Positions 1 through 64,000 of a stretch of DNA of 64,000 bases are shown here, one piece after another; the stretch's first letter is position 1; each line of letters opens with the position of its first letter. The notes under the pieces are model-generated. The model ran no database searches, was not told where the DNA came from, and saw only the letters and a list, made by a program, of their open reading frames with translations. The position numbers and the translations under genes were made by a program. Origin of the DNA: Bernardetia sp. (GTDB taxonomy: Bacteria > Bacteroidota > Bacteroidia > Cytophagales > Bernardetiaceae); assembly GCA_020630575.1 (NCBI GenBank), contig JAHDBD010000001.1, positions 301,702 to 365,701 on the forward strand. Direction: 5' to 3'.

Positions 1-135
1 GAAGAAAAACCATCGTTTTTGGAAGAAGAAAGTTTCAAAACAAGAATGGCAAATGTAGAATCTCGTTTTGAAGATACAGTAAGTTCAACAGCTTCTAAAG
101 TCAAAAATTCTAAATTCTTTAAAAAACACTTTTAA
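1..135 (+). CDS. C-terminal end of an unidentified protein (partial)
   Basis: Frame 1 is open from the first base and gives 44 residues before the TAA at 133-135. The visible tail is charged (starting EEKPSFLEEE) and ends in a Lys/Phe-rich stretch, FFKKHF. No domain can be recognised from so short a piece. A strong hairpin terminator follows at 239-259, which fits this being the end of a transcription unit. The start is outside the window. Confidence 0.6.
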   Translation, partial: EEKPSFLEEESFKTRMANVESRFEDTVSSTASKVKNSKFFKKHF

Positions 136-238
136 TGAAATTGCGAAATACTTATTCAGCGAAGCTGATTATAAATGGTTAATTGTGAATGAAATTGCGT
201 AGCCATTTACTTGAAAATAAATACAATTCCTCAAGATG

Positions 239-263
239 AAATCCTCATTTTGAGGATTTTTTT
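239..263 (+). terminator. Intrinsic terminator after the partial gene
   Basis: AAATCCTCA (239-247) pairs with TGAGGATTT (251-259) around a 3-base loop, and the hairpin runs into a T-tract. It closes the transcription unit ending at 135. Confidence 0.75.
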
Positions 264-276
264 TGTCTAATTGAGA

Positions 277-319
277 AACAACTAAAAAAACAATTTTTTC
301 AACTATTTTTTTAGTTGTT
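277..319. other. 14-bp perfect inverted repeat upstream of the S41-like gene
   Basis: AACAACTAAAAAAA (277-290) is exactly complementary to TTTTTTTAGTTGTT (306-319) with a 15-base AT-rich spacer. It lies just upstream of a promoter-like sequence. It may be a second bidirectional terminator or an operator; the sequence does not decide. Confidence 0.4.
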
Positions 320-340
320 AAATTATTTTGCTTAGATTTG
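315..340 (+). promoter_or_regulatory. Candidate Bacteroidota promoter for the S41-like gene
   Basis: TAGATTTG at 333-340 matches the TAnnTTTG -7 element of Bacteroidota sigma factor promoters exactly. A TTG at 315-317 is a possible -33 element, with a spacer slightly short of the usual range. The start codon follows at 383, leaving a 5' leader of about 35 bases. Confidence 0.4.
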
Positions 341-382
341 TGGAATTATTCAACTCAAAAATGCTTTTCACAAAATAAATAT

Positions 383-2833
383 ATGTATTCTTTTCAATCA
401 AAGTTATCTTTTCTTCTTTCCATTTTGTTTTTATTCATTTTTTCTACTTCTGTTTTGGGACAACGCAAACCTGAACGAATTATAGAAAAAGAAGAAGTAG
501 AAAAATTCAAAACTACATTAGATTCTGCTCTTTGTCTTTACACGACAGATTCAGTTTATAGAAAACCTATTTTAGAAATTGGAAATAATCCTTTTTTAGA
601 TTCTTTGATTGAATATAATTTGCAAGAATTTGCTTTTTACTTGAATAATTATTGGTATGAGTTAGATAAAAAATTAGGCAAAAATACAGCTCTTTCGTTG
701 GAAAATACTGCGCCACAAGAGGGAGGAATATGGAATGATTTTGAAGAATACGGTTTTTATAGGAAATCTAGTTTTTGTAATTGTGGCAGAGAACACGAAT
801 GGCATTGGGGGTGGAAGGGAGAACGAAGAAAAGAAAAATCAACTAAAGAAATACACCATATCCATGAGAGATTTTGGTGGCAATTACGACATTATAATGA
901 AAAGAATTTCCGTAATAGAATGATTCAAGGAAAATCTTTATTTAGAAAAGGAGTACTCAAAAGAAGTAGACGCAGATATAGTTATGAACGAAATATTTCA
1001 GAATATAACTATACAAGACATAACTTAGATTATCTAGCTAATGGATTTGAGAAAAAAGAGATTTTGGAGGGAAATATTGGCTATCTAAAATGCTCTCTTT
1101 TGCCTTCTGCTAATTATGTAGATGAGCGTTTTTTGAAAGATTTAATCAAAGAATTTTTATTTACAGATGCTCTTATTTTAGATTTTAGAGGAACAACTAC
1201 TTACAAATCAGAAAGTAAATTCTTTACAAAAGATAAAACAATCAATGAAATGAGTGTTCCAATTTGGTTTGTAGAACGCTTTTTAAGACCAGATACAATT
1301 TATAATTTGGGAAGTGCAAAGGTGTTGAATACAAGAGAATTTTTGAAAGATAATGGAAAGTCACACAAGAAAAAAATTGAAAATCCTGTTATAAACCTTA
1401 CTACTAAGATTGAAAAAATAAAGCCTTATTTTAAGAGAGATAATCATTTTGGTTATTATTCAGGTTATCCTTTAGAGGTAGATAAAAATTATGAAAAGTA
1501 TTACACACTTCGTTATTATGAAAGACCAATCTATATTCTAACAGACCAAAACACATCTGATGCAGCCGAATGGATTGTACAAGTTTTGCAAAAACACAGA
1601 AATGCAATCGTAATAGGCGAACCCACAAAAGGGCAATCAACAATCACACGGAGAGTAGGAACAAGTGCGTATAGTTGGCTCAATATTCCAGATATTGAGA
1701 TTAAAACAACAGAAAAAAGTGAGGTGAAACCAGATGTTTTTGTTTCTTCTTACGACACCACAAGCACAGACAAGGCTTTTGATATTGCCTATAAAATGGC
1801 TTATGAAGAAAGTGTTTTGAAGAGTAGTTTTAGTTATATCAAAAAATATGGGCAGCGTTTTAAGCAGTTTGAAGAGATTACTAAACCGATTCCAAATCCG
1901 TATAATTTACCAAAAAATGCAAAAGATTTTCTAGGAAATTATGGTTTAGGAAAAGAAATTATCTTTAAAGATGGCAAATTATGGCTCAAAAACTACCAGC
2001 ATATTTCGCCTCTTTATATGACTGCCCCAAATACATTTTTGGTAAAAGATGGATTACAAAAAGAATTTAAAAATGGGTATAGTAATCCTTATTCGACAGT
2101 TGCAAAACCTATTTATGTATTTTTTAGAAAAAGTCAAGACGATTTTCAAGCAAATGAGATTTCTATTGATTCAACTTTAGAAATAAAACAGGATTCTATT
2201 ATGAATATGTTTGTTCGTTATGGCGATTTTACGAGTGCAAAATTTACACAGTTTGAAAGTTATGGTTTTGATAGATTTAAGAAAGAAAAACAAATCATTG
2301 ACACTACTCAACTAACAAAACCTAGTGCATCTTATCCATTTTCAAAGATGAGTTTGAGTGAAAAGCAGACTCTCTTCGAAGGTTTTACAATGCAAAGAAA
2401 TCTTTTTGAAGCCTTTCCAAATTTTAATTTTAAGCTCATTTCAGAAAATGAAATAGCGAAAGAAAATTTAGAAAATAAACTGACTATTTTTGTTTTTTGG
2501 TCGCCTTCTTCTACAAAATCCATTGAAGCGATTCCAAAACTAAACGAAATGATAGAAATCTATTCAGAAAACAATATTACTTTTTATGGTTTTACAGAAA
2601 ACAAGAAAAAAGAAGTAGAAGAGTTTTTGATAGGAACTCCTTTTTACGCTGATATTATTCCAAGTAGTGATTCTATTTTTGAAGATTTATATATTCCAAC
2701 GACAAACCAGCCTGTTATTTTGATTTTGAGCAAAGAAGGAAAGTTTATTTTTGGAGAAGAATTAAATGGAATTGATAATGAAAAAACATTTGAGAAAATG
2801 GAATATACTCTTTCTAATCAGATTTTGAAATAA
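383..2833 (+). CDS. Secreted S41-family peptidase-like protein with C-terminal thioredoxin-like domain
   Basis: The 816-residue protein starts with a signal peptide (hydrophobic residues about 6-24 ending SVLGQ), so it is probably exported. A TTG 45 bases upstream would extend the frame, but the ATG at 383 gives the canonical signal peptide. The middle resembles the tail-specific (S41) protease core: ALILDFRG near residue 265, then ILTDQNTSDAAEW near 385-397, where the Ser corresponds to the family nucleophile, and IGEPTKGQS shortly after. The last 130 or so residues (LTIFVFWSPSSTKS onward) have the fold pattern of TlpA/thioredoxin proteins but lack the CxxC pair, so a redox role is unlikely. 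The substrate is unknown. It could be a surface or periplasmic processing protease, or an inactive relative. Confidence 0.6.
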   Translation: MYSFQSKLSFLLSILFLFIFSTSVLGQRKPERIIEKEEVEKFKTTLDSALCLYTTDSVYRKPILEIGNNPFLDSLIEYNLQEFAFYLNNYWYELDKKLGKNTALSLENTAPQEGGIWNDFEEYGFYRKSSFCNCGREHEWHWGWKGERRKEKSTKEIHHIHERFWWQLRHYNEKNFRNRMIQGKSLFRKGVLKRSRRRYSYERNISEYNYTRHNLDYLANGFEKKEILEGNIGYLKCSLLPSANYVDERFLKDLIKEFLFTDALILDFRGTTTYKSESKFFTKDKTINEMSVPIWFVERFLRPDTIYNLGSAKVLNTREFLKDNGKSHKKKIENPVINLTTKIEKIKPYFKRDNHFGYYSGYPLEVDKNYEKYYTLRYYERPIYILTDQNTSDAAEWIVQVLQKHRNAIVIGEPTKGQSTITRRVGTSAYSWLNIPDIEIKTTEKSEVKPDVFVSSYDTTSTDKAFDIAYKMAYEESVLKSSFSYIKKYGQRFKQFEEITKPIPNPYNLPKNAKDFLGNYGLGKEIIFKDGKLWLKNYQHISPLYMTAPNTFLVKDGLQKEFKNGYSNPYSTVAKPIYVFFRKSQDDFQANEISIDSTLEIKQDSIMNMFVRYGDFTSAKFTQFESYGFDRFKKEKQIIDTTQLTKPSASYPFSKMSLSEKQTLFEGFTMQRNLFEAFPNFNFKLISENEIAKENLENKLTIFVFWSPSSTKSIEAIPKLNEMIEIYSENNITFYGFTENKKKEVEEFLIGTPFYADIIPSSDSIFEDLYIPTTNQPVILILSKEGKFIFGEELNGIDNEKTFEKMEYTLSNQILK

Positions 2834-2894
2834 TGTAGTGAGTAAATTGTATCGTATGCTTTAGCTTACGTAAAAAATATTCTGCTTTTGAATT

Positions 2895-4571
2895 TTATTC
2901 CCATCTTTTCCAACTTTGCTCATAATATTGAATCAAAATTTGGTTGTCTAGGCGATTTACTTTTATAGAATCGCCTTCTCCATTTTCTTCAATATCTATT
3001 CCTAGAAACATATCTTTATCGAAAACAAAAAGTTTAGGCAAAACTTCGGGAGCTAGGTATTTTAAATCTAGCTTTCGTTTTTTCATTTTTTGAGTAAGTG
3101 ATGTATAAATTTTGTCTAACTGATTTTGAGAAGGCAATCCAATAGTTGTACTGTCATTCTGATTGAGTTTTGGATTATTTATTCCCATACTAAATCCCCA
3201 CATTCCGAAAGCAGGAACATAAACATTTACAGGCAAAGCAGAAGGAAAGGCTTCTTGCATTGTTTTTTGAATACACCAAAATGGTTTTGGCGCAAAATAA
3301 GGCGACGTAGATTGAGTAATCAGAACACCATCTCTTGACAAAATTTTCTTAGCCAAACGATAAAATTCTACTGAATAGAGTTTGCCCAAAGAAGCCTCAT
3401 GAGGGTCTGGCAAATCGACAATAATTAAAGAATACTGTTTTTCAGACTCTTCTACAAACTTAAAGGCATCTACATTATGAATCTTCACTTTCGGATTTGA
3501 GAGTGAGTTTTGATTTACTTCTCTAAAAATTCGGTTGTGCTTTGCTAAATTTGTAATTGCTTTATCTAAATCTACCAAATCAATGCTTTCAATTTCATCA
3601 TATTTTAGAAGCTCACGAACAGCCAAACCGTCGCCACCTCCCAAAATCAAAACATTTTCTAAATGTCCTGTCATAAGCGCAGGAACATGTACAAGTGTTT
3701 CGTGATAACGGTATTCATCTAAGGTAGAAAACTGTAAATTTCCATTAATGAAAAGTTGTGTATTTTTCTTGTATTTAGTTACTACAATGCGCTGATAAGG
3801 TGTTTGGTCAGAATAAATAATTTCATCTTGATACATCATTTGCTCAAAAAAATCACTTATTTGAAACGAATAAATAAAACCAATTAATAGAACAGCCATT
3901 GAAATTGCTGAAAAAGCAAGTTTTGCAGCAGCTTGTTTTAGCTCTGCTCTAAAAACCCAAGCATTAAAAATGGCAATTAAAAGATTTATTATTCCAATAA
4001 AAAAAGCTGTTCGCATTAGTCCCAAATAAGGCAAAAGTAAAATTGGAAAAGCAACAGAAGCTACCAAAGAACCCAAATAATCAAAGGCCAAAACATTAGA
4101 AATAGTATCTTTTAAGTTATCGTGTTGCTTTAAGAGACGTGTAACTATTGGAATTTCTAAACCTACAAAAGCTCCCAAAAAAACAATAATAATAAGTGCA
4201 ACAGCATAATAATTATCTAAAACGGTATAACTAAAATATAAAATTAGTGTAGAACATCCTCCAACAAGACCAAGGATAGTTTCGATAACTACAAACCAAT
4301 CTAACAGGTTTCGATAAACATATCTACTCAAAAATGAGCCTAAACCCATAGCAGAAAGAAAAAGACCAATTGTAATCGAAAAGTGAAGAATACTACTTCC
4401 TAAAAAGTAAGTTGAAATACTACTTATTAGAAGTTCATACAAAATACCACAAACAGCAATTATGAAAATTGAAGAAAGTAAAATCGGAACTTGTGCAGAG
4501 CGTTTTTTATCCTTGTCAGAGCTATTTGGATTATGAGAAGCTGGAGGCGTAAAAGAAGTAGTTTTTTCCAC
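2895..4571 (-). CDS. Membrane-anchored spermidine-synthase-like protein
   Basis: This 558-residue protein joins an N-terminal membrane half to a C-terminal spermidine-synthase fold. Residues about 25-235 hold roughly seven hydrophobic helices. The soluble half has the SAM/decarboxy-SAM binding glycine loop (LILGGGDGLAVREL near 297), an acidic strand-end motif (SIDLVDLD) and DLPDPHEASLGKLYS near 376, all typical of SpeE-type aminopropyltransferases. Fused membrane versions are common in bacteria and their true substrate is often unproven. The Met at 4571 starts a hydrophilic lead before the first helix. The gene converges on the preceding rightward gene with only about 60 bases between. Family assignment is secure; reaction is inferred. 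Confidence 0.8.
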   Translation of the reverse strand: MEKTTSFTPPASHNPNSSDKDKKRSAQVPILLSSIFIIAVCGILYELLISSISTYFLGSSILHFSITIGLFLSAMGLGSFLSRYVYRNLLDWFVVIETILGLVGGCSTLILYFSYTVLDNYYAVALIIIVFLGAFVGLEIPIVTRLLKQHDNLKDTISNVLAFDYLGSLVASVAFPILLLPYLGLMRTAFFIGIINLLIAIFNAWVFRAELKQAAAKLAFSAISMAVLLIGFIYSFQISDFFEQMMYQDEIIYSDQTPYQRIVVTKYKKNTQLFINGNLQFSTLDEYRYHETLVHVPALMTGHLENVLILGGGDGLAVRELLKYDEIESIDLVDLDKAITNLAKHNRIFREVNQNSLSNPKVKIHNVDAFKFVEESEKQYSLIIVDLPDPHEASLGKLYSVEFYRLAKKILSRDGVLITQSTSPYFAPKPFWCIQKTMQEAFPSALPVNVYVPAFGMWGFSMGINNPKLNQNDSTTIGLPSQNQLDKIYTSLTQKMKKRKLDLKYLAPEVLPKLFVFDKDMFLGIDIEENGEGDSIKVNRLDNQILIQYYEQSWKRWE

Positions 4572-4786
4572 TAGAAGTATAGGCTTGATGTATTTTGTTA
4601 ATTGGAGATGTAAAAATACGATTTATTATTGTGTAGCAACTCAGATTTATCAAAAAATAAATAGTTAATTGAAATAATTACTTCAAAATCTTCTTTAATT
4701 GTGAAAAAATTCGTATTATTCTAGTCACAAACTCATTACCTGTTTTATTTTTCCTAATTAATTCCTCATTCTCTCCTCTTTTTAAA

Positions 4787-7700
4787 ATGAGATATTTATT
4801 TGTTGTAATTTTATTTTCTTGCTTTTTTCACTTTTCTTCTTTTGCTCAAAGTCAAGAAGTACAAGATATTGGTAATCCTTTCCTGAGTTTATTTTCTCCC
4901 AAAGTCTATAAAGGACATCCCCAAATTTGGGCAATAGAACAAGATAATAATGGTGTAATGTACTTTGGGGGTGTGTCTGTATATATGTATGATGGCATTT
5001 CGTGGAACACTATTTCTATTCCTAAATCTATTGCTATTCGTGCATTAGGAAAAGATGCTAAGGGAAGAATTTATGTAGGAACTAAAAATAATTTTGGATA
5101 TTTAGCACCTAGTGATTCAACAGCAGAACTAGAATTTGTCAGTTTAGCTGATAATTTAGTCGATTCTTTACAAGAATTTAGCGAAGTATTGGGAATTCAT
5201 GCAGATGATAAGCAAGTATATTTTCATACCGTTAAAGGTATTTTTAGATATTCTATTGAAAAAAATTATTCCTCAGCTAAAGAAATTTCAAAAACACTAA
5301 GCATTATTGCCATCCCAAATACAGCACTACGAGGAACACTTCATAAAGGAAACTATTATTTTCATAGTGTAGAAAAAGGACTTGGTTTTTTTGATAAAGA
5401 AACAACTACCTTTAAAACCTTTGCCAATACAGATACATTAGCAAAACCTAGTATTATAGCGATTTTATCTTATTCAGATACTGAATTACTTGTTGTTACT
5501 CAAATAGGACAGTTATGGAAATTTGACTTAAAAACTGAAAAAATATCTTATTTTCCTACTCAAATAGATTCTATTATTCAAGGTAACCCTCCTGCTATTT
5601 TGTATCATGCCATTACACTCAAAAATGGAAATATTCTTATTTCTACCATTTTTAAAGGAGCTTTTTTGATAGACAGACAAGGAAAGTTAATCAAAAAAAT
5701 AGACAAATCTATTGGACTTCCCACCCAGACTATTCCTTATGCTTTTGAAGACCAAAATGAAAATATTTGGCTTGCTTTAGATGCAGGAATAGCAAAATTA
5801 GAATTAAAAACTCCCTTTCGATTTTTTGAAGAAGAAAAAGCAGGGTTTGAAGGTGTTGTTTTGTCTATTAAAAAATTTAATGGTATTCTGTATATAGGAA
5901 CTACAAAAGGGCTTTTTTATAAAAATGAAGCTAATATTTTTGTCAAAATTGAAGGATTAAATGGTTTTTGTTGGGATATAAAAACGCTAGAAATAAATGG
6001 GGAAAAACATCTTTATGCGATTACACAAGATAATTTGCTTCATGTAACACCACAAAAAGCCCTACCTATTATTGAATCTAATTCAGCCAATGTTTTTGAG
6101 CAATTAAGTCCAAATAAAGCTATTTTAGCAGGCAGAGGAGGATTTACAGTAATGCAATTTGAAGAACCCACAAAAACACAGCTTATTCAAAAAGGAGTTA
6201 TAGAAGGAGCGCAAGTGCGAACAATTGCGATTTTAGAAAATGAAGTGTGGTTGGGGGCAATTCAAGAAGGACTCTATAAAGTTTCTTATACTTCAGATTC
6301 TTTGAATACTACTGATATTTTTCATGTAGATAGCATTCCAACAGTTGATAAAAGTAGCGAGTTAAGTGCTTGGGTTTATAATAATGACCTATTAGTGGGG
6401 AGTACAAAAGGATTTTATACCTTTAATTCAGAAAAAAACACCTTTGAGCTACATTCTTCTTTAAAAAATACTTCAAAAAAATATTCTGTTTTTCGTTTTA
6501 CCCATACTCCCAATGACGAATTTTATTTGGTAGGTATAAGTTTGAATAACAAAGTAAATTTGTTAGGAGCAGAGGAAAATGGAAAAAGACGACTCATTCA
6601 AACACCCTTTTTGAGATTGCCTGCCATGTCTACACAATCTCTTTATTATGATGATGAGAATACACTTTGGATAGGTGGAAGCGAAGGCTTATATCGATAC
6701 TATCCTCAAAAAGCAGAAAGTTATGAGTATAACAAAATTTCTAAACCAATTATCAGAAAAGTATTTTTAGGAGAAGATTCTTTATTTTTTGCTGGAAATT
6801 ATACAAATTCAGAAGGATTGTTTTTAGAAGCACAACCTAAAGAAGCACAACCAACTTTTATTTATGACAATAATTCATTGACCTTTCATTTTGCTGCACC
6901 TATTTTTCAAGAAGGTGTTGAGTATAGTTACAAGCTAGAAGGTTATGATAAAGAGTTTTCGAATTGGACAAGTGAATCTAAAAAATCGTATACTAATTTG
7001 TATGAAGGAAATTATACATTCAAAGTAAAAACAAAAAATATTTATAATGTAGAAAGTGAAATAACTACGTATTCTTTCAACATTCTTCCTCCTTGGTTCA
7101 GAACGTGGTGGGCATATTTGATTTATGTTTTTGTGGGAGCTTTAGCTGTTTGGGGATTAGTTTGGATAAATACTCAACGACTCAAAAAAGCAAATCAAAA
7201 ATTAGAAGATACTGTAAAAGAACGCACAGCCGAACTTATGGAAAGTAATGAAGAAATTGTTCAACAAAACTTTCAACTCAATCAACAAAAAGAAGAAATA
7301 GAAGCACAAAATGAAAATCAAAAAGAATTAAATATAAGTCTAAGTATCCAAAAAGAAGAGATAGAAAAGGCACATAAAAATGTGCAATTATTAGCTGAAA
7401 TAGGACAAGAAATAACAGCTATTCTAAATTTTGAAGAGCTTATTAAATCTGTTTATCACAATGTAAATGCACTTATGCCAGCCGATGGTTTTGGTATTGG
7501 AATTTTTGATGACTCTCAACATAGAATTGGTTTTCAAGGGTTTATAGAAAAAGGAGAAAAATTACCTTATCATTTTGATTCTCTAAAAGAAAATACATTA
7601 GCTATTAGGTGTTTCAAAAAATTGGAAGAGATAATTATTAATGATTTGGAAACGGAAGGAGAAAAATATGATTTTCAACTTGTAGAAGAACAACAAGGCG

Positions 7701-8659
7701 AAATTCCTTTGTCATTAGTTTATCTCCCTCTTCAATTAGAAAACAAACCATTAGGTGTAATTACAGTACAATCTTTTAAGAAAAATTCATACTCAGAACG
7801 TGAACTGACTTTCTTACGTTCATTGGCTTCTTATGTTTCGATTGCTTTAGATAACTCTTCTGCTTATCAAATTATTAATGAAAAAAATCAAAAAATTACT
7901 GATTCAATACGATATGCCCAAACTATCCAGCAAGCTATTTTGCCAAGTGAGAAAAAAATAGAAAAACCATTTCGCCTTTCAAATGAGGATTATCAAATTA
8001 TTTTCAGACCAAAAGATATTGTAAGTGGAGATTTTTATTGGACAAGCCAAACTACAGATTATTTCTTTGTGGCTGCCGTTGATTGTACAGGACATGGCGT
8101 ACCAGGTGCATTTATGTCTATGATAGGAAATACACTTTTGACAGAAATTGTAGAAATACAAAAAATCTATGAGCCTTCCCTTATTTTAGACAAATTCAAT
8201 GAGCAATTTGTAGAAGCATTGCGTCAGGATGAAAATGCAAATAGTGATGGAATGGATGTTTGTTTGTGTAGAGTAAATTTTGATAATCAAAAGACAGAAA
8301 TTGTGTTTGCAGGTGCAAAACGTCCTTTATTTTATATTGAAAATGGTGAAAATAAAATACAACGTTTGCAAGGAACACGAAAATCAGTAGGAGGAAAACA
8401 ACGCAACCAAAATAATTTTGAACAGCATATTTTATTACTAAATAAAAAATCAAGAATTTATCTAAGTACAGATGGATTAGTTGACCAAAATAATACACAA
8501 GGAGAGAAGATAGGCACTTCAAAACTTATCTATTTGATAGAACAATCATCCCACTTGTCTATTAAAGAACAAATAAAAGAGTTAGAAAATGAATTAGTAA
8601 AACATCAACAAAATGCAGAACAGCGTGATGATATTACCTTTATAGGAATAGAAGTGTAA
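4787..8659 (+). CDS. Propeller sensor with GAF and SpoIIE-type PP2C phosphatase domains
   Basis: The 1290-residue protein is a one-component-style sensor and Ser/Thr phosphatase. A signal peptide (1-21, ending SFAQ) precedes a large periplasmic region with two-component-propeller repeats (for example ENIWLALDAGIAKL, NTLWIGGSEGLYRY). A Y_Y_Y-like domain (YSYKLEGYDKEFSNW, near 705-720) comes next. One membrane helix lies near 780-800 (WAYLIYVFVGALAVWGLVW). It is followed by a Gln/Glu-rich coiled coil, a GAF domain (about 875-1030) and a C-terminal SpoIIE/PP2C domain with DIVSGDFYW and DCTGHGVPGAFMSMIG, which carry the metal-binding Asp residues. It probably senses a periplasmic or cytoplasmic signal and dephosphorylates an anti-sigma-antagonist-like partner. 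No partner gene is adjacent. Confidence 0.85.
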   Translation: MRYLFVVILFSCFFHFSSFAQSQEVQDIGNPFLSLFSPKVYKGHPQIWAIEQDNNGVMYFGGVSVYMYDGISWNTISIPKSIAIRALGKDAKGRIYVGTKNNFGYLAPSDSTAELEFVSLADNLVDSLQEFSEVLGIHADDKQVYFHTVKGIFRYSIEKNYSSAKEISKTLSIIAIPNTALRGTLHKGNYYFHSVEKGLGFFDKETTTFKTFANTDTLAKPSIIAILSYSDTELLVVTQIGQLWKFDLKTEKISYFPTQIDSIIQGNPPAILYHAITLKNGNILISTIFKGAFLIDRQGKLIKKIDKSIGLPTQTIPYAFEDQNENIWLALDAGIAKLELKTPFRFFEEEKAGFEGVVLSIKKFNGILYIGTTKGLFYKNEANIFVKIEGLNGFCWDIKTLEINGEKHLYAITQDNLLHVTPQKALPIIESNSANVFEQLSPNKAILAGRGGFTVMQFEEPTKTQLIQKGVIEGAQVRTIAILENEVWLGAIQEGLYKVSYTSDSLNTTDIFHVDSIPTVDKSSELSAWVYNNDLLVGSTKGFYTFNSEKNTFELHSSLKNTSKKYSVFRFTHTPNDEFYLVGISLNNKVNLLGAEENGKRRLIQTPFLRLPAMSTQSLYYDDENTLWIGGSEGLYRYYPQKAESYEYNKISKPIIRKVFLGEDSLFFAGNYTNSEGLFLEAQPKEAQPTFIYDNNSLTFHFAAPIFQEGVEYSYKLEGYDKEFSNWTSESKKSYTNLYEGNYTFKVKTKNIYNVESEITTYSFNILPPWFRTWWAYLIYVFVGALAVWGLVWINTQRLKKANQKLEDTVKERTAELMESNEEIVQQNFQLNQQKEEIEAQNENQKELNISLSIQKEEIEKAHKNVQLLAEIGQEITAILNFEELIKSVYHNVNALMPADGFGIGIFDDSQHRIGFQGFIEKGEKLPYHFDSLKENTLAIRCFKKLEEIIINDLETEGEKYDFQLVEEQQGEIPLSLVYLPLQLENKPLGVITVQSFKKNSYSERELTFLRSLASYVSIALDNSSAYQIINEKNQKITDSIRYAQTIQQAILPSEKKIEKPFRLSNEDYQIIFRPKDIVSGDFYWTSQTTDYFFVAAVDCTGHGVPGAFMSMIGNTLLTEIVEIQKIYEPSLILDKFNEQFVEALRQDENANSDGMDVCLCRVNFDNQKTEIVFAGAKRPLFYIENGENKIQRLQGTRKSVGGKQRNQNNFEQHILLLNKKSRIYLSTDGLVDQNNTQGEKIGTSKLIYLIEQSSHLSIKEQIKELENELVKHQQNAEQRDDITFIGIEV

Positions 8660-8793
8660 AATTTTCTCTTAATTTGGCGCAGTTGTACCTAAATTAGTAA
8701 AAGCTGTTTAATCAATACAAATAAACTTTTTCATTGAAAGTTGAATTAATTGTCAAAGTTAAAATTATTGTTTATAGCTCAATAACGAAGGGT

Positions 8794-8829
8794 GATAATT
8801 TTGGTAGGTTTGACCTATAAGAAATTATC
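8794..8829. other. Two-tier hairpin in the gene-free region
   Basis: GATAATTT (8794-8801) pairs with AAATTATC (8822-8829), and inside it TAGGT (8805-8809) pairs with ACCTA (8813-8817) around a TTG loop. No T-tract follows, so it is not a standard terminator. It could be part of a structured RNA or a protein-binding palindrome. Confidence 0.4.
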
Positions 8830-9567
8830 AAATCTCCAGCTTTTTATAGCTTTTCTGTTTGTTTCTGCAAATGCCTATCTTAAAATTTTAAGCTCTTAGA
8901 ATATGGAGTTTAGCCAAAAGTATATCATCATTAGGGTAAGAAGACATGATTCCTCTACTCCTTTTTATTACTTAGGTATATTCTGAGTAATGAGTTAGTG
9001 TTCTCAATTTATAAATAAAAACTTGCCTTGTTATCCCTTGATTTTTTATTTTTAGGGCGCATATTTCTAATGAATAAATTGCTTTGTAATATTTATAGGT
9101 TTAAAATATACTTTTTGTTTCTTTTGTTCAAAGAAATCATGTTTTACTTGTACTTTTAAATAGAGATTATAAGGTAAAAATAGTAGTGCTTCATAATTAT
9201 TTACTCAATAAAAACTGTTTGTACCAATCCATATTATTGTGAATAGTTTCAAAAAATGATTTGACTTCTCAAAGGTTTATAAAGCTACTTGTTTCTAAAG
9301 TAGTGATTATTCTCTCTATTTACACTTTATTATGTCTTTTTGCTCAACTTAGATATAGTTGATAACAAAAAATGGAGCTTCATAATATCTTACTTTATTA
9401 ATCTGCTTTTCAAAATTACTTTATTTAAGTTTGTAATAAAATAAATTACTTGATAAGTATGTTTATGCTTTTTTAAAAAAGTTGCCAAAAAGAATAAATA
9501 TGAACTAATATGAAGATGTATAGTGGAATAATTTTGATTTTATTACATTTTGTTTTTGATTCAAAAA

Positions 9568-9600
9568 TTTGTAAATAAGCTATTTGTTTAACTATCTTTG
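9568..9600 (+). promoter_or_regulatory. Candidate Bacteroidota promoter
   Basis: TTTG at 9568-9571 and TATCTTTG at 9593-9600 match the -33 and -7 consensus with a 21-base spacer. If used, transcription would begin near 9607 and give a leader of almost 400 bases before the gene at 9996, or a separate small transcript. Confidence 0.4.
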
Positions 9601-9995
9601 TGATAACTTCTAAAAACTATTAAATAATATACCTATATAAGATATAAGTATTCAAATTATTTCCACTACTAAATTGGTCATAGTTAAAGCTTTGTGTTTT
9701 AATATGGTTTAATTTAGTATTTATCAATTACTATTTTATTTACTAATCTTTATTCGTATTTGTGAAACGTTTACAATTTTAAAATGTAGTGCACTACTAT
9801 TTTTTATAGAAATAGTACAGAATAGCTATACTTAAACTCTTGTTTAGAGGTAAATAGAACTATACTGACACCCTCAAATAGAATCAATCTAATAAAGCGA
9901 AAGTCCTTTAGTTTCTATTGTAGATAGAGATAACCCACTGGATATAACCTTTGTAATAATTTTTAACGACTAGATCTTTTAATATCAATCTTATA

Positions 9996-10430
9996 ATGAA
10001 AAAAATATTAGCTTGTAGCATACTACTACTTTTGGCTTTCATTACTCAAACCCATGCCCAAGAGTTGGGCTGGAAACTTCTCAAGGAAGCAGAAGGTATC
10101 CGTGTAGAGTATCAAGTACGTGACTACACACCCACTAACTCTCAGTATTATATACTTCGTGTAAAAAATACTAACTCTCATGATGTAGCTATTAACTGGG
10201 ATTATCGTCTCAATTATAGCAATGGACAAGAGGTTTACAACCCAAAGAGTGGAGAACATCATGTAGGGCTTACACTCAAAGCAGGACAGAGCATTGAGGG
10301 AAATCTTCCAAGGACAGAGGAAGAAAATTTTCTTACACTTCATTATCGCTTCACAGGACAGCGTGGTAAAATTGTTCCTACTGTTTTAACAGACATTAAG
10401 CTTGAACTACTTAAAATTTTCACTCTCTAA
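9996..10430 (+). CDS. Small secreted protein of unknown function
   Basis: The 144-residue product has a clear signal peptide (MKKILACSILLLLAFITQTHA, cleavage after about residue 21). The mature part is a predicted all-beta domain of about 120 residues with the pattern EGIRVEYQVRDY ... YYILRVKNTNSHDVAINWDY. This resembles small immunoglobulin-like folds, but I do not recognise a named family. The stop codon is only 16 bases ahead of the start of the giant HYR protein gene on the same strand, so the two are very probably co-transcribed. The protein may assist or accompany that surface protein. The long upstream gene-free stretch makes it the first gene of its operon. Confidence 0.7.
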   Translation: MKKILACSILLLLAFITQTHAQELGWKLLKEAEGIRVEYQVRDYTPTNSQYYILRVKNTNSHDVAINWDYRLNYSNGQEVYNPKSGEHHVGLTLKAGQSIEGNLPRTEEENFLTLHYRFTGQRGKIVPTVLTDIKLELLKIFTL

Positions 10431-10446
10431 AAATACTTTTGCAAAT

Positions 10447-13400
10447 ATGTACTCTACAAATAAGCTGCTTATATTTCTTACTAGCTTTATTCTACTTTTG
10501 TGTAATATTGCTGTACAAGAAACACACGCACAATGTCAAGCACAAATCACTTCCATAACCCCTACAGGTACAGCTTGTCCCAATGAACCTCTGACGTTCA
10601 TAGGTACAGGACAAGGCGTGGCGACTGCTTTTGACTTTAACGGATCTACTTTCCCTACAGGCTGGGTAGCTTCTGCTTTTACACTTGGTCAGCCTTGCTT
10701 TAATCCAGCTCCTGACGGTACAAACTACTTTTGGTCTGCTGCAGGTGAATCTAATATTCCTCGTTTTGTACAGACTAATGCCATAGATGCAACTACAGGT
10801 GGAAATCTTATCTTTGAGATGGACTTTGGGAAAGATGATCCTCAACCAGGCTGTGAAGAAGTAGATGCTAATGAAGGTGTTTTTCTACAATATTCTATTG
10901 ATGGAGGAACTAACTGGGTAGATATTCAATATTTTGACCCTATAGACCCTTCTGGTGGAGCAATAGGCTACGAATGGATACTGCAGAATATTCCCATTCC
11001 CTCTGCTGCACAAACGGTTTCTACAATGTTTCGTTGGATACAACCGAATCACTCAGGAACAGGTTATGATAACTGGGGATTGGATAATATTTCGGTTAAT
11101 CAAATAGTTCCTGTTATTGCCCATTCGTGGGATTTTGGTGATGGAAGTCCTTTAGATACAAGTGGAGGAACAGTTTCACATGCTTACACTGCAACTGGTA
11201 TCTATACAGTAACTTATACAGCCACAGTAGTAGGTGGGTGTACTAATTCTGTGACAACAACAGTTACTGTTGCAAACCCTATTACGGCAATTGCTGATGT
11301 AACTGTACCTACTACGTCAGGTTGTACAGCAAGTCTTGGTAGTGTTAGTTTAGGTACACCCACACCTACATCTGCTTGTACCATTGTTGGCTCAACGAGT
11401 GATGCTCCAGACCCACTTCCTATAGGACCAACAGTAGTTACTTGGACTTCAACCTTTTCAAATGGTTATACTACAACTACTACACATACTGTAACTGTTG
11501 TAGATCTTGAACCTCCAGTGGTTACAGTTCCATTAGATATTTCAGTAAATGCTGATGCAGGAGAGTGTACATTTACAAATGTCCTTTCTTCTATTCCAAA
11601 TGGAACAGCAACTGATAATTGTGGAATTGCTTCTTATTTATATACTCTGAGTGGAGCAACAACAGGTACTACGACTACTTTACTAGATGAAGTATTTAAT
11701 GTAGGTGTTACGACAGTTACTTTGACTGTAACAGATGCTAGTGGAAATTTCGCTAGTAATACATTTACAATTACTGTAACTGAAACTGAACCTCCAGCTA
11801 TCACAGTACCTACTGATATTACTGTCAATACTGATGCTGGTATTTGTGGAGCTGTAGTGAGTTATACTACTTCGGTTAGTGATAATTGTAGTAGTTTTTC
11901 TTCTGGTTCTAGTTCGTTATCTACTATATTTGCAGCTGGAAATGGATCAAATGGGAATATGTTTGATGTAGTAACTAATACTAATTCGGTTACAATAAAC
12001 TCATTTGAGCAAAATATTCAGAGTGTAGGTTCTGTCACTATGAGAGTTTATTATAAAGTAGGAACTTATGTCGGAAGTACAACAAATACTGCTGTTTGGA
12101 CTCTTTTAGGAACTGCTACTGTAGTATCTACTTTTAATGGAGATATAGTAAGTGTACCTATTGGAGGATTAACTATTCCTGCTAACTCTACTTATGGTTT
12201 GTATGTTACTACTACTAGTTCAACTGTAAACTACACAAATGGAACGAATTCATATAGTGACACAAATATTACTATTAATACAGGGGTTGGTAAAACCTAT
12301 CCATTTGGAGATACATATACTCCTCGTACTTGGAATGGAACTATTAATTACTCAGTTGGTGGCAGTCTCATTCTTAACCAAACAGCAGGTTTAGCTTCTG
12401 GCTCAACTTTCCCTGTAGGTACAACAACAAATACATTTACAGCTACTGACGCAGCAGGAAATACAGCAACTGAATCATTTACAGTTACAGTAACTGATAA
12501 TCAGATTCCAGTTTTGACAGCACAAACAGATTTTGCTAGAAATGTAAATACAACAAATTGTACATTTATAAATCCAATCACAGCAGAAAATATCCCAAAT
12601 GGTATAGCTTCTGATAACTGTTCTATAGCTTCTTATTCATATGTTTTGACAGGTGCAACAACTGGAATAGTCACAACTCTAGTAAATCAAGTATTCAATC
12701 TTGGAACTACGACAGTTACTTGGACAGCAACCGATATATATGGAAATATTTCTACAAGCGATGAATTTATAGTTACAATAAGCGATAATCAACTTCCAGC
12801 TCTGACAGCACAAGCAGATTTTACAAGAAATACAGATATTGGAACTTGTAGTTTTGTTAATATAGACATTCCAGATGGAGTAGCTTCTGACAACTGTTCT
12901 ATCGCTTCTTATCAGTATGTTCTGACAGGCGCAACAACAGGAACAGTTACCACTTTAGTAAATCAAATATTTAATGTTGGAGTTACGACGGTTACTTGGA
13001 CAGCAACTGATGCAAGTGGAAATATTTCTGTAAGTGATGAGTTTACAGTTACAGTAAGGGAGACGCAAATTCCAACACTAACAGCTCAAGCAGATTTTAT
13101 AAGAAATGTTGATGCGGCAGTTTGTACTTTTACTAATACTGATATTCCAAACGGAGTAGCAACAGATGACTGTACAATCGCTTCTTATTCGTATGTCTTT
13201 ACAGGTGCAACAACAGGAACAGTAACTACACTTACAAATCAAGTATTTAATGTTGGAGTTACGACGGTTACTTGGACAGCAACCGATGTAAGTGGAAATA
13301 TTTCTGTAAACGATGTATTTACAATTACAGTAAATGATGCACAAAATCCACTGCTAACAGCTCAAGCAGACTTTACAAGAAATACAGATAATGGAACTTG

Positions 13401-15933
13401 TAGTTTTGTTAATATAGACATTCCAAATGGAGTAGCTTCTGACAACTGTGCTGTCGCTTCTTATCAGTATGTTTTGGCAGGTGCAACCACAGGAACAGTC
13501 ACTACTTTAGTAAATCAAGTATTTAATGTTGGAACTACAACAATTACTTGGACAGCAACAGACATAAATGGAAATGTTTCTTTAAGTGATGAATTTACAG
13601 TTATTGTTTTGGATAATCAATTACCAATCGTTACTTGTCCTGCTGATATTGTAGTTTCAAATACAGGTAGTTGTAGTAGTATTGTAACTTACAGCCTTCC
13701 AACAGCAACAGATAATTGTGGTATTGCTTCTATCGTTCAAACAGCAGGATTGCCATCTGGTAGCTCATTTCCTGCCAATACAACAACAAATACATTTCAA
13801 ATAACAGATGTAAATGGAAATAGTACAACTTGTTCATTTGATGTTACTGTAAATCAAGTTTATGACTTGATTTATTCTGGAACTATCTTCAGAGAAGATT
13901 CTTATGCTACTAATTCTGGTAGAATAGAGAATGTCATCACTATTGAAAGTTATTCTTGCGATATTTTTGCTGGTTTGGTTGGAGAAGATTACGTAACCAC
14001 AGGAAAAGTAAATGTTTCTAATGTACCTAATGGTCTTACAGCATCAATAATAAAAATATCAGATACAGAACTTCGCTTTTCATTGCAAGGAGCTGCAAAC
14101 CCAAATACACGAGCAGAGAGCATAAACGATTTATCTGTTGCTTTTAATGACAATGCTTTTAATGGAGTTGTAGCAACTGATGTGAATAATTCCGTCCGTA
14201 CAGATCTACAAGTAATTTTTGAAAATCATTTACCAATAAATTTAAGATCAACTGGTCTTTCTACCTCACAGATAAGATTATATTGGAATGAAGATACAGG
14301 CTACGAAGCTTTTCGTTTGTATAGAGGAATTACTAGAATTGCTGATTTGCCAGGTAACGCAACTTATTACATAGATGAAAATCTAGATGCTGATACCTTT
14401 TATCAATACCATATATTTGGGCTTGTAAATGGAACAGAAATGGAAATTTCTAGAACAAATAATTGGACATATCCTCTTGCTCCAACATTCATATCTTTAA
14501 GTAACATTTGTGAAAGTGGACAAGCACAGCTTACATTGACTAGTAGTGCATTTTTCTATAATGTATATGCAGATTCTATAAGCCAAACAGCACTTATGAT
14601 GAGTGATGGAAATGATGCTTTTCTACTTCCTTTTATCAGCCAAACCACTACTTTTTATGTAAGTGTAATTGGTCAAGATCCTCTTATTTTAAAAGAAAGC
14701 ACTAGAATACCTGTAAGAGTAGAGCCAGAAATAGGATTTGATGCTAGTATTGAAGGAGAAAGTATTCAGTTGAGTTGTGAAAATTCAATAGAATTAATTG
14801 CTCGGGAAGTACAAGGAGCTACTTATACTTGGTTTTTGAATGGAAGAAGCCTAGGTCGTACTGGAAGAAACATAATAGTTGAGAATTCGGGGAATTACCA
14901 AGTTAAGATTCAAAGAAGCAGCTGTGCATTTACTTCAGAAAAGGTAGTAGTCAAACTTAATCAAACTCCAATAGCTCAAATAGAACAGCCAAATGGTGTG
15001 AAATTTTGTAATGAAGGAGTTTTAAGTGCAAGTAATATCAGTTCGGAATCTAACTATCAATGGCTATTAAACGATATAGTAGTTGGAGAAGGTACGAATG
15101 TTTCAGTTTCGCAATCTGGTATTTATACGCTTAAGGTAACTAAAAATGACTGTCAAGTGTCAGCACAAGTGGAAGTAGTAATTTCGTCATCTCCACAATT
15201 ACCTATATTGACAGCTACTGAAAATGCTATTTGTCCAAATACTGAAACTACAATTTCTGTACAAAACGTTGAAAATGGTGTTGTTTATCAGTGGTTCAGA
15301 AATGGTAGAAATATAGGACAGATAGGAAACTCTCTCACTACTTCAATACAAGGTGATTATCAAGTTTATTCTCAAAATAATGTTTGTTCTATTGTCTCAG
15401 AAAAGCTAAAAGTTATTCGTTTTGGTGTACTGCCAATATATTTAAGAGTAAGTCAAGACAAAAAATCTCTTTTCTTAGAAGATGCAAATGGCTCTCAATC
15501 TAATATTGCGAGTGTAGAATGGTATTTAAATGGAGAATTAGATGCGTCTTTAGGTACAAACTCAGAAGTTATTCCATCAGAAAATGGTCATTATTCTGCA
15601 AAAATAACTAATCAAAATGGTTGTATTACAGAAACTAGAATCGCTTACTTTGCTTTACCAGTAGTTACAGGAGAAGAAACAGAAGAAAGTAGTCTTTTTA
15701 AGATTTATCCAAATCCAAGTACAGGACTATTTAATATTCATTTTGGAACTGTTCTTTTGGAAGATATACAAATTACTGTTTTTGATGGAATTGGAAGAAT
15801 TATTTATTCAACTACTTTCCAAAAAGGAAGTCAAGACTTCAACCTCAATCTTAAAAATAATTCAAGTGGAATGTATATGATTCATTTCAATCAGAATAAA
15901 TCAACGTACACAAAACAAATTATTATTAACTAA
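10447..15933 (+). CDS. Giant secreted HYR/PKD repeat protein with T9SS sorting domain
   Basis: The 1828-residue product is a surface or secreted adhesin-like protein. The start at 10447 places a signal peptide (ending ETHAQ) at the N-terminus; an upstream TTG in frame is unlikely. In order there are a MAM/jelly-roll-like region (about 30-215), a PKD domain (HSWDFGDG), HYR-type Ig-like repeats to about 1130, a fibronectin-III-like unit (near 1270-1340), and Ig-like domains. The C-terminus is a type A sorting domain (FKIYPNPSTGLFNIHF to the end), which directs T9SS export. Four HYR units (LTAQADFTRN type) closely match units in the gene at 19507-25143. No catalytic motif is visible, so an adhesive or structural role is likely. 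The preceding small secreted protein gene is 16 bases upstream. Confidence 0.85.
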   Translation: MYSTNKLLIFLTSFILLLCNIAVQETHAQCQAQITSITPTGTACPNEPLTFIGTGQGVATAFDFNGSTFPTGWVASAFTLGQPCFNPAPDGTNYFWSAAGESNIPRFVQTNAIDATTGGNLIFEMDFGKDDPQPGCEEVDANEGVFLQYSIDGGTNWVDIQYFDPIDPSGGAIGYEWILQNIPIPSAAQTVSTMFRWIQPNHSGTGYDNWGLDNISVNQIVPVIAHSWDFGDGSPLDTSGGTVSHAYTATGIYTVTYTATVVGGCTNSVTTTVTVANPITAIADVTVPTTSGCTASLGSVSLGTPTPTSACTIVGSTSDAPDPLPIGPTVVTWTSTFSNGYTTTTTHTVTVVDLEPPVVTVPLDISVNADAGECTFTNVLSSIPNGTATDNCGIASYLYTLSGATTGTTTTLLDEVFNVGVTTVTLTVTDASGNFASNTFTITVTETEPPAITVPTDITVNTDAGICGAVVSYTTSVSDNCSSFSSGSSSLSTIFAAGNGSNGNMFDVVTNTNSVTINSFEQNIQSVGSVTMRVYYKVGTYVGSTTNTAVWTLLGTATVVSTFNGDIVSVPIGGLTIPANSTYGLYVTTTSSTVNYTNGTNSYSDTNITINTGVGKTYPFGDTYTPRTWNGTINYSVGGSLILNQTAGLASGSTFPVGTTTNTFTATDAAGNTATESFTVTVTDNQIPVLTAQTDFARNVNTTNCTFINPITAENIPNGIASDNCSIASYSYVLTGATTGIVTTLVNQVFNLGTTTVTWTATDIYGNISTSDEFIVTISDNQLPALTAQADFTRNTDIGTCSFVNIDIPDGVASDNCSIASYQYVLTGATTGTVTTLVNQIFNVGVTTVTWTATDASGNISVSDEFTVTVRETQIPTLTAQADFIRNVDAAVCTFTNTDIPNGVATDDCTIASYSYVFTGATTGTVTTLTNQVFNVGVTTVTWTATDVSGNISVNDVFTITVNDAQNPLLTAQADFTRNTDNGTCSFVNIDIPNGVASDNCAVASYQYVLAGATTGTVTTLVNQVFNVGTTTITWTATDINGNVSLSDEFTVIVLDNQLPIVTCPADIVVSNTGSCSSIVTYSLPTATDNCGIASIVQTAGLPSGSSFPANTTTNTFQITDVNGNSTTCSFDVTVNQVYDLIYSGTIFREDSYATNSGRIENVITIESYSCDIFAGLVGEDYVTTGKVNVSNVPNGLTASIIKISDTELRFSLQGAANPNTRAESINDLSVAFNDNAFNGVVATDVNNSVRTDLQVIFENHLPINLRSTGLSTSQIRLYWNEDTGYEAFRLYRGITRIADLPGNATYYIDENLDADTFYQYHIFGLVNGTEMEISRTNNWTYPLAPTFISLSNICESGQAQLTLTSSAFFYNVYADSISQTALMMSDGNDAFLLPFISQTTTFYVSVIGQDPLILKESTRIPVRVEPEIGFDASIEGESIQLSCENSIELIAREVQGATYTWFLNGRSLGRTGRNIIVENSGNYQVKIQRSSCAFTSEKVVVKLNQTPIAQIEQPNGVKFCNEGVLSASNISSESNYQWLLNDIVVGEGTNVSVSQSGIYTLKVTKNDCQVSAQVEVVISSSPQLPILTATENAICPNTETTISVQNVENGVVYQWFRNGRNIGQIGNSLTTSIQGDYQVYSQNNVCSIVSEKLKVIRFGVLPIYLRVSQDKKSLFLEDANGSQSNIASVEWYLNGELDASLGTNSEVIPSENGHYSAKITNQNGCITETRIAYFALPVVTGEETEESSLFKIYPNPSTGLFNIHFGTVLLEDIQITVFDGIGRIIYSTTFQKGSQDFNLNLKNNSSGMYMIHFNQNKSTYTKQIIIN

Positions 15934-15956
15934 TAATCAAATGTATTAAAATAGTA

Positions 15957-15988
15957 AAAAACCATTCTTCGTTGAGGAATGGTTTTTT
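15957..15988 (+). terminator. Terminator of the first HYR gene
   Basis: AAAAACCATTCTTC (15957-15970) pairs with GAGGAATGGTTTTT (15974-15987), with one G-U pair, and runs into T residues. It is one of three related terminators, each following a large secreted-protein gene. Confidence 0.8.
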
Positions 15989-16024
15989 TATGAAATTGGG
16001 TTTGTAAATCTTATATTTTTTATC

Positions 16025-16555
16025 CTAATTTTTTATTTTTTCAAAAAAGAAATTCAATTCATCATCAAAAATATCAAACGGAATTTGGTGAGCTAAATCA
16101 TTGCGAAGGTGAATAGATAAAGGTTCGTCTTCATTCATATCATTCATCAAAATAGGCAAAGTGTCAAAAGGATTTATTATATCGTCGTGTCTTCCCAAAA
16201 TTACACGTAAGTATTCTTTACGAAGATTTTTTATTTTATTTATGGTAATGGGCAAAGCAGGCAATTCTTGAATAGTGCTTCTGTAAGGCAGGGCAGGATT
16301 GAATGCCAAACACGGAATTTGCCAAAACCAAGATAGATAATAAGCCGTTAAACCTCCCATACTGCTACCAATGACAAGCTCTATTTTTTCATCTGTTTTT
16401 TGATTCTGATAACGCTCTAATAAAGTCTGAATCATATAAGGATCTTGACGATAATCTATCGAAGGAGCAATAAGGTTATTTGTATATTTTTCTAAAATAA
16501 CTCGCTTTTCATCAGACAAAAAGCTGTCTAAACCGTGTAAATAAAGTGTCTTCAT
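16025..16555 (-). CDS. YqiA/YcfP-like alpha/beta-hydrolase esterase
   Basis: The 176-residue protein has the compact alpha/beta-hydrolase layout of the UPF0227/YqiA family. It opens MKTLYLHGLDS (oxyanion-hole HG motif), has the nucleophile elbow GSSMGG with Ser65, an Asp in the late strand region (GRHDDIINP near 140) and a His near LAHQIPF to complete the triad. Family members hydrolyse short-chain acyl esters, but the natural substrate is usually unknown. The length is normal for the family. It reads leftward between two rightward units and seems to be transcribed alone. The family is clear; the specific function is inferred. Confidence 0.75.
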   Translation of the reverse strand: MKTLYLHGLDSFLSDEKRVILEKYTNNLIAPSIDYRQDPYMIQTLLERYQNQKTDEKIELVIGSSMGGLTAYYLSWFWQIPCLAFNPALPYRSTIQELPALPITINKIKNLRKEYLRVILGRHDDIINPFDTLPILMNDMNEDEPLSIHLRNDLAHQIPFDIFDDELNFFFEKIKN

Positions 16556-16799
16556 TTTTATGTAAAGTTATGAGTAAGATAATTCACTAGAAATAAAAAA
16601 TACGATTTTATAGCAAAAAATGGTAAAGATTTTTATAAAGGTAAGTCAATATCGAATTAATTACGTTATTTTTAGTAAATTTAGTTTTCAAATTAAAAAA
16701 GAGAATGAAATACGAAATAAAATAAAATTTTAGAAAAAAAGATAGTTTTAGTAGACTTCTACATAAAAATCAAGTCAGAAAATCAAAAGAAATAGATTC

Positions 16800-18230
16800 A
16801 TGGAAAAAAGAACTTTTACAAATATTCTTATCACTTTAGGTGTTTTGGCACTAATTCCGATTGGTTTTTGGCTTTTTGCTTATCTGCAAAATCAACATGT
16901 AGATTGGAGTGAAACTTACATAACAAAAAGCAAAGAACCCTATAATAATTATATGGTTTTTAATTTGTTGAAGAATTATAAGACAGAAAAAGAATTTCTT
17001 GTTGTAGATGACCTATTGACTGAAAAACTTGCAGAAGAAGAAATCAAAAATGCAAAAGAACCAATATCTTATGTTTTTTTAGGTGATTTTCCTTACTTAT
17101 TAGATGAGGAGATAGATTCTTTACTGAATTTTGTAGAGGGTGGAAATACTGCTTTTTTTGCTGCTAATACCTTTCCTGATACTTTATTTACACTATTAGA
17201 ATTAGACAATCAAGTATATCAATATGTATATGATTCATTGGTTGCTACAAACTTTACAAACTCAGCTCTTTTAGAAGAAAAAGACTTTGTATTTAATCAC
17301 TCAAAAAGAAATGAATCAGTAGCTCATTCGTGGAATTATTTCAATGATTATCTTTTAGAGAAAAAGAAAACAAATAAAGCATTAGGCTTTCTTCATAAAA
17401 AGACTAAAATGAATAAGGCAGATACTTATCGAAATAAAAACAACGATAATTACCAAAACGAAGAGTATGAAGAGTATAATGAAAATTATGAGGATGAAAA
17501 TTATAATGACCAATATACAGACTCAGATATAGAAGAGAGTGAAGAAAATTATATGACAGACGAATTTAGTAATCATACTAATTTCATTCGTGTCAAATAT
17601 GGAAAAGGATATTTCTATTTTCATAAAAACCCAGTTCTTTTTACCAACTATTATCTTATTCAGGAAAATGGAAAAAAATATGCTGAAAGAGCTTTATCTT
17701 ACCTTTCAGAAGGGGATATTTTGTGGGACGAACGTTCACATTATTACAAACAAATAAAAGGCGAATATAAGAAGCAAGGTAGAAGTCCTAGCCCATTAAG
17801 TTATATCCTTTCACAACCTTCATTGGCTTGGGGATATTATACTTTATTAATTAGTGCGCTTTTATTTGTTATTTTTAGAGGAAAAAGAATGCAACGTATT
17901 ATTCCAATTTTAAGAAAAGAACAAAATACATCATTAGAGTTTACAAAAACAGTAGGGCAGCTTTATTATTTACAAAAAGATCATAAACGACTTTCACAAC
18001 TCAAAATCCGTCTTTTCTTTGATTTTATTCGTACCAAATATCATATGAACACACAACATATAGACGAAGATTTTAGAAAAAAACTCTCTGAGCGTTCAGA
18101 TATAAATAGAGAACTGATAGATTTGCTTTTGGCTGATATTCAGAAAGTAAACGGACAGCACGAGGTATCTGAATGGCTTTTACGAAAAATACATACTCAA
18201 ATTCAAGAATTTTATACACATTGTAAATAA
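16800..18230 (+). CDS. DUF4350-type membrane protein
   Basis: The 476-residue protein has an N-terminal membrane helix (about 8-30), an extracytoplasmic domain that begins ETYITKSKEPYNNYMVFNLL, and a second membrane helix near 345-360 (GYYTLLISALLFVIF). A charged cytoplasmic tail follows. The extracytoplasmic part fits DUF4350, a family usually encoded beside MoxR ATPases, as here with the next gene 70 bases downstream. An Asn/Glu/Asp/Tyr-rich low-complexity insert lies near 205-250 and is probably disordered. The role of the DUF4350-MoxR pair is not established; chaperone-like maturation of membrane or secreted complexes is the usual proposal. The start at 16800 gives a good membrane anchor. 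Confidence 0.7.
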   Translation: MEKRTFTNILITLGVLALIPIGFWLFAYLQNQHVDWSETYITKSKEPYNNYMVFNLLKNYKTEKEFLVVDDLLTEKLAEEEIKNAKEPISYVFLGDFPYLLDEEIDSLLNFVEGGNTAFFAANTFPDTLFTLLELDNQVYQYVYDSLVATNFTNSALLEEKDFVFNHSKRNESVAHSWNYFNDYLLEKKKTNKALGFLHKKTKMNKADTYRNKNNDNYQNEEYEEYNENYEDENYNDQYTDSDIEESEENYMTDEFSNHTNFIRVKYGKGYFYFHKNPVLFTNYYLIQENGKKYAERALSYLSEGDILWDERSHYYKQIKGEYKKQGRSPSPLSYILSQPSLAWGYYTLLISALLFVIFRGKRMQRIIPILRKEQNTSLEFTKTVGQLYYLQKDHKRLSQLKIRLFFDFIRTKYHMNTQHIDEDFRKKLSERSDINRELIDLLLADIQKVNGQHEVSEWLLRKIHTQIQEFYTHCK

Positions 18231-18300
18231 AAATTAATTACCAACTGAAATTCAGAGTAGTCAATTCTTAGTTTAAAAAATCTAACTTCTAACTTTATTT

Positions 18301-19377
18301 ATGCAAGATTATTCAGATAATATGTCAGATAATTCATCCGAGAATCAATATCAAAATGATTTTCAGTCAGGAGAGATAAATCAGAATGAAAATTCGCATC
18401 AAGAATCTACTTTTACATCTTCTTCCAATGCTCAACTAGATTTTATTTATCAATCTGTTTCAAGAGTAAAATCTGAAATTCATAAAATAATCATTGGTCA
18501 AGATGAAATGATAGATTTGCTTTTAGTAAGTTTGTTTGCTGACGGACATGTACTTTTAGAAGGTGTTCCAGGGGTTGCCAAAACAATTACAGCCAAATTA
18601 TTAGCTCGTACCTTGTCAATTGATTTTTCAAGAATTCAGTTTACGCCTGATATGATGCCAACTGATATTTTGGGTACAACTATCTATAGTCTTCAAGAGG
18701 CAGAGTTTAATTTTACACCAGGTCCTATTTTTTCTCAAATCGTTTTGATTGATGAGATAAATCGTGCGCCAGCCAAAACTCAAGCAGCACTTTTTGAGGT
18801 AATGGAAGAACGCCAAGTAACAATTGATGGAACAACACACAAAATGAAACTTCCATTTTTTGTAATTGCTACTCAAAACCCTATCGAACAAGAGGGAACA
18901 TATCGTCTGCCTGAGGCCCAATTAGACCGTTTCTTGTTTCGTATTAGCTTAGATTATCCAACACTTAGCGAAGAAAAACAAATTCTTTATCGTTTTAAAA
19001 ATCAACTTCAAAATGATATTTCGATTGTAAATCCTGTTTTGAAAGGTGAAGATATTTTGGCGTGTCGTAAGATTGTAGAAGAAGTTCATATTAAAGACGA
19101 ACTCTTAGATTATATTGCCGAAATTACCTACCAAACTAGAAATCATGGTTCGCTTTATTTGGGAGCTTCGCCTCGTGCCTCACTTGCTATTATGCGTGCT
19201 TCAAAGGCGATGGCAGTTTTGCGTGGTCGTATGTTTGTAACACCAGAAGATATTCAAGAAGTAGCTTATCCAGTTTTGGGACATCGTATTATGATAACAC
19301 CAGAGCGAGAAATGGAAGGACTGACAGGCGAAGATTTGGTAAAAGAAATGATACAGAAATTAGATGTGCCTAGATAA
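18301..19377 (+). CDS. MoxR-family AAA+ ATPase
   Basis: This 358-residue ATPase has Walker A GVPGVAKT (88-95), Walker B with the DEINRAP signature near 150, sensor-1 ATQNP near 192 and the PEAQLDRF motif of MoxR proteins. An unusual 45-residue Ser/Asn/Gln-rich N-terminal extension precedes the AAA+ core, and a later start would remove part of it. MoxR proteins act as chaperone-like ATPases, commonly with VWA or DUF58 partners. Here the DUF4350 gene is upstream, but the DUF58 and VWA genes that often follow are absent: the next gene is convergent. Terminators lie at 19391-19425. Confidence 0.85.
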   Translation: MQDYSDNMSDNSSENQYQNDFQSGEINQNENSHQESTFTSSSNAQLDFIYQSVSRVKSEIHKIIIGQDEMIDLLLVSLFADGHVLLEGVPGVAKTITAKLLARTLSIDFSRIQFTPDMMPTDILGTTIYSLQEAEFNFTPGPIFSQIVLIDEINRAPAKTQAALFEVMEERQVTIDGTTHKMKLPFFVIATQNPIEQEGTYRLPEAQLDRFLFRISLDYPTLSEEKQILYRFKNQLQNDISIVNPVLKGEDILACRKIVEEVHIKDELLDYIAEITYQTRNHGSLYLGASPRASLAIMRASKAMAVLRGRMFVTPEDIQEVAYPVLGHRIMITPEREMEGLTGEDLVKEMIQKLDVPR

Positions 19378-19390
19378 TTAAAAATAACAA

Positions 19391-19426
19391 AACGCCATTT
19401 TTATTTTAGAATTTGGCGTTTTTTTA
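19391..19426 (+). terminator. Terminator of the moxR-like gene
   Basis: AACGCCA (19391-19397) pairs with TGGCGTT (19414-19420) around an AT-rich loop and runs into seven or more T residues. It ends the DUF4350-MoxR unit. Confidence 0.75.
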
Positions 19427-19443
19427 TGCACTTTTTTGTATAA

Positions 19444-19476
19444 AAAAACCATTCCTCAATGAAGAACGGCTTTTTC
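19444..19476 (-). terminator. Terminator of the second HYR gene
   Basis: On the minus strand CCGTTCTTC-ATT-GAGGAATGG folds with G-U pairs and is followed by a T-tract. The plus-strand RNA would have A-C mismatches at the same places, so the hairpin works for the leftward HYR gene. It is closely related to the terminator at 15957-15988. Confidence 0.7.
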
Positions 19477-19506
19477 TATATGTTACTTTAATCCATTGAT
19501 TTTTTT

Positions 19507-22500
19507 TTATTCGATAATAAGTTGTTTTGATTGAGTTGAGTTATTTTTATTGAAATGAATCATATACATTCCACTAGGCATTTTCTGAAGATTTATTTTG
19601 AAATCTTGATTGCCTTTTTCAAAAGTGGTGGTATATATTTTTCTACCGATTCCATCAAGAATAGTAATTTCAATGTCTTCTAAGAGAACAGTTTCGAAGT
19701 GAATAGTAAATATTCCTGTACTTGGATTAGGATAGATTTTGAACACATCAGTCTTTGAATTTTCTTCTCCTGTGATAATATCTTGAGTAGAAAAATACGC
19801 TGTTCTAGTCTGAATTATACAGCCATTTTGATTTATTATTTTGGCAGAATAATATCCTTTTTCTGTTGGAGTAATTTTAAATTCTGTTCCTAAATTAGCT
19901 TTCAATTCGCCATTAAAATACCATTCTACATTTGCAATTTCAGCTTGAGAAGTATTTACATCTTCTAAGAAAAGAGATTTTTTATCTTCACTGAGTCTCA
20001 AATAAATAGGAGGATTTGTAAAGTAATTGATTTCTATCTCATTCGAAACTACATTACACGCATTATTCTCATTAGAGATTGCTTCTACTTGATATTTTCC
20101 TTGTAGAGAAGTAGAAATTGAATTTCCTGTTTGAGTCAATAGTTTTCCACTTCTAAACCATTGATAATTTACTCCATTCTCTACATTTTGAATAGAAATT
20201 GTAGTTTCAAAGTTGGGGCAAATTGTGTTTTGATCGGTTTCTAAAACAGGAGTTTGAGGAATATCTTTCACCACAACCTCAATACTTGTGCTTGCTTGAC
20301 AATTATTTTCGGTAGTCACTTGAAGTGTATAAATTCCAGACTGAGTAACTTCTTGACTTTGATTATTTCCAATGACCACATTATTTAAAAGCCATTTATA
20401 AACCAAATTCTGTCCTGTTTCCACGGCATTAATAGTTCCATTTTGACAGAATTTTATGTCATTTTGCTGTTGGATTTTTGCAACTGGATTTTGATTTAAT
20501 CTGACTCTTACTTTTTCAGATATAAAACTACAAGCTCCCTTTGAAATTCGGACTTGATAATCGCCAAAATGGTTTGCTATAATTGTTTGGTCAGTTAATC
20601 CCAAATTATTTCCATTCAAATACCATGTATAAGTTGCATTTTCTACTTCTTGAGCTGTTAGTTCAATCGTATTTTCACAGCTTATTTGTCTATTTTCTCC
20701 AAGTATTTTGGCTTCAAAAATTGGCTGAACTTCTACATTTATAGCTGTTCTTGCACTTTCTTTTCCTCCAATTCCGATAACAGAAACATAGAACGTGGTA
20801 TTTTGAGAAACAGAAGGTAATTCAAAGTCTGTGTTGTCACTTTCTAGAAGTAAATCTCCATTTGTCTCTTGGTTATAAAGTCTGAATATAGCTCCTGAAC
20901 CTCTCACTTTTAGAGTTGCATTTCCTTTTCCACAGATAGTAGAAACTGAAACCAAAATAGGGTTTTCTGGGAACGTCCATTCATTATCAGCAGAAGGGTC
21001 AGTTTCTATGTTTTGACTTACAATCCCTACTAATTTGTAACTGTAATAGGTATCTGCATTCAGATTTTGGTCTTCAAAACTTGTTGTTGTAGTCGAAAAC
21101 TCTCTTATAAAACGTTCATTTCTATACAATCTATAAGCTCTATGGATAGCATTTGTTTCCCATGTCAGATTTATTTGAGAAGTAGAAACTGAATTTGCAC
21201 GAAGATTCAAAGGAATGAAATCTAAGAAACGAATCGCTAAATCTGTTTTGGTAGAAGTGATTACATTTGCAGCAGTAACACCCACAAAAGCAGCATCATT
21301 GAAAATTACTGTTAAGTTTTCAATTTCATCAGCAACTGCATTATTTATAGCCGAACCATTGAGTTTGAAAGCTAATTCTGTATCAGAAATTTTAATAATT
21401 GAAGCTGTCAGACCAACAGGAATATTTGAAACATTTACTTTTCCAGTGGTTACAAAATCTTCTCCGTTTGTTCCTGTAAAAATATCACAGGCATAACTTT
21501 TTATAGAAATTGTATTTCCCAAAACGCCTGAAGTGGTTGGATAAATTTCAGAAAAACTTGCTGATGAATATAGAAGTTCATAACGCTGATTGACTGTAAC
21601 ATCAAAGGAACAAGTGGCTGTATTTCCACTATTATCAGTTACAATAAATGTATTTGTAGTTGTTCCGACAGGATATAAATCTCCAGAAGCAATTCCTGCT
21701 GTCTGATTGAGTGAAGCAATTCCACAGTTATCTGAAACAGTTGGCAAGGCAAAATTTACGATTGCACCACAAATATTGGGGTCATTATTGACAATTATGT
21801 CTGTAGTACAAGTAATGACTGGGTTTTGTGTATCAGAAACAGTAACAGTAAAATCATCACTTAATGATACATTTCCATTTACATCTGTTGCAGTCCAAGT
21901 AACTGTTGTAGTTCCTACGTTGAAAACTTGATTTACAAGCGTTGTAAATGTTCCAGTTGTTGCTCCTGTCAGAACGTAAGAATAGGAAGCCACAGAACAA
22001 TTATCAGTAGCACTTCCGTTTGGAATATCTGTATTAATAAAACTACAATTTCCTGTATCAGCATTTCTTGCAAAGTCTGTTTGTGCTGTTAGAAGTGGTA
22101 ATTGATTATCAAAAATAGTAACAGTAAAATCATCACTTAATGATAGATTTCCATTTACATCTGTTGCAGTCCAAGTAATTGTTGTAGTTCCTACATTGAA
22201 AACTTGATTTACAAGAGTTGTAACTGTTCCAGTTGTTGCGCCAGTCAGAACATACGAGTAATAAGCTACAGTACAATTATCAGTAGCACTTCCGTTTGGA
22301 ATATCTGTATTAATAAAACTACAATTTCCTGTATCAGCATTTCTTGTAAAGTCTGCTTGTGCTGTTAGAAGTGGTAATTGATTATCTAAAACAGTAACAG
22401 TAAAATCATCACTTAATGAAGTATTTCCACTTCCATCATTTGCAGTCCAAGTAACAGTTGTAGTTCCTACGTTGAAAACTTGATTTGTTAAATCTGCAAC

Positions 22501-25143
22501 TGTTCCAGTTGTTGCGCCAATCAGAACATACGAGTAAGAAGCTACAGTACAATTATCAGTAGCACTTCCGTTTGGAATATCTGTATTAATAAAACTACAA
22601 TTTCCTGTATCAGCATTTCTTGTATAATCTGTTTTAGCTGTCAGTGTTGGTAATTGATTATCTAAAACAATAACAGTAAAATCATCACTTAATGAAGTAT
22701 TTCCACTTCCATCAGTTGCAGTCCAAGTAATAGTTGTAACACCAAGATTGAAAATTTGATTTACAAGAGTTGAAACTGTTCCAGTTGTTGCACCAGTCAG
22801 AACATACGAATAGGAAGCAACTGAACAGTTATCATTTGCTGTTCCATTCGGAATATCTGTATTAGTAAAATTACAAACTCCTATATCTGCATTTCTTGTA
22901 TAATCTGCTTGTGCTGTTAGTGTTGGTAATTGTGTATCAGCAACTGTAACTGTAAAATCATCACTTGCAGAAATATTTCCACTTACATCTGTTGCTGTCC
23001 AAGTAACTGTCGTTATTCCGACATTAAAAACTTGATTTACCAAAGTAGCAACTGTTCCTGTTGTTGCACCAGTCAAAACATACAAATAGGAAGCAACAGA
23101 ACAATTATCTGTTGCAACTCCATTTGGAATATCTGTATTTGTAAAACTACAATTTCCTGTATCAGCATTTCTTGTATAATCTGTTTTTGCTGTGAGGGTT
23201 GGTAATTGAGTGTCAGAAACGGTAACCGTAAAATCATCAGAATTGGAAATATTTCCATTTGTATCAGTTGCTGTCCAAGTAACCGTCGTAATTCCTACAT
23301 TAAATGCTTGATTTACAAGAGTTGTAACTGTTCCAGTTGTTGCTCCTGTCAAAACATACGAATAAGAAGCAACGGAACAATTATCTGCTGCTATTCCATT
23401 TGGAATATTTGTATTTGTGAAAGTACAATTTCCTGTATCAGCATTTCTTGTATAATTTGGTTTTGCTGTAAGTGTTGGTAATTGATTATCCGAAACAGTA
23501 ACAGTAAAATCATCACTTAATGAAACATTACCATTTGTATCTGTTGCTGTCCAAGTAACTGTTGTAACTCCAAGGTTGAAAACTTGATTTACAAGTGTAG
23601 TAACTGTTCCAGTTGTTGCTCCTGTCAGAACATACGAATAAGAAGCAACGGAACAATTATCAGTTGCTACACCATTTGGAATATCTGTGTTTGTGAAATT
23701 ACAATTTCCTGTATCAGCATTTCTTGTATAATCTGTTTTTGCTGTAAGTGTTGGTAATTGATTATCAGAAACTGTAACTGTAAAATCATCACTTAATGAA
23801 ATATTTCCACTTCCATCAGTTGCTGTCCAAGTAACTGTTGTAGTTCCTACGTTGAAAGCTTGATTTGCTAAAGTAGTAACTGTTCCAGTTGTTGCACCAG
23901 TCAGAACATACGAATAGGAAGCAACAGTACAATTATCTGTTGCAGTTCCATTTGGAATATCTGTATTAATAAAACTACAATTTCCTGTATCAGCATTTCT
24001 TGTATAATCTGTTTTTGCTGTGAGGGTTGGTAATTGAGTGTCAGAAACGGTAACCGTAAAATCATCAGAATTGGAAATATTTCCATTTGTATCAGTTGCT
24101 GTCCAAGTAACCGTCGTAATTCCTACATTAAATGCTTGATTTACAAGAGTTGTAACTGTTCCAGTTGTTGCTCCTGTCAAAACATACGAATAAGAAGCAA
24201 CGGAACAATTATCTGCTGCTATTCCATTTGGAATATTTGTATTTGTGAAAGTACAATTTCCTGTATCAGCATTTCTTGTATAATTTGGTTTTGCTGTAAG
24301 TGTTGGCTTTTGTGTATCTTCATTTACTGTAACTGTAAATGATTTTGTAGCTATATTTCCTGCTACATCAGTAGCCCTAAAAGTATTGGTAGTAACACCA
24401 ATAGGAAAGCCACTCCCAGAAGGTAAACCTGCTATTTGTGTTACATTACTAAAAGGTGCTAATACATAATTTATATTTCCTCTAAAATAATAAGGACCAC
24501 CACCTATGTTTGCTCCTTGGAAAGCTCCTGTTACGGCGTGATGATTGGCAGTAGTAAAATTAGCATCTCCAATATTTACTGCATTATTAGTAACTGGAAC
24601 CATAGCACTCACACCAGCATAACCTCTTAGCCAAATAGAATATGTTTCTCCTTCTAAGAGTCCTAATGCTCCAAAATCTACATTTTTAAGTGAAGTAGAG
24701 CCATTAAATGGAATGGTTGCAGTTCCTGCTAATGTCCAAGCAGAAGCATTAGTTTCAAAGCCTACTCTTGAACCTCTTTTATAAAATACATCTACATTAA
24801 ATGAAGTGGCTACTCCATCTGTATAAAGATATACATCAAAAGAAGTAATGACTATTGAGTTGGTTGGGGTTATGTCGAATGTAATACCTCCACCTTGTGC
24901 AAAAGCTCCCCCCAATAGTCCCCCAGTAGTAGTGGCTTGCAAAATAGTATCATCAAACTCATCACCAGCTCCAATGTTGTAGTTTAAGACTCTAGTTTGT
25001 CCACTTTGTACACAATCAAAAGAGGCATTTTGAGGCATTGCAAAAACAGGAGGTGTGGTATCTTGTGCTTTTATTTGACAGGAAATTCCAAGTAGTATAA
25101 AAAGTAAAATACTGTTTTTAAGTAGAAGTAGTAGCTTTTTCAT
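19507..25143 (-). CDS. Giant secreted HYR-repeat protein with T9SS sorting domain
   Basis: This 1878-residue protein is a paralogue of the one at 10447-15933. It has a signal peptide (1-27, ending QIKAQ), a beta-rich N-terminal domain (about 45-235) and a divergent HYR unit. Nine near-identical 92-residue HYR-like units follow, each starting LTAKxDYTRNADTGNC and containing YVLTGATTGTV and TTVTWTATD. After another divergent HYR domain come an FN3-like unit, Ig-like domains and a T9SS type A sorting domain at the C-terminus (FKIYPNPSTGIFTIHF). No enzyme motif is seen, so it is probably a repetitive adhesin or stalk-like surface protein. Identical repeat copies at the DNA level point to recent internal duplication, and repeat number may vary between strains. 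It is followed by its own terminator. Confidence 0.85.
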   Translation of the reverse strand: MKKLLLLLKNSILLFILLGISCQIKAQDTTPPVFAMPQNASFDCVQSGQTRVLNYNIGAGDEFDDTILQATTTGGLLGGAFAQGGGITFDITPTNSIVITSFDVYLYTDGVATSFNVDVFYKRGSRVGFETNASAWTLAGTATIPFNGSTSLKNVDFGALGLLEGETYSIWLRGYAGVSAMVPVTNNAVNIGDANFTTANHHAVTGAFQGANIGGGPYYFRGNINYVLAPFSNVTQIAGLPSGSGFPIGVTTNTFRATDVAGNIATKSFTVTVNEDTQKPTLTAKPNYTRNADTGNCTFTNTNIPNGIAADNCSVASYSYVLTGATTGTVTTLVNQAFNVGITTVTWTATDTNGNISNSDDFTVTVSDTQLPTLTAKTDYTRNADTGNCSFINTDIPNGTATDNCTVASYSYVLTGATTGTVTTLANQAFNVGTTTVTWTATDGSGNISLSDDFTVTVSDNQLPTLTAKTDYTRNADTGNCNFTNTDIPNGVATDNCSVASYSYVLTGATTGTVTTLVNQVFNLGVTTVTWTATDTNGNVSLSDDFTVTVSDNQLPTLTAKPNYTRNADTGNCTFTNTNIPNGIAADNCSVASYSYVLTGATTGTVTTLVNQAFNVGITTVTWTATDTNGNISNSDDFTVTVSDTQLPTLTAKTDYTRNADTGNCSFTNTDIPNGVATDNCSVASYLYVLTGATTGTVATLVNQVFNVGITTVTWTATDVSGNISASDDFTVTVADTQLPTLTAQADYTRNADIGVCNFTNTDIPNGTANDNCSVASYSYVLTGATTGTVSTLVNQIFNLGVTTITWTATDGSGNTSLSDDFTVIVLDNQLPTLTAKTDYTRNADTGNCSFINTDIPNGSATDNCTVASYSYVLIGATTGTVADLTNQVFNVGTTTVTWTANDGSGNTSLSDDFTVTVLDNQLPLLTAQADFTRNADTGNCSFINTDIPNGSATDNCTVAYYSYVLTGATTGTVTTLVNQVFNVGTTTITWTATDVNGNLSLSDDFTVTIFDNQLPLLTAQTDFARNADTGNCSFINTDIPNGSATDNCSVASYSYVLTGATTGTFTTLVNQVFNVGTTTVTWTATDVNGNVSLSDDFTVTVSDTQNPVITCTTDIIVNNDPNICGAIVNFALPTVSDNCGIASLNQTAGIASGDLYPVGTTTNTFIVTDNSGNTATCSFDVTVNQRYELLYSSASFSEIYPTTSGVLGNTISIKSYACDIFTGTNGEDFVTTGKVNVSNIPVGLTASIIKISDTELAFKLNGSAINNAVADEIENLTVIFNDAAFVGVTAANVITSTKTDLAIRFLDFIPLNLRANSVSTSQINLTWETNAIHRAYRLYRNERFIREFSTTTTSFEDQNLNADTYYSYKLVGIVSQNIETDPSADNEWTFPENPILVSVSTICGKGNATLKVRGSGAIFRLYNQETNGDLLLESDNTDFELPSVSQNTTFYVSVIGIGGKESARTAINVEVQPIFEAKILGENRQISCENTIELTAQEVENATYTWYLNGNNLGLTDQTIIANHFGDYQVRISKGACSFISEKVRVRLNQNPVAKIQQQNDIKFCQNGTINAVETGQNLVYKWLLNNVVIGNNQSQEVTQSGIYTLQVTTENNCQASTSIEVVVKDIPQTPVLETDQNTICPNFETTISIQNVENGVNYQWFRSGKLLTQTGNSISTSLQGKYQVEAISNENNACNVVSNEIEINYFTNPPIYLRLSEDKKSLFLEDVNTSQAEIANVEWYFNGELKANLGTEFKITPTEKGYYSAKIINQNGCIIQTRTAYFSTQDIITGEENSKTDVFKIYPNPSTGIFTIHFETVLLEDIEITILDGIGRKIYTTTFEKGNQDFKINLQKMPSGMYMIHFNKNNSTQSKQLIIE
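23144..23478. repeat. 335-bp internal repeat, copy A (HYR units)
   Basis: By eye this stretch is identical to 23972-24306, exactly 828 bases away, which is three 276-bp HYR units. The intervening units differ, so this is a recent three-unit duplication or gene conversion. Confidence 0.8.
23972..24306. repeat. 335-bp internal repeat, copy B (HYR units)
   Basis: Partner of 23144-23478. The match ends at the boundary with the first, divergent HYR domain, where the sequence changes to the spacer encoding TQKPT. Confidence 0.8.
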
Positions 25144-25290
25144 GAGGTAAAAGTTTTTTTTAGTAAATTTTACTTCAAAAATACCTATTCTCTATATGTA
25201 AAAATTAACAAAGTACTTCAGTGGTTGAAATTTGGTATTGAGTGGTTGGTTTTAAGAGTTAAGCGTTTTTAAGTCTTTTTTAGTTTCTAT

Positions 25291-26034
25291 CTATTTGAGC
25301 ATGTTTAATCTACTAAGTAAGTTTTCTTTGTATCTGCGACTAATATCATAATGATTTTTACCTATGGTAAGTACATTGTCTTGCAAATCAATATTATCTA
25401 TAAAATAAGCATTAACAATGGTGTTTCTGTGTATTTGTACAAAATCTGTAATAGGTAAACGCTCTTCAATTTCTTTGAGAGGCATTTTGACTGTAAATGT
25501 TTTTTCTTTTGTTGTAATCTGACAGGTTTTATCTATTATTTCAACCACCAAAATATCTTTAATAGCTACTTTTTGAAGTTGATTTGCTTCTGTTCTGATA
25601 AAAAAATGGTCACGAATCAGAATTTCACTTTTCCATTGCTTTCCATCTTCAATGTGATTGGGCTTTAAGTAACGAGAAATAGCTAATTCGATAGTTCGTT
25701 GCAACAAGTCAGCATCAATAGGTTTTGTGATATATGCATAAGGATTTGCTTCTTTGGCAGAGTCAAAAATAGCTTTATCTTCATACGAAGTAATAAAAAT
25801 AATAGGTACAGAAAACTCTGAATTAGAAATTTTTTTGGCAACCTCAATTCCATTCATCGAACCATTGATATGAATATCCATCAGAGCCAAATCAGGTTTC
25901 ATACTCACAAAAAAACGAAGCATTTCTTCTGAATTATCTGTTATTCCGACCAATTCATAACCCAAATCATCTTCTATAATCCGTTTAATAGTGTTGGCAA
26001 AAATAGGCTCATCTTCTACTGCAATAATTCTCAT
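25291..26034 (-). CDS. LytTR-family response regulator
   Basis: The 247-residue protein has a receiver domain (1-120) with acidic pocket EDE at 7-9, phosphoacceptor Asp53 (LALMDIHING), and the conserved Thr and Lys (FITSYEDK, TKPID). A LytTR DNA-binding domain (about 145-247) contains KIEDILVVE-type strands and the FVQIHRNTIVN motif. The ATG at 26034 begins MRIIAVEDEP, a classical receiver start. The frame is open 132 bases further, but that extension is the translated arm of a mobile palindrome and is rejected. The gene lies downstream of the histidine kinase at 26290-29484 on the same strand and is its likely partner. A MITE-like element separates the two. Confidence 0.9.
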   Translation of the reverse strand: MRIIAVEDEPIFANTIKRIIEDDLGYELVGITDNSEEMLRFFVSMKPDLALMDIHINGSMNGIEVAKKISNSEFSVPIIFITSYEDKAIFDSAKEANPYAYITKPIDADLLQRTIELAISRYLKPNHIEDGKQWKSEILIRDHFFIRTEANQLQKVAIKDILVVEIIDKTCQITTKEKTFTVKMPLKEIEERLPITDFVQIHRNTIVNAYFIDNIDLQDNVLTIGKNHYDISRRYKENLLSRLNMLK

Positions 26035-26055
26035 ACATTTTTTTGTTTGATTGTT

Positions 26056-26175
26056 TGACAATTTTTGCAGATTTTTTCGAATTTTGAATATTGGTGGTCG
26101 TAGGTGGAGACACTGAAAACGGCTATAACCTGCTGTTGTTGGTGTCCCACCAACGACATAGTGCAAAAATTGTCA
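26056..26175. mobile_element. MITE-like 120-bp element with terminal inverted repeats
   Basis: Perfect 14-bp terminal inverted repeats TGACAATTTTTGCA (26056-26069) and TGCAAAAATTGTCA (26162-26175) enclose a palindromic core. In the core GTCG.AGGTGGAGACAC (from 26097) pairs imperfectly with GTGTCCCACCAACGAC (to 26156). An alternative inner hairpin is GTTGGTG-TCC-CACCAAC (26138-26154). It is more GC-rich than its surroundings, and no transposase is present. A target duplication is not evident. It sits in the leader of the LytTR gene. Confidence 0.6.
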
Positions 26176-26289
26176 GATAACCTTTTGTTTTTTAGTAAAT
26201 ATAAAAATTACAAGTTAAGGGGCAAGTAAAATAATTCTAAAAGGTAGTTTTTTTTAATTAAACGGTCATTTTTGATAAATGAATGGTTT

Positions 26290-29200
26290 TTACTCCGTCG
26301 GAGAAATGGTTGGAATACCAAGAGTAAAAGTAGTTCCTTCATTTTTTTTGCTTTTTATATCAATAGTAATACCGTTCATTTTGGCAAACTCATAACACAA
26401 AACCAGTCCTAAACCTGTACTTTTTTCTCCTCGTAATCCTTTTCTAGTATGAGCCAAATTAAGCTCAAATATTTCTTTTTGGGCATCATTACTCATTCCA
26501 ATTCCTGTATCTGTTAGTTTCAAGATAATTTCATTTTGATTTTCTTCTTGATATGCCAAAATGCTGATTTTACCTTCTTTGGGTGTAAATTTTAAAGCAT
26601 TAGATATAAGATTTCTGATAATGGTCTGAAACGAATTTTTATCTACATAGATAAATAAATCTGTATTGATTTGTACATCAATTTCTATGTGCAGACTTTG
26701 AGCAAGATTGTGATAAATATTGACTGTTTTTTTTGTAATGTCTTGTAAATCAATAATTTGTGGGCTGTGTTTTATTTGATGTTGTTGAGTTAAAGCCCAA
26801 TTCAATAAATTATTAAGTAATGTATTCAGATTTTGAACTGAATTATCAATGTATTCTCCTAATTGGTGCAACCCTTCAGAATTATTCTTTTTTAAAAAAT
26901 AATCTATTTGTTTGGAAATATCTTGAAAAGCTATTAAAGGACTCCGTAAATCGTGGGCAATAATAGCAAAAAGCTGATTTTGAGTGAAGTTTGCCTTTTC
27001 TAAAGCTTTATTTTGCTTCTCAAAAAGAATATTTTTGTTGGCTAATGCTTGAGTAGCTTTTTGGATTTGTTCTTCTAAAAGTTTTTTGCCTAATCCGATT
27101 TGATATAATCTCCATTTATACATAAGATAAACCAACACTAAAAATAAGATAAGTAAACTAAATAAAAACCAAGGTTGAAGATAAAAAGGTGCAACAAGAA
27201 TTAGTTTTAGAGTAATTCCTTTATTATTCCAGATGCCGTGATTATTGGCAGCTTTTATTCGAAGAGTATATTTTCCGTGTGCAAGTCCTGTAAGAGTCAG
27301 TTTACCTTCATTTCCCAGACTTACCCAATCGTCTTGAAGTTCATCTATTTTGTAGGCATATTGGTTTTTTTCTGGACGATAATAATTGAGAGTTACAAAA
27401 TCAAAACTCAAAATTTGAGCTTCTTCAATTGGTAATTCTAATTTTTTTATTTGATGTAATGGTTTATCAAATTTAATTATAGAATCTTGCTTGGTGATTT
27501 TAGTAAAATATAAAGGAGCTACAAAATTATTTCGTTTCATTTGATTAGGAAAAAAAGCATTGAGTCCATTTATTCCACCAAAAAAAAGTTCTCCTTCTTT
27601 ACTTTTGAAATAGGCTTTCGTATTAAATTCATTATTTTGTAATCCATCTGACTCATCATAATTTTCAAATATTTCTGTTTCTTTATTAAATTTTGAAATG
27701 CCATAATTTGTACTTAGCCAAAGATTATTTTGCTCATCTTCCAAAACAGCATAAATAACTTCATTAGGCAATCCATCACTAATAGTATATTTTTTGAAAA
27801 TTTTAGTAAGAGTATCAAAACGATAAAATCCATCTTTAGTGCCTAACCAAATCATTCCTTTTTTATCTTGATGAATAGATAAAACATAGCAAGTTTTATT
27901 TTTAGATTTTGAGTTTGGATTATAAAAAATGGGTTTGTTGGGTGTATTTCTAAGTAAAGCAATACCATTATTTTGAGAGCCTACCCAAATTTCATTTTGT
28001 TTTGTATAATACAAACATGTTACATTTCCATATTTTATATAAGACAGAGTTTGTTTTGTAATGGGATTGTATTTTTGAAGTTTATTTCCTTCTGCAAACC
28101 AAACTGTAGAGTCATTGAGTGGTAAAAGAGCTGTACAATTTTCTTTAGTGTTGTACTCAATGGAATTTTGAAATGGTGTTAGAGTGATTTTTATAATTCC
28201 TTGGTTGGTTGCAAACCATAGTGGAGGTGGAAAAGTAGATTGTGCATAGATTTGTTGTTTCAATAAATTTGGATATGAGTTATAAGCCCACGTTTTTTTG
28301 ATTGAATCTCCCAAGAAAATATCTATTTCATTTTCTTCATTATATGTTCCAATCCACATATTTTTAGTAGTGGGTTCTTGAAAAATAGTGCGTACACTTT
28401 CTCCTAATTTATATTCTCTCAAACTAAAAAGGGTATACAAAGGAACAACTGCAATACCAGCCCCATAGGTACAAACCCATAAATTATCTGTTCTGTCTTT
28501 GTAGATAAATACAATGGAATATTTGCTTGTGTTGAGAGGAGAATTTGTAAAATCAATATAGTTTGAGATTTTTTTTTCATTTTTATCAATTATCAAAATA
28601 CCTTGGGAGTTGTAACTATACAAATTATCATTTCCTTGAATTTCAGAAGAAAAGGGAAGTCCTAGTTTGCTAGAAGGATTAAAAAAATTAGGCAAAATAT
28701 TTATTTTAAATACGGTTGTGTCATAGGCTTGATATAAGTGACTATAATTTTTAGTATCTAAATTATATGAAACCCATAACTCATTTTTTTTATCAAAATA
28801 GTCGCTATAAAAGGGGAATAATGCTACATCTTTCCACTCTTGATTTGTCTTTTTTTTGTATAAAATTTTTGTTAATGTGATATTTTTATCAATTAATTCC
28901 TCAGTAATAAGTAGATATTTTTCGTCTTCTTGGTTTTTATTTTTTAAAATACGTTCATAAACACCTGTTATTTTTTTTTTGGAAAAACTTGGGAATCCAT
29001 CTGAATAATTTTGCCACTTTTGATGATTTACTTTCTTGAAAAATAATTGCTCGTCAGCGATACTCCATATTGTTTTTTCAGAATCAATCAAAATAGATAG
29101 AATATTTTTCTGATTAAAAAAATCAATCGTAGAAATTTTTTGAGTGTATAAATCTAACTTACTAAGTCCTGCCGTTGTACCCAGCAAAAGAAAACGTTCA

Positions 29201-29484
29201 TTTAACTGAACAATAGCTTGAATTTCATTCGAACCCAAAAAAATGCTATCCTCTTCGTTGTTACGAAAAGTTAGAAAGTTTTTACCATCATATCTACACA
29301 ATCCATCATTTGTTCCCAACCACATAAAACCCTCTTTATCTTGCAGGGCGCAATTTACAAAGGCATTTGCTAGACCATCTTTTGTTTGGATGTGTTGGTA
29401 ATTAATTACAAAATCCTGTGCAAAAATGTTCGACGATATAGAGTAAGTAAATAATAAAAGTAATATTTTTAGCCAGCTATTCAT
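26290..29484 (-). CDS. Reg_prop/Y_Y_Y hybrid-type sensor histidine kinase
   Basis: The roughly 1064-residue kinase has a signal peptide (MNSWLKILLLLFTYSIS). A Met nine residues earlier is also possible. A periplasmic double propeller of Reg_prop repeats follows (GFMWLGTNDGLCRYDG, GMIWLGTKDGFYRF, NNLWLSTNYGISKF), then a Y_Y_Y domain (YAYKIDELQDDWVSLG) and one membrane helix near 770-790. A coiled coil leads to the HisKA-type H-box AIIAHDLRSPL and the HATPase domain with N-box NLISNALKFTP, G1 DTGIGMS and G2 TGLGLVL. No receiver or AraC domain is fused. It therefore probably phosphorylates the separate LytTR regulator encoded 255 bases downstream. The sensed ligand is unknown; this architecture is often linked to polysaccharide sensing in Bacteroidota. 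Confidence 0.88.
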   Translation of the reverse strand: MNSWLKILLLLFTYSISSNIFAQDFVINYQHIQTKDGLANAFVNCALQDKEGFMWLGTNDGLCRYDGKNFLTFRNNEEDSIFLGSNEIQAIVQLNERFLLLGTTAGLSKLDLYTQKISTIDFFNQKNILSILIDSEKTIWSIADEQLFFKKVNHQKWQNYSDGFPSFSKKKITGVYERILKNKNQEDEKYLLITEELIDKNITLTKILYKKKTNQEWKDVALFPFYSDYFDKKNELWVSYNLDTKNYSHLYQAYDTTVFKINILPNFFNPSSKLGLPFSSEIQGNDNLYSYNSQGILIIDKNEKKISNYIDFTNSPLNTSKYSIVFIYKDRTDNLWVCTYGAGIAVVPLYTLFSLREYKLGESVRTIFQEPTTKNMWIGTYNEENEIDIFLGDSIKKTWAYNSYPNLLKQQIYAQSTFPPPLWFATNQGIIKITLTPFQNSIEYNTKENCTALLPLNDSTVWFAEGNKLQKYNPITKQTLSYIKYGNVTCLYYTKQNEIWVGSQNNGIALLRNTPNKPIFYNPNSKSKNKTCYVLSIHQDKKGMIWLGTKDGFYRFDTLTKIFKKYTISDGLPNEVIYAVLEDEQNNLWLSTNYGISKFNKETEIFENYDESDGLQNNEFNTKAYFKSKEGELFFGGINGLNAFFPNQMKRNNFVAPLYFTKITKQDSIIKFDKPLHQIKKLELPIEEAQILSFDFVTLNYYRPEKNQYAYKIDELQDDWVSLGNEGKLTLTGLAHGKYTLRIKAANNHGIWNNKGITLKLILVAPFYLQPWFLFSLLILFLVLVYLMYKWRLYQIGLGKKLLEEQIQKATQALANKNILFEKQNKALEKANFTQNQLFAIIAHDLRSPLIAFQDISKQIDYFLKKNNSEGLHQLGEYIDNSVQNLNTLLNNLLNWALTQQHQIKHSPQIIDLQDITKKTVNIYHNLAQSLHIEIDVQINTDLFIYVDKNSFQTIIRNLISNALKFTPKEGKISILAYQEENQNEIILKLTDTGIGMSNDAQKEIFELNLAHTRKGLRGEKSTGLGLVLCYEFAKMNGITIDIKSKKNEGTTFTLGIPTISPTE

Positions 29485-29816
29485 TAAGAGAAGTAAGTAG
29501 TTAAGAAACATGGCAAAAATAGCGTTTTTTTATGTAGTGTGGTATTTATTAAACTATTTTATGCAGTGGCAAAATTGTTAGAATACGGGAGATGATAAAT
29601 AGTGTTGTAGATGTATAGTTAAAAAGTGAATTGTCTGAAACCTTTAAGGTGTACTAATAATTGAAAGATACCTTCTTTGTAAATTTACTTACTAAAAACA
29701 CAGTCTTGAAAAAGTAAAATAGAATTTAACAAAATTTTTTATACAATTTATTGTATATTCACTCGTTCACTTTCCATAAATCATCTGAAAATTTATCAAC
29801 TTAATTCTATCAAAAT

Positions 29817-32800
29817 ATGCGTTTTCTACTACTGATTATTTTTTTATTTGCTTTTTCTATTCCCTCCTTTTCTCAAAATAATAATTCAGAAACTACTCGT
29901 TTGCCTGTTCGGAAAGATGGAAAGTGGGGAGTAATTGACCAAAATTCAAAAACGATTGTTCCCATTGAGTACGATTTTGTAGAAGTAGCAGAGTTTAATT
30001 ATTTACTTCTTAAAAAAGATAATGGAACAGAAAGTAAATGTATTGCAGCCGACCAAAATGGAAAACCTCTGTTATCTTTTACAGAAAATGCTACTGAGAT
30101 AAAAGTCATCGATTCTTTATTAATTGCTTACAAAAACAAAGAAAATAAATATGTTTTTTTGAGTAAAAATGGTGAAAAAACAGCAACTAATTTTGATAGA
30201 ATCCATAAAATGAGAAATTCTTATGCTTTAGGGTACAAGAACAAAACAAAGAAATATGATTTAATAAATCCGAATGCAAAAGTGCTAATTGAAAGTATTG
30301 ATACAGCTTATTTTTTAAATAGTCCAACTATCAAAGTTCAGAGTAATGTCATTCTTGCCAAAAAAGGAAAAGAGGAGTATTTGCCCAATCTAACAAATGA
30401 AACTCTAGCTCAAAAATCGCTTTACAACATTACACTACTGCCAAATGGTTATACCAGTTTTGGTGCTGGTCGTCCGTTGGGAGTGGCAGATGAAAATGGA
30501 CAGGTAGTTATTGAGCCAAAATATGCGTCTATTGTTGCGCTTTCAATGGATTATTTGGCATTAAAATCTCCGACAGCAGAATGGTCTTTGTACGATTTAA
30601 AGGCTAAGAAAGAAATTACAGAAGCCGAATATTCATTTTTTGAAGTGGTAGAAATTGACAATACAGATAAAAATAAGAAAACAGAAATACGAATTACAGC
30701 CTGTAAAAATGGAGCTTGTGGAGTAATGGATAAAGACGCAAAGTTTATTTTACAGCCCCTCTATTCTCAAATTTATAACCTTCAAAATGTTCTTTTTGTA
30801 GGAAAGAACGAACTTAATAAATGGACAATTTTAGATACAAATGGCAAGAAAATTCTTAGTCAAAATTTTGATTTAGTGTATGATTTTACAGAATATTCTC
30901 CTTTCACAAAAGTAACTACACCACAAGGCGACGGAATTATTGATAAAAGTGGAAAACTAATCTTAAATCCGATTTATACAGGGATTGATATTTTTAGTCC
31001 TAAAAAAAATGAAACTATTGTTTTTGCTTATCAAAATGAAAAAATAACAGTTCTTGAATTTGATAAATCAAACAATAAAAAGAAAGAAACCATTTTTCCT
31101 TCTTTTCAAACTTTGGCTTCCAATTATTCAAAATTAGATAAACCAGAAGTTTTTACGGCACAACTAGCTAACCGACTTTCAACAGAATATCGTTGGTTTC
31201 AGAATCCAAATACTAAAAAATGGCATTTATTAAATAAACAAAGAGAACCTGCTTTCAAAGAAGGTTTTGATGTAATTTCAGTAGAACCAATTGCAGGTTT
31301 TACTTTGGGTAGAAATAATGTAAATGGAAGCCTTTCGGCTGCTGCGCTCATTGACCACAAAAATGGCAAACTCATTAGCCAAAACAAACTTTTTTATGCT
31401 GAGTTAGAAGATTTCAGAACAGCAGATGTAGCACGAGCGTATGCAGATAGCACAAAAGAAAATGCCATTCTGACAAAAGCAGGTCTATTGGTTACACAAA
31501 TTGCAGGAGCTACAATCGATTCAATGACCTATTTTTCTGAAAATCGATTACCAATAAAAGCAGGTGGAAAATATGGACTGATGGACGAAAAAGGACAGGT
31601 AATTTTGCCTCCAACCTATTCAATGATTATGCCTTTCGAAAATGGAGTGGCAAAGGTTCAATTAGGGCAAAGTTTTGGAATAATTGATAACACAGGAAAA
31701 GTCATTTTACCAATAGAATATGAATACATTGGTAGTTTTGAAAACAATATGGCTTTAGTTGTAAAAGGTAAAAAAGTAGGTGTAACCACTAATAAAGGCA
31801 AAATAATTATAGAACCTCAGTATGAAAGATTAAGTATAGAAAACGGAGTTATCAGAGCTAGAAAAGAGGGGAAATGGGGAATTATAGATACACAAAACAA
31901 ACCTATTTTACCTTTTGAATATCAATATATCAGTACGTTTTCTGAAAATGTAGCCATTATTAGAAAAAATAATTTGTGGGGATTTTTATCGAATCAAAAC
32001 AATATTCCCAAAATCATTTTAGAACCTTCTATCAAAGCTGATTTTATTAGTGAAGTCAGAAATGGAATGGCAAAAGTGAGTTCGGAACGCTACATTGAAG
32101 AAGATGGCTATGGAACTAAAAATGCTTTTTATAAAAAAAATGGAATCATCAAAACTAATGGAGATTGGGTTTTAGAACTCAACTATAGTTTTATTGAAGA
32201 TGATATTTTTGAGGCAGGGCAAGAACTTGTTTTAATAGAAGAGAATAATAAAGTAGGTTATGCTGATAAAACAGGGAAAATAATCGTTGAGCCTTTATAT
32301 GATGCAATTGAAAGCAATTTTTCGGAAATTTATTTTGCTAAAAAAGGAATTTCTGAAGTCAAAAATCAAAACAGAATTGGCTATATCAATCACGAAGGAA
32401 AACAAATCTTGCCTTTAGAATTTTCAAAAATCAATGATTTTTATGGAATTTATGATGTAAAAGATGCCGTAACAGTTGCTCAAAAACAAAATAAAAAGTA
32501 TGGCACAATAGACAGACACAATAATACAATCATTCCTTTTGAATACGATTTTATAGGAATGGACGATAGAAACGATACACTTTCTTTTGTCAAACAAAAT
32601 AACAACTGGGGCGTAATCAATCCTTTTGGCAAAACAGTTATTCCGATTCGTTATTCGTCGGTAAAATATTTACAGAAGCCAAATACCAAACAGGCTTTGA
32701 TTGAAGTATTTTTGGATTCTGCTGTTGTTTCTTATTTAGATGAAAAAGGAAATTTTCTTGAAGAAAATCCAAACCAAAATTTAATTATTGTAGGACAAGG

Positions 32801-33896
32801 AGGGAAATTTGGAATCAAAACAGATGCAAATTCAGAAACATTTTTAGTAAATCCTTCTTATGATTTTATAGAAGAGTTTGGAAAAGTAGGCAAAAATTCT
32901 TGGGCAAAAGTAGGAATTAAAGACCCAAAAAATCCGAAGCAACTACTTTATGGAATCATTGATAATCAAGGAAACGTTGTTTTAAAACCTGAATATTTAG
33001 AAATCGGAATTTTGTCAGAAGGAAAAATAGCTGTTCAGCAAAACAACAAATCAAGAGACAAACAGCTTTTTGGTTATTTGGATGAAAACGGTAAAAAAGT
33101 AATTGATTTTGCGTATTACAAAGCATTTCCATTTTCAGATAATATGGCAAAAGTAGATTTGTCAAGAGCTGGTACAAAATGGTCGTACATCAATGAAAAA
33201 GGCGAAGTTGTCATTAAATCAGCTTACACTTCTGGAAGTAATTTTGGTGAAGGAATGGCAATTGGAGAAAATTTTTTGATCGACAAAACAGGAAAAAGAA
33301 TTAAGAGACTGTCTTATCAAAATGTAAATCCAATAGGCAATTTTGAAAATGGAGTAATTGGACTAGAAACTGAAAGAGGCTTTATTCATATTAAAAAAGA
33401 TGGAACAGCTCTTTATCCCTCGTATTTTGATAGTTTGACACAATTTAGAAACGGAATTGCTTTTGTCAAAACAGGTGAAAAATATGTTTTACTAAGACGC
33501 TCTACTGAAAGTCCTGATACTGTTCGTCTGAATTTTTCGGCAACAGCAATGCGAAATTATCAACTCAAATTCAAAAAAAATAGGAAAATCAAGACTAAAT
33601 ATGGAGAAACAATTGTCGATTTGGGTTTTGAGAAAGTGGATGATGGCTACTGGTTGATGATTAATGAAAGTGGAAATTTTGTTTCACCTACACGTTATGA
33701 AGCCGTTTCTGTTTTGCCAACTTCTACACTTTTGATTACAAGTGGTGTTTATGGTTATGCAAATTTAGATGGAAAATGGATTTTGAAACCTTCTTTTGAT
33801 GCTCGCCAATACGTACAAGGTTATGTTATTCGCTTAGAAAGAGCAGGAAAAATTACGTATCTTGGTTTAGATGGAAATATTATTTGGAAAGAGTAA
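29817..33896 (+). CDS. Secreted WG-repeat protein
   Basis: The 1359-residue protein has a signal peptide (1-20, ending PSFSQ). Essentially the rest is an array of WG repeats of 25-70 residues with the pattern GKWGVIDxxxKxIxPxxYDxI, for example GKWGVIDQNSKTIVPIEYDFV, NNWGVINPFGKTVIPIRY and GYADKTGKIIVEPLYDAI. WG repeats are thought to form beta-rich scaffolds for protein interaction; no enzymatic motif is visible. There is no T9SS sorting domain, so it may be periplasmic or outer-membrane associated. It is transcribed alone, has an AT-rich 330-base upstream region, and ends at a terminator. This is an unusually long member. A binding or sensing role is inference. Confidence 0.85.
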   Translation: MRFLLLIIFLFAFSIPSFSQNNNSETTRLPVRKDGKWGVIDQNSKTIVPIEYDFVEVAEFNYLLLKKDNGTESKCIAADQNGKPLLSFTENATEIKVIDSLLIAYKNKENKYVFLSKNGEKTATNFDRIHKMRNSYALGYKNKTKKYDLINPNAKVLIESIDTAYFLNSPTIKVQSNVILAKKGKEEYLPNLTNETLAQKSLYNITLLPNGYTSFGAGRPLGVADENGQVVIEPKYASIVALSMDYLALKSPTAEWSLYDLKAKKEITEAEYSFFEVVEIDNTDKNKKTEIRITACKNGACGVMDKDAKFILQPLYSQIYNLQNVLFVGKNELNKWTILDTNGKKILSQNFDLVYDFTEYSPFTKVTTPQGDGIIDKSGKLILNPIYTGIDIFSPKKNETIVFAYQNEKITVLEFDKSNNKKKETIFPSFQTLASNYSKLDKPEVFTAQLANRLSTEYRWFQNPNTKKWHLLNKQREPAFKEGFDVISVEPIAGFTLGRNNVNGSLSAAALIDHKNGKLISQNKLFYAELEDFRTADVARAYADSTKENAILTKAGLLVTQIAGATIDSMTYFSENRLPIKAGGKYGLMDEKGQVILPPTYSMIMPFENGVAKVQLGQSFGIIDNTGKVILPIEYEYIGSFENNMALVVKGKKVGVTTNKGKIIIEPQYERLSIENGVIRARKEGKWGIIDTQNKPILPFEYQYISTFSENVAIIRKNNLWGFLSNQNNIPKIILEPSIKADFISEVRNGMAKVSSERYIEEDGYGTKNAFYKKNGIIKTNGDWVLELNYSFIEDDIFEAGQELVLIEENNKVGYADKTGKIIVEPLYDAIESNFSEIYFAKKGISEVKNQNRIGYINHEGKQILPLEFSKINDFYGIYDVKDAVTVAQKQNKKYGTIDRHNNTIIPFEYDFIGMDDRNDTLSFVKQNNNWGVINPFGKTVIPIRYSSVKYLQKPNTKQALIEVFLDSAVVSYLDEKGNFLEENPNQNLIIVGQGGKFGIKTDANSETFLVNPSYDFIEEFGKVGKNSWAKVGIKDPKNPKQLLYGIIDNQGNVVLKPEYLEIGILSEGKIAVQQNNKSRDKQLFGYLDENGKKVIDFAYYKAFPFSDNMAKVDLSRAGTKWSYINEKGEVVIKSAYTSGSNFGEGMAIGENFLIDKTGKRIKRLSYQNVNPIGNFENGVIGLETERGFIHIKKDGTALYPSYFDSLTQFRNGIAFVKTGEKYVLLRRSTESPDTVRLNFSATAMRNYQLKFKKNRKIKTKYGETIVDLGFEKVDDGYWLMINESGNFVSPTRYEAVSVLPTSTLLITSGVYGYANLDGKWILKPSFDARQYVQGYVIRLERAGKITYLGLDGNIIWKE

Positions 33897-33975
33897 TATT
33901 TTGATTTACAAAGTAAAAGTGTTTTAAAAATTAGGGTTTTTCATAGATAGATACAAGATAGAATTTTGCGCCAGT

Positions 33976-34012
33976 AAAAGTCATTTCTTTGTAATGAAGG
34001 AATGGCTTTTTT
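33976..34012 (+). terminator. Terminator of the WG-repeat gene
   Basis: AAAAGTCATTTCTT (33976-33989) pairs with AAGGAATGGCTTTT (33997-34010), including two G-U pairs, followed by T residues. Its sequence is related to the terminators of the two HYR genes. Confidence 0.7.
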
Positions 34013-34054
34013 ATTATGATACTGATTTTACCACTCAGACAATGCAAAACAAGT

Positions 34055-34981
34055 CTAGACCCAAACATGTAAAACCTTTGATATAGATTTGTATTCTATA
34101 CTTGTTCCTAATCCTCTTGATTCTCCATCTAGGTGTGCAGGAATAGCAGTATCAAAAGTGATTTTTATTGTATCAGCTTTATAGGTTTCTACATACTGAT
34201 TTTGGGGAAGAGTTCTTTTAAATAATTGCCAAACTAGTTTTGGTATTTGTAGTTTTGAAAAGGGTTTGAGGATACAAATATCTAACTTTCCATCTTGTAT
34301 ATCTGCTTGTGGTGCGATATAAGCATTATTTCCATATTGAGTTGCATTTGCAAAGGCTACCAAAAATGCTTCTCTTTTTAGTTGCTGTCCATCAAACTCA
34401 AGTGTATAAGTGAGAGGTTTGTAAGAAAATAATTCTTTGATTGTAAAATAAGCATATCCACCCAAACCACGGAAAGTACGGGCAGCAAAAGAAGCACTCA
34501 CATGAGCATCAAAGCCTATTCCAGACGTACAAAAAAAATGATTTCCATTGGCTGTAGCTGCATCAATCAACATTTTTTTAGGTTCTAATAATCTTTTTAT
34601 TGCCTCTTCTGTTCCAAGAGGAATGCCAAGATGACGTGCCAAACCATTGCCCGACCCTTGTGGAATAATGGCTAAAGCTGTCTTCGTTTTGATAAGAGCT
34701 TGTGCAACTTCATTAATTGTTCCATCGCCACCAACAGCCACCACAACATCATACTTTTGTTCGATGGCTTGTTGAGTAAGCTGAGTAGCATGTCCTGCAA
34801 AAGTAGTATAAACAATATCGTAATGAATTCCTGAAAGTTTCAGCGTTTCATGGATAAGAGTAACTATATGTTCTTTTCTTTCTGTTCCTGAAACAGGATT
34901 AATTACAAAAACAATCTTGGTTGCTTTTTCTTCTAGTGCCTTTAAAGTATTCTGAACTTTTGGCGTTTGTTCTGATTGCAT
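34055..34981 (-). CDS. YegS/BmrU-type diacylglycerol kinase family lipid kinase
   Basis: The 308-residue protein carries the hallmarks of the DAGK catalytic domain: NPVSG at 28-32, the nucleotide-binding GGDGTINEV at 84-92 and PQGSGNGLARH near 108-118, with the C-terminal beta domain including the HLDGES motif. Family members phosphorylate diacylglycerol, ceramide or related lipids with ATP at the inner face of the membrane. Length is normal. The gene is leftward and starts just downstream of the 5'-nucleotidase gene, about 70 bases apart, so the two may be co-transcribed. Exact lipid substrate cannot be read from the sequence. Confidence 0.88.
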   Translation of the reverse strand: MQSEQTPKVQNTLKALEEKATKIVFVINPVSGTERKEHIVTLIHETLKLSGIHYDIVYTTFAGHATQLTQQAIEQKYDVVVAVGGDGTINEVAQALIKTKTALAIIPQGSGNGLARHLGIPLGTEEAIKRLLEPKKMLIDAATANGNHFFCTSGIGFDAHVSASFAARTFRGLGGYAYFTIKELFSYKPLTYTLEFDGQQLKREAFLVAFANATQYGNNAYIAPQADIQDGKLDICILKPFSKLQIPKLVWQLFKRTLPQNQYVETYKADTIKITFDTAIPAHLDGESRGLGTSIEYKSISKVLHVWV

Positions 34982-35052
34982 GGCTGTTTATTCTTTATAC
35001 CTTAAAATTTTTAGTGTATTTATACAATCACACTCTAAAGAGTGTGCTATAT

Positions 35053-36588
35053 TTATAATTTTTCTAAATATACAATTACTGCCTTTCTAATATCTGATTT
35101 AGGACTTTCTATATCATCTGAAGAAATCACATTTTCAATTGCTGGATTCGTTTCAGCATTCATAAACTCCATATTACTTTCCCTTCCTGTCAGGTTATAA
35201 TCATTTGTAACAAGTGTATATTGTTTTTCTTTTTCTATTGTTTTTCCGTTTAATAGCCAACCTTTTTGAGTATCAAATTTCAATTTTTCTTGATATTGTA
35301 GGTATCCTCCACTGCCTTTATTTTTTATTCCAGCATCTAAGAATTGTATCAAAATTTCTCCAGAAGTATTAAACTGATATATTTTGCCACCAAAAGGCAG
35401 CATTCTCAAAATATCATATTCTGTAACAATTCCCATAAGTTGATCATCTAAACGAATTGAACCACTCCCTAAAACAGCTAACTCTGCTTCTGGAAAAACA
35501 TCTGCCATTGCATCAACAATTAGAGTTCCTGCATTTGTTTGTGTTGTTCTTATGAGTGATTCTCTTGCTTCTAATGGTTCTTTTAACTTATAAATTTCTC
35601 GGTCTGGATTGAATCCTTGTGCTTCAAAAGCAGAGTCAGCAATATTTTCCCATTTTTCGATAGCTACTCTAGTAATAGGTTCATAACCAATAGAATTATC
35701 TATTGATTTAAGTTCTGAATCTATTTGTACCTTCTTTGTTTTTTTGTTGTAAGTTAGTCTATGAATATAGGCTGTTCTTGCATTTGCATCAGCTTTTGCC
35801 ATAATTGTTTGTCCATAGGTAAACTTCATATTTTCATGGTCGTGTCCTCCCATCAAAAGTTTAAGCTCAGGAACAATGCCTGCTAGTTTTTCATCTTCAC
35901 TTTCCAAAAGATGAGTCAGTGCAACTGTAAAATCTGTTTTTGATTCTATTTCTTGCTGCACATTTTTTGCAGTTTCATACTCATCTGTATATCTGACAAA
36001 TTCAGGTTGATTATATTTTGTAGTAATTCCCAAAATACCAACTTTTATACTTTCTCCTGCCGAATTTTGTGGTTCTATGGTTAGATAAATAGGAAGTTTT
36101 TTTCCATCTCTGGTAAAGGGTTGAATTTTTTTATTAGCATAATAAAATGTATTTGAAGCAATCCATTCAAAATCAGATTCATTAATTCTTTCCAAAACCT
36201 CATTTTCTTTTAAGTCAAACTCATGATTTCCAAAGGTTACAAAATCTACTTTTGCAGCATTCATAACATCGACCATTTGTGCTCCAGAGATACGTTTTCC
36301 ATCTATTTTTAATGTTCCTAACACAGAAGGATTGAGAAAATCACCAGATAAAACAAGATATGTATTCGGATTTTCTTCTAATAATTCTTTTTTGAGTTGT
36401 GCTACTCGTGCTAAGTTTCCATATTTTCCACCACTCACTCCTCCAATTTCATAAACATCATTTATATGAAGAAAAGTTAGTTTGACTATTTCTTCTGAGT
36501 CTGAAGGATTAGGCTGAGAAGAACGGCAATTTGTAAAAGCAAGGAGAAGAATGACAAACCAAAAAGCAGAAGAAAAAAAATGTTTCAT
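35053..36588 (-). CDS. 5'-nucleotidase / 2',3'-cyclic phosphodiesterase family lipoprotein
   Basis: The 511-residue product begins MKHFFSSAFWF and has a lipobox (LAFTNC), so it is likely a lipoprotein facing the periplasm or surface. An ATG 48 bases upstream is in frame but spoils the signal peptide. The N-terminal metallophosphatase domain shows HINDVYE (near 38), SGDFLNP, TFGNHEFDL and GGHDHENM, the dimetal ligands of the UshA family. The C-terminal 5'-nucleotidase domain (from about 345) has TNAGTLIVDAM and GSGSIR. It would release nucleosides and phosphate from extracellular nucleotides. The lipid kinase gene follows closely. Confidence 0.88.
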   Translation of the reverse strand: MKHFFSSAFWFVILLLAFTNCRSSQPNPSDSEEIVKLTFLHINDVYEIGGVSGGKYGNLARVAQLKKELLEENPNTYLVLSGDFLNPSVLGTLKIDGKRISGAQMVDVMNAAKVDFVTFGNHEFDLKENEVLERINESDFEWIASNTFYYANKKIQPFTRDGKKLPIYLTIEPQNSAGESIKVGILGITTKYNQPEFVRYTDEYETAKNVQQEIESKTDFTVALTHLLESEDEKLAGIVPELKLLMGGHDHENMKFTYGQTIMAKADANARTAYIHRLTYNKKTKKVQIDSELKSIDNSIGYEPITRVAIEKWENIADSAFEAQGFNPDREIYKLKEPLEARESLIRTTQTNAGTLIVDAMADVFPEAELAVLGSGSIRLDDQLMGIVTEYDILRMLPFGGKIYQFNTSGEILIQFLDAGIKNKGSGGYLQYQEKLKFDTQKGWLLNGKTIEKEKQYTLVTNDYNLTGRESNMEFMNAETNPAIENVISSDDIESPKSDIRKAVIVYLEKL

Positions 36589-36715
36589 TGTATTAATTAT
36601 ATTTTTGATTGCTAAGCAAAAAGAGAAAGCGAACAAGTTTTTGTTCGCTTCCTATATTTTTTTGATGCTATAAATTTATGAAAAAAATAGTTGTGATTTG
36701 TTTTGATGTAATAAA

Positions 36716-39436
36716 TCAACTTACCTTAAAGCCAATTACGAGTACATCATCTATTTGTTGATACTCTCCTCCTAACCACGACTGAAACTCTAGTTTTAAA
36801 ATCTGTTCTTGTTCTGCAAAAGGTTGATTACAGATTTCGACTAAAAATTCTCTAAATCGTTTTTTCATATACTTTCGTCCTCTGTCGCCTCCAAATTGAT
36901 CTTGAAAACCATCAGAAAACATATAAAATATAGTGGGAGCTGTTATATCAACAGTCTGTTTGTGAAAAAAGCGTTCTATATCCAAACGCTCTCCACCAAT
37001 TGGCATTTTATCTCCTTTAAGCTGAATGACTTGTTCATTTTGTATATAGACGACTTCATTTTTTGCACCTGCAAAATGCACTTGTTTGTTTTCTTTATCA
37101 ATAACACAAAGAGTCATGTCCATTCCATCTCTGTTATCAGTAGCACGTTGGTTAAGTGCATTTACAACTCCAGAATGTAAATCATGAAGGATTTGGTCTG
37201 CTTCATGTATATTTCTAGCATTGACAGTTTCATTCAAAACATCATTTCCAATCAATGACATAAATGCTCCTGGAACGCCATGTCCTGTACAATCACAAGC
37301 TGCAATCACACATTTTTGTTCGGACACTTGACTAAACCAATAAAAATCACCACTTACAATATCTCTAGGTTGAAAAAAGATAAATGATTCGGGCAATGCC
37401 TTTTTTACTTTAGCCAAATCAGGTAACATTGCTGTCTGAATTCTTTTGGCATAATTGATACTAGAAGTAATATCTTGATTTTTTTTCTCAATAATTTCTT
37501 TTTGATTTTCTAATTCTACTAAAGAAGCTCCTAAAGCAAGATTTTTTTCTTCAATACTCATCTTGACTAAAGTAAGTTGTTCATTTGTAGTCTGAAGTTC
37601 TTCCGAATTTTGTCTCAGTTCTTCTTCTGATGCTTGAAGTTCTTCGTGTTTTTGTGTGATTTCTTGTTTTTGATTTTCTAAAAGTTTGTTTTGAGCTTCA
37701 ATTTTTTTGTTTTTCTTTTTATTTTGAATAAAGGCGATTAAAGCAAAAGCAAAAAGAATAATGGCAGCCACAGCAATTAAATAAGCAATATATTTAGACG
37801 ATTTTTGTTTTGATGCTTCTAAGCGTTCCTTTTCTGTCTCCAGTTCTTGAAGTTTGTTTTGTTGTTCAAGAATTTCTTTTTCTTTTTTCTGTTGTTCGGC
37901 TTCAAGAGCTTGTTCTCTTAGTTTTGCATTATTTTTTTGTCTTTCTATCTCTAATAGTTGAATATCTTCTTTTCTTTTGGCTGCATCAAGCTCACTTTTG
38001 GCAAGTAAAAGAGCTTGTTGAGTTTGTTGATTTTTTAAAATTGCATTTTTTGTTTCACTTTGGCGAAGTTCGTTTTCACTTTTCAAAAGCTCATTTTCTT
38101 TTGCTTGTTTTTCAGCTTCACTTTTTACTTTTTCCAATCTCAAACGTTCTTGTTCTCTCTCATTTTCATATTGCACAAGCTGACTTTCTTGTCTTTCAGC
38201 TTCTGTACGTTGCTTTTGTAGCTCTTCTTTTTGTTTGGCAGCTTCTTTTTCTAACTTATTTTTTATATCTGTATATTTCTTAAATGCTTCTTGAGATTGT
38301 CTAAAATCGCCTTCGTATTCCCATATTTTAGATAAAAGCAAATATGAATCTGCCAAAGCCTGTTGTTGGTTATTTTTTTCAGCAATCGCAATTGCTTTAC
38401 CTACATATACTCTAGCTTCTTGCGCATGTGCTGCTAGATATTCATTTGCCCCTAAATAATTATATGAATCTGCAATAGCTGCAATATTATTTTTTTCTTG
38501 ATTTATTTTTAAAGCCTCTTGATATTGTTCTTGTGCAGCAGAATATTTTTTTAGAGCTGTATAAGTTACCCCCAAATTATTGAGTACAATTTCGTCTTTT
38601 CTATCAATTTTATTTAAAGCCTCAAGTGCTTTTTCAAAATAAGAAACAGCTTCTTTTTCTTGTCCTAATTGTCTGTATAAATAACCAATACTATTTGCTG
38701 CAAAAGCGACCTGCTCTAAGTTATTGTTTTTCTCTACTTCTAAATTATACTTTTCAATGGAGTATTTTAGGGAATTTTCAGGATTATTAATTCTGCTTAC
38801 AATTGCCAGCTTTCCTAGCGAAAAAGAAATCAGTCCTTTGTCTCCTGTCTTTTTATCTTCTTCTAGTAATTTTACGTAGTTTTTTTCAGATTCTTCATAC
38901 TCTCCATTTAAAAACTGATTATGAGCTATTTTTCTGTTTAATTCTATTATTTCTTTTTGATTTTGGTTGGCTTTATAAAGCTGTTTTGCTTTCTCAAAAT
39001 TTTCTATTGCTTTATCATAAGAAAGCCAGTTTTGATACAAAAGTCCTATTTCTGTAAAAATTTCAGCTTTACCTAAAACAGCTTTTTCTTTTTCCTTTTC
39101 GACTCTATCAAATTGTGTATTTGCCTGAACAGCATAATTAAGAGCTGTAGAATAATCATCTTGATAACGGTATGCCCGAGAAATAACGGTAAGAAGTTGC
39201 CCACGTTGAAGTGCATTATTACTGTCTTCTAGTGCAGCTTTTGCATGTCTAATAGCCTGCTCATAATTCCCTTTTTCTAATTGATAAAAAGGAGAATTCT
39301 CATCTACTTGTGCAATAACTGACAAAGAAATAAAGACAAAAATAAAAACATTTATAAAAAACAAAGACAAGCAATTATTTATAGGGGAATAAATAACATT
39401 ACTTTTTGTTTTTATATAATAAAATGCTACTCTCAT
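36716..39436 (-). CDS. TPR protein with C-terminal SpoIIE/PP2C phosphatase domain
   Basis: The 906-residue protein has an N-terminal membrane/signal helix (about 22-42), then TPR repeats up to about residue 390 (for example QAIRHAKAALEDSN, AVSYFEKALEALN, AQEQYQEALKINQ). A long Gln/Glu/Lys coiled coil precedes a single membrane helix near 545-567 (YIAYLIAVAAIILFAFALIA). After another coiled coil, a PP2C domain (about 655-906) shows DIVSGDFYW and DCTGHGVPGAFMSLIG with metal-binding Asp residues. Periplasmic TPRs probably sense a ligand or partner and control the cytoplasmic Ser/Thr phosphatase. The phosphatase half is clearly homologous to that of the 4787-8659 protein, but the sensor half differs. 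Confidence 0.85.
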   Translation of the reverse strand: MRVAFYYIKTKSNVIYSPINNCLSLFFINVFIFVFISLSVIAQVDENSPFYQLEKGNYEQAIRHAKAALEDSNNALQRGQLLTVISRAYRYQDDYSTALNYAVQANTQFDRVEKEKEKAVLGKAEIFTEIGLLYQNWLSYDKAIENFEKAKQLYKANQNQKEIIELNRKIAHNQFLNGEYEESEKNYVKLLEEDKKTGDKGLISFSLGKLAIVSRINNPENSLKYSIEKYNLEVEKNNNLEQVAFAANSIGYLYRQLGQEKEAVSYFEKALEALNKIDRKDEIVLNNLGVTYTALKKYSAAQEQYQEALKINQEKNNIAAIADSYNYLGANEYLAAHAQEARVYVGKAIAIAEKNNQQQALADSYLLLSKIWEYEGDFRQSQEAFKKYTDIKNKLEKEAAKQKEELQKQRTEAERQESQLVQYENEREQERLRLEKVKSEAEKQAKENELLKSENELRQSETKNAILKNQQTQQALLLAKSELDAAKRKEDIQLLEIERQKNNAKLREQALEAEQQKKEKEILEQQNKLQELETEKERLEASKQKSSKYIAYLIAVAAIILFAFALIAFIQNKKKNKKIEAQNKLLENQKQEITQKHEELQASEEELRQNSEELQTTNEQLTLVKMSIEEKNLALGASLVELENQKEIIEKKNQDITSSINYAKRIQTAMLPDLAKVKKALPESFIFFQPRDIVSGDFYWFSQVSEQKCVIAACDCTGHGVPGAFMSLIGNDVLNETVNARNIHEADQILHDLHSGVVNALNQRATDNRDGMDMTLCVIDKENKQVHFAGAKNEVVYIQNEQVIQLKGDKMPIGGERLDIERFFHKQTVDITAPTIFYMFSDGFQDQFGGDRGRKYMKKRFREFLVEICNQPFAEQEQILKLEFQSWLGGEYQQIDDVLVIGFKVS

Positions 39437-39992
39437 TTGAGTTTTATAAGAATGTAAGGGGGAAGTTTGGATTCAATTTTAATTGATTTCTGATTATTTC
39501 TAATAAGGGATTTAATCAATGTATCAATTTGATGATTTTTTTATTAAAATGCAAGAATTAATTAGGCTTCTTTTAGTAAAATATATTTAGGAAATAATTA
39601 TTTAGTTTGTATAATGTACATCAAGTCTAATAATCTGTGAATAAAGTTAAAAACAGCTAATTTTAAGTGATTTTTTTATAAAATCTACACAAAATCAACG
39701 ACACTTTTTAAGAATAGATTTTATAAGTGGGTTTATTGGTGTCGCTATGCTAAAACACCAAGTAAAAGCTATGTTACTTTTCTATATATTCTTGATGAGG
39801 ATATCAACAAAGTCGTACAGTTAATTTTATCTGAAAGTGTCTGATAGGAATAAAATAATCCAAAACACAAGACAATTTATTGAACAGTGTATTTACTGCC
39901 CTGTTTTACATTGTATTTATAAATATAGAACTTTTTTGTTTAAATTTGTTTAGATTGTCAAACCATTTTTTAACCTCAAAACTATACAGATA
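39437..39992. other. Intergenic region between divergent genes
   Basis: This 556-base AT-rich stretch has no plausible gene. A small hairpin TTGGTGT (39736-39742)/ACACCAA (39755-39761) is present, and its sequence faintly resembles the arm of the MITE-like element at 26056. A TAAATTTG at 39941-39948 may be the -7 element for the thioesterase gene. Otherwise I see nothing. Confidence 0.4.
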
Positions 39993-40454
39993 ATGAATAG
40001 AGTAAAAGTAGAATTACCAGATCAGTTTTTATTTAAGACAGAAATTCCTGTTCGAATTACAGACCTAAATTATGGTGGTCACATCGGAAATGATGCTATG
40101 CTTAGTCTTGTACACGAAGCTAGAGTTCAATTTTTTATGAGTGAAGGCTTTAAAAGTGAGCTTGATATTATGGGTTTAGGGGTCATTATGGCAGATGTAG
40201 CCATGCAGTTTAAGGGTGAAGGGTTTTATGGAAATATTTTTGAAGTTTATGTAACTGTGTCAGGACTTTCTTCTTCAGGTTTTGATTTATATTATAAGTT
40301 TATTGACCAAGAATCAAGAAGAGAAATTTTGAAAGTAAAGACAGGAATGGTTCTTTTTGATTATAAAAACAGAAAAATTGCAGCTTTGCCTGAAGAACTC
40401 AAAAAGCGTTGGCAACTACCACACCCAGAAAGTCGTTTAATTAGCAATGAGTAA
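39993..40454 (+). CDS. Acyl-CoA thioesterase-like (4HBT hotdog fold) protein
   Basis: The 153-residue protein matches the 4-hydroxybenzoyl-CoA thioesterase-type hotdog fold. After a first strand (FLFKTEIPVRITDLNYGGHIGNDA) it has the family motif D-x-N-x-x-G-H-x-x-N and the long central helix ending VHEARVQFFMSEG. Members cleave thioesters of coenzyme A or carrier proteins; the substrate is not apparent. Length is typical. It is rightward and probably the first gene of a two-gene unit with the lipoprotein gene about 90 bases downstream. Confidence 0.75.
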   Translation: MNRVKVELPDQFLFKTEIPVRITDLNYGGHIGNDAMLSLVHEARVQFFMSEGFKSELDIMGLGVIMADVAMQFKGEGFYGNIFEVYVTVSGLSSSGFDLYYKFIDQESRREILKVKTGMVLFDYKNRKIAALPEELKKRWQLPHPESRLISNE

Positions 40455-40543
40455 TTTTGTAGCTATTAATAGTAAATTATGAATTGTTAATGAATTTCAA
40501 TTCCTTGTAAATTTTGTAAAAGAAAACAAACTCATTATTCAGT

Positions 40544-41203
40544 ATGAAAATTTTATCTTCTTTTAGTTTTCAATTCTTTTCTTATTCTAAAATAGGAATA
40601 TTGAGTTTGTTTTGTCTTGCTTGTAGCTCAGAAAACAAAACAAATAAAAATGAAGAAGCAGAAATGTCTGATTTTTCGCCTGCTCTGCATTTTGAAAAAT
40701 TAGAGAAACAAAATAGAGAAGCTGCTGATAGTTTAGAGGCTTTATACGATATACACTACCGAGCTTTAGAAGGAGATTCTACTATGAAAAGAAAAGGAAA
40801 CTTGCTTCGTCAGCGTACCGAAACTGTTCTGCAACACATAGACCAAACTTATGACGACCTCAATCATTTTTTAGATAATATTCCTGCTGATAAAACGTAT
40901 AAAGAGGCGACAACTTTATTTTTTATAGGAAAAGATAAAAAAGGGAGGGGATATAAATTAGAAAAAAAATTGACAGAATATGTAACTGAAATGAATAAAA
41001 TTGATAACAAATGGAATTTTAACTCTCCTTTTGTTTCTCAAAATGATGTAGAACTATTACATCACCAAAATGAAGACTTAGTAGAAGCACACTTTCAAAA
41101 AACCTTTCCAGAGGCAGCCTTTGCTTTTCTTAGCGCACTAAAAAAAGAAGTTATTTTGATAGAATTACAAGCAATTGATGAATTAGCTAAACGAAATAGA
41201 TAG
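40544..41203 (+). CDS. Lipoprotein of unknown function
   Basis: The 219-residue protein carries an N-terminal hydrophobic segment ending in a lipobox (SLFCLACSS, Cys near residue 28), so it is probably lipid-anchored. The mature part is mostly helical and charged (FEKLEKQNREAADSLEALYDIHYRALEGDS), with no recognised domain. It lies 90 bases after the thioesterase gene in the same direction and converges on thymidine kinase with about 13 bases between stop codons. I do not recognise a function. Confidence 0.65.
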   Translation: MKILSSFSFQFFSYSKIGILSLFCLACSSENKTNKNEEAEMSDFSPALHFEKLEKQNREAADSLEALYDIHYRALEGDSTMKRKGNLLRQRTETVLQHIDQTYDDLNHFLDNIPADKTYKEATTLFFIGKDKKGRGYKLEKKLTEYVTEMNKIDNKWNFNSPFVSQNDVELLHHQNEDLVEAHFQKTFPEAAFAFLSALKKEVILIELQAIDELAKRNR

Positions 41204-41216
41204 TTTTTCACTAGTA

Positions 41217-41849
41217 TCAGACCTCATTTTTCAATATCTTTTCACAATCTGTTTCTTGATTGAGATTTCCTTTTACAAAACATTTTCTACAACGAGCTTC
41301 GTACTCTGTTTTTTCACCCAATAAAATCTTTTGTTTAGACGGAGTAAGACGGAAAGAATACGCAGCCACTTTTCCACAACACATACAAATAGCGTGAACT
41401 TTGGTCACATATTCAGCCATAGATAAAAGCTGAGGCATAATTCCGAAAGGTTTGCCTGAAAAATCCATATCCAAACCAGCTATTACAATTCGTTTTCCTT
41501 GATTAGCTAAGATTTGACACACATTTACCAATTCTTTATCAAAAAATTGTGCTTCATCTATTCCGATAACTTGACATTTTTTCTTTTCTAAAATAGTCAG
41601 AATATCTGTAGCCTTTTTAACGGCTATCGAATCAATTTCATTTTGATTGTGAGAAACAACTTTTTGGTCATCATAACGAGTATCAATTGCAGGTTTGAAA
41701 ATCTGAACTGACTGACGTGCAATTTTGGCACGAGTAAGGCGACGGATAAGTTCTTCTGTCTTTCCAGAAAACATAGAGCCACAGACGACTTCTATCCAAC
41801 CTCCCTCAACAGGGTGGTCTAAATGATGTATGGTAGGTTCAATGTGCAT
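41217..41849 (-). CDS. tdk: Thymidine kinase
   Basis: This 210-residue enzyme is a type II thymidine kinase. The P-loop GSMFSGKT is at 24-31, the Walker B-like strand VIGIDEAQFF near 93-102, and a zinc-binding lasso is formed by CMCCGK and CRKC near the C-terminus. It phosphorylates thymidine with ATP for dTMP salvage in the cytoplasm. Length is normal. The gene is leftward and lies downstream of the PhzF-like gene with about 120 bases between; it may be independently transcribed. Confidence 0.95.
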   Translation of the reverse strand: MHIEPTIHHLDHPVEGGWIEVVCGSMFSGKTEELIRRLTRAKIARQSVQIFKPAIDTRYDDQKVVSHNQNEIDSIAVKKATDILTILEKKKCQVIGIDEAQFFDKELVNVCQILANQGKRIVIAGLDMDFSGKPFGIMPQLLSMAEYVTKVHAICMCCGKVAAYSFRLTPSKQKILLGEKTEYEARCRKCFVKGNLNQETDCEKILKNEV

Positions 41850-41969
41850 TTTTTCAGTTATCAGTTACCAGTAAACAGCTATCAAAAATACATATTATCA
41901 ATATAGAAAATTTGTATTCCTGTATATTCTGAAATCTCGTAATTTTTAATTCGTAATTTTTAATTGAAG

Positions 41970-42875
41970 TTATATTCTTCCGTTTCCTTCTAAAGTAGTA
42001 ATTCCTTTTCCAATTAACAAGACTTGATTATCTTTTAATAATTCCAAATGAATTTCTCCACCTCTTTTTGAGGCTTGGTACGCAAAGAAAGAAGTTTTAT
42101 TTAATTTAGATTGCCAGTATTTTGCAAAAAGTCCGTGTGAAACTGCTGAGAGTGCATCTTCATCTATTCCAATCCAAGGACAAAACAAACGAGAAATAAA
42201 ATCATATTTGGAATCTCCTTTTGTAGTAACTCCTACTTTTTTGATAGGAATTTCATACTTATTTTTCACTAATTTTTCAAAATTTGGTTGTAGATTTTCC
42301 AATTCAGTTTTATTTTCAAACTCTAAAATTAAGGTTTGTTTGATAGGAAAATAAATACAAGAATTGATTTTTTGATTTTCAATTCCTAAATACTTTAACA
42401 AATCAGCATCAGGTATCTTTTCCTCAAATTTCTCTTCCACTGGAAATTGCATTTTGATATAATTTTCTTTGCCTTCAAAATTCTCTTTTTTGATAAGCAA
42501 ATCGCCACTTCTTGTACGAAAACTTACTTCTGTGTGAATACTTTGTATTTCTTCAAAAATTACGTGTGCTGCTGCAAGGGTTGCGTGTCCACAAAGATTT
42601 GTTTCTTCATTTATCATAAACCAACGAACCTCAAAAAGTGTCGCTGTTTTCCAGTTCTTGCCTTCTTTTGTAGTTGTTTTTTCAGACGAATCATCAAATA
42701 AAGGACGCAAAAAAGTAGTTTCGGGCAGATACATTTCTCTAGCAATGTTTAAATACTGCTCATCTGTTAAGGCTTCATCACATAAAAAGACAGCAGCAGG
42801 ATTACCACTAAAAGATTTTGGCGCAAAAGCATCAACTTGATAAAAAGGAATTTTTTGAGGAGAAACAGAATTCAT
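41970..42875 (-). CDS. PhzF-family isomerase/epimerase-like protein
   Basis: The roughly 301-residue protein belongs to the PhzF superfamily with its diaminopimelate-epimerase-like double fold. Diagnostic parts are FYQVDAFAPKSFSGNPAAVFLC at the N-terminus, the loop YLPETTF with a conserved Glu, the central NLCGHATLAAAH motif and the C-terminal half with GEIHLEL. The ATG at 42875 gives MNSVSPQK; an upstream in-frame Met would add an unusual hydrophobic lead. Most members outside phenazine clusters have unknown substrates, and no phenazine genes are nearby. Confidence 0.8.
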   Translation of the reverse strand: MNSVSPQKIPFYQVDAFAPKSFSGNPAAVFLCDEALTDEQYLNIAREMYLPETTFLRPLFDDSSEKTTTKEGKNWKTATLFEVRWFMINEETNLCGHATLAAAHVIFEEIQSIHTEVSFRTRSGDLLIKKENFEGKENYIKMQFPVEEKFEEKIPDADLLKYLGIENQKINSCIYFPIKQTLILEFENKTELENLQPNFEKLVKNKYEIPIKKVGVTTKGDSKYDFISRLFCPWIGIDEDALSAVSHGLFAKYWQSKLNKTSFFAYQASKRGGEIHLELLKDNQVLLIGKGITTLEGNGRI

Positions 42876-43043
42876 AACAAAGACTAAAGATAAGTAAATC
42901 ACACACAATTAAAGCACTACAAACGATGCTCTAAGCAAAGTGTTTTCATAACACGAAGATAGATTTTGAAAGTGGGTACAAAAAAACGATTATTTTATGA
43001 GAATTCCGAACTAAAAATCAAAGAAGCTAATTTAAAGCATAAA

Positions 43044-43077
43044 AAAAACACTTTTACAATTTTGTAAAAGTGTTTTT
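43044..43077. terminator. Bidirectional terminator after the small T9SS protein gene
   Basis: AAAAACACTTTTACAA (43044-43059) pairs perfectly with TTGTAAAAGTGTTTTT (43062-43077), with A- and T-tracts at both sides. It lies just past the stop codon of the leftward gene ending at 43103. Confidence 0.8.
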
Positions 43078-43102
43078 AACAGTAAGATAATTGTATCATA
43101 AA

Positions 43103-43543
43103 TTAATGTTTTACTACAAATTTCTTAGTTATTAGGCTTTTATTATTTACTGAAATCGTATAAAAATAAATACCTGCCTTTAGGCTATCCACAGGAATCT
43201 GAAGACGGTTATCATATTTATTCAAAATATGCTCTCCAACTACACTTCCTAAAAGATTAAAAACTGTAATTTTTCCTTCTGACATTCTATCAGTAAGACG
43301 ATAATCAAACTGAATATAATGTGTTGCTGGATTAGGATAGGCTTCTGAAATTTCAATTCTATCAGCTTCATGCGTAGTAGAAGCAATAGTTTGAAGATTT
43401 TGAGCGTACGAAAACGAAACAGTCATAAAAAATACTAGAGCTACCAAAATAGATTTTGCAAACCTTACAAAAGATAATTTAGTAGATGAGTTAGACTGTT
43501 GAGGTGGTTTTTTAGAAAAAGATAAAAACGGATTTGATTTCAT
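43103..43543 (-). CDS. Small protein consisting mainly of a T9SS type A sorting domain
   Basis: The 146-residue protein has an N-terminal basic stretch, a membrane/signal helix (about 30-47, ending FSYAQ) and then almost directly a type A sorting domain (EAYPNPATHYIQFDYRL ... GIYFYTISVNNKSLITKKFVVKH). There is no room for a separate passenger domain, so it is either a minimal T9SS substrate or the remnant of a larger secreted protein. Export through the T9SS would be expected. Its role is unknown. A perfect hairpin terminator follows. Confidence 0.8.
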   Translation of the reverse strand: MKSNPFLSFSKKPPQQSNSSTKLSFVRFAKSILVALVFFMTVSFSYAQNLQTIASTTHEADRIEISEAYPNPATHYIQFDYRLTDRMSEGKITVFNLLGSVVGEHILNKYDNRLQIPVDSLKAGIYFYTISVNNKSLITKKFVVKH

Positions 43544-43938
43544 AAAAATAATTAGTTAGAGTTTTGCCATTCGGAATTTTAGGGTGTTTTTATAAAAGGG
43601 TAAAAATACAGAGTATTGAATAGTTTTCTATTCTGATTGAATTTGTATTTAATTATTAGAACTGAATTTATATAATTTAGGTTACATAATTTTCATAAAG
43701 AATAGTGTTTTTTGAGCATTTTGATAGAACTTCCTAATAAATTAGAATAAATCAATATCTCATCAACACTTTATCTATTTCTGATAATTAATTATATCTG
43801 TCTAGCTAATTTACAAAATAATTTCATTAATTCTTACTAGCTGCTACAAAAGTCTTAATTATTATTGTAAGAAAAAAGTAATTATTTCTTAAAACTGTAC
43901 AATTTTATGTAAAAGCTAAATAGATTTTTATTTTTTTT
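43544..43938. other. Intergenic region
   Basis: This 395-base AT-rich stretch lies between two leftward genes and would contain the promoter of the T9SS-domain gene. I find no open frame, no hairpin of note and no repeat. Confidence 0.4.
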
Positions 43939-44517
43939 TTATTTTCTGTAGATTTTCTCTCCTGCTAATACCTCAATATCCAAATGACTTCCTTTTGGTG
44001 GAATCGGACAATCATACTTTTTATCATAGATACAATACGGATTATAAGCACGATTAAAGTCTAAAATAGCTCTAAGTCCATTTATTTCGGGTTCGATATA
44101 ACGCCCAACTTCGTATGTAGTTTTACCACTTGTTTGGTCTGTAAACAAAACAGAAAAGCCATCGCCATCTTCAATGGCTTTATAAATATTCAAAGATAGA
44201 GGTTTTCCTTTTAGTTTAAAATCAGCCTTGGCATACATTTTAAATCTTCGGTCTTTACCCTGTGAAGTCTTGAGTTTTACCTCTTTTACATCTTGCGTCA
44301 AGGTCAGCATAGCAACAGCATAGTAAGAAGAATCTATCGGATAATAATCCAATCCTTCAAAAGTCTTTCTGTCATCATACGGAATAGGCGAACCAGCACC
44401 TTCCTTAAATTGCTTGTCTTTTTTGTTTCTTTCTGTCTGAACTTCTACCTCATATTTTGGAGCGCAAGAAGCTAGAATTAAAATAGAAAGAATAAATAGT
44501 GTGATTGATTTTTTCAT
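43939..44517 (-). CDS. DUF1684 lipoprotein
   Basis: The 192-residue product begins MKKSITLFILSILILASC, a lipoprotein signal with Cys near residue 18. The body matches DUF1684: an early FEGLDYYPID segment, FTDQTSGKTTYEVGRYI, and the hallmark LDFNRAYNPYCIYDKKYDCPIPP near the C-terminus followed by AGEK. The biochemical role of the family is not established. An upstream in-frame ATG at 44574 overlaps the preceding gene and is not used here. The gene is leftward, directly after the lipoprotein gene at 44552-45259. Confidence 0.8.
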   Translation of the reverse strand: MKKSITLFILSILILASCAPKYEVEVQTERNKKDKQFKEGAGSPIPYDDRKTFEGLDYYPIDSSYYAVAMLTLTQDVKEVKLKTSQGKDRRFKMYAKADFKLKGKPLSLNIYKAIEDGDGFSVLFTDQTSGKTTYEVGRYIEPEINGLRAILDFNRAYNPYCIYDKKYDCPIPPKGSHLDIEVLAGEKIYRK

Positions 44518-44551
44518 TTTTTTTGTTGAATCGTATATGAGAGTCAAAAAA

Positions 44552-45259
44552 TTATCTTTTGAAGTTTCTAGCACGAAAACCGAGTAAATTTGTGCTATCT
44601 ATTGCATCTTCTAAAGTTATGTCGATTTGAGTACCATCTTCATAATCATAGTAAAAACCAACAGATACTTTTCCTTGTTCTATTAGACTTTTTTGCATCA
44701 TTCTTTTACTCAATACTCTATTTTGAGTAAGGTCATACGCTTGAGTAGAACCCTCTAACATTTCTATAAGTTGTTCTTTTGTAGCTAATACTTTAAGTGA
44801 TGGCGACGCTCTTTCCCAAATGGCATCATAATCAGAATTAATTATCCATTTTATAAAAGTCTCTGCATCCCTTTCTGCTATTTCTAAAAAGTAGGCATTT
44901 GATTTATATAATTCTTCTTGCTCTTTAAAAAAAACAGTAAAATAATCAGTAAGTTCTTTCGAATGAGAAATAGCTGCACCACTAAAAATAAACTCTACTT
45001 TTACTTTTTGTCCTCTAGCCTCTGCGTTAAAGTTTATTCCTTTTATTACCATAGAGTCAGCAGCAAATAGTTTTAATTTTTCTCTTAATACTTCTCCATG
45101 TGGAAAGTATAACATATCTCTAACAAATTCTTGGTTTTCCTCCAAAGTAGGAAATACATCTACTTCCCCTAAAATAAATCGTGATTCTGTTTGAAAATTA
45201 CAAGAGGAAAGACTGATTATAAAAAATAAAAGAAATGAGAGTTTGTATATAAATTTCAT
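44552..45259 (-). CDS. Lipoprotein of unknown function
   Basis: The 235-residue protein starts with a lipoprotein signal (MKFIYKLSFLLFFIISLSSC, Cys20). The mature region is a mixed alpha/beta domain with NSDYDAIWERASPSLK in the middle, reminiscent of NTF2-like DUF4019/DUF3887 domains, but not enough to name it. It sits between an EamA-like transporter gene (30 bases upstream) and the DUF1684 gene (34 bases downstream), all leftward, which suggests one operon. Confidence 0.65.
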   Translation of the reverse strand: MKFIYKLSFLLFFIISLSSCNFQTESRFILGEVDVFPTLEENQEFVRDMLYFPHGEVLREKLKLFAADSMVIKGINFNAEARGQKVKVEFIFSGAAISHSKELTDYFTVFFKEQEELYKSNAYFLEIAERDAETFIKWIINSDYDAIWERASPSLKVLATKEQLIEMLEGSTQAYDLTQNRVLSKRMMQKSLIEQGKVSVGFYYDYEDGTQIDITLEDAIDSTNLLGFRARNFKR

Positions 45260-45288
45260 TTTGTGAAATGATTTTGTTGAATCAAAAA

Positions 45289-46242
45289 TTAAAAAGCATT
45301 CTGAACTTCTTGATAAGAAATAAGCAAAATAGCAAAAATAGCGAGTGCCAAACCTAATTTATTGATAAGCGATAATTTTTCTTTAAAGAAGAAATAAGAA
45401 GCAATGGCAGCAATAAGTATTACAGAAATATTAAAGACAGGAAAAACAAGTGCGCCATCGCCTTTAAAGCCACTCAATACTTTTAATAATAAAAAGATAG
45501 AGAAAAAGTTAGGAATTCCTAGACAAATTCCACCGATAATACTTCTCTTTGTCATGGTTACTTTGTTTTTCAAAAACAGAATTGTAAAAACAGTAATTCC
45601 TGTAAGTCCTGCAATTCCGAAAAGTAAAATACTAAAAATGCCTTGTTGATTTGGCAAAACTATCTGTACATCTTCTCTAACCGTATAATTGAAAGTTGTG
45701 TCTATTGTTCCACTTACCAAAAAAACCAAAATAGGAAGTACAATCGCCAAATATTTTTTCTTGTCGTCTTTATATTCTGTTGGGTCAGCCATTTTTGAAG
45801 GTTTATAAGAAACTAAACCCACAGCCGTAATCGCTAAAAAAAGACCTAAATAATTGACAAAATCATATTCCTTTCCACCCGATTTCCAAATAAAAAGATT
45901 AACCAAAACAGGAATCACAAACGAAATACGAGCCGAAAGAGAAGCTACAGCAACCCCTGAAAGTTGTGTAGTAAGTCCCATCAAATAAAAAGAACCGATA
46001 AAAAATGCTCCCATTCCCATAGCAATATATAAAGCTGTTGAAAACTCTGGACTTGCTAAAGTTTCAAAAACTGGAGGACTATCTATCCAACCCATTGAAA
46101 TAAATAAACTCCCTGTCAAGACACAGACCACATAATTGATAACAATGGCAGGAAAAGTGGGTACATTGTAGCTTGAAAAAGCACGGAAATTGATGAAAAT
46201 AGCCACATTAGCTAGAATCCAAAGAATAAATAAAATTATCAT
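45289..46242 (-). CDS. EamA/DMT-superfamily transporter
   Basis: The 317-residue protein has about ten hydrophobic helices in two similar halves, each ending with the motif pattern seen in drug/metabolite transporters (ARISFVIPVLVNLFIW and VFNISVILIAAIASYFFFKEKLSLINKLG). It should be an inner-membrane secondary transporter. The substrate is unknown. Its start codon lies 30 bases past a REP-like palindrome and 90 bases after the ung stop codon; lipoprotein genes follow. Confidence 0.75.
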   Translation of the reverse strand: MIILFILWILANVAIFINFRAFSSYNVPTFPAIVINYVVCVLTGSLFISMGWIDSPPVFETLASPEFSTALYIAMGMGAFFIGSFYLMGLTTQLSGVAVASLSARISFVIPVLVNLFIWKSGGKEYDFVNYLGLFLAITAVGLVSYKPSKMADPTEYKDDKKKYLAIVLPILVFLVSGTIDTTFNYTVREDVQIVLPNQQGIFSILLFGIAGLTGITVFTILFLKNKVTMTKRSIIGGICLGIPNFFSIFLLLKVLSGFKGDGALVFPVFNISVILIAAIASYFFFKEKLSLINKLGLALAIFAILLISYQEVQNAF

Positions 46243-46271
46243 TTTTTCAGTTATCAGTTATTTTGAATGCA

Positions 46272-46305
46272 AAACCCTAAGAGTCTTCGAAGACCCTTAG
46301 GGTTT
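46272..46305. repeat. REP-like palindrome
   Basis: AAACCCTAAG and CTTAGGGTTT flank a central palindrome GTCTTCGAAGAC, with one unpaired base on each side. The 34-base structure lies between the ung and transporter genes. It could act as a terminator for ung or as a dispersed genomic palindrome. Confidence 0.6.
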
Positions 46306-46334
46306 AAAATGCTGTTAGTTTTAAGAGCGCAAAG

Positions 46335-46997
46335 TTACCAATCTATTTCGTCTTTTCCATGTTCTTTTAGATAATTATTCGCTTGGCTAAAGTGCTTATT
46401 TCCAAAAAAACCAGTATGCACAGAATAAGGCGAAGGGTGAGCCGATTCTAAAACTAGATGTTTTTCTCGGTCTATAATTTCGCCTCTTTTTTGGGCATCT
46501 TTTCCCCAAAGCAAAAAGACTAGATTTTCTTTTTCATCCGAAACAAGTTTCAAAACTGCTGAAGTAAATTCTTCCCAGCCTTTTTTTCGATGTGATGCAG
46601 GTTTTGAAGCCTGTACTGTCAAGACTGCATTGAGCATCAAAACGCCTTGAGATGCCCAACGTTCAAGGTTTCCACTTTTAGGAATTTCTTTTCCCAAATC
46701 ATCTTTTATTTCTTGAAAAATATTTTTGAGTGACGGAGGAACACGAACACCATCACTAACTGAAAAACTAAGTCCATTGGCTTGCCCTGCACCGTGATAA
46801 GGATCTTGTCCTAAAATAACGACTTTTGTATCCTCAAAGCTACATTTTTCGAAGGCATTAAAGATAAGTTTTCCAGGGGGATATACTTTTTCTTGTTGTA
46901 CTTCTTCTCTCAAAAAAAAAGCTAGTTTTTCGAAATAAGGTTTTGAAAATTCTTCTTCCAAATGTGATTTCCAAGAGTCTGCGATTTTTACGTCCAT
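46335..46997 (-). CDS. ung: Uracil-DNA glycosylase (family 1)
   Basis: The 220-residue enzyme removes uracil from DNA as the first step of base excision repair. The catalytic water-activating loop GQDPYHG (63-69, Asp65) and the C-terminal HPSPYS loop with the catalytic His are both present, along with LLNAVLTV and the GxxxKHF-like segment. Length is standard for Ung. The gene is leftward; the nearest upstream gene is divergent apaG, leaving a 184-base promoter region. Confidence 0.95.
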   Translation of the reverse strand: MDVKIADSWKSHLEEEFSKPYFEKLAFFLREEVQQEKVYPPGKLIFNAFEKCSFEDTKVVILGQDPYHGAGQANGLSFSVSDGVRVPPSLKNIFQEIKDDLGKEIPKSGNLERWASQGVLMLNAVLTVQASKPASHRKKGWEEFTSAVLKLVSDEKENLVFLLWGKDAQKRGEIIDREKHLVLESAHPSPYSVHTGFFGNKHFSQANNYLKEHGKDEIDW

Positions 46998-47181
46998 AAA
47001 ATTGTAATTGGTAATTTGGTATTAAATAATTGACAATGAAAAAATACTTTTATTGATTTCTATACATAAAATAAAAAGTTAAAAAGTAAATTTTTTCTTT
47101 GTGATGCAACTATTTATAATCTAAAATTTGTATTAATTAAAAAAAATTATCATTTTAGTAGTAAATCATTTCCTTTACCAA

Positions 47182-47586
47182 ATGTTTCATAAAATGTTGG
47201 GAGAACTCTTTAGTGCAATTACAGAAGGTATTTTAGTGCGTGTTCGTACTGAATTTCATAAAAAACATTCTCAAAATGGGAATTTTGTTTTTACTTATTA
47301 TATCACAATTACAAATACTGGCAATCACACTGTGCAGCTTATGCGTCGTCATTGGCATATTTATGACTCAAAAGGAACATACCAAGAAGTAGAAGGCGAA
47401 GGAGTAATCGGACAACAACCTATTTTGAAATCTGGACAATCACACAAATATGTTTCAGGTTGTCATCTCAAAAGTGACATGGGAAAAATGTCTGGAACTT
47501 ATCTAATGAAAAGAATAGAGGATAATACACTTTTTGAAGTTAAAATCCCTGATTTTTCTTTGATTGATCCTGTGAGGTTTAATTAA
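47182..47586 (+). CDS. apaG: ApaG domain protein
   Basis: This 134-residue protein is a full-length ApaG (FN3-like beta sandwich). Family signatures include the N-terminal ITEGILVRVRTEF, TITNTGNHTVQLMRRHW, and the Gly/Val-rich GVIGQQPILKSGQSHKYVSGC. ApaG is associated with Co/Mg phenotypes and dinucleotide pathways in enterics, but its molecular role is unclear. The gene is rightward and probably followed in the same transcript by the small secreted protein gene 22 bases downstream. Confidence 0.9.
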   Translation: MFHKMLGELFSAITEGILVRVRTEFHKKHSQNGNFVFTYYITITNTGNHTVQLMRRHWHIYDSKGTYQEVEGEGVIGQQPILKSGQSHKYVSGCHLKSDMGKMSGTYLMKRIEDNTLFEVKIPDFSLIDPVRFN

Positions 47587-47608
47587 ATGGTAAGTGGTAA
47601 AAAATAAT

Positions 47609-48235
47609 ATGAAAACAATTTTATTCAAAATTCTGATTATTTTTATTTTGTTTAGTTTTTCTTTTGAAGAGAAAAAACAGGCTTTTATAAAAGATAATAA
47701 CATAAATACAATAGAAGGTTTCTTAATATATAGAATGCAGAAAAAGGATGCCGAATTTAAAAAGCATAATGAAAAGTTGAAAGCTGAAGGAAAAAGCTAT
47801 TCAATTATGATAGATTATGAGTTAGAAACTTTTTTTATACCTATGGACAGCCTAATATCTCAATCACTAGGAAATCTATTGATAAACAATAATAAACAAT
47901 GTGGTAATGAAATATATCAAACTGATATAAACCGAAACAAGGGAGATATTAGTTATTATTGTGATAAAAATTTCAAATTTAAAAGTAATATTCCAGTATA
48001 CTGTAGTAGTTCTTTAGAAGAGTTGAAAGGAGATTCTGAATATTTATATAGAATAAAATACTTAAAAGGTAACTTTAAATATTGTCAAATAGAAAACACA
48101 AAGATGCATCGTCGTTTTATGAATATAAGATGTTTACCTAATTCAAAACTAGAAAATCTTAATTGTTATTTTCTAATTGCTATTGATAGTATGAATTGCG
48201 ATACAGATATTAATGGATTTGAGCTTTGGGAATAA
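47609..48235 (+). CDS. Secreted protein of unknown function
   Basis: The 208-residue product starts with an N-terminal hydrophobic segment (MKTILFKILIIFILFSFSF) that suits a signal peptide or anchor. A GTG 15 bases upstream would extend it without benefit. The body has scattered Cys residues (CGNE, YCDKN, YCSSS, FKYCQIEN, RCLPN, NCYF), suggesting disulphides outside the cytoplasm. No domain is recognised. It is the last chromosomal gene before the mobile element and is followed by a terminator at 48311-48347. Confidence 0.6.
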   Translation: MKTILFKILIIFILFSFSFEEKKQAFIKDNNINTIEGFLIYRMQKKDAEFKKHNEKLKAEGKSYSIMIDYELETFFIPMDSLISQSLGNLLINNNKQCGNEIYQTDINRNKGDISYYCDKNFKFKSNIPVYCSSSLEELKGDSEYLYRIKYLKGNFKYCQIENTKMHRRFMNIRCLPNSKLENLNCYFLIAIDSMNCDTDINGFELWE

Positions 48236-48310
48236 ATCTTATAAATGATGAATAATAAGTTTTGGTATAAAATTTTTCTTGAAAGAAACCCTATTTCAGT
48301 TTAACAAAAA

Positions 48311-48350
48311 AACCTTCCTAATAATAAAATTAAGAAGGTTTTGTTTTTTT
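48311..48350. terminator. Terminator before the mobile element
   Basis: AACCTTCCTAAT (48311-48322) pairs with ATTAAGAAGGTT (48329-48340), with one mismatch, flanked by A- and T-tracts. It closes the last ordinary gene and may also end leftward transcription from the element's repressor gene. Confidence 0.7.
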
Positions 48351-48352
48351 GT

Positions 48353-48382
48353 GGAGAGTATCAGACATGAAAGATACCCTCC
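48353..48382. other. Hairpin at the probable left edge of the element
   Basis: GGAGAGTATC (48353-48362) pairs with GATACCCTCC (48373-48382), with one A-C mismatch, around a 10-base loop. It is not followed by T residues. It is the first structured site past the chromosomal terminator and could mark an attachment or recombination site. The other end is outside the window, so this cannot be confirmed. Confidence 0.35.
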
Positions 48383-48475
48383 AAGTAACGACAAAGGCAT
48401 TTTTTTAGCTTATAGTAACCAATTAAGTAACTAAAAATTATAAAAAACACCTCTTAGGCAAGTAGGAAACTACCT

Positions 48476-48973
48476 TTAAAAATTTAAACTAAATAAGTTC
48501 AATTTTTCATTTTTCGGTAGTGTCGTTTTGTTATTACTACTTGCCTTAGCCTTTCCCAAACTCATACTTGTTACTTTTTGAAATGCTTCCATTTGATTCT
48601 TATAGGCTTCTTTTTGAAATTCAATAAATTCACTCTTGACTTTAGAAACTTCATCTTTTGCTTTAGAGATTTCATCTTGTAGTTTATTTACTTTCTCTTG
48701 TACTTCAAGATATTTTCTACTCCACATACTACTCTCTTTGTTGTCTTCAATGTCTAAATTTTTAGACACTTGTATATTTTCGGCAATTTCTCCCAAAAAA
48801 TATGACAAAGGAACGTTGAATAATTCACAAGATTTTGTGATTACTTCTGAATCTAAACTATTCTTTTTATAGAAGTTATAAAGATTGTTTACGCTACAAC
48901 CTAAATATTCAGCTATATAAGCATTTGATTTATCAGAACTTTGGACAAGTTTTTTTAATTTTTTTCCTAGCAT
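48476..48973 (-). CDS. HTH (XRE/CI-like) transcriptional regulator with coiled coil
   Basis: The 165-residue protein has a helix-turn-helix in the first 60 residues (SNAYIAEYLGCSVNNLYNFYKK, then ELFNVPLSYFLGE, the usual XRE end). A long Lys/Glu coiled coil follows (about 85-130), likely for oligomerisation, and then a basic tail. It lacks the S24-type autoprotease domain. It is transcribed leftward, away from the small rightward genes, with a 150-base AT-rich intergenic region full of repeated half-sites between. That layout is typical of a lysogeny switch, so it is probably the element's repressor. Confidence 0.75.
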   Translation of the reverse strand: MLGKKLKKLVQSSDKSNAYIAEYLGCSVNNLYNFYKKNSLDSEVITKSCELFNVPLSYFLGEIAENIQVSKNLDIEDNKESSMWSRKYLEVQEKVNKLQDEISKAKDEVSKVKSEFIEFQKEAYKNQMEAFQKVTSMSLGKAKASSNNKTTLPKNEKLNLFSLNF

Positions 48974-48983
48974 AACTAATTGA

Positions 48984-49065
48984 TTTTCAATAATTTGAAA
49001 AATAATTTATTATAATCAAAATTTATTTCCCAAATATATTTTGATTAATTGAAAAATATTTTGAT
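48984..49065. promoter_or_regulatory. Operator-like repeats between divergent promoters
   Basis: A perfect inverted repeat TTTTCAA (48984-48990)/TTGAAAA (48995-49001) lies near the regulator's start. ATTTTGAT occurs at 49038-49045 and 49058-49065, exactly 20 bases apart, and in reverse at 49015-49022. These are good candidates for binding sites of the adjacent HTH regulator. Confidence 0.45.
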
Positions 49066-49179
49066 ATTTGTGAATGCAATATTGATATATATACAAATAT
49101 ATAGAATTATATCGTAATTTTTGTAATGAAGGTTTCAATATTGCTAAATTTCACTCACACTATTAAACCATTTAATAAT

Positions 49180-49419
49180 ATGGAAACTGGAGAAATAAGA
49201 AAAGAAACACCCTCAAAACCTATTTCTAAAGGCTGTTATACAACATTACCTGAAGATGAAAAAGAGGCTTTATATGGTCGGTTTGATAATAAAGGCATCG
49301 GCTTAAAATGGGTTTTACAAGGTTTATATTTACTATCTGATACAGAGTTTAAAAATGTATGTGATAAGTTAGAACACGCACACACAAGAAATAATGAGCG
49401 ACTTAAAGCAGCTTCTTAA
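49180..49419 (+). CDS. Small early protein of unknown function
   Basis: This is the first rightward gene after the switch region. The frame is open from an ATG at 49126, but a promoter-like TAATTTTTG ends just before that codon, so the ATG at 49180 (METGEIRKE) is preferred, giving 79 residues. The protein contains KGCYTTLPEDEKEALYGRF and a helical second half. It could be a small DNA-binding or regulatory protein, but no family is recognised. It overlaps the next gene by 26 bases. Confidence 0.55.
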   Translation: METGEIRKETPSKPISKGCYTTLPEDEKEALYGRFDNKGIGLKWVLQGLYLLSDTEFKNVCDKLEHAHTRNNERLKAAS

Positions 49420-49570
49420 AGAAGAAAAAAACAGGTATGATGCAGCTAGAAAACGTTTACAAAAGTATAGAGAAATGGAATATGTAAACGGTATTCAAAC
49501 GGAACTCGCTTTAATTGAGGTACACAAAAAGACTATTAAATCACTCAAAAACCAAATTAAAAACGCTTAG
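49394..49570 (+). CDS. 58-residue helical protein, unknown function
   Basis: The short frame starts at ATG 49394 inside the end of the preceding gene. It encodes a charged, wholly helical protein (MSDLKQLLKEEKNRYDAARK ... KSLKNQIKNA), probably a coiled coil. The next gene starts 5 bases past the stop, so the tight spacing supports translation. No homology is recognised. Confidence 0.5.
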   Translation: MSDLKQLLKEEKNRYDAARKRLQKYREMEYVNGIQTELALIEVHKKTIKSLKNQIKNA

Positions 49571-49574
49571 AAAT

Positions 49575-49805
49575 ATGGAATACTTAAATTATTTTTTGCA
49601 TTGCTTAGATTCTATATTAGAAATTTTTAATACAAAAAAAAATATTCTTTCTCTTATTTTAATGCTTATTTCTTCTCTCGTTACTTTGCTTTTATTTGAA
49701 GTGAATAACAGAAAACTGAAAAGAGAAATAAGGGATTTAAAAAGAGAAAATGAGCAGTTAGCTAGTCAAGTTTTTGGTTATGAACTAAGAGAAACCCGTT
49801 TTTAG
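49575..49805 (+). CDS. Small membrane protein with cytoplasmic coiled coil
   Basis: The 76-residue protein begins MEYLNYFLHCLDS; the frame extends 60 bases upstream but would overlap the previous gene. One membrane helix (about 23-41, ILSLILMLISSLVTLLLF) is followed by a charged coiled coil (NRKLKREIRDLKRENEQLAS). The layout resembles small phage spanin-, holin- or anchor-type proteins, without enough to choose. The next start codon comes 2 bases after its stop. Confidence 0.55.
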   Translation: MEYLNYFLHCLDSILEIFNTKKNILSLILMLISSLVTLLLFEVNNRKLKREIRDLKRENEQLASQVFGYELRETRF

Positions 49806-49806
49806 T

Positions 49807-50103
49807 ATGAAAACAACCTTTATAATTTCTCTTTGCTTAGTAGCTATTTTAGTCAATATATCATCATTTGGATATGGCTATTATTTAGGAAGTTACGAGA
49901 AAAAACCACTCACACCAAAAGCAATTTTATTGCTCATTATTAATCTAATTATCAACAAAAAAGATGGAACTACTAAATCAAAAGGCAATAGAGCATCTTC
50001 TAAAAAAAATACTTCAAAAAGGACTAGAAGAAGCAAAGGCGAGGTACACAGGGGACGAATGGCAGCAGGTAAGAAAGCGTTTTTGGGTTTCTTTAGACGA
50101 TAA
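49807..50103 (+). CDS. Small membrane protein with basic C-terminal tail
   Basis: The 98-residue frame opens with a signal-like helix (MKTTFIISLCLVAILVNISS) and a second hydrophobic patch (AILLLIINLII). The remaining 45 residues are strongly basic and low complexity. That tail overlaps the next gene by 140 bases in another frame. The N-terminal half looks real, but the tail may be the by-product of a frameshift or simply a permissive overlap. Confidence 0.4.
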   Translation: MKTTFIISLCLVAILVNISSFGYGYYLGSYEKKPLTPKAILLLIINLIINKKDGTTKSKGNRASSKKNTSKRTRRSKGEVHRGRMAAGKKAFLGFFRR

Positions 50104-50356
50104 TAAAGAACAAACGCTCACTTTTGGATTTGTTACAGGAAGTAAAAAACACACTCAAATACAAGGGTATAGTATTGCAGAACTGAACGCAAAAATCAGC
50201 AAAGCAAATAAACCTATCAATTACGACCCTATTTGTGAAGTATGTGGAAAAGACGAGTATTATTGTCAAGTTTGGAATGAACGAGGAATACCAAATTGTA
50301 TAGCTACAAAAGAGAACCAAAATAAACCTACTAACAATGAACAACACACAGATTAA
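49964..50356 (+). CDS. Cys-containing small protein, unknown function
   Basis: The 130-residue product has a helical start (MELLNQKAIEHLLKKILQKG), a beta-rich middle (KRFWVSLDDNKEQTLTFGFVTGS) and a C-terminal CEVCGKDEYYCQ...C cluster that could bind zinc. Its composition is normal for a coding frame, unlike the overlapping tail of the previous frame. It overlaps the next gene by 20 bases. Function is unknown; the position suggests an early gene. Confidence 0.6.
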   Translation: MELLNQKAIEHLLKKILQKGLEEAKARYTGDEWQQVRKRFWVSLDDNKEQTLTFGFVTGSKKHTQIQGYSIAELNAKISKANKPINYDPICEVCGKDEYYCQVWNERGIPNCIATKENQNKPTNNEQHTD

Positions 50357-50834
50357 AGTCATTGATAAGCGTTTTGATTTGGGTCATGTAGTTCAAAAAA
50401 AGTATTACATTTCTCATCAGGATACTATCAACAAAATAGTAACAGAATCTATCCGTTTCAATGCCACCAAAACACGCAAAAAAGAGAAATTACGGCTCAA
50501 TGCTTTCAATACAGCAAAAGAAATTTACCGTAGTTTCATAAACTCGTACAATGATGGAGATTGTACATTTATAGTGGTTGATGATACAGGAAACGTGTAT
50601 TTTGAAACCTCAAAATGGTTATTAAAACATCATTACACAGCCGTTTGTGATAGCGAAGTTACGGCAGCTAACCATTTAGAACGAATCCATCAAACAGCCA
50701 AGGACGGCTGCAAAGTCTTTTTACCAAATTGGTTAGTACCACCAAAAAAAGTACGATTTGATGCCAATATACGGCTCAAAATAAATACAGATATGTTTGT
50801 CTTCAAAACAAGAAGAGAACGTTTCAAAAGCTAA
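50337..50834 (+). CDS. Early-region protein of unknown function
   Basis: The 165-residue protein is basic with mixed alpha/beta pattern (SIRFNATKTRKKEKLRLNAF, DGDCTFIVVDDTGNVYF, HYTAVCDSEVTAANHLERIH). No recognisable motif is present. It is the last gene before the iteron cluster and shares the direction of the small early genes. A role in replication or DNA binding is possible because of position and charge, but that is inference. Confidence 0.6.
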   Translation: MNNTQIKVIDKRFDLGHVVQKKYYISHQDTINKIVTESIRFNATKTRKKEKLRLNAFNTAKEIYRSFINSYNDGDCTFIVVDDTGNVYFETSKWLLKHHYTAVCDSEVTAANHLERIHQTAKDGCKVFLPNWLVPPKKVRFDANIRLKINTDMFVFKTRRERFKS

Positions 50835-50932
50835 AATTTTCAATCACAAATCCAAAAAATCAAAAATTCTCTTTTTTAGAGCTGCTTTTTCTTTGCCTTT
50901 ATTAAACAGCCTTTTTATGTTTTTTTCGACAA

Positions 50933-51041
50933 TTTATAGCTAATTATTTAAGGCAATAGTTTAAAGCTACTTACGTAGTAAGTACCTTAACCATTTAAAG
51001 CTGATTTTTAAAGCATTTAAAGCAGTATTTATAGCTATAAA
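50933..51041. repeat. Iteron-hairpin-iteron cluster, candidate replication origin
   Basis: Seven copies of an 8-base word close to TTTAAAGC start at 50933, 50947, 50960, 50994, 51007, 51016 and 51028 (variants TTTATAGC and TTTAAGGC). Between the third and fourth lies a perfect hairpin TACTTAC-GTA-GTAAGTA. The last copy is part of the palindrome TTTATAGCTATAAA (51028-51041). The block sits in a 253-base non-coding gap directly upstream of the 51088 gene, as origins of plasmids and small phages often do. Confidence 0.55.
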
Positions 51042-51087
51042 GGCAAAAAAAAGATTTTTTTGATTTTTTCTTTAAAAAAAAAGAAAA

Positions 51088-52098
51088 ATGAACCAAATCA
51101 ATTTAAACGCTACTGACAGCCCTCAATTTCGCATTGTCTTACTATTTTGGGGAGAATCTGATTTTATTGACACAGAAACTGGAGAATTAAAAAGTTCTCA
51201 AAAAGGCTATCGTATGTCCCCAAAGTGGGGCAAAACTTTGGTAGATATATTCCCATATTTTACAAAAGTCTTAGCAGGACAAACCCAAGAAAATTGGAAA
51301 AATAGAATCCCACGCAAATTAATGATTTATGAAGGTGAAACAGAAATTTTCAGACTTCCACAAGGAACTGGAGCAATTACAGACCGAAAAGGAAACGTAC
51401 AACAACGATTAAAAAGCCTCAAAGAGTGGCGAGAATGTATTGAATTGTATGAGCGAACAAATGGTCGTCAATTCAGGACTTCGTTTAACCAAGAGCCTAA
51501 AAACGTACAAAAATCAGTACAAGTGTACAACTCTAAACCTCATGTAGCCTTTCAATCAAATATTGATGTTGAAGAACGTGAAAAAGACCAAGAAAGACTG
51601 CAAAAAATTAAGGTTTGGGAGGAAATCAAAACTCAATTTGATAAGGAAAATCTTAGTGTTGATGCAAATGATGAGAAACATATCAAAAGAGAACTTTTAC
51701 TCCGAAATATTCAACATTTAGATTCATTTTTTGATGATGCCATGATTTATTTACGAAAAGCTCATGAGCGTTACCAAGTTGCAATCCGTGAAGCTGAACA
51801 AATTATAAAACAAAAAAATATTGAAGCTGCAACGGTTTCGAAAGATAGATACCAAGAGTTTAAATCTCCAGTAGGTTTCCGTTCCACTCCAAAAGTAACG
51901 ACAAATTCAAATCCTTCTTTGGATAACAAAAAAGCGCAAGCCGTACAGGAGCTATGCAATTTATACAAAGAAAAAAAAGGCAAAGAACCTGCATACGGAC
52001 GTGTTTCTATTTGGCAAAATGTTATGCTTAAATCTCGTTCAGAGGTTCAAATTGAAAAAAATATTTTTGATATAAAACATACGCATAACCTTTTTTAA
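51088..52098 (+). CDS. Unrecognised 336-residue protein, possible replication initiator
   Basis: The protein starts 47 bases after the iteron block. Its first 120 residues are beta-rich with aromatic and Gly-rich turns (FRIVLLFWGESDFIDTETGE, PRKLMIYEGETEIFRLPQG). The second half is charged and helical (about 165-250). A C-terminal segment KAQAVQELCNLYKEKKGKEP could be a DNA-binding helix pair. I see no HUH, RepA_N, primase or helicase motif. Placement next to iterons is the only argument for an initiator role. It could also be an ssDNA-binding or regulatory protein. Confidence 0.6.
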   Translation: MNQINLNATDSPQFRIVLLFWGESDFIDTETGELKSSQKGYRMSPKWGKTLVDIFPYFTKVLAGQTQENWKNRIPRKLMIYEGETEIFRLPQGTGAITDRKGNVQQRLKSLKEWRECIELYERTNGRQFRTSFNQEPKNVQKSVQVYNSKPHVAFQSNIDVEEREKDQERLQKIKVWEEIKTQFDKENLSVDANDEKHIKRELLLRNIQHLDSFFDDAMIYLRKAHERYQVAIREAEQIIKQKNIEAATVSKDRYQEFKSPVGFRSTPKVTTNSNPSLDNKKAQAVQELCNLYKEKKGKEPAYGRVSIWQNVMLKSRSEVQIEKNIFDIKHTHNLF

Positions 52099-52101
52099 AA
52101 A

Positions 52102-52395
52102 ATGAAAAAATATAATTCAGTTACCAAAAAATGGAAAATTGAAATTCCAATTTTGGGAATTATGGAACTACTCAACGAGCTAAATCTTGAACTCACACCT
52201 TCATTAAACCCGAATTTGGCAAATGAAAAAAATCTAAGTGAGTATCATAAAGAAGCTGCATTGATTGAACTGAGAAAGAAAGTAATTAAAGCAATTACAA
52301 CCCAAAAAAACTATTTGATTTTATTCAGATACGAAGCCATCACACTTTCAGAATTTGAAACCGATGCAAAATATTATCTCAATCAAATTACTTAA
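52102..52395 (+). CDS. Small protein of unknown function
   Basis: The 97-residue protein follows the preceding gene by 3 bases. It begins with a beta-like segment KYNSVTKKWKIEIPIL and continues as amphipathic helices (IMELLNELNLELTPSL, EAALIELRKKVIKAI). No domain is recognised. Tight packing shows co-transcription with its neighbours. Confidence 0.55.
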   Translation: MKKYNSVTKKWKIEIPILGIMELLNELNLELTPSLNPNLANEKNLSEYHKEAALIELRKKVIKAITTQKNYLILFRYEAITLSEFETDAKYYLNQIT

Positions 52396-52397
52396 TT

Positions 52398-52595
52398 ATG
52401 AGAACTCTCAAAGATAAAATTATAGAAGCTGCAACTGACTATTTCTATGAAAAAATGACAGCTTTTTCAGAGCGTAAAAACAGAGAATATCAGTTGCATT
52501 TTTATACAAAATGGCTAAAAGTCAAGCAAAGGAAAACCTTTGAAAAATCAAAAAAAAACAAATCATCTTTTACATTTCAAACTAAACTATTCTAA
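52398..52595 (+). CDS. Small basic protein of unknown function
   Basis: The 65-residue, Lys/Arg-rich helical protein (MRTLKDKIIEAATDYFYEKM ... KKNKSSFTFQTKLF) starts 2 bases after the previous stop, and its stop abuts the next ATG. Its charge suggests nucleic-acid contact. No family is recognised. Confidence 0.5.
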   Translation: MRTLKDKIIEAATDYFYEKMTAFSERKNREYQLHFYTKWLKVKQRKTFEKSKKNKSSFTFQTKLF

Positions 52596-52817
52596 ATGGC
52601 TACTCCAAGAAAAAAAATAACTCCAAAGAAAACGCATCAACAAACTGGAAACAGTAAAATTATTGAATCTGTGATACTGGTTACTGTAATTTATATGTGT
52701 TTTGCAGTCTATGAAGCTGTTATAAATCCGTTTCTATGGGCGTTTGATGTTCGTAATTCGGCTGGAACTTGCCTTTTGATAGGCTTTTCTTTTCTTCTTT
52801 TTTTTAAATGGAAATAA
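52596..52817 (+). CDS. Small two-helix membrane protein
   Basis: The 73-residue protein has a basic, Pro/Thr-rich N-terminus and two hydrophobic segments (about 24-42, SVILVTVIYMCFAVYEAVI, and 56-71, GTCLLIGFSFLLFFKW). Such proteins are common in phages with internal membranes or as holins, but no specific match can be claimed. It starts directly after the preceding stop and lies 24 bases before the large membrane protein gene. Confidence 0.5.
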   Translation: MATPRKKITPKKTHQQTGNSKIIESVILVTVIYMCFAVYEAVINPFLWAFDVRNSAGTCLLIGFSFLLFFKWK

Positions 52818-52841
52818 ATTAAAAATCTAAAATCTACAATC

Positions 52842-54209
52842 ATGGCAAATCAAGATAAAAACCCAAATCCTACACCACAGGAGCAGCCGAAAAAAACAGC
52901 AGTCACACCAAGTGAAGCTCACGACTTAGACAAATATACAGACACACTGGAAGAAACAGAACAATACGGTTATTATTCCGAAGCTGAGAAGTTATTAAAA
53001 CCAATTCCTTACGCAAAAAAGAACCGTAAAAAATATGTTTTTGCTACTGGTTACGCAGCTTTCTATCACTTCATTTCATTCATTTTAGGAGTAGCAACAA
53101 TTTTTTTAATTACCAAACTTCTGATTGATGAGGATAATCCTATCACGTTTCTTTTTTCAGCTCTTATCTACATTATTCTAGTAGCTATTTTGGGAGGTTT
53201 GGAATTATTCAAATCAAATGCTAGTACAGATGTTTTCAAAGCAATAGCCAAAGAAGAAACACCGACCACAGGAGCAAAATTTGGAATGTTTGGAACATTC
53301 GTTTTATCTGTGATTATTTCAGCTATTGGAGGAGGTTTTTTGAGTATAGAATTAAACGATAAAACGGATTCTATTCAGAATACTAGCCAAATTGAAACGG
53401 ATTCTTTGAAAAACTTGTACAGCTCACAAATTGCAGCTTACGACAGCTCTATGAACTCAGCTCAAAAAACGCTAATCCGATATAAAACAGGTTGGAGAGC
53501 AAATACAGCTAGAGCCGATTTAGAGAAAGCAACAGCAGCCAAAAATGAAATTTTGGATAAGCTGGACGGAAAACTGACGACTTCTCAAAAAATTTCTGAT
53601 GCTAAAATTTTGCTTGCAGATAAAGAAAATTTTGATTTATCCTTGTTAGTCGGTTTTATTGTTTTCTTTCTTGAATGCTTCTGTATTTTGGCTTATAGAT
53701 ACAAATTTATCTATTTAAGGAATTGCGAAAGAGAAGGCGTTAATTTCGGAATACTTCAAAAGAAAAACGCTTTAGACGATAGAAAGAACAATGATTTTGA
53801 TATGAATGATATAACCGAATCAATCAAAGATTTATTCAAAAATTTATCTTCTTCTATTCAGAATCAAGCAACTCAAACCTTTTCAGAACCGAATAAAGCC
53901 TATTCAAGACAAAGTGCAGGTTTTCATACTTACAGTTCTGAATATAAAACCGAATCAAAACGGAATCCGATAGGTTTTGATTACACTCAACGTAAAGACA
54001 ATGACCGTTCTAACGTTCACCGTAATAACGATGACCGTAATACGGTGACCGTGGGTAGTGAAAAACAGCGAAAACGAAAGTGTAAATACTGCAATACTGA
54101 ATTTGAGTACAAACACTGGAATAAAACCTATTGCAATGACGAATGTAGAGGGTTGATGTGGGAGCAAAAAACAGGGCAAAAACTTAAATTCAATACTAAA
54201 TCTAAATAA
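52842..54209 (+). CDS. Four-helix membrane protein with C-terminal zinc-ribbon-like motif
   Basis: The 455-residue protein has a Pro/Gln-rich head and three hydrophobic helices within about 70-185 (HFISFILGVATIFLITKLL, FSALIYIILVAILGGLELF, GMFGTFVLSVIISAIGGGF). A helical loop of about 80 residues follows, with a fourth helix near 265-285 (LSLLVGFIVFFLECFCILAY). The polar, Asn/Asp/Arg-rich tail ends in CKYCNTEFEYKHWNKTYC plus a final CxxxC-type partner, which likely binds zinc. I do not recognise the family. A membrane anchor that recruits DNA or a protein to the envelope would fit. The stop is followed by a convergent terminator shared with the restriction-modification gene. Confidence 0.6.
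   Translation: MANQDKNPNPTPQEQPKKTAVTPSEAHDLDKYTDTLEETEQYGYYSEAEKLLKPIPYAKKNRKKYVFATGYAAFYHFISFILGVATIFLITKLLIDEDNPITFLFSALIYIILVAILGGLELFKSNASTDVFKAIAKEETPTTGAKFGMFGTFVLSVIISAIGGGFLSIELNDKTDSIQNTSQIETDSLKNLYSSQIAAYDSSMNSAQKTLIRYKTGWRANTARADLEKATAAKNEILDKLDGKLTTSQKISDAKILLADKENFDLSLLVGFIVFFLECFCILAYRYKFIYLRNCEREGVNFGILQKKNALDDRKNNDFDMNDITESIKDLFKNLSSSIQNQATQTFSEPNKAYSRQSAGFHTYSSEYKTESKRNPIGFDYTQRKDNDRSNVHRNNDDRNTVTVGSEKQRKRKCKYCNTEFEYKHWNKTYCNDECRGLMWEQKTGQKLKFNTKSK
54001..54058. repeat. Degenerate 15-bp tandem repeats inside the membrane protein gene
   Basis: Four units in a row share a GACCGT or CACCGT core: ATGACCGTTCTAACG, TTCACCGTAATAACG, ATGACCGTAATACG and GTGACCGTGGGTAG. Two palindromes, ACCGTAATACGGT and ACGGTGACCGT, lie within. 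They encode the DRSNVHRNNDDRNTVTVG stretch. Confidence 0.5.
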
Positions 54210-54223
54210 ACAATTCAATAAAA

Positions 54224-54257
54224 AACGCTTAGGATTGTACAATCCTAAGCGTTTTTT
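54224..54257. terminator. Bidirectional terminator between the membrane protein and R-M genes
   Basis: AACGCTTAGGATT (54224-54236) and AATCCTAAGCGTT (54241-54253) form a perfect 13-bp stem around GTAC, with an A-tract before and a T-tract after. It serves the two convergent genes. Confidence 0.9.
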
Positions 54258-54259
54258 TA

Positions 54260-57250
54260 TTAATCCAATCCTTTAACAATAGCTATTTCCTCCTCAGTAA
54301 GTCCATAGAGTTCGAACACTAAACTATCTATTTGGTCATCTATACTTTGTATTTCTTTATGAAGAACTAATAAATCTTTTTTATAACCTGTAAAATATTT
54401 TTCCCACTCATCTTGCACATAAGGAGAGATAATAGACTTTGATTTTTCTTGTTTCTTACTAATCTCTTTGAGAAATTCTGCAAATCTAAGGTCATAAAAC
54501 TTTTCTAATTTTTTAGGGAAAGATTTTAGTTTAAAATTATCTTGCACACGACGGAGAAAACGATTTTTTTTGTCCAAAAAATCATCATTCAGGGAAAGTA
54601 TATTATTTACTAAATCTATAAAAGGTTTTTGAGCTTCTTCTGATATTTTAGGTATAGGAAGTTCTTTTAATTGATAACCTTTAATTTTAGGGAAGAGTTG
54701 TTTACCATCTGAATATTTGGATAACCAATAACATTTAATTGTATTTGAATTGAGTATAGCTAAAATATACTTTATATTAAAAGATTTATTTTTTAAATTC
54801 AGATTGTATAATGTATTAGAAGCAAGTATATCTTTTTTGCATAATCCAACTATGGGAGTTTTACCAATTTGTCTAACTACAATTCTTTCTTCACTATAAA
54901 CATCATAATTTCCTCCACTTTTTATGTTATAATCTGAAAAATTGAAAAATTTTGTAGGTAAAGAATATTGATAAGGAAAGACATCTCCCCCATCTATGAT
55001 AGGTTTATACTCTTTATTAATTTTTATCTCGGATATAGCTGTTTTTCTATCATAGGCTTGTATTCCAAAATAACTATCACAAATTTGTGATAAAGAAATA
55101 CATTTTTCTAAATTAATTTTAAATTCTAATTTTGAATTAAAAATACACTCATTATTATTTTTCCAATTGTTCTGTGGTATCTCAGTAACTAAATTCCACT
55201 TTTTATCATTAGCAAGTATAATTTCAATTTTGTTGTTTTCTCTTTGTTCTTTCGTTAAAATTAGTGTAGAAACATCAACTCCAGCATCTACAAAAACAGT
55301 ATTTTCATAAGTTATTAGCTTATTAATTGATGAGTGATCAAGTATATAAACTCTTAATGGTTTTATATATTTATTAGTTAGGTAAGTATTAGGAGTGATA
55401 AAACCTAGTTTTCCTTTGTTAATTAAAAGGTTTATTGATTTTTCAAAGAATAAGTGAAATAAATCAATTTTATAACTTGCTACTTTATATCTTTTATAAT
55501 ACTCTAATGTTTTCTCAGAAGTGTTAGAAGGTTGGCAAAGTACATAGGGAGGATTTCCAATGATAACATCAAAACCTCCTTTTTCAAAGACTTGTGGAAA
55601 TTCTTTTTGCCAATTAAATGCTTTATTTCCTGCAATTCCGACATTTTTAATAAGGGAGTTTCCTACTTTTAAATTGTCATTCAAAGTTGTTAATTTTCGT
55701 CCTTTTTGCGCTGTTCTTATCCATAGAGAAAGTTTAGCAATTTCAACAGATTCTTCATTAATATCAACACCAAAAATGTTGTTTTTTAATATTTCATTTT
55801 CAAGATTAGAGTCATTTGCTGTTTTTCCAAGCCATTTTTTTTCTAGTTCATTTAAGTATCTATGCTCACTTATCAAAAATTCTAATGCTTCGTTTAAAAA
55901 TGCTCCACTTCCACATGCAGGGTCGCAAATGGTAATTTGTAATAACCAAGTTCTATATGATTGAAGGGTGTTTTGAAGTTTTGTGATAATCTTTTTATCT
56001 TTTATAGGTTTTCCATCCTCAGTAACATAATTCTCTTCTATGATACCTAATTCTTGTTTTTTTTCTATACAAATACTTCCTATTGTATTGTCTACTATAT
56101 ATTTAGTAATATATTTAGGTGTATAGAAAACTCCATCTTTTTTTCTTCGTGTAGTGGTTTTTTCAAATTCTCTCTCTTCTATTTCGGCTTGAATTTCTTC
56201 AAACTCATTCATAGAATGCTCAAAGATATGCCCTAAGATGTTTACACTTACTTCACTATCAAAGTCGTATCCACTTATTTTTGCTGTATGACGAGCAAGT
56301 AATCTATCATCAATTTTTAGACTTTCTAGTAGTTCGTCAGGTGCAAAAAGACCTCCATTGTAGGGGAAAATATCATCATACTCGTCTTTTTTTCCTGTAT
56401 TCAGATAGCCAAAATATGTTTTATATTTATCATAAAGAGGAATTTTAATACTATGCTTTCTTTCAAGTTCTCTCCAATCATTTATAATTCTTTCTACTGA
56501 TTTAGGTGGAATCAATGATTTGTCTTCTGCAAAGAAAATAAACAAAAAACGGTCTAAGAGTTTTTGTGTTTTTTTGAAAAGTAAAAGTTTTTCGTGGTTA
56601 GGATTTAATTGTTGAATGCTTTTAAAAACATCACTTCTAAATTCTGCATAATCTTTATATAGATTCTTAGTAATAACCTCCTCATCTGAAATTGATTGAC
56701 TTTTAGCACTTTCAGGAGCATTAAAACGTAATTTTTCCTCAGCTAAACAAAAGTAAAGTAACTTAAATCGTTCTCTAGTGATAGTAAAAAGATTAAACTC
56801 TTCAAATTCAACAGCATCGTGGATATAAAAACGTAGCTTCTCAAAATTAGAAGTGATGACATAGACACATTCTGATTGATTATTTTTATAATTAAATGCT
56901 TGTTGTTCTACTTTTGAAAGGTCAGTAGTATCCATTCCCTTTAATTCAATTACAGCAAGAACCTTATCTCTTCTTAATATTGCTCCATCTGTCTTCTTTG
57001 CATTCCTTACATTTTTAAGCTCAGTAGTTAAATTAAATTTTGGATTAGGATTTTTAGTATATCCAAAAACATTAACAAACAAATCTGTTAAGAATCCTTC
57101 TTGATACTGCTCTTCTTTAGAACGTCGTATATTCTCTTGAACTTCTAGGTTATGAAAATGAGCTGTGAACTTTTTCCATGCTTCTTCTACTTTATTTTCA
57201 TACAGAGATGCTAAAGCTCTTTTAATTACTAGAGGGTGAAATAAACTCAT
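54260..57250 (-). CDS. Type IIG (Eco57I-like) restriction-modification enzyme
   Basis: The 996-residue protein combines endonuclease, adenine methyltransferase and target recognition in one chain. A PD-(D/E)xK-type nuclease site is visible as TDGAI (Asp88) and VIELKG (Glu102, Lys104). The methyltransferase core has GVFYTP (373-378), SAM motif I DPACGSG (443-449) and catalytic motif IV GNPPY (565-569), typical of gamma-class N6-adenine enzymes. The C-terminal third resembles a TaqI-like specificity domain and ends in a coiled coil. All key residues are present, so it should be active. It reads against the surrounding element genes and is bracketed by bidirectional terminators, which marks it as cargo. 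Its recognition sequence cannot be predicted. Confidence 0.85.
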   Translation of the reverse strand: MSLFHPLVIKRALASLYENKVEEAWKKFTAHFHNLEVQENIRRSKEEQYQEGFLTDLFVNVFGYTKNPNPKFNLTTELKNVRNAKKTDGAILRRDKVLAVIELKGMDTTDLSKVEQQAFNYKNNQSECVYVITSNFEKLRFYIHDAVEFEEFNLFTITRERFKLLYFCLAEEKLRFNAPESAKSQSISDEEVITKNLYKDYAEFRSDVFKSIQQLNPNHEKLLLFKKTQKLLDRFLFIFFAEDKSLIPPKSVERIINDWRELERKHSIKIPLYDKYKTYFGYLNTGKKDEYDDIFPYNGGLFAPDELLESLKIDDRLLARHTAKISGYDFDSEVSVNILGHIFEHSMNEFEEIQAEIEEREFEKTTTRRKKDGVFYTPKYITKYIVDNTIGSICIEKKQELGIIEENYVTEDGKPIKDKKIITKLQNTLQSYRTWLLQITICDPACGSGAFLNEALEFLISEHRYLNELEKKWLGKTANDSNLENEILKNNIFGVDINEESVEIAKLSLWIRTAQKGRKLTTLNDNLKVGNSLIKNVGIAGNKAFNWQKEFPQVFEKGGFDVIIGNPPYVLCQPSNTSEKTLEYYKRYKVASYKIDLFHLFFEKSINLLINKGKLGFITPNTYLTNKYIKPLRVYILDHSSINKLITYENTVFVDAGVDVSTLILTKEQRENNKIEIILANDKKWNLVTEIPQNNWKNNNECIFNSKLEFKINLEKCISLSQICDSYFGIQAYDRKTAISEIKINKEYKPIIDGGDVFPYQYSLPTKFFNFSDYNIKSGGNYDVYSEERIVVRQIGKTPIVGLCKKDILASNTLYNLNLKNKSFNIKYILAILNSNTIKCYWLSKYSDGKQLFPKIKGYQLKELPIPKISEEAQKPFIDLVNNILSLNDDFLDKKNRFLRRVQDNFKLKSFPKKLEKFYDLRFAEFLKEISKKQEKSKSIISPYVQDEWEKYFTGYKKDLLVLHKEIQSIDDQIDSLVFELYGLTEEEIAIVKGLD

Positions 57251-57319
57251 TTTTTGATAATCTTATTGTTTTTTTTTCTAAAAATAGTTTATTAAATTTA
57301 TATATCAAACAAAATATTA

Positions 57320-57481
57320 CTATACATAGAAAAATCCATCTACAAGAAGAAAAAATAGTCTATATAAAAAATGACCTAATCCAACTGAACCAAACAAAAC
57401 TAATCCGAAAAGTAAATTATTAAGCATACTTGTTTGTACCTTTTTATTGTAATTCTCGTAGTGGGTATTCTTATATTTCAT
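57320..57481 (-). CDS. Possible 53-residue membrane protein
   Basis: The frame begins MKYKNTHYENYNKK and contains a long hydrophobic stretch (LLFGLVLFGSVGLGHFLYRLFFLLV). It lies upstream of the R-M gene, same strand, inside the terminator-bracketed cassette. It may be a real small protein accompanying the enzyme or chance in AT-rich DNA. Confidence 0.35.
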   Translation of the reverse strand: MKYKNTHYENYNKKVQTSMLNNLLFGLVLFGSVGLGHFLYRLFFLLVDGFFYV

Positions 57482-57521
57482 AATAATTTTTATTTGCAAT
57501 AAAACGAACATTTAATATCAT

Positions 57522-57557
57522 AAAAAACCATATCATTCCCAAATGCTATGGTTTTTT
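57522..57557. terminator. Bidirectional terminator on the right side of the R-M cassette
   Basis: AAAAAACCATA (57522-57532) pairs with TATGGTTTTTT (57547-57557) around a 14-base loop. With the terminator at 54224-54257 it isolates the cassette from the flanking rightward genes. Confidence 0.65.
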
Positions 57558-57765
57558 TATGCGTTTTACTCAAATCAGATATACAAATATATAATTATAT
57601 ATATATGTATATCAAAATATAAAAAATACATTGAATATTTATACATTATTTGTGTTTTTAGTAAAAAAGTACGTATTTTTAGAGTGTGTATAATAGTGAT
57701 AGATTCTGAAATAATACGCTATTTTGGACTTTCTACTATGTACCACTTACTTACTTTTTTATTTT

Positions 57766-58488
57766 ATGCCAAGAGCTAAATTTTATCCTCATGAAAAAAC
57801 GCTTCATGATTTACGTTTGAAACAAGATGATTTACCTGAATTAATTCAAAATGAAATTGATTTATGGAAAAAAAACAAACTCAAAACTGGTTATCACAAA
57901 GAATATGTTGAAGAAAGTGAACAAATAGCTTCACTTATTCAAGAATGGCAAGCCGAACCTTCTTTGTATGAGGAATCAGAGCAGTTTGATAGTATTGGTT
58001 CAAACGCTTCAATAACAAATGATTTTGAAATTAATGAGGAAAATGAGGATTTGGAACAAGAACAAATTGATACAGAAATTGAGGAACTTGAAAAGCAACT
58101 CAATGAAGACGATAAAGTTGAATCATTACCGAATCATTCAGATACCGAATTGTTATTAACAACTAACGAAGGTGTAAAAGTAGGGATTTTACATGACGCT
58201 CCCGAATCTGAAATACAAACAGGCTTATTCGTTCCTATTCCGAATCAATCAAATCCGTTTTACAACTCACTCAATAAAATTGAAAAGTTGTGTTACACTT
58301 TACTCAAAGAAGTAAAAGAGAACCAAATAGAACAACCTGTATTCAGTTTGGAATATTTGAAAAGTAGAGGATTGAATGATGGTTTTTGGTCTAACTTTTC
58401 AAAACTATCAGGATATGAAGGAAAGCATTTTGATATGATTCGTGTTTCCTCAACTCCTTTGTATTTCCAAATCAAACAAAAATCTTAA
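57766..58488 (+). CDS. Acidic protein of unknown function
   Basis: The frame is open from a TTG at 57724, but the ATG at 57766 (MPRAKFYPHEK) gives a better N-terminus and 240 residues. The first 60 residues are helical and charged, the middle (about 65-125) is a Glu/Asp-rich low-complexity linker, and the C-terminal 75 residues look globular (SLNKIEKLCYTLLKEVKENQ ... STPLYFQIKQKS). No motif is recognised. It is the first gene of the second rightward operon of the element, 12 bases before the next gene. Confidence 0.6.
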   Translation: MPRAKFYPHEKTLHDLRLKQDDLPELIQNEIDLWKKNKLKTGYHKEYVEESEQIASLIQEWQAEPSLYEESEQFDSIGSNASITNDFEINEENEDLEQEQIDTEIEELEKQLNEDDKVESLPNHSDTELLLTTNEGVKVGILHDAPESEIQTGLFVPIPNQSNPFYNSLNKIEKLCYTLLKEVKENQIEQPVFSLEYLKSRGLNDGFWSNFSKLSGYEGKHFDMIRVSSTPLYFQIKQKS

Positions 58489-58500
58489 ATCAAAAGCGAA

Positions 58501-58971
58501 ATGTTAGAAATGCTATTACCTCAATTCGCTAAACAATTTAAGACACGTTTAATCGAATTAGAGAAGGAAAACCAAGCTACTTTTAGACTTACAATGGAAA
58601 GTATGCCGATGTTACAGCAAGACATGGAAAGTATCAAATACCGTGTTTTTCTGCGTTTTTGGCAAAAAGATGAAACTATTGAAGGTTGTGTAGAAGAAAT
58701 ATTAATTTCTTCTGTGATAGAACAGCAATTATCAAATCCACAAATTCAGATGTATTTGAAAATGATGCCACAAGAAATCAATATCAATAGTTTTTTAGAA
58801 GATTATTTTACAGAAAATAAGACTAAAAATAAAGCTGATAAATTCTTCTTTATGATGTCTTTAGTTGATGCAAAAAATAAAATTACTAGAAAGCCTATCA
58901 AAAAAGGACTTTTTCAAATGCTTGTTCAGACAGGCTCACAATTTAAAGTTTTACAAAAATTTGAAGTATAA
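58501..58971 (+). CDS. Protein of unknown function
   Basis: The 156-residue protein is mostly helical (LLPQFAKQFKTRLIELEKEN, INSFLEDYFTENKTKNKADK), with a short beta patch around IKYRVFLRFWQKDETIEG. No domain or catalytic motif is recognised. Its TAA shares a base with the ATG of the next gene (TAATG), showing translational coupling, so it probably acts with the following HTH protein. Confidence 0.55.
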   Translation: MLEMLLPQFAKQFKTRLIELEKENQATFRLTMESMPMLQQDMESIKYRVFLRFWQKDETIEGCVEEILISSVIEQQLSNPQIQMYLKMMPQEININSFLEDYFTENKTKNKADKFFFMMSLVDAKNKITRKPIKKGLFQMLVQTGSQFKVLQKFEV

Positions 58972-59441
58972 TGAATCAAACAACGCAAATCTTTACTCAA
59001 TTAGATACTACATTATCTAGCCTTATTGGAAATTTAGGACTTATCAAAACGCTTGAAATGCTCAAAGAATTTGATAAAGGTTTGCCGTTTTTTCTTCCTC
59101 AAAACCCCCAAACAACAACCGAAAAATTACACGACTTTATTTTACATAGTCTAGCTCAACACGCTCAAATAAACAAAAATCTTTTATTAACGAGTAGCAA
59201 ACACTATCATTCTGATTTGAGAAAAATTGCTTTTGTCTTGCTTTTTGAATTTGGTTTGAAAGTTCCTGAAATAGCCAAATTATACTCAAGAGATAATCGT
59301 TTTGTAGCCAAAAACATAAACGATATGATTTACTTACTTACTTCCAAACACGCCAATATAGAATTTAAAACTTTGTATGACAGACTTACAAGCCAAATCA
59401 ACACCTACCGAAGCATTAGAAACGGAAACGACGGAAACTGA
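58971..59441 (+). CDS. Helix-turn-helix protein resembling DnaA domain IV
   Basis: The 156-residue protein carries, at about 83-123, LRKIAFVLLFEFGLKVPEIA followed by KLYSRDNRFVAKNINDM. This follows the pattern of DnaA domain IV (R-x-IA helix, PEIG-like turn, RDHSTV recognition segment). The upstream 80 residues are helical and unrecognised, and no AAA+ domain is present. A role in binding repeated DNA sites, such as the iterons at 50933-51041, is an attractive inference. The Trp-repressor-like HTH fold is shared by several families, so DnaA relationship is not proven. It starts coupled to the previous gene and overlaps the next by 65 bases. Confidence 0.55.
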   Translation: MNQTTQIFTQLDTTLSSLIGNLGLIKTLEMLKEFDKGLPFFLPQNPQTTTEKLHDFILHSLAQHAQINKNLLLTSSKHYHSDLRKIAFVLLFEFGLKVPEIAKLYSRDNRFVAKNINDMIYLLTSKHANIEFKTLYDRLTSQINTYRSIRNGNDGN

Positions 59442-60102
59442 CCCAACAGATTTTTCACCTTTTAATGCTCCTATGATTGATAGAGAATTTGATACTTCTT
59501 TTTCTTCTCCTTTTGACATTCCAGAAAGTGAAATAGAAGAAGAAGAGCTAGAAGAAGTAGAAGAATTTAAGCCACAATCAGATCCGACACCTAGCGAATT
59601 TGAGGAAGAAAAACCAAAATTCAATCCCAAATTTGCAGAGCTGACAAGCAAAACGGTTTTGAATGTTTTAGAGCGTTTCTTGCCTAAAGCAGCCTTTCAC
59701 TTTGCAGAAATTGACACTTCACAACTTGATGGAATAGAAGTAGCCGAAGGAACAATCGAAACCTTAGAAGAACACAATAAGGAAAATTTCGACACGCTGC
59801 AAAGTGAAATTTCAGATAATATACAGCTCATTGCAGAACCATTTAAAGCCGTCATGGAAAAGCGAGATATGAATATTTCGCCTGAAACAATGCTCATCAT
59901 GACCTTTGTTTTTATGATGGCAAATGTAGCTTTTACGACTATGAAAATGAGGAAGCAAAACGAAAGAATGATACTTAAAATTATTGCGCTAAACACTCCA
60001 AAAGAAGAGAAAAAGGAAGATGATAAAACAGCAGATTCAAACCCAAGAGATACTACTAAATCTAAAGGAAACGACAAATCAGACACCTCAAAAACTGAAT
60101 AG
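59377..60102 (+). CDS. Acidic single-helix membrane protein
   Basis: The 241-residue protein has an acidic, Thr/Glu/Pro-rich N-terminal half (about 1-85, including ESEIEEEELEEVEEFK). A helical region follows, then one hydrophobic helix near 168-186 (MLIMTFVFMMANVAFTTM) and a charged Lys/Asp/Thr tail. The layout suggests a membrane-associated structural or scaffold protein of the element. No family is recognised. The first 65 bases overlap the HTH gene, and its end overlaps the methyltransferase frame by 83 bases. Confidence 0.55.
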   Translation: MTDLQAKSTPTEALETETTETDPTDFSPFNAPMIDREFDTSFSSPFDIPESEIEEEELEEVEEFKPQSDPTPSEFEEEKPKFNPKFAELTSKTVLNVLERFLPKAAFHFAEIDTSQLDGIEVAEGTIETLEEHNKENFDTLQSEISDNIQLIAEPFKAVMEKRDMNISPETMLIMTFVFMMANVAFTTMKMRKQNERMILKIIALNTPKEEKKEDDKTADSNPRDTTKSKGNDKSDTSKTE

Positions 60103-60748
60103 GATTTACAAAATGGATTGTTTAGATGGATTGAGAAAAATCAAATCTAAATCTATTCGCTTAATCGTTGCAGACCCTCCATATTTTTTAGGAATGACAC
60201 ACAACGGACACAAAGGAGAGTTTGTTGATTTAGCTATCTGTAAACCGTTTTATTCCGAATTATTCAAAGAATTTAAGCGTGTTCTTACTGACGATGGTTC
60301 TATTTTCTTCTTTTGCGATTGGAGAGGATATGCTTTTTACTATCCTATTTTTGATTCTTTTATTGGTGCAAAAAATTTATTGATTTGGGATAAAACCTCA
60401 GCAGCAGGCAATTTTTATTCCTACAATCAGGAGCTTATTATTTTTCATTCTCATTCAAAATTCAATAAGGGAGGTTCTTGTATTTGGTCTGAAAAATCGT
60501 TTGCTAGTGGTGCAAAAAAGACAAATGGAGAGAAAGTTCATGCTACTCAAAAACCTATTGAAATCATTGAACGAATGATTTTAGATACAACAAATGAAAA
60601 TGATTTTGTTCTTGACCCTTTTTGTGGGAGTGGTACTTCGGCATTTGCAGCCAAAAAGCTAAACAGGAATTTTATAGGCTTTGAACTCAATGATAAATAT
60701 TTTGATGTTATTGAGGAGCGTAAAAACAAACTTTTTATTGATATATGA
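60020..60748 (+). CDS. Orphan DNA methyltransferase (N6-adenine/N4-cytosine, beta-class)
   Basis: The 242-residue enzyme has the catalytic motif DPPYF at 52-56 preceding SAM motif I DPFCGSG at 199-205, an order typical of the beta class. The N-terminal NRIYKMDCLDGL and the HATQKPIEIIERMI segment are family hallmarks. The start at 60020 keeps NRIYK; the ATG at 60113 would cut into it. There is no target recognition domain beyond the core and no cognate nuclease next to it, so it is an orphan enzyme, as in many phages. It may protect element DNA or regulate its replication. Its stop overlaps the ATPase start (ATGA). Confidence 0.85.
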   Translation: MIKQQIQTQEILLNLKETTNQTPQKLNRIYKMDCLDGLRKIKSKSIRLIVADPPYFLGMTHNGHKGEFVDLAICKPFYSELFKEFKRVLTDDGSIFFFCDWRGYAFYYPIFDSFIGAKNLLIWDKTSAAGNFYSYNQELIIFHSHSKFNKGGSCIWSEKSFASGAKKTNGEKVHATQKPIEIIERMILDTTNENDFVLDPFCGSGTSAFAAKKLNRNFIGFELNDKYFDVIEERKNKLFIDI

Positions 60749-61494
60749 ACAGTAGAGAACCTCATTTAATCGTTGCCACAGGAACAAAAGGAGTGGGTAA
60801 GACTTTCACAACGCTAAAGGAAATGAAAAACTATATCAAAAACCAAAAGAAAAAAGTAGTTGTTTTTGATACAAATTACCCTTATGAAACGTCTTACTCT
60901 CCTTTCAAAAGTATTGCTATTTGGGATTTACCCAAGCTCAAAAAAGCCGAAATAAGGCGAATCTTACCCATAAATAGGAACGGTTCGCCTATGAGTGTTC
61001 AAGACAAAGAAGATGCTTTAAATGAGATTTTAAATAACTTTTCTGATGGCTTACTGGTGTTAGAAGATATAAATTCTTATTTGATTGCACCAAAGTCAGT
61101 AGATGTAATTAATGCCCTTACGACAAATAGACACCGAAAAATGGATATAATGCTACACTATCAAAGTCTTTCGGCACTCTTTCCTAGAATTTGGCAAAAT
61201 ATGGCAGCCGTAAGATTCCATTATCAAATGGACGATGTAAACCGATACAAAAGCCGAATACCAAATTTTGAATTAATGAAATTAGCTCAATTAATTGTAA
61301 ACTATGAGTATGAACAGCAAAACAATAAGCGTTTTTTTATTTATGTTAATTTTTACGATTCTCGTATTTTGGGAGCTACCAAAAAACAAATCAACAGAGC
61401 AGCTCAGGAGCTATACAGAAGGTATAAAAATCTCAGAAATGGACTTACAGAAAAAGAATTTATTTCTTCTATGCTGTCTAAGTACACAAATTAA
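60745..61494 (+). CDS. FtsK/HerA-type P-loop ATPase, probable DNA packaging ATPase
   Basis: The 249-residue ATPase has Walker A GTKGVGKT (13-20) and Walker B LLVLED (103-108). TNRHRKMDIMLHYQSLS (127-143) corresponds to the Arg- and Gln-containing segment of FtsK/HerA enzymes before the sensor strand. Size and layout fit the compact packaging ATPases of tailless double-jelly-roll phages (A32/PM2 P9-like), and also Zot-like proteins of filamentous phages. The presence of a capsid-like gene downstream favours packaging. It is coupled to the methyltransferase gene by a 4-base overlap. The family is well supported; the packaging role is inferred. Confidence 0.7.
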   Translation: MNSREPHLIVATGTKGVGKTFTTLKEMKNYIKNQKKKVVVFDTNYPYETSYSPFKSIAIWDLPKLKKAEIRRILPINRNGSPMSVQDKEDALNEILNNFSDGLLVLEDINSYLIAPKSVDVINALTTNRHRKMDIMLHYQSLSALFPRIWQNMAAVRFHYQMDDVNRYKSRIPNFELMKLAQLIVNYEYEQQNNKRFFIYVNFYDSRILGATKKQINRAAQELYRRYKNLRNGLTEKEFISSMLSKYTN

Positions 61495-61660
61495 CTTTTT
61501 CTTTTCCTTACCCTCGTTTTACACAAAACGCATTTGTGTAACCGTTCCTTTTTATTATCCTAAAGTAGTGATAAAGAAGAGGAAAAAATGGGTTTGAGAG
61601 CTAGTTAAATTATATCTCTCCTAGTGTATAGGTTGAAAACCAAATCAGATTATAATTAAA

Positions 61661-61706
61661 AAAATCCTTTAAAACTATAAAAATGAGTTTTGAAGGATTT
61701 TTTTTG
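61661..61706 (+). terminator. Terminator after the ATPase gene
   Basis: AAAATCCTTTAAAACT (61661-61676) pairs with AGTTTTGAAGGATTTT (61686-61701), apart from one mismatch or bulge, and runs into T residues. It would separate the ATPase operon from the structural-gene operon. Confidence 0.75.
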
Positions 61707-61724
61707 TTTGTGTTAATCAGCAAA

Positions 61725-61764
61725 AATACGTTTGAGTATTCCAAAATACCCTCAAAAACGTATT
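61725..61764. other. Long imperfect hairpin upstream of the structural genes
   Basis: AATACGTTTGAGTATT (61725-61740) pairs with AATACCCTCAAAAACG plus TATT (61745-61764), with small bulges. No T-tract follows. It could be a DNA packaging or replication signal, or a transcription attenuator. Confidence 0.4.
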
Positions 61765-61908
61765 AAAAACCGTGTTTTTTTGCATCACTCAAAGTTTGCT
61801 ATTCCTTTCTTTTTCCACGTACATTTGAACCTAACAAGTACGCAAAAAGCGAAAAATTCATACTTAATCTTTTCAGTAAAATGAATTACAATATTAATCT
61901 TTTCAGAA

Positions 61909-62064
61909 ATGAATTATAAAGAACTAGCACTTATTTCAGTTGCCTCAATGGTAGGAGCAATCCTGACAGCTATTATAGTAGAAGCATGGGTAAAACCTAC
62001 AATTCAAACTAGAATAGACAAGAAAGCAGCGAAAAAAGCAGCCACAGAAGCAGTAGCAGCTTAA
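61909..62064 (+). CDS. 51-residue single-helix membrane peptide
   Basis: The short frame encodes MNYKELALISVASMVGAILT followed by AIIVEAWV and an Ala/Lys-rich tail (DKKAAKKAATEAVAA). One N-terminal membrane helix and a basic amphipathic end resemble the small membrane proteins of phages with an internal lipid layer. A 12-codon leader frame starts at 61881 and its stop overlaps this start. It is 70 bases upstream of the capsid-like gene. No family match can be claimed. Confidence 0.6.
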   Translation: MNYKELALISVASMVGAILTAIIVEAWVKPTIQTRIDKKAAKKAATEAVAA

Positions 62065-62134
62065 AAAACAGTAGATAAAATCAGATTTATCACTTTCAAT
62101 TAATTTAAAATCAACCAGTTATCAAAATATTCTT

Positions 62135-62941
62135 ATGAAACGAACACAATTAGAACGTTACGAACAAGAAGCAGAAAATCAATTCTCCAACTACCATGGT
62201 GATGAGGATTTTGACGAATATACAGAAGGCTACGACGACGACGAAGACTACGACGACGACGAAGACTACGACGACGACGAAGACTACGACGACGAGGAGG
62301 ACTTCACAGGCGTTAGCACTGTAACAGGCACAAACAAGACAGGAAAACGTCACTTAACTTTCCGTATCAAAAACGAAGAAGTTGATGGAAGCAATAATCC
62401 TATTGCAACGACTGTTACACTCTTTGGAGCTTACGGAAGTTACACAGCAAATCCAAAAATACCTATCACACTTGATGAAGGCGATTATGCAGCTTTTCTT
62501 TCGGAAATTGCAGCCAACCCTCACACGCTCGTAAATCCTAGATACCGAGTGAAACAACCAAATCAGTATGCCAACTCTTTTGAAGTAAAGAAAATTGAAG
62601 CATCAGGACAGGTCAGCTCACAACGTATTCAGCCACAGAATTACGAAGACCCACGCAACAACATTCAAAACCTTATCCTAATGGATAACTTCGGATTAGT
62701 TGCAGATGGTCGTACTTCACTTACTTTCAAAATGGAAGCAGGCGAAGAAATTTCACTTGCTTTTGAAATTGCAGCTCGTGTAAATAACTCTCTGTTATTG
62801 ACAGGAGGTAGCGCAGCTCCAAAGATGAAATCTAAAAAAGGAGGTTGTGGTTGTAAAAATAAAGGTGGACGTAGTCGTGGAAATGGTGGACGTGCTAAAC
62901 GTGGTGGACGTGGTGGAAACCGTCGTCGTCGTAACTACTAG
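62135..62941 (+). CDS. Probable major capsid protein with Asp-rich repeat and Arg/Gly-rich tail
   Basis: The 268-residue protein has three parts. Residues 1-58 are extremely acidic with a YDDDED repeat at 33-56. Residues about 72-225 form a beta-rich domain (HLTFRIKNEEVDGSNNP, TTVTLFGAYGSYTANPKIPI, LTFKMEAGEEISLAFEIAAR) suggestive of jelly-roll strands. Residues 228-268 are a Gly/Arg/Lys tail with GCGCKNKGG and RRRR, likely to bind nucleic acid. Length is close to the PM2 capsid protein. Its place after a packaging-type ATPase and next to several small membrane proteins supports a capsid role. No sequence homology was tested. A nucleoid-like or other structural protein is the alternative. Confidence 0.5.
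   Translation: MKRTQLERYEQEAENQFSNYHGDEDFDEYTEGYDDDEDYDDDEDYDDDEDYDDEEDFTGVSTVTGTNKTGKRHLTFRIKNEEVDGSNNPIATTVTLFGAYGSYTANPKIPITLDEGDYAAFLSEIAANPHTLVNPRYRVKQPNQYANSFEVKKIEASGQVSSQRIQPQNYEDPRNNIQNLILMDNFGLVADGRTSLTFKMEAGEEISLAFEIAARVNNSLLLTGGSAAPKMKSKKGGCGCKNKGGRSRGNGGRAKRGGRGGNRRRRNY
62231..62302 (+). repeat. Four 18-bp tandem repeats encoding YDDDED
   Basis: Three exact copies of TACGACGACGACGAAGAC and a fourth that varies at three positions lie end to end. The block is clearly more GC-rich than the surrounding element DNA. Slippage could change the copy number without breaking the frame. Confidence 0.9.
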
Positions 62942-62949
62942 AAAGGAGG
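62942..62949 (+). promoter_or_regulatory. Strong Shine-Dalgarno sequence
   Basis: AAAGGAGG ends 4 bases before the ATG at 62954. Such a perfect site is unusual in Bacteroidota, whose genes mostly lack one. It supports the start codon of the following gene. Confidence 0.7.
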
Positions 62950-62953
62950 CACA

Positions 62954-63460
62954 ATGAGAAAGCCTAATAACCTTAAAAATCTCATTGCTTACACGATTCA
63001 ACAAAACCCAAGAGGAGTGCAAAAACTAGGTAATTCGTATGGCGAATTACCTTACAATTATAGAGAACCTATCGGCAACTACCTCACAAAAGTTTGTTTG
63101 AATATTGTAAAAAATGAAGGTATAGAGGCTTTACTTCTTGCACACCCTGACAGAAACCTATTTAAAACAAAATTTGAAAGTGAGTTTGTCAATGCTCAAA
63201 AAGACGATAAACTCAGCCTTTCAAATTCTATTGAAAATAAAAAGAAAGCCGTATCAGAGCCGAATACCATGCACTCGTTTACTCACTTTAAACAAGTACC
63301 GATTAGCTCGTTTACTTCCTCAAACGACTTTTCGAATTTCTTCGGCGCACAGCAAAACGAAGAACAGAATAATTCCACAAAAACAGCCTTTTGGGCTATT
63401 GGTATAGTAGTTCTGATAATGCTTTCTTTTTTCTTTATGCACCTTCTAAATAAAAAATAA
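62954..63460 (+). CDS. Membrane-anchored protein of unknown function, likely structural
   Basis: The 168-residue protein has an N-terminal basic region (MRKPNNLKNLIAYTIQQNPR), a helical middle, a Ser/Asn-rich linker and one C-terminal membrane helix (about 147-163, FWAIGIVVLIMLSFFFMHLL). This is the layout of a tail-anchored protein. It starts 12 bases after the capsid-like gene with a strong Shine-Dalgarno sequence, suggesting high expression. A virion membrane protein is the likely role. The next gene starts 1 base after its stop. Confidence 0.6.
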   Translation: MRKPNNLKNLIAYTIQQNPRGVQKLGNSYGELPYNYREPIGNYLTKVCLNIVKNEGIEALLLAHPDRNLFKTKFESEFVNAQKDDKLSLSNSIENKKKAVSEPNTMHSFTHFKQVPISSFTSSNDFSNFFGAQQNEEQNNSTKTAFWAIGIVVLIMLSFFFMHLLNKK

Positions 63461-63461
63461 T

Positions 63462-63743
63462 ATGAGTGCAGGATTAATAGAAGCTGGACTTCAATCCGTA
63501 AATGGGATAACAAATCTGATAGGCTCAGGGCAACGACGTAAAGCACAACAAGCCGAACACCGTAACCAAATGGTGCAAATGATTCTAGCTAGTAGAATGC
63601 AACAAAATCAGCAGAATCCAACCCAAAACGGAAGCTCAAACCCAATAGAGAAAAGTAACACAGGTTTTCTGATTGGTGGATTAGCATTAATTATAATCGT
63701 ACTTATAGGTATAATCGTATGGAAACAGCAACAAAAGGCGTAG
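63462..63743 (+). CDS. Single-helix membrane protein, likely structural
   Basis: The 93-residue protein opens SAGLIEAGLQSVNGITNLIG, a Gly-rich amphipathic region, continues Gln/Asn/Arg-rich, and ends with a membrane helix (about 69-88, FLIGGLALIIIVLIGIIVW). The N-terminal pattern recalls DNA-delivery or pilot-type membrane proteins of small phages, but that is only resemblance. Its last 25 bases overlap the next gene in another frame. Confidence 0.6.
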   Translation: MSAGLIEAGLQSVNGITNLIGSGQRRKAQQAEHRNQMVQMILASRMQQNQQNPTQNGSSNPIEKSNTGFLIGGLALIIIVLIGIIVWKQQQKA

Positions 63744-64000
63744 AGGATTTTTTAGGAATTTGCTTAGGGGGAAAGCGATGTAAAGCACGTAGAAAATCTC
63801 GCCAAGAAAACAGAAAACAGAGAAGAAGTATAAAAACTGAAAAGCTAAGAGCCAAAAAAGATGCTTTAGTATTGGATAACCAAGCCAGTGCTAGTTCAAA
63901 TGAATTGTTAAATCAAATTGTTAGCCCTCAACAACAAGGTTTATTTAAACAATCAGTAGCACAGCAAAAAACACTTCCTCCAGTTCCACAAAACCCTCCT
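63719..64000 (+). CDS. Basic protein running off the window (partial)
   Basis: The frame starts at ATG 63719, inside the end of the preceding gene, and is open for 94 codons to the right edge. The visible part begins METATKGVEDFLGICLGGKR, is strongly basic (KARRKSRQENRKQRRSIK) and then becomes Gln/Ser/Pro-rich. It is probably another structural or DNA-associated protein of the element. The C-terminus is not seen. Confidence 0.55.
   Translation, partial: METATKGVEDFLGICLGGKRCKARRKSRQENRKQRRSIKTEKLRAKKDALVLDNQASASSNELLNQIVSPQQQGLFKQSVAQQKTLPPVPQNPP

Follow-up and report, generated by a model that had tools for sequence, protein, structure and literature searches.

Does the end of the window, by which we mean the whole 64,000-nt stretch of Bernardetia sp. 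DNA that was analysed, encode a tailless phage and, if so, which of the known tailless viruses lies nearest to it? Tailless dsDNA phages are few and difficult to detect by sequence. The best reading of the locus is a lineage, not yet described, of temperate phages that have no tail, probably contain a membrane, work like Varidnaviria and lie nearest to their single-jelly-roll side.

Homology to the same-species genome G080, which lacks the element at its tRNA-Ala(GGC) site, ends at position 48365, inside the 3' end of the tRNA gene. A second copy of the 16-bp core lies on contig C41 (stretch L101) beside an intact tRNA with an integrase adjoining, and this is the right end of the element. The integrase, the cores at attL and attR and a genome lacking the element at this site are features of a temperate phage and bear out the prophage proposed by an earlier, sequence-only reading; the element is likely a provirus inserted in the tRNA-Ala gene. 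Contig C31 (365,701 bp) ends at position 64000, so that the window covers no more than the left 15.65 kb of the element, and the sequence beyond it (the right half) was taken solely from the sister copies C35, C91 and C88. Several related elements occur in the same genome, with differing late modules and signs of tandem arrays; late-module matches are absent from the scanned part of the smaller element on C88, which lies between a pair of integrases.

The sequence-only reading described the ORFs and their arrangement correctly (Table 1), from the regulator through early genes, membrane protein, methyltransferase, ATPase, TM peptide and capsid candidate to the TM proteins, except that it did not name the type IIG restriction-modification gene, which is missing from the corresponding place in C88. 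Its HTH switch stands as a divergent regulator, with a homologue where the C88 copy begins on the left and a weaker one in C63 (25% identity), whereas Pfam gives no HTH match; its iterons come down to two imperfect copies. That the 336-aa protein is a replication initiator is only a guess. Other genes take the place of the methyltransferase in C35. The late region of C35, complete except for a cut inside the fibre gene, continues past the point where the window ends with TM proteins, a metallopeptidase-like protein (c5), lysin-like proteins and a fibre. Many products of the late genes have a single hydrophobic segment. KD19 peaks exceed 1.6 in 13 of the 29 late ORFs of C35, a sequence property consistent with an internal lipid membrane.

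Table 1. Features of the left part of the element (positions in the window).
Feature	Positions	Strand	Remarks
attL core TGTGGAGAGTATCAGA	48350..48365	.	3' end of tRNA-Ala(GGC) gene; left end of element
165-aa divergent regulator	48476..48973	-	HTH inferred from sequence
Small early genes	49126..50834	+	homologues of at least 2 in C88
Two imperfect 20-nt direct repeats, upstream of 51088	50989..51030	+	weak iteron candidate
336-aa early protein of unknown kind	51088..52098	+	C63 homologue 92% identical
455-aa early-region membrane protein	52842..54209	+	homologues in C88, C63
996-aa MmeI/Eco57I-like type IIG restriction-modification protein (cargo)	54260..57250	-	Pfam PF07669 (1.5e-45), PF12950, PF20473
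Late protein c7, opens conserved late module	57724..58488	+	HMM in 20/27 stretches
Late protein, family 21	58501..58971	+	Bernardetia branch only; 4/18 loci
Late protein c1a	58971..59441	+	HMM in 21/27 stretches
Late protein c1b; N-terminus acidic, a single hydrophobic segment	59377..60102	+	HMM in 23/27 stretches
N6/N4 DNA methyltransferase (cargo)	60020..60748	+	PF01555, E 6e-39
Predicted genome-packaging ATPase, B204-like FtsK/HerA fold	60745..61494	+	
51-aa single-TM peptide, between ATPase and capsid gene	61909..62064	+	C35 homologue KD19 2.15
Capsid protein, predicted single jelly roll; N-tail acidic, C-tail rich in Arg, core 70-222	62135..62941	+	
Late membrane protein c3 with TM at C-terminus and 'HPD' motif domain	62954..63460	+	22/27 stretches
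Late membrane protein c4	63462..63743	+	HMM in 20/27 stretches
Second c4-like membrane protein, cut by contig end	63719..64000	+	

For the predicted fold of the ATPase, B204, the packaging ATPase of the Turriviridae, ranks first in both Foldseek and VIA, and we are confident in the predicted B204-like FtsK/HerA fold; the element thus has the packaging ATPase of this superfamily that a Varidnaviria-type virus should have. In PHROGs it matches phrog_2666, 'terminase large subunit' (5e-5). The modelled core of the 62135 product is one jelly-roll-sized domain of about 150 residues; core confidence is moderate and the fold matches are weak, mostly jelly rolls rather than an unrelated fold, so that on this model a single-jelly-roll capsid protein is likely. 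P23-77 VP16/VP17 were not among the best 50 VIA matches of the capsid model, which excludes nothing; hhalign showed no sequence similarity between the capsid proteins here and P23-77, and gave 0.1% against FLiP. Sequence searches of solved structures returned HerA (E 0.05) as the best match of alignment A2 and none for alignment A3, and viral-contig scans with a single ATPase sequence as query or with capsid alignment A1 were unproductive. In the first set 16 loci gave a match, and one jelly-roll capsid gene was found in each; the Bernardetia and IMG/VR branches likewise show one, and five genomes of one branch carry a second, propeller-bearing jelly roll downstream of c5. The capsid matches of G663 and G464 contain one TAG each, the ORFs called there being 288 and 282 aa.

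Conservation was followed in 27 stretches, comprising a first set of 18 and nine new ones (seven genomes, picked by capsid profile). Loci that were short, near-duplicate or weak were left out of the first set: L031, L033, L035, L037, L040, L041, L043 and L097, together with L054-L056 and L059 (G226, G283, G040), which were weak. L029 and L030, which are G083 and G055 as named records, were counted once. As the late-module HMMs were built from the 18 first-set stretches, only the nine new ones test them. A control gave 0 matches in 137 ORFs (six HMMs tried). Against proteins of known tailless viruses the c4 HMM, a TM/low-complexity profile, matched those of STIV, PRD1, P23-77 and FLiP at E 2e-4 to 0.009, treated here as composition and not homology, and the other HMMs gave chance-level rows. 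The ATPase-capsid order is common to many relatives. Relatives were found on contigs of 60-85 kb, and named capsid-protein relatives on long contigs include Kordia algicida OT-1, Croceibacter atlanticus and Aquimarina. The slot between ATPase and capsid gene holds cargo, which in the two relatives inspected consists mostly of restriction- or defence-like genes; large gene blocks resembling antiviral defences occur in some relatives. Two IMG/VR contigs have no end repeats (G293 checked to base 60,000 of 60,303).

In 10 proteins of the window and 10 late ones of C35, no terminase, portal, HK97 MCP or tail family exceeded the Pfam cut-off. Caudoviricetes families above cut-off were likewise absent from seven and three of these, respectively (PHROGs), from 53 proteins of three IMG/VR stretches (33, 18 and 2), and from all 24 Pfam families of 52 larger proteins on two IMG/VR contigs. 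Speaking against this are the phrog_2666 match of the ATPase, a sub-threshold Phage_TAC_3 in the C35 scan and, among the 25 of 69 PHROG families listed for the 52 proteins, seven 'tail fiber', two 'tail protein', one 'collagen like minor tail' and one 'virion structural protein', all eleven presumably the collagen-repeat proteins. A tailed phage was rejected on these Pfam and PHROGs results, and the late module, with its TM proteins, lysin-like proteins and fibre, is tailless and membrane-phage-like as first proposed; past 64000, in C35, terminase, tail and conjugation families were all below cut-off in the proteins scanned. The impression of an undescribed element also held, tblastn with six proteins of the element and its relatives (three ATPases, two capsid candidates, c5) giving 0 matches in 50,697 annotated phage records. 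No description of the lineage was found in the literature, at a coverage without most subscription journals and bioRxiv. In the accessible parts of the papers, no tailless jelly-roll phages are assigned to Bacteroidota other than the ssDNA FLiP group, which lacks an ATPase (PMC5894146, PMC8328091, PMC6414509, PMC8812541).

The double-jelly-roll type originally suggested for the element did not survive the structural analysis: neither a double-jelly-roll MCP of the Bamfordvirae kind (PM2, PRD1, STIV and FLiP groups) nor a conserved alternative candidate was seen. Because the 62135 core has one domain and no good double-jelly-roll candidate lacking TM segments was found, the nearest known architecture is single-jelly-roll (Helvetiavirae-like). 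It is unlikely that the element is a tailless phage of double-jelly-roll type with 62135 as no more than the penton or a minor capsid protein and an unrecognised gene as the true MCP, as 62135 occupies the MCP position of PM2, PRD1 and P23-77; the C35 late non-capsid proteins of at least 200 aa are the ATPase, TM proteins, c5, a lysin-like protein, LPD1, c7 and the fibre, and the only conserved families of at least 250 aa without TM that were seen are the ATPase, c2, c5 and partly c7.

The remaining alternatives are far less probable. The weak Pfam Zot match of the ATPase (E 0.11), precomputed Pfam Zot for 3 among the 120 ATPase homologues listed and the Zot N-terminal domain, which heads the Foldseek rows other than B204 (2r2a, E 1.8e-5), would suit a filamentous-phage or secretion-type element whose assembly motor is Zot-like and whose coat protein is the 51-aa TM peptide, a reading to which we give very little credence, since a Zot-type ATPase is not the best match and B204 tops both structural searches; a Zot/inovirus motor was rejected on these grounds. 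No more credible is the view that the element is conjugative or mobilisable, or that a defence island has only recruited phage-like genes: relaxase and transfer families were all below cut-off in the scanned proteins, two ATPases had no tblastn match in 72,556 plasmids, and lysin-like, PG-binding and fibre genes are present, and IMG/VR contigs carry the same module. In favour of this view are a sub-threshold TrwB_AAD_bind as best Pfam match of the ATPase (E 7e-4), a chance-level TraI_2 match of ORF L012:13991 (E 0.2), LPD1 and ART-PolyVal domains nearby and much restriction-like cargo. The ATPase as a conjugation protein was rejected, its best structural match being B204. Nor do we put much faith in a defective or satellite element borrowing helper-phage particles; the related elements with tandem-array signs and the C88 element mentioned above speak for it, but C35 has its own ATPase, capsid candidate, lysin-like proteins and fibre, and ATPase and capsid gene share one stretch in five of the seven further genomes.

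Among known tailless viruses, with which the element is compared from its genes alone, P23-77 (Matshushitaviridae, Helvetiavirae) has a similar-sized FtsK/HerA packaging ATPase with profile similarity (hhalign 87%), whose gene is followed by small ORFs and then a small MCP, besides lysins and numerous small structural proteins, and single-jelly-roll capsid proteins, as predicted here. Unlike the element, it has two adjacent MCPs (VP16, VP17) in 17 kb, whereas two branches here have one jelly-roll gene and another has its second, propeller-bearing one downstream of c5; membership of Helvetiavirae is unproven. The Turriviridae (STIV, STIV2) provide in B204 the closest solved fold to the ATPase but have an archaeal host and a double-jelly-roll MCP (coat protein B345, 345 aa). 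PM2 and PRD1 (Corticoviridae/Tectiviridae) share the order ATPase - small ORF(s) - MCP and tailless membrane-phage logic, but have double-jelly-roll MCPs, genomes of 10-15 kb and hhalign ATPase probabilities of 23% and 4%, respectively. FLiP (Finnlakeviridae) is likewise tailless with a Bacteroidota host, but in the accessible part of its description has circular ssDNA of 9.2 kb, a double-jelly-roll MCP and no packaging ATPase (PMC5894146); of 11 late-module HMMs none matched FLiP ORFs below E 0.005 (best c4, 0.009), and the ATPase present here sets the element apart. SPV1 (Portogloboviridae) also has one single-jelly-roll MCP, but is an archaeal virus that the accessible part of the source describes without a packaging ATPase (PMC8812541), a combination from which the element departs by having one.

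Together, these results point to a likely provirus that probably makes tailless, likely membrane-lined icosahedral particles with a jelly-roll shell and B204-like ATPase packaging. The 62135 protein would form the shell, the ATPase would likely pump DNA through a vertex into the preformed capsid, and an internal membrane would carry the small TM proteins. In one branch the propeller-bearing jelly-roll paralogue may be the spike. Muramidase-like and PG-binding proteins would serve lysis; the 48476 regulator may maintain lysogeny, and the C41 integrase may allow exit from it. Whether this is a new high-rank lineage of Bacteroidota tailless DNA phages, with a B204/FtsK-type motor, one single-jelly-roll capsid gene and a propeller duplicate in one branch, is a more tentative proposal. 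If true, it would supply the missing combination of a motor and one single jelly roll between SPV1-like viruses (one, no ATPase) and Helvetiavirae (two, with ATPase), and in one branch a duplicated jelly roll would have acquired a beta-propeller spike. The relatives on 60-85 kb contigs would then be, to our knowledge, the largest tailless prokaryotic viruses, and through the fixed motor-capsid slot such phages would carry whole defence islands. A prophage lineage with its own motor and single-jelly-roll capsid bears on the debate over a common origin of single- and double-jelly-roll varidnaviruses, as set out in the accessible parts of PMC8812541 and PMC8328091, and the named relatives make the lineage testable in culture. 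The cargo slot with its defence-like genes suggests that prophages of this lineage spread antiphage systems among marine bacteria.

The late module holds together across relatives. Among the 18 stretches of the first comparison, selected by the predicted packaging ATPase, the ATPase was present in 18, the family of the capsid candidate, a predicted single-jelly-roll protein, in 16, the membrane protein c3 in 15 and the peptidase-like c5 in 13, some of the stretches stopping short of c5. A second set of seven genomes selected by the capsid profile gave nine more stretches. The sequence-only reading had proposed a search for its gene order in other Bacteroidota; ATPase and capsid gene stood together on one stretch in five of the seven genomes, and no ATPase was found on the stretches read from G391, a contig of 5.3 kb, or from G511, where the capsid gene is preceded by 18 kb of other genes. 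An HMM scan of all 27 stretches placed the ATPase in 23 and the capsid family in 21 of those, L028 and L030 being the ATPase-bearing stretches without it. Across 17 loci, distances were correlated between ATPase and capsid (rho 0.64; 0/2000 permutations as high), ATPase and c5 (rho 0.45; 0/2000) and capsid and c5 (rho 0.28; 6/2000). PM2 (with P9 as its ATPase), PRD1 and P23-77 have the same arrangement of ATPase, small ORF(s) and capsid protein.

In line with the suggestion that the element is tailless, a Pfam scan of ten window and ten C35 late proteins, the latter including the continuation past the equivalent of 64000, gave no terminase, portal or tail family at or above the cut-off. Phage_TAC_3 stayed below it for L012:15904-16266 (E 0.018), and PHROGs, applied to seven and three of these proteins, matched the ATPase to phrog_2666, 'terminase large subunit' (5e-5). 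Three IMG/VR stretches contributed 53 proteins (33 from L034, 18 from L039 and 2 from L036), among which the named matches were endolysins, RusA, transglycosylase, nucleotidyltransferase and phrog_2666 again. The 24 Pfam families found in 52 larger proteins of IMG/VR contigs of 60 and 75 kb included no tail machinery besides fibre-type collagen and the peptidase S74 chaperone. Among the PHROG families listed for these 52 proteins (25 of 69), at least seven are named tail fiber, at least two tail protein, at least one collagen like minor tail and at least one virion structural protein, with two members each; these are presumably matches to collagen-repeat proteins. No structural family was found in ten proteins of G297 scanned singly, and 28 of its 91 ORFs match some ORF of G293. 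G297, a 75-kb IMG/VR contig with the same ATPase-capsid module, also encodes a 4183-aa protein with collagen-like repeats (L109:5923-18474), adjoining methyltransferase- and glycosyltransferase-like genes.

The interval between the ATPase and capsid genes takes up cargo and varies widely in length. A PADLOC scan of ten proteins from the G403 and G663 slots matched nine, the model names being annotations that stand for predicted function. In the window copy, restriction-type genes lie at two places outside the slot (54260 and 60020). The C35 slot contains a 104-aa Cas2-like protein (L012:5923-6237), whose match to PF09827 barely attains the cut-off (E 4.9e-5). In G464, SNF2 helicase and Eco57I-methylase proteins encoded directly ahead of the late module (L127:6268-14308) recall polyvalent packaged proteins of other phages; ART-PolyVal was below the family cut-off in them.

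Length and predicted content of the interval between the ATPase and capsid genes
Stretch	Length	PADLOC models
L034 (IMG/VR)	0.3 kb	
Window	0.6 kb	
C35 (same genome)	1.6 kb	
G303	5.8 kb	
G464	7 kb	
G663	20.3 kb	type III restriction-modification, LmuB-like, weak REase_II
G403	24 kb	mad7, PglW/mad6-like, MTase_II/mad2, PDC-M16A/B

The capsid HMM also matches a protein of 523-646 aa in G663, G464, G303, G391 and G511 (E 3e-5 to 3e-10; 383 aa are visible in G511), the match sitting behind a beta-propeller. The propeller belongs to Lactonase/YNCE families in the three proteins scanned and resembles the 1l0q surface-layer protein in G303. Ahead of the propeller stands a segment that may be the front of this jelly roll, with i-Evalues of 1.1 to 18, alone not significant. 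We infer that this protein is a spike-bearing capsid paralogue.

Within the window's genome (5.31 Mb, 94 contigs, 84.5% complete), C88 and C35 share the late genes, the capsid protein being 97% identical over residues 41-268 and the ATPase 99% in C88, versus 57% and 84% in C35. Past the window's last gene, C35 encodes TM proteins, a metallopeptidase-like protein (PF18894, below family cut-off), a PG_binding_3 lysin-like protein, LPD1, TM and PG_binding_1 proteins and a fibre; a hydropathy threshold assigns a TM-like segment to 13 of the 29 late ORFs in C35, and C91 matches 3.3 kb of this continuation at 74% identity. Exact 55-bp contig overlaps join L080 (C63:1-16200), L079 (C28) and L081 (C17:1-1740) into what seems to be a sibling element, which would start on C63, cross C28 and reach an integrase and tRNA-Val on C17. 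Its early genes on C63 are 85-92% like window 51088 and 52842; its late module differs (729-aa transglutaminase-like, 317-aa acidic-tailed, SNF2 helicase, Amidase_2 and fibre proteins), c6 alone of the late-module HMMs matching, and the whole virion module has possibly been swapped. In C88:15649-30757 (L011/L083), two integrases each have a regulator alongside, which suggests that related elements stand in tandem arrays. The element that separates the two integrases encodes a primase and a 621-aa helicase-like protein and might be a satellite; the part of it that was scanned gave no late-module match.

The ORFs and gene order listed in the sequence-only reading were confirmed in the window, the final 64 kb of C31, which ends at base 64000. 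G080, assigned by the tool to the same species, lacks the ATPase; identity to the window is 97% over 45194-47600 and 89% over 48235-48365, and an intact tRNA-Ala(GGC) gene lies where the match ends. The G080 sequence past this tRNA was matched at 98% on C41 of the window's genome, which has an intact tRNA-Ala and next to it, on the side of the element, a gene for a 382-aa tyrosine recombinase (PF00589). A search of 13 own-genome stretches with the last 14 bases of the core TGTGGAGAGTATCAGA gave two hits, one at window 48350 and one at C41 1717. These findings show that the element sits in a tRNA gene, the regulator marking its left end and the integrase its right. Since the window and C88 ends have 55 terminal bases in common, a 39-base piece of which occurs nowhere else in the assembly, the segment beyond would be a repeat that collapsed in assembly and is absent from the bin. 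As C35 adds at least 8 kb and C41 1.7 kb, the element is estimated at 25 kb or more. A ~38-bp repeat at 46271-46310 has many copies, on both strands, in each of four related genomes searched, and a ~46-bp inverted repeat (61658-61704) between ATPase and TM peptide recurs at C63:44407-44448, again with matches on both strands.

Counting the window's own genome, the ATPase occurs in 13 of the 291 genomes searched from the order, with three weak cases (best E 8e-13 to 1e-17), and the capsid profile in 8 of 395 of the class; in the phylum sample the ATPase was found in the own genome only (1/395). A Bernardetia sp. protein from the protein search was by eye the same as the capsid candidate of G052 (L086), of the same genus, and the host is accordingly assumed to be Bernardetia (Cytophagales). 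Six proteins had no match among 50,697 records of annotated phages, and the lineage is undescribed as far as the literature searched shows. The sequence-only reading had suggested DJR-type phages; the capsid candidate is not predicted to have a double jelly roll. The element and its relatives are best read as a real lineage of temperate, tailless and probably membrane-containing phages, which works like a varidnavirus and might belong to Helvetiavirae, with a packaging ATPase by predicted fold and a predicted jelly-roll MCP.
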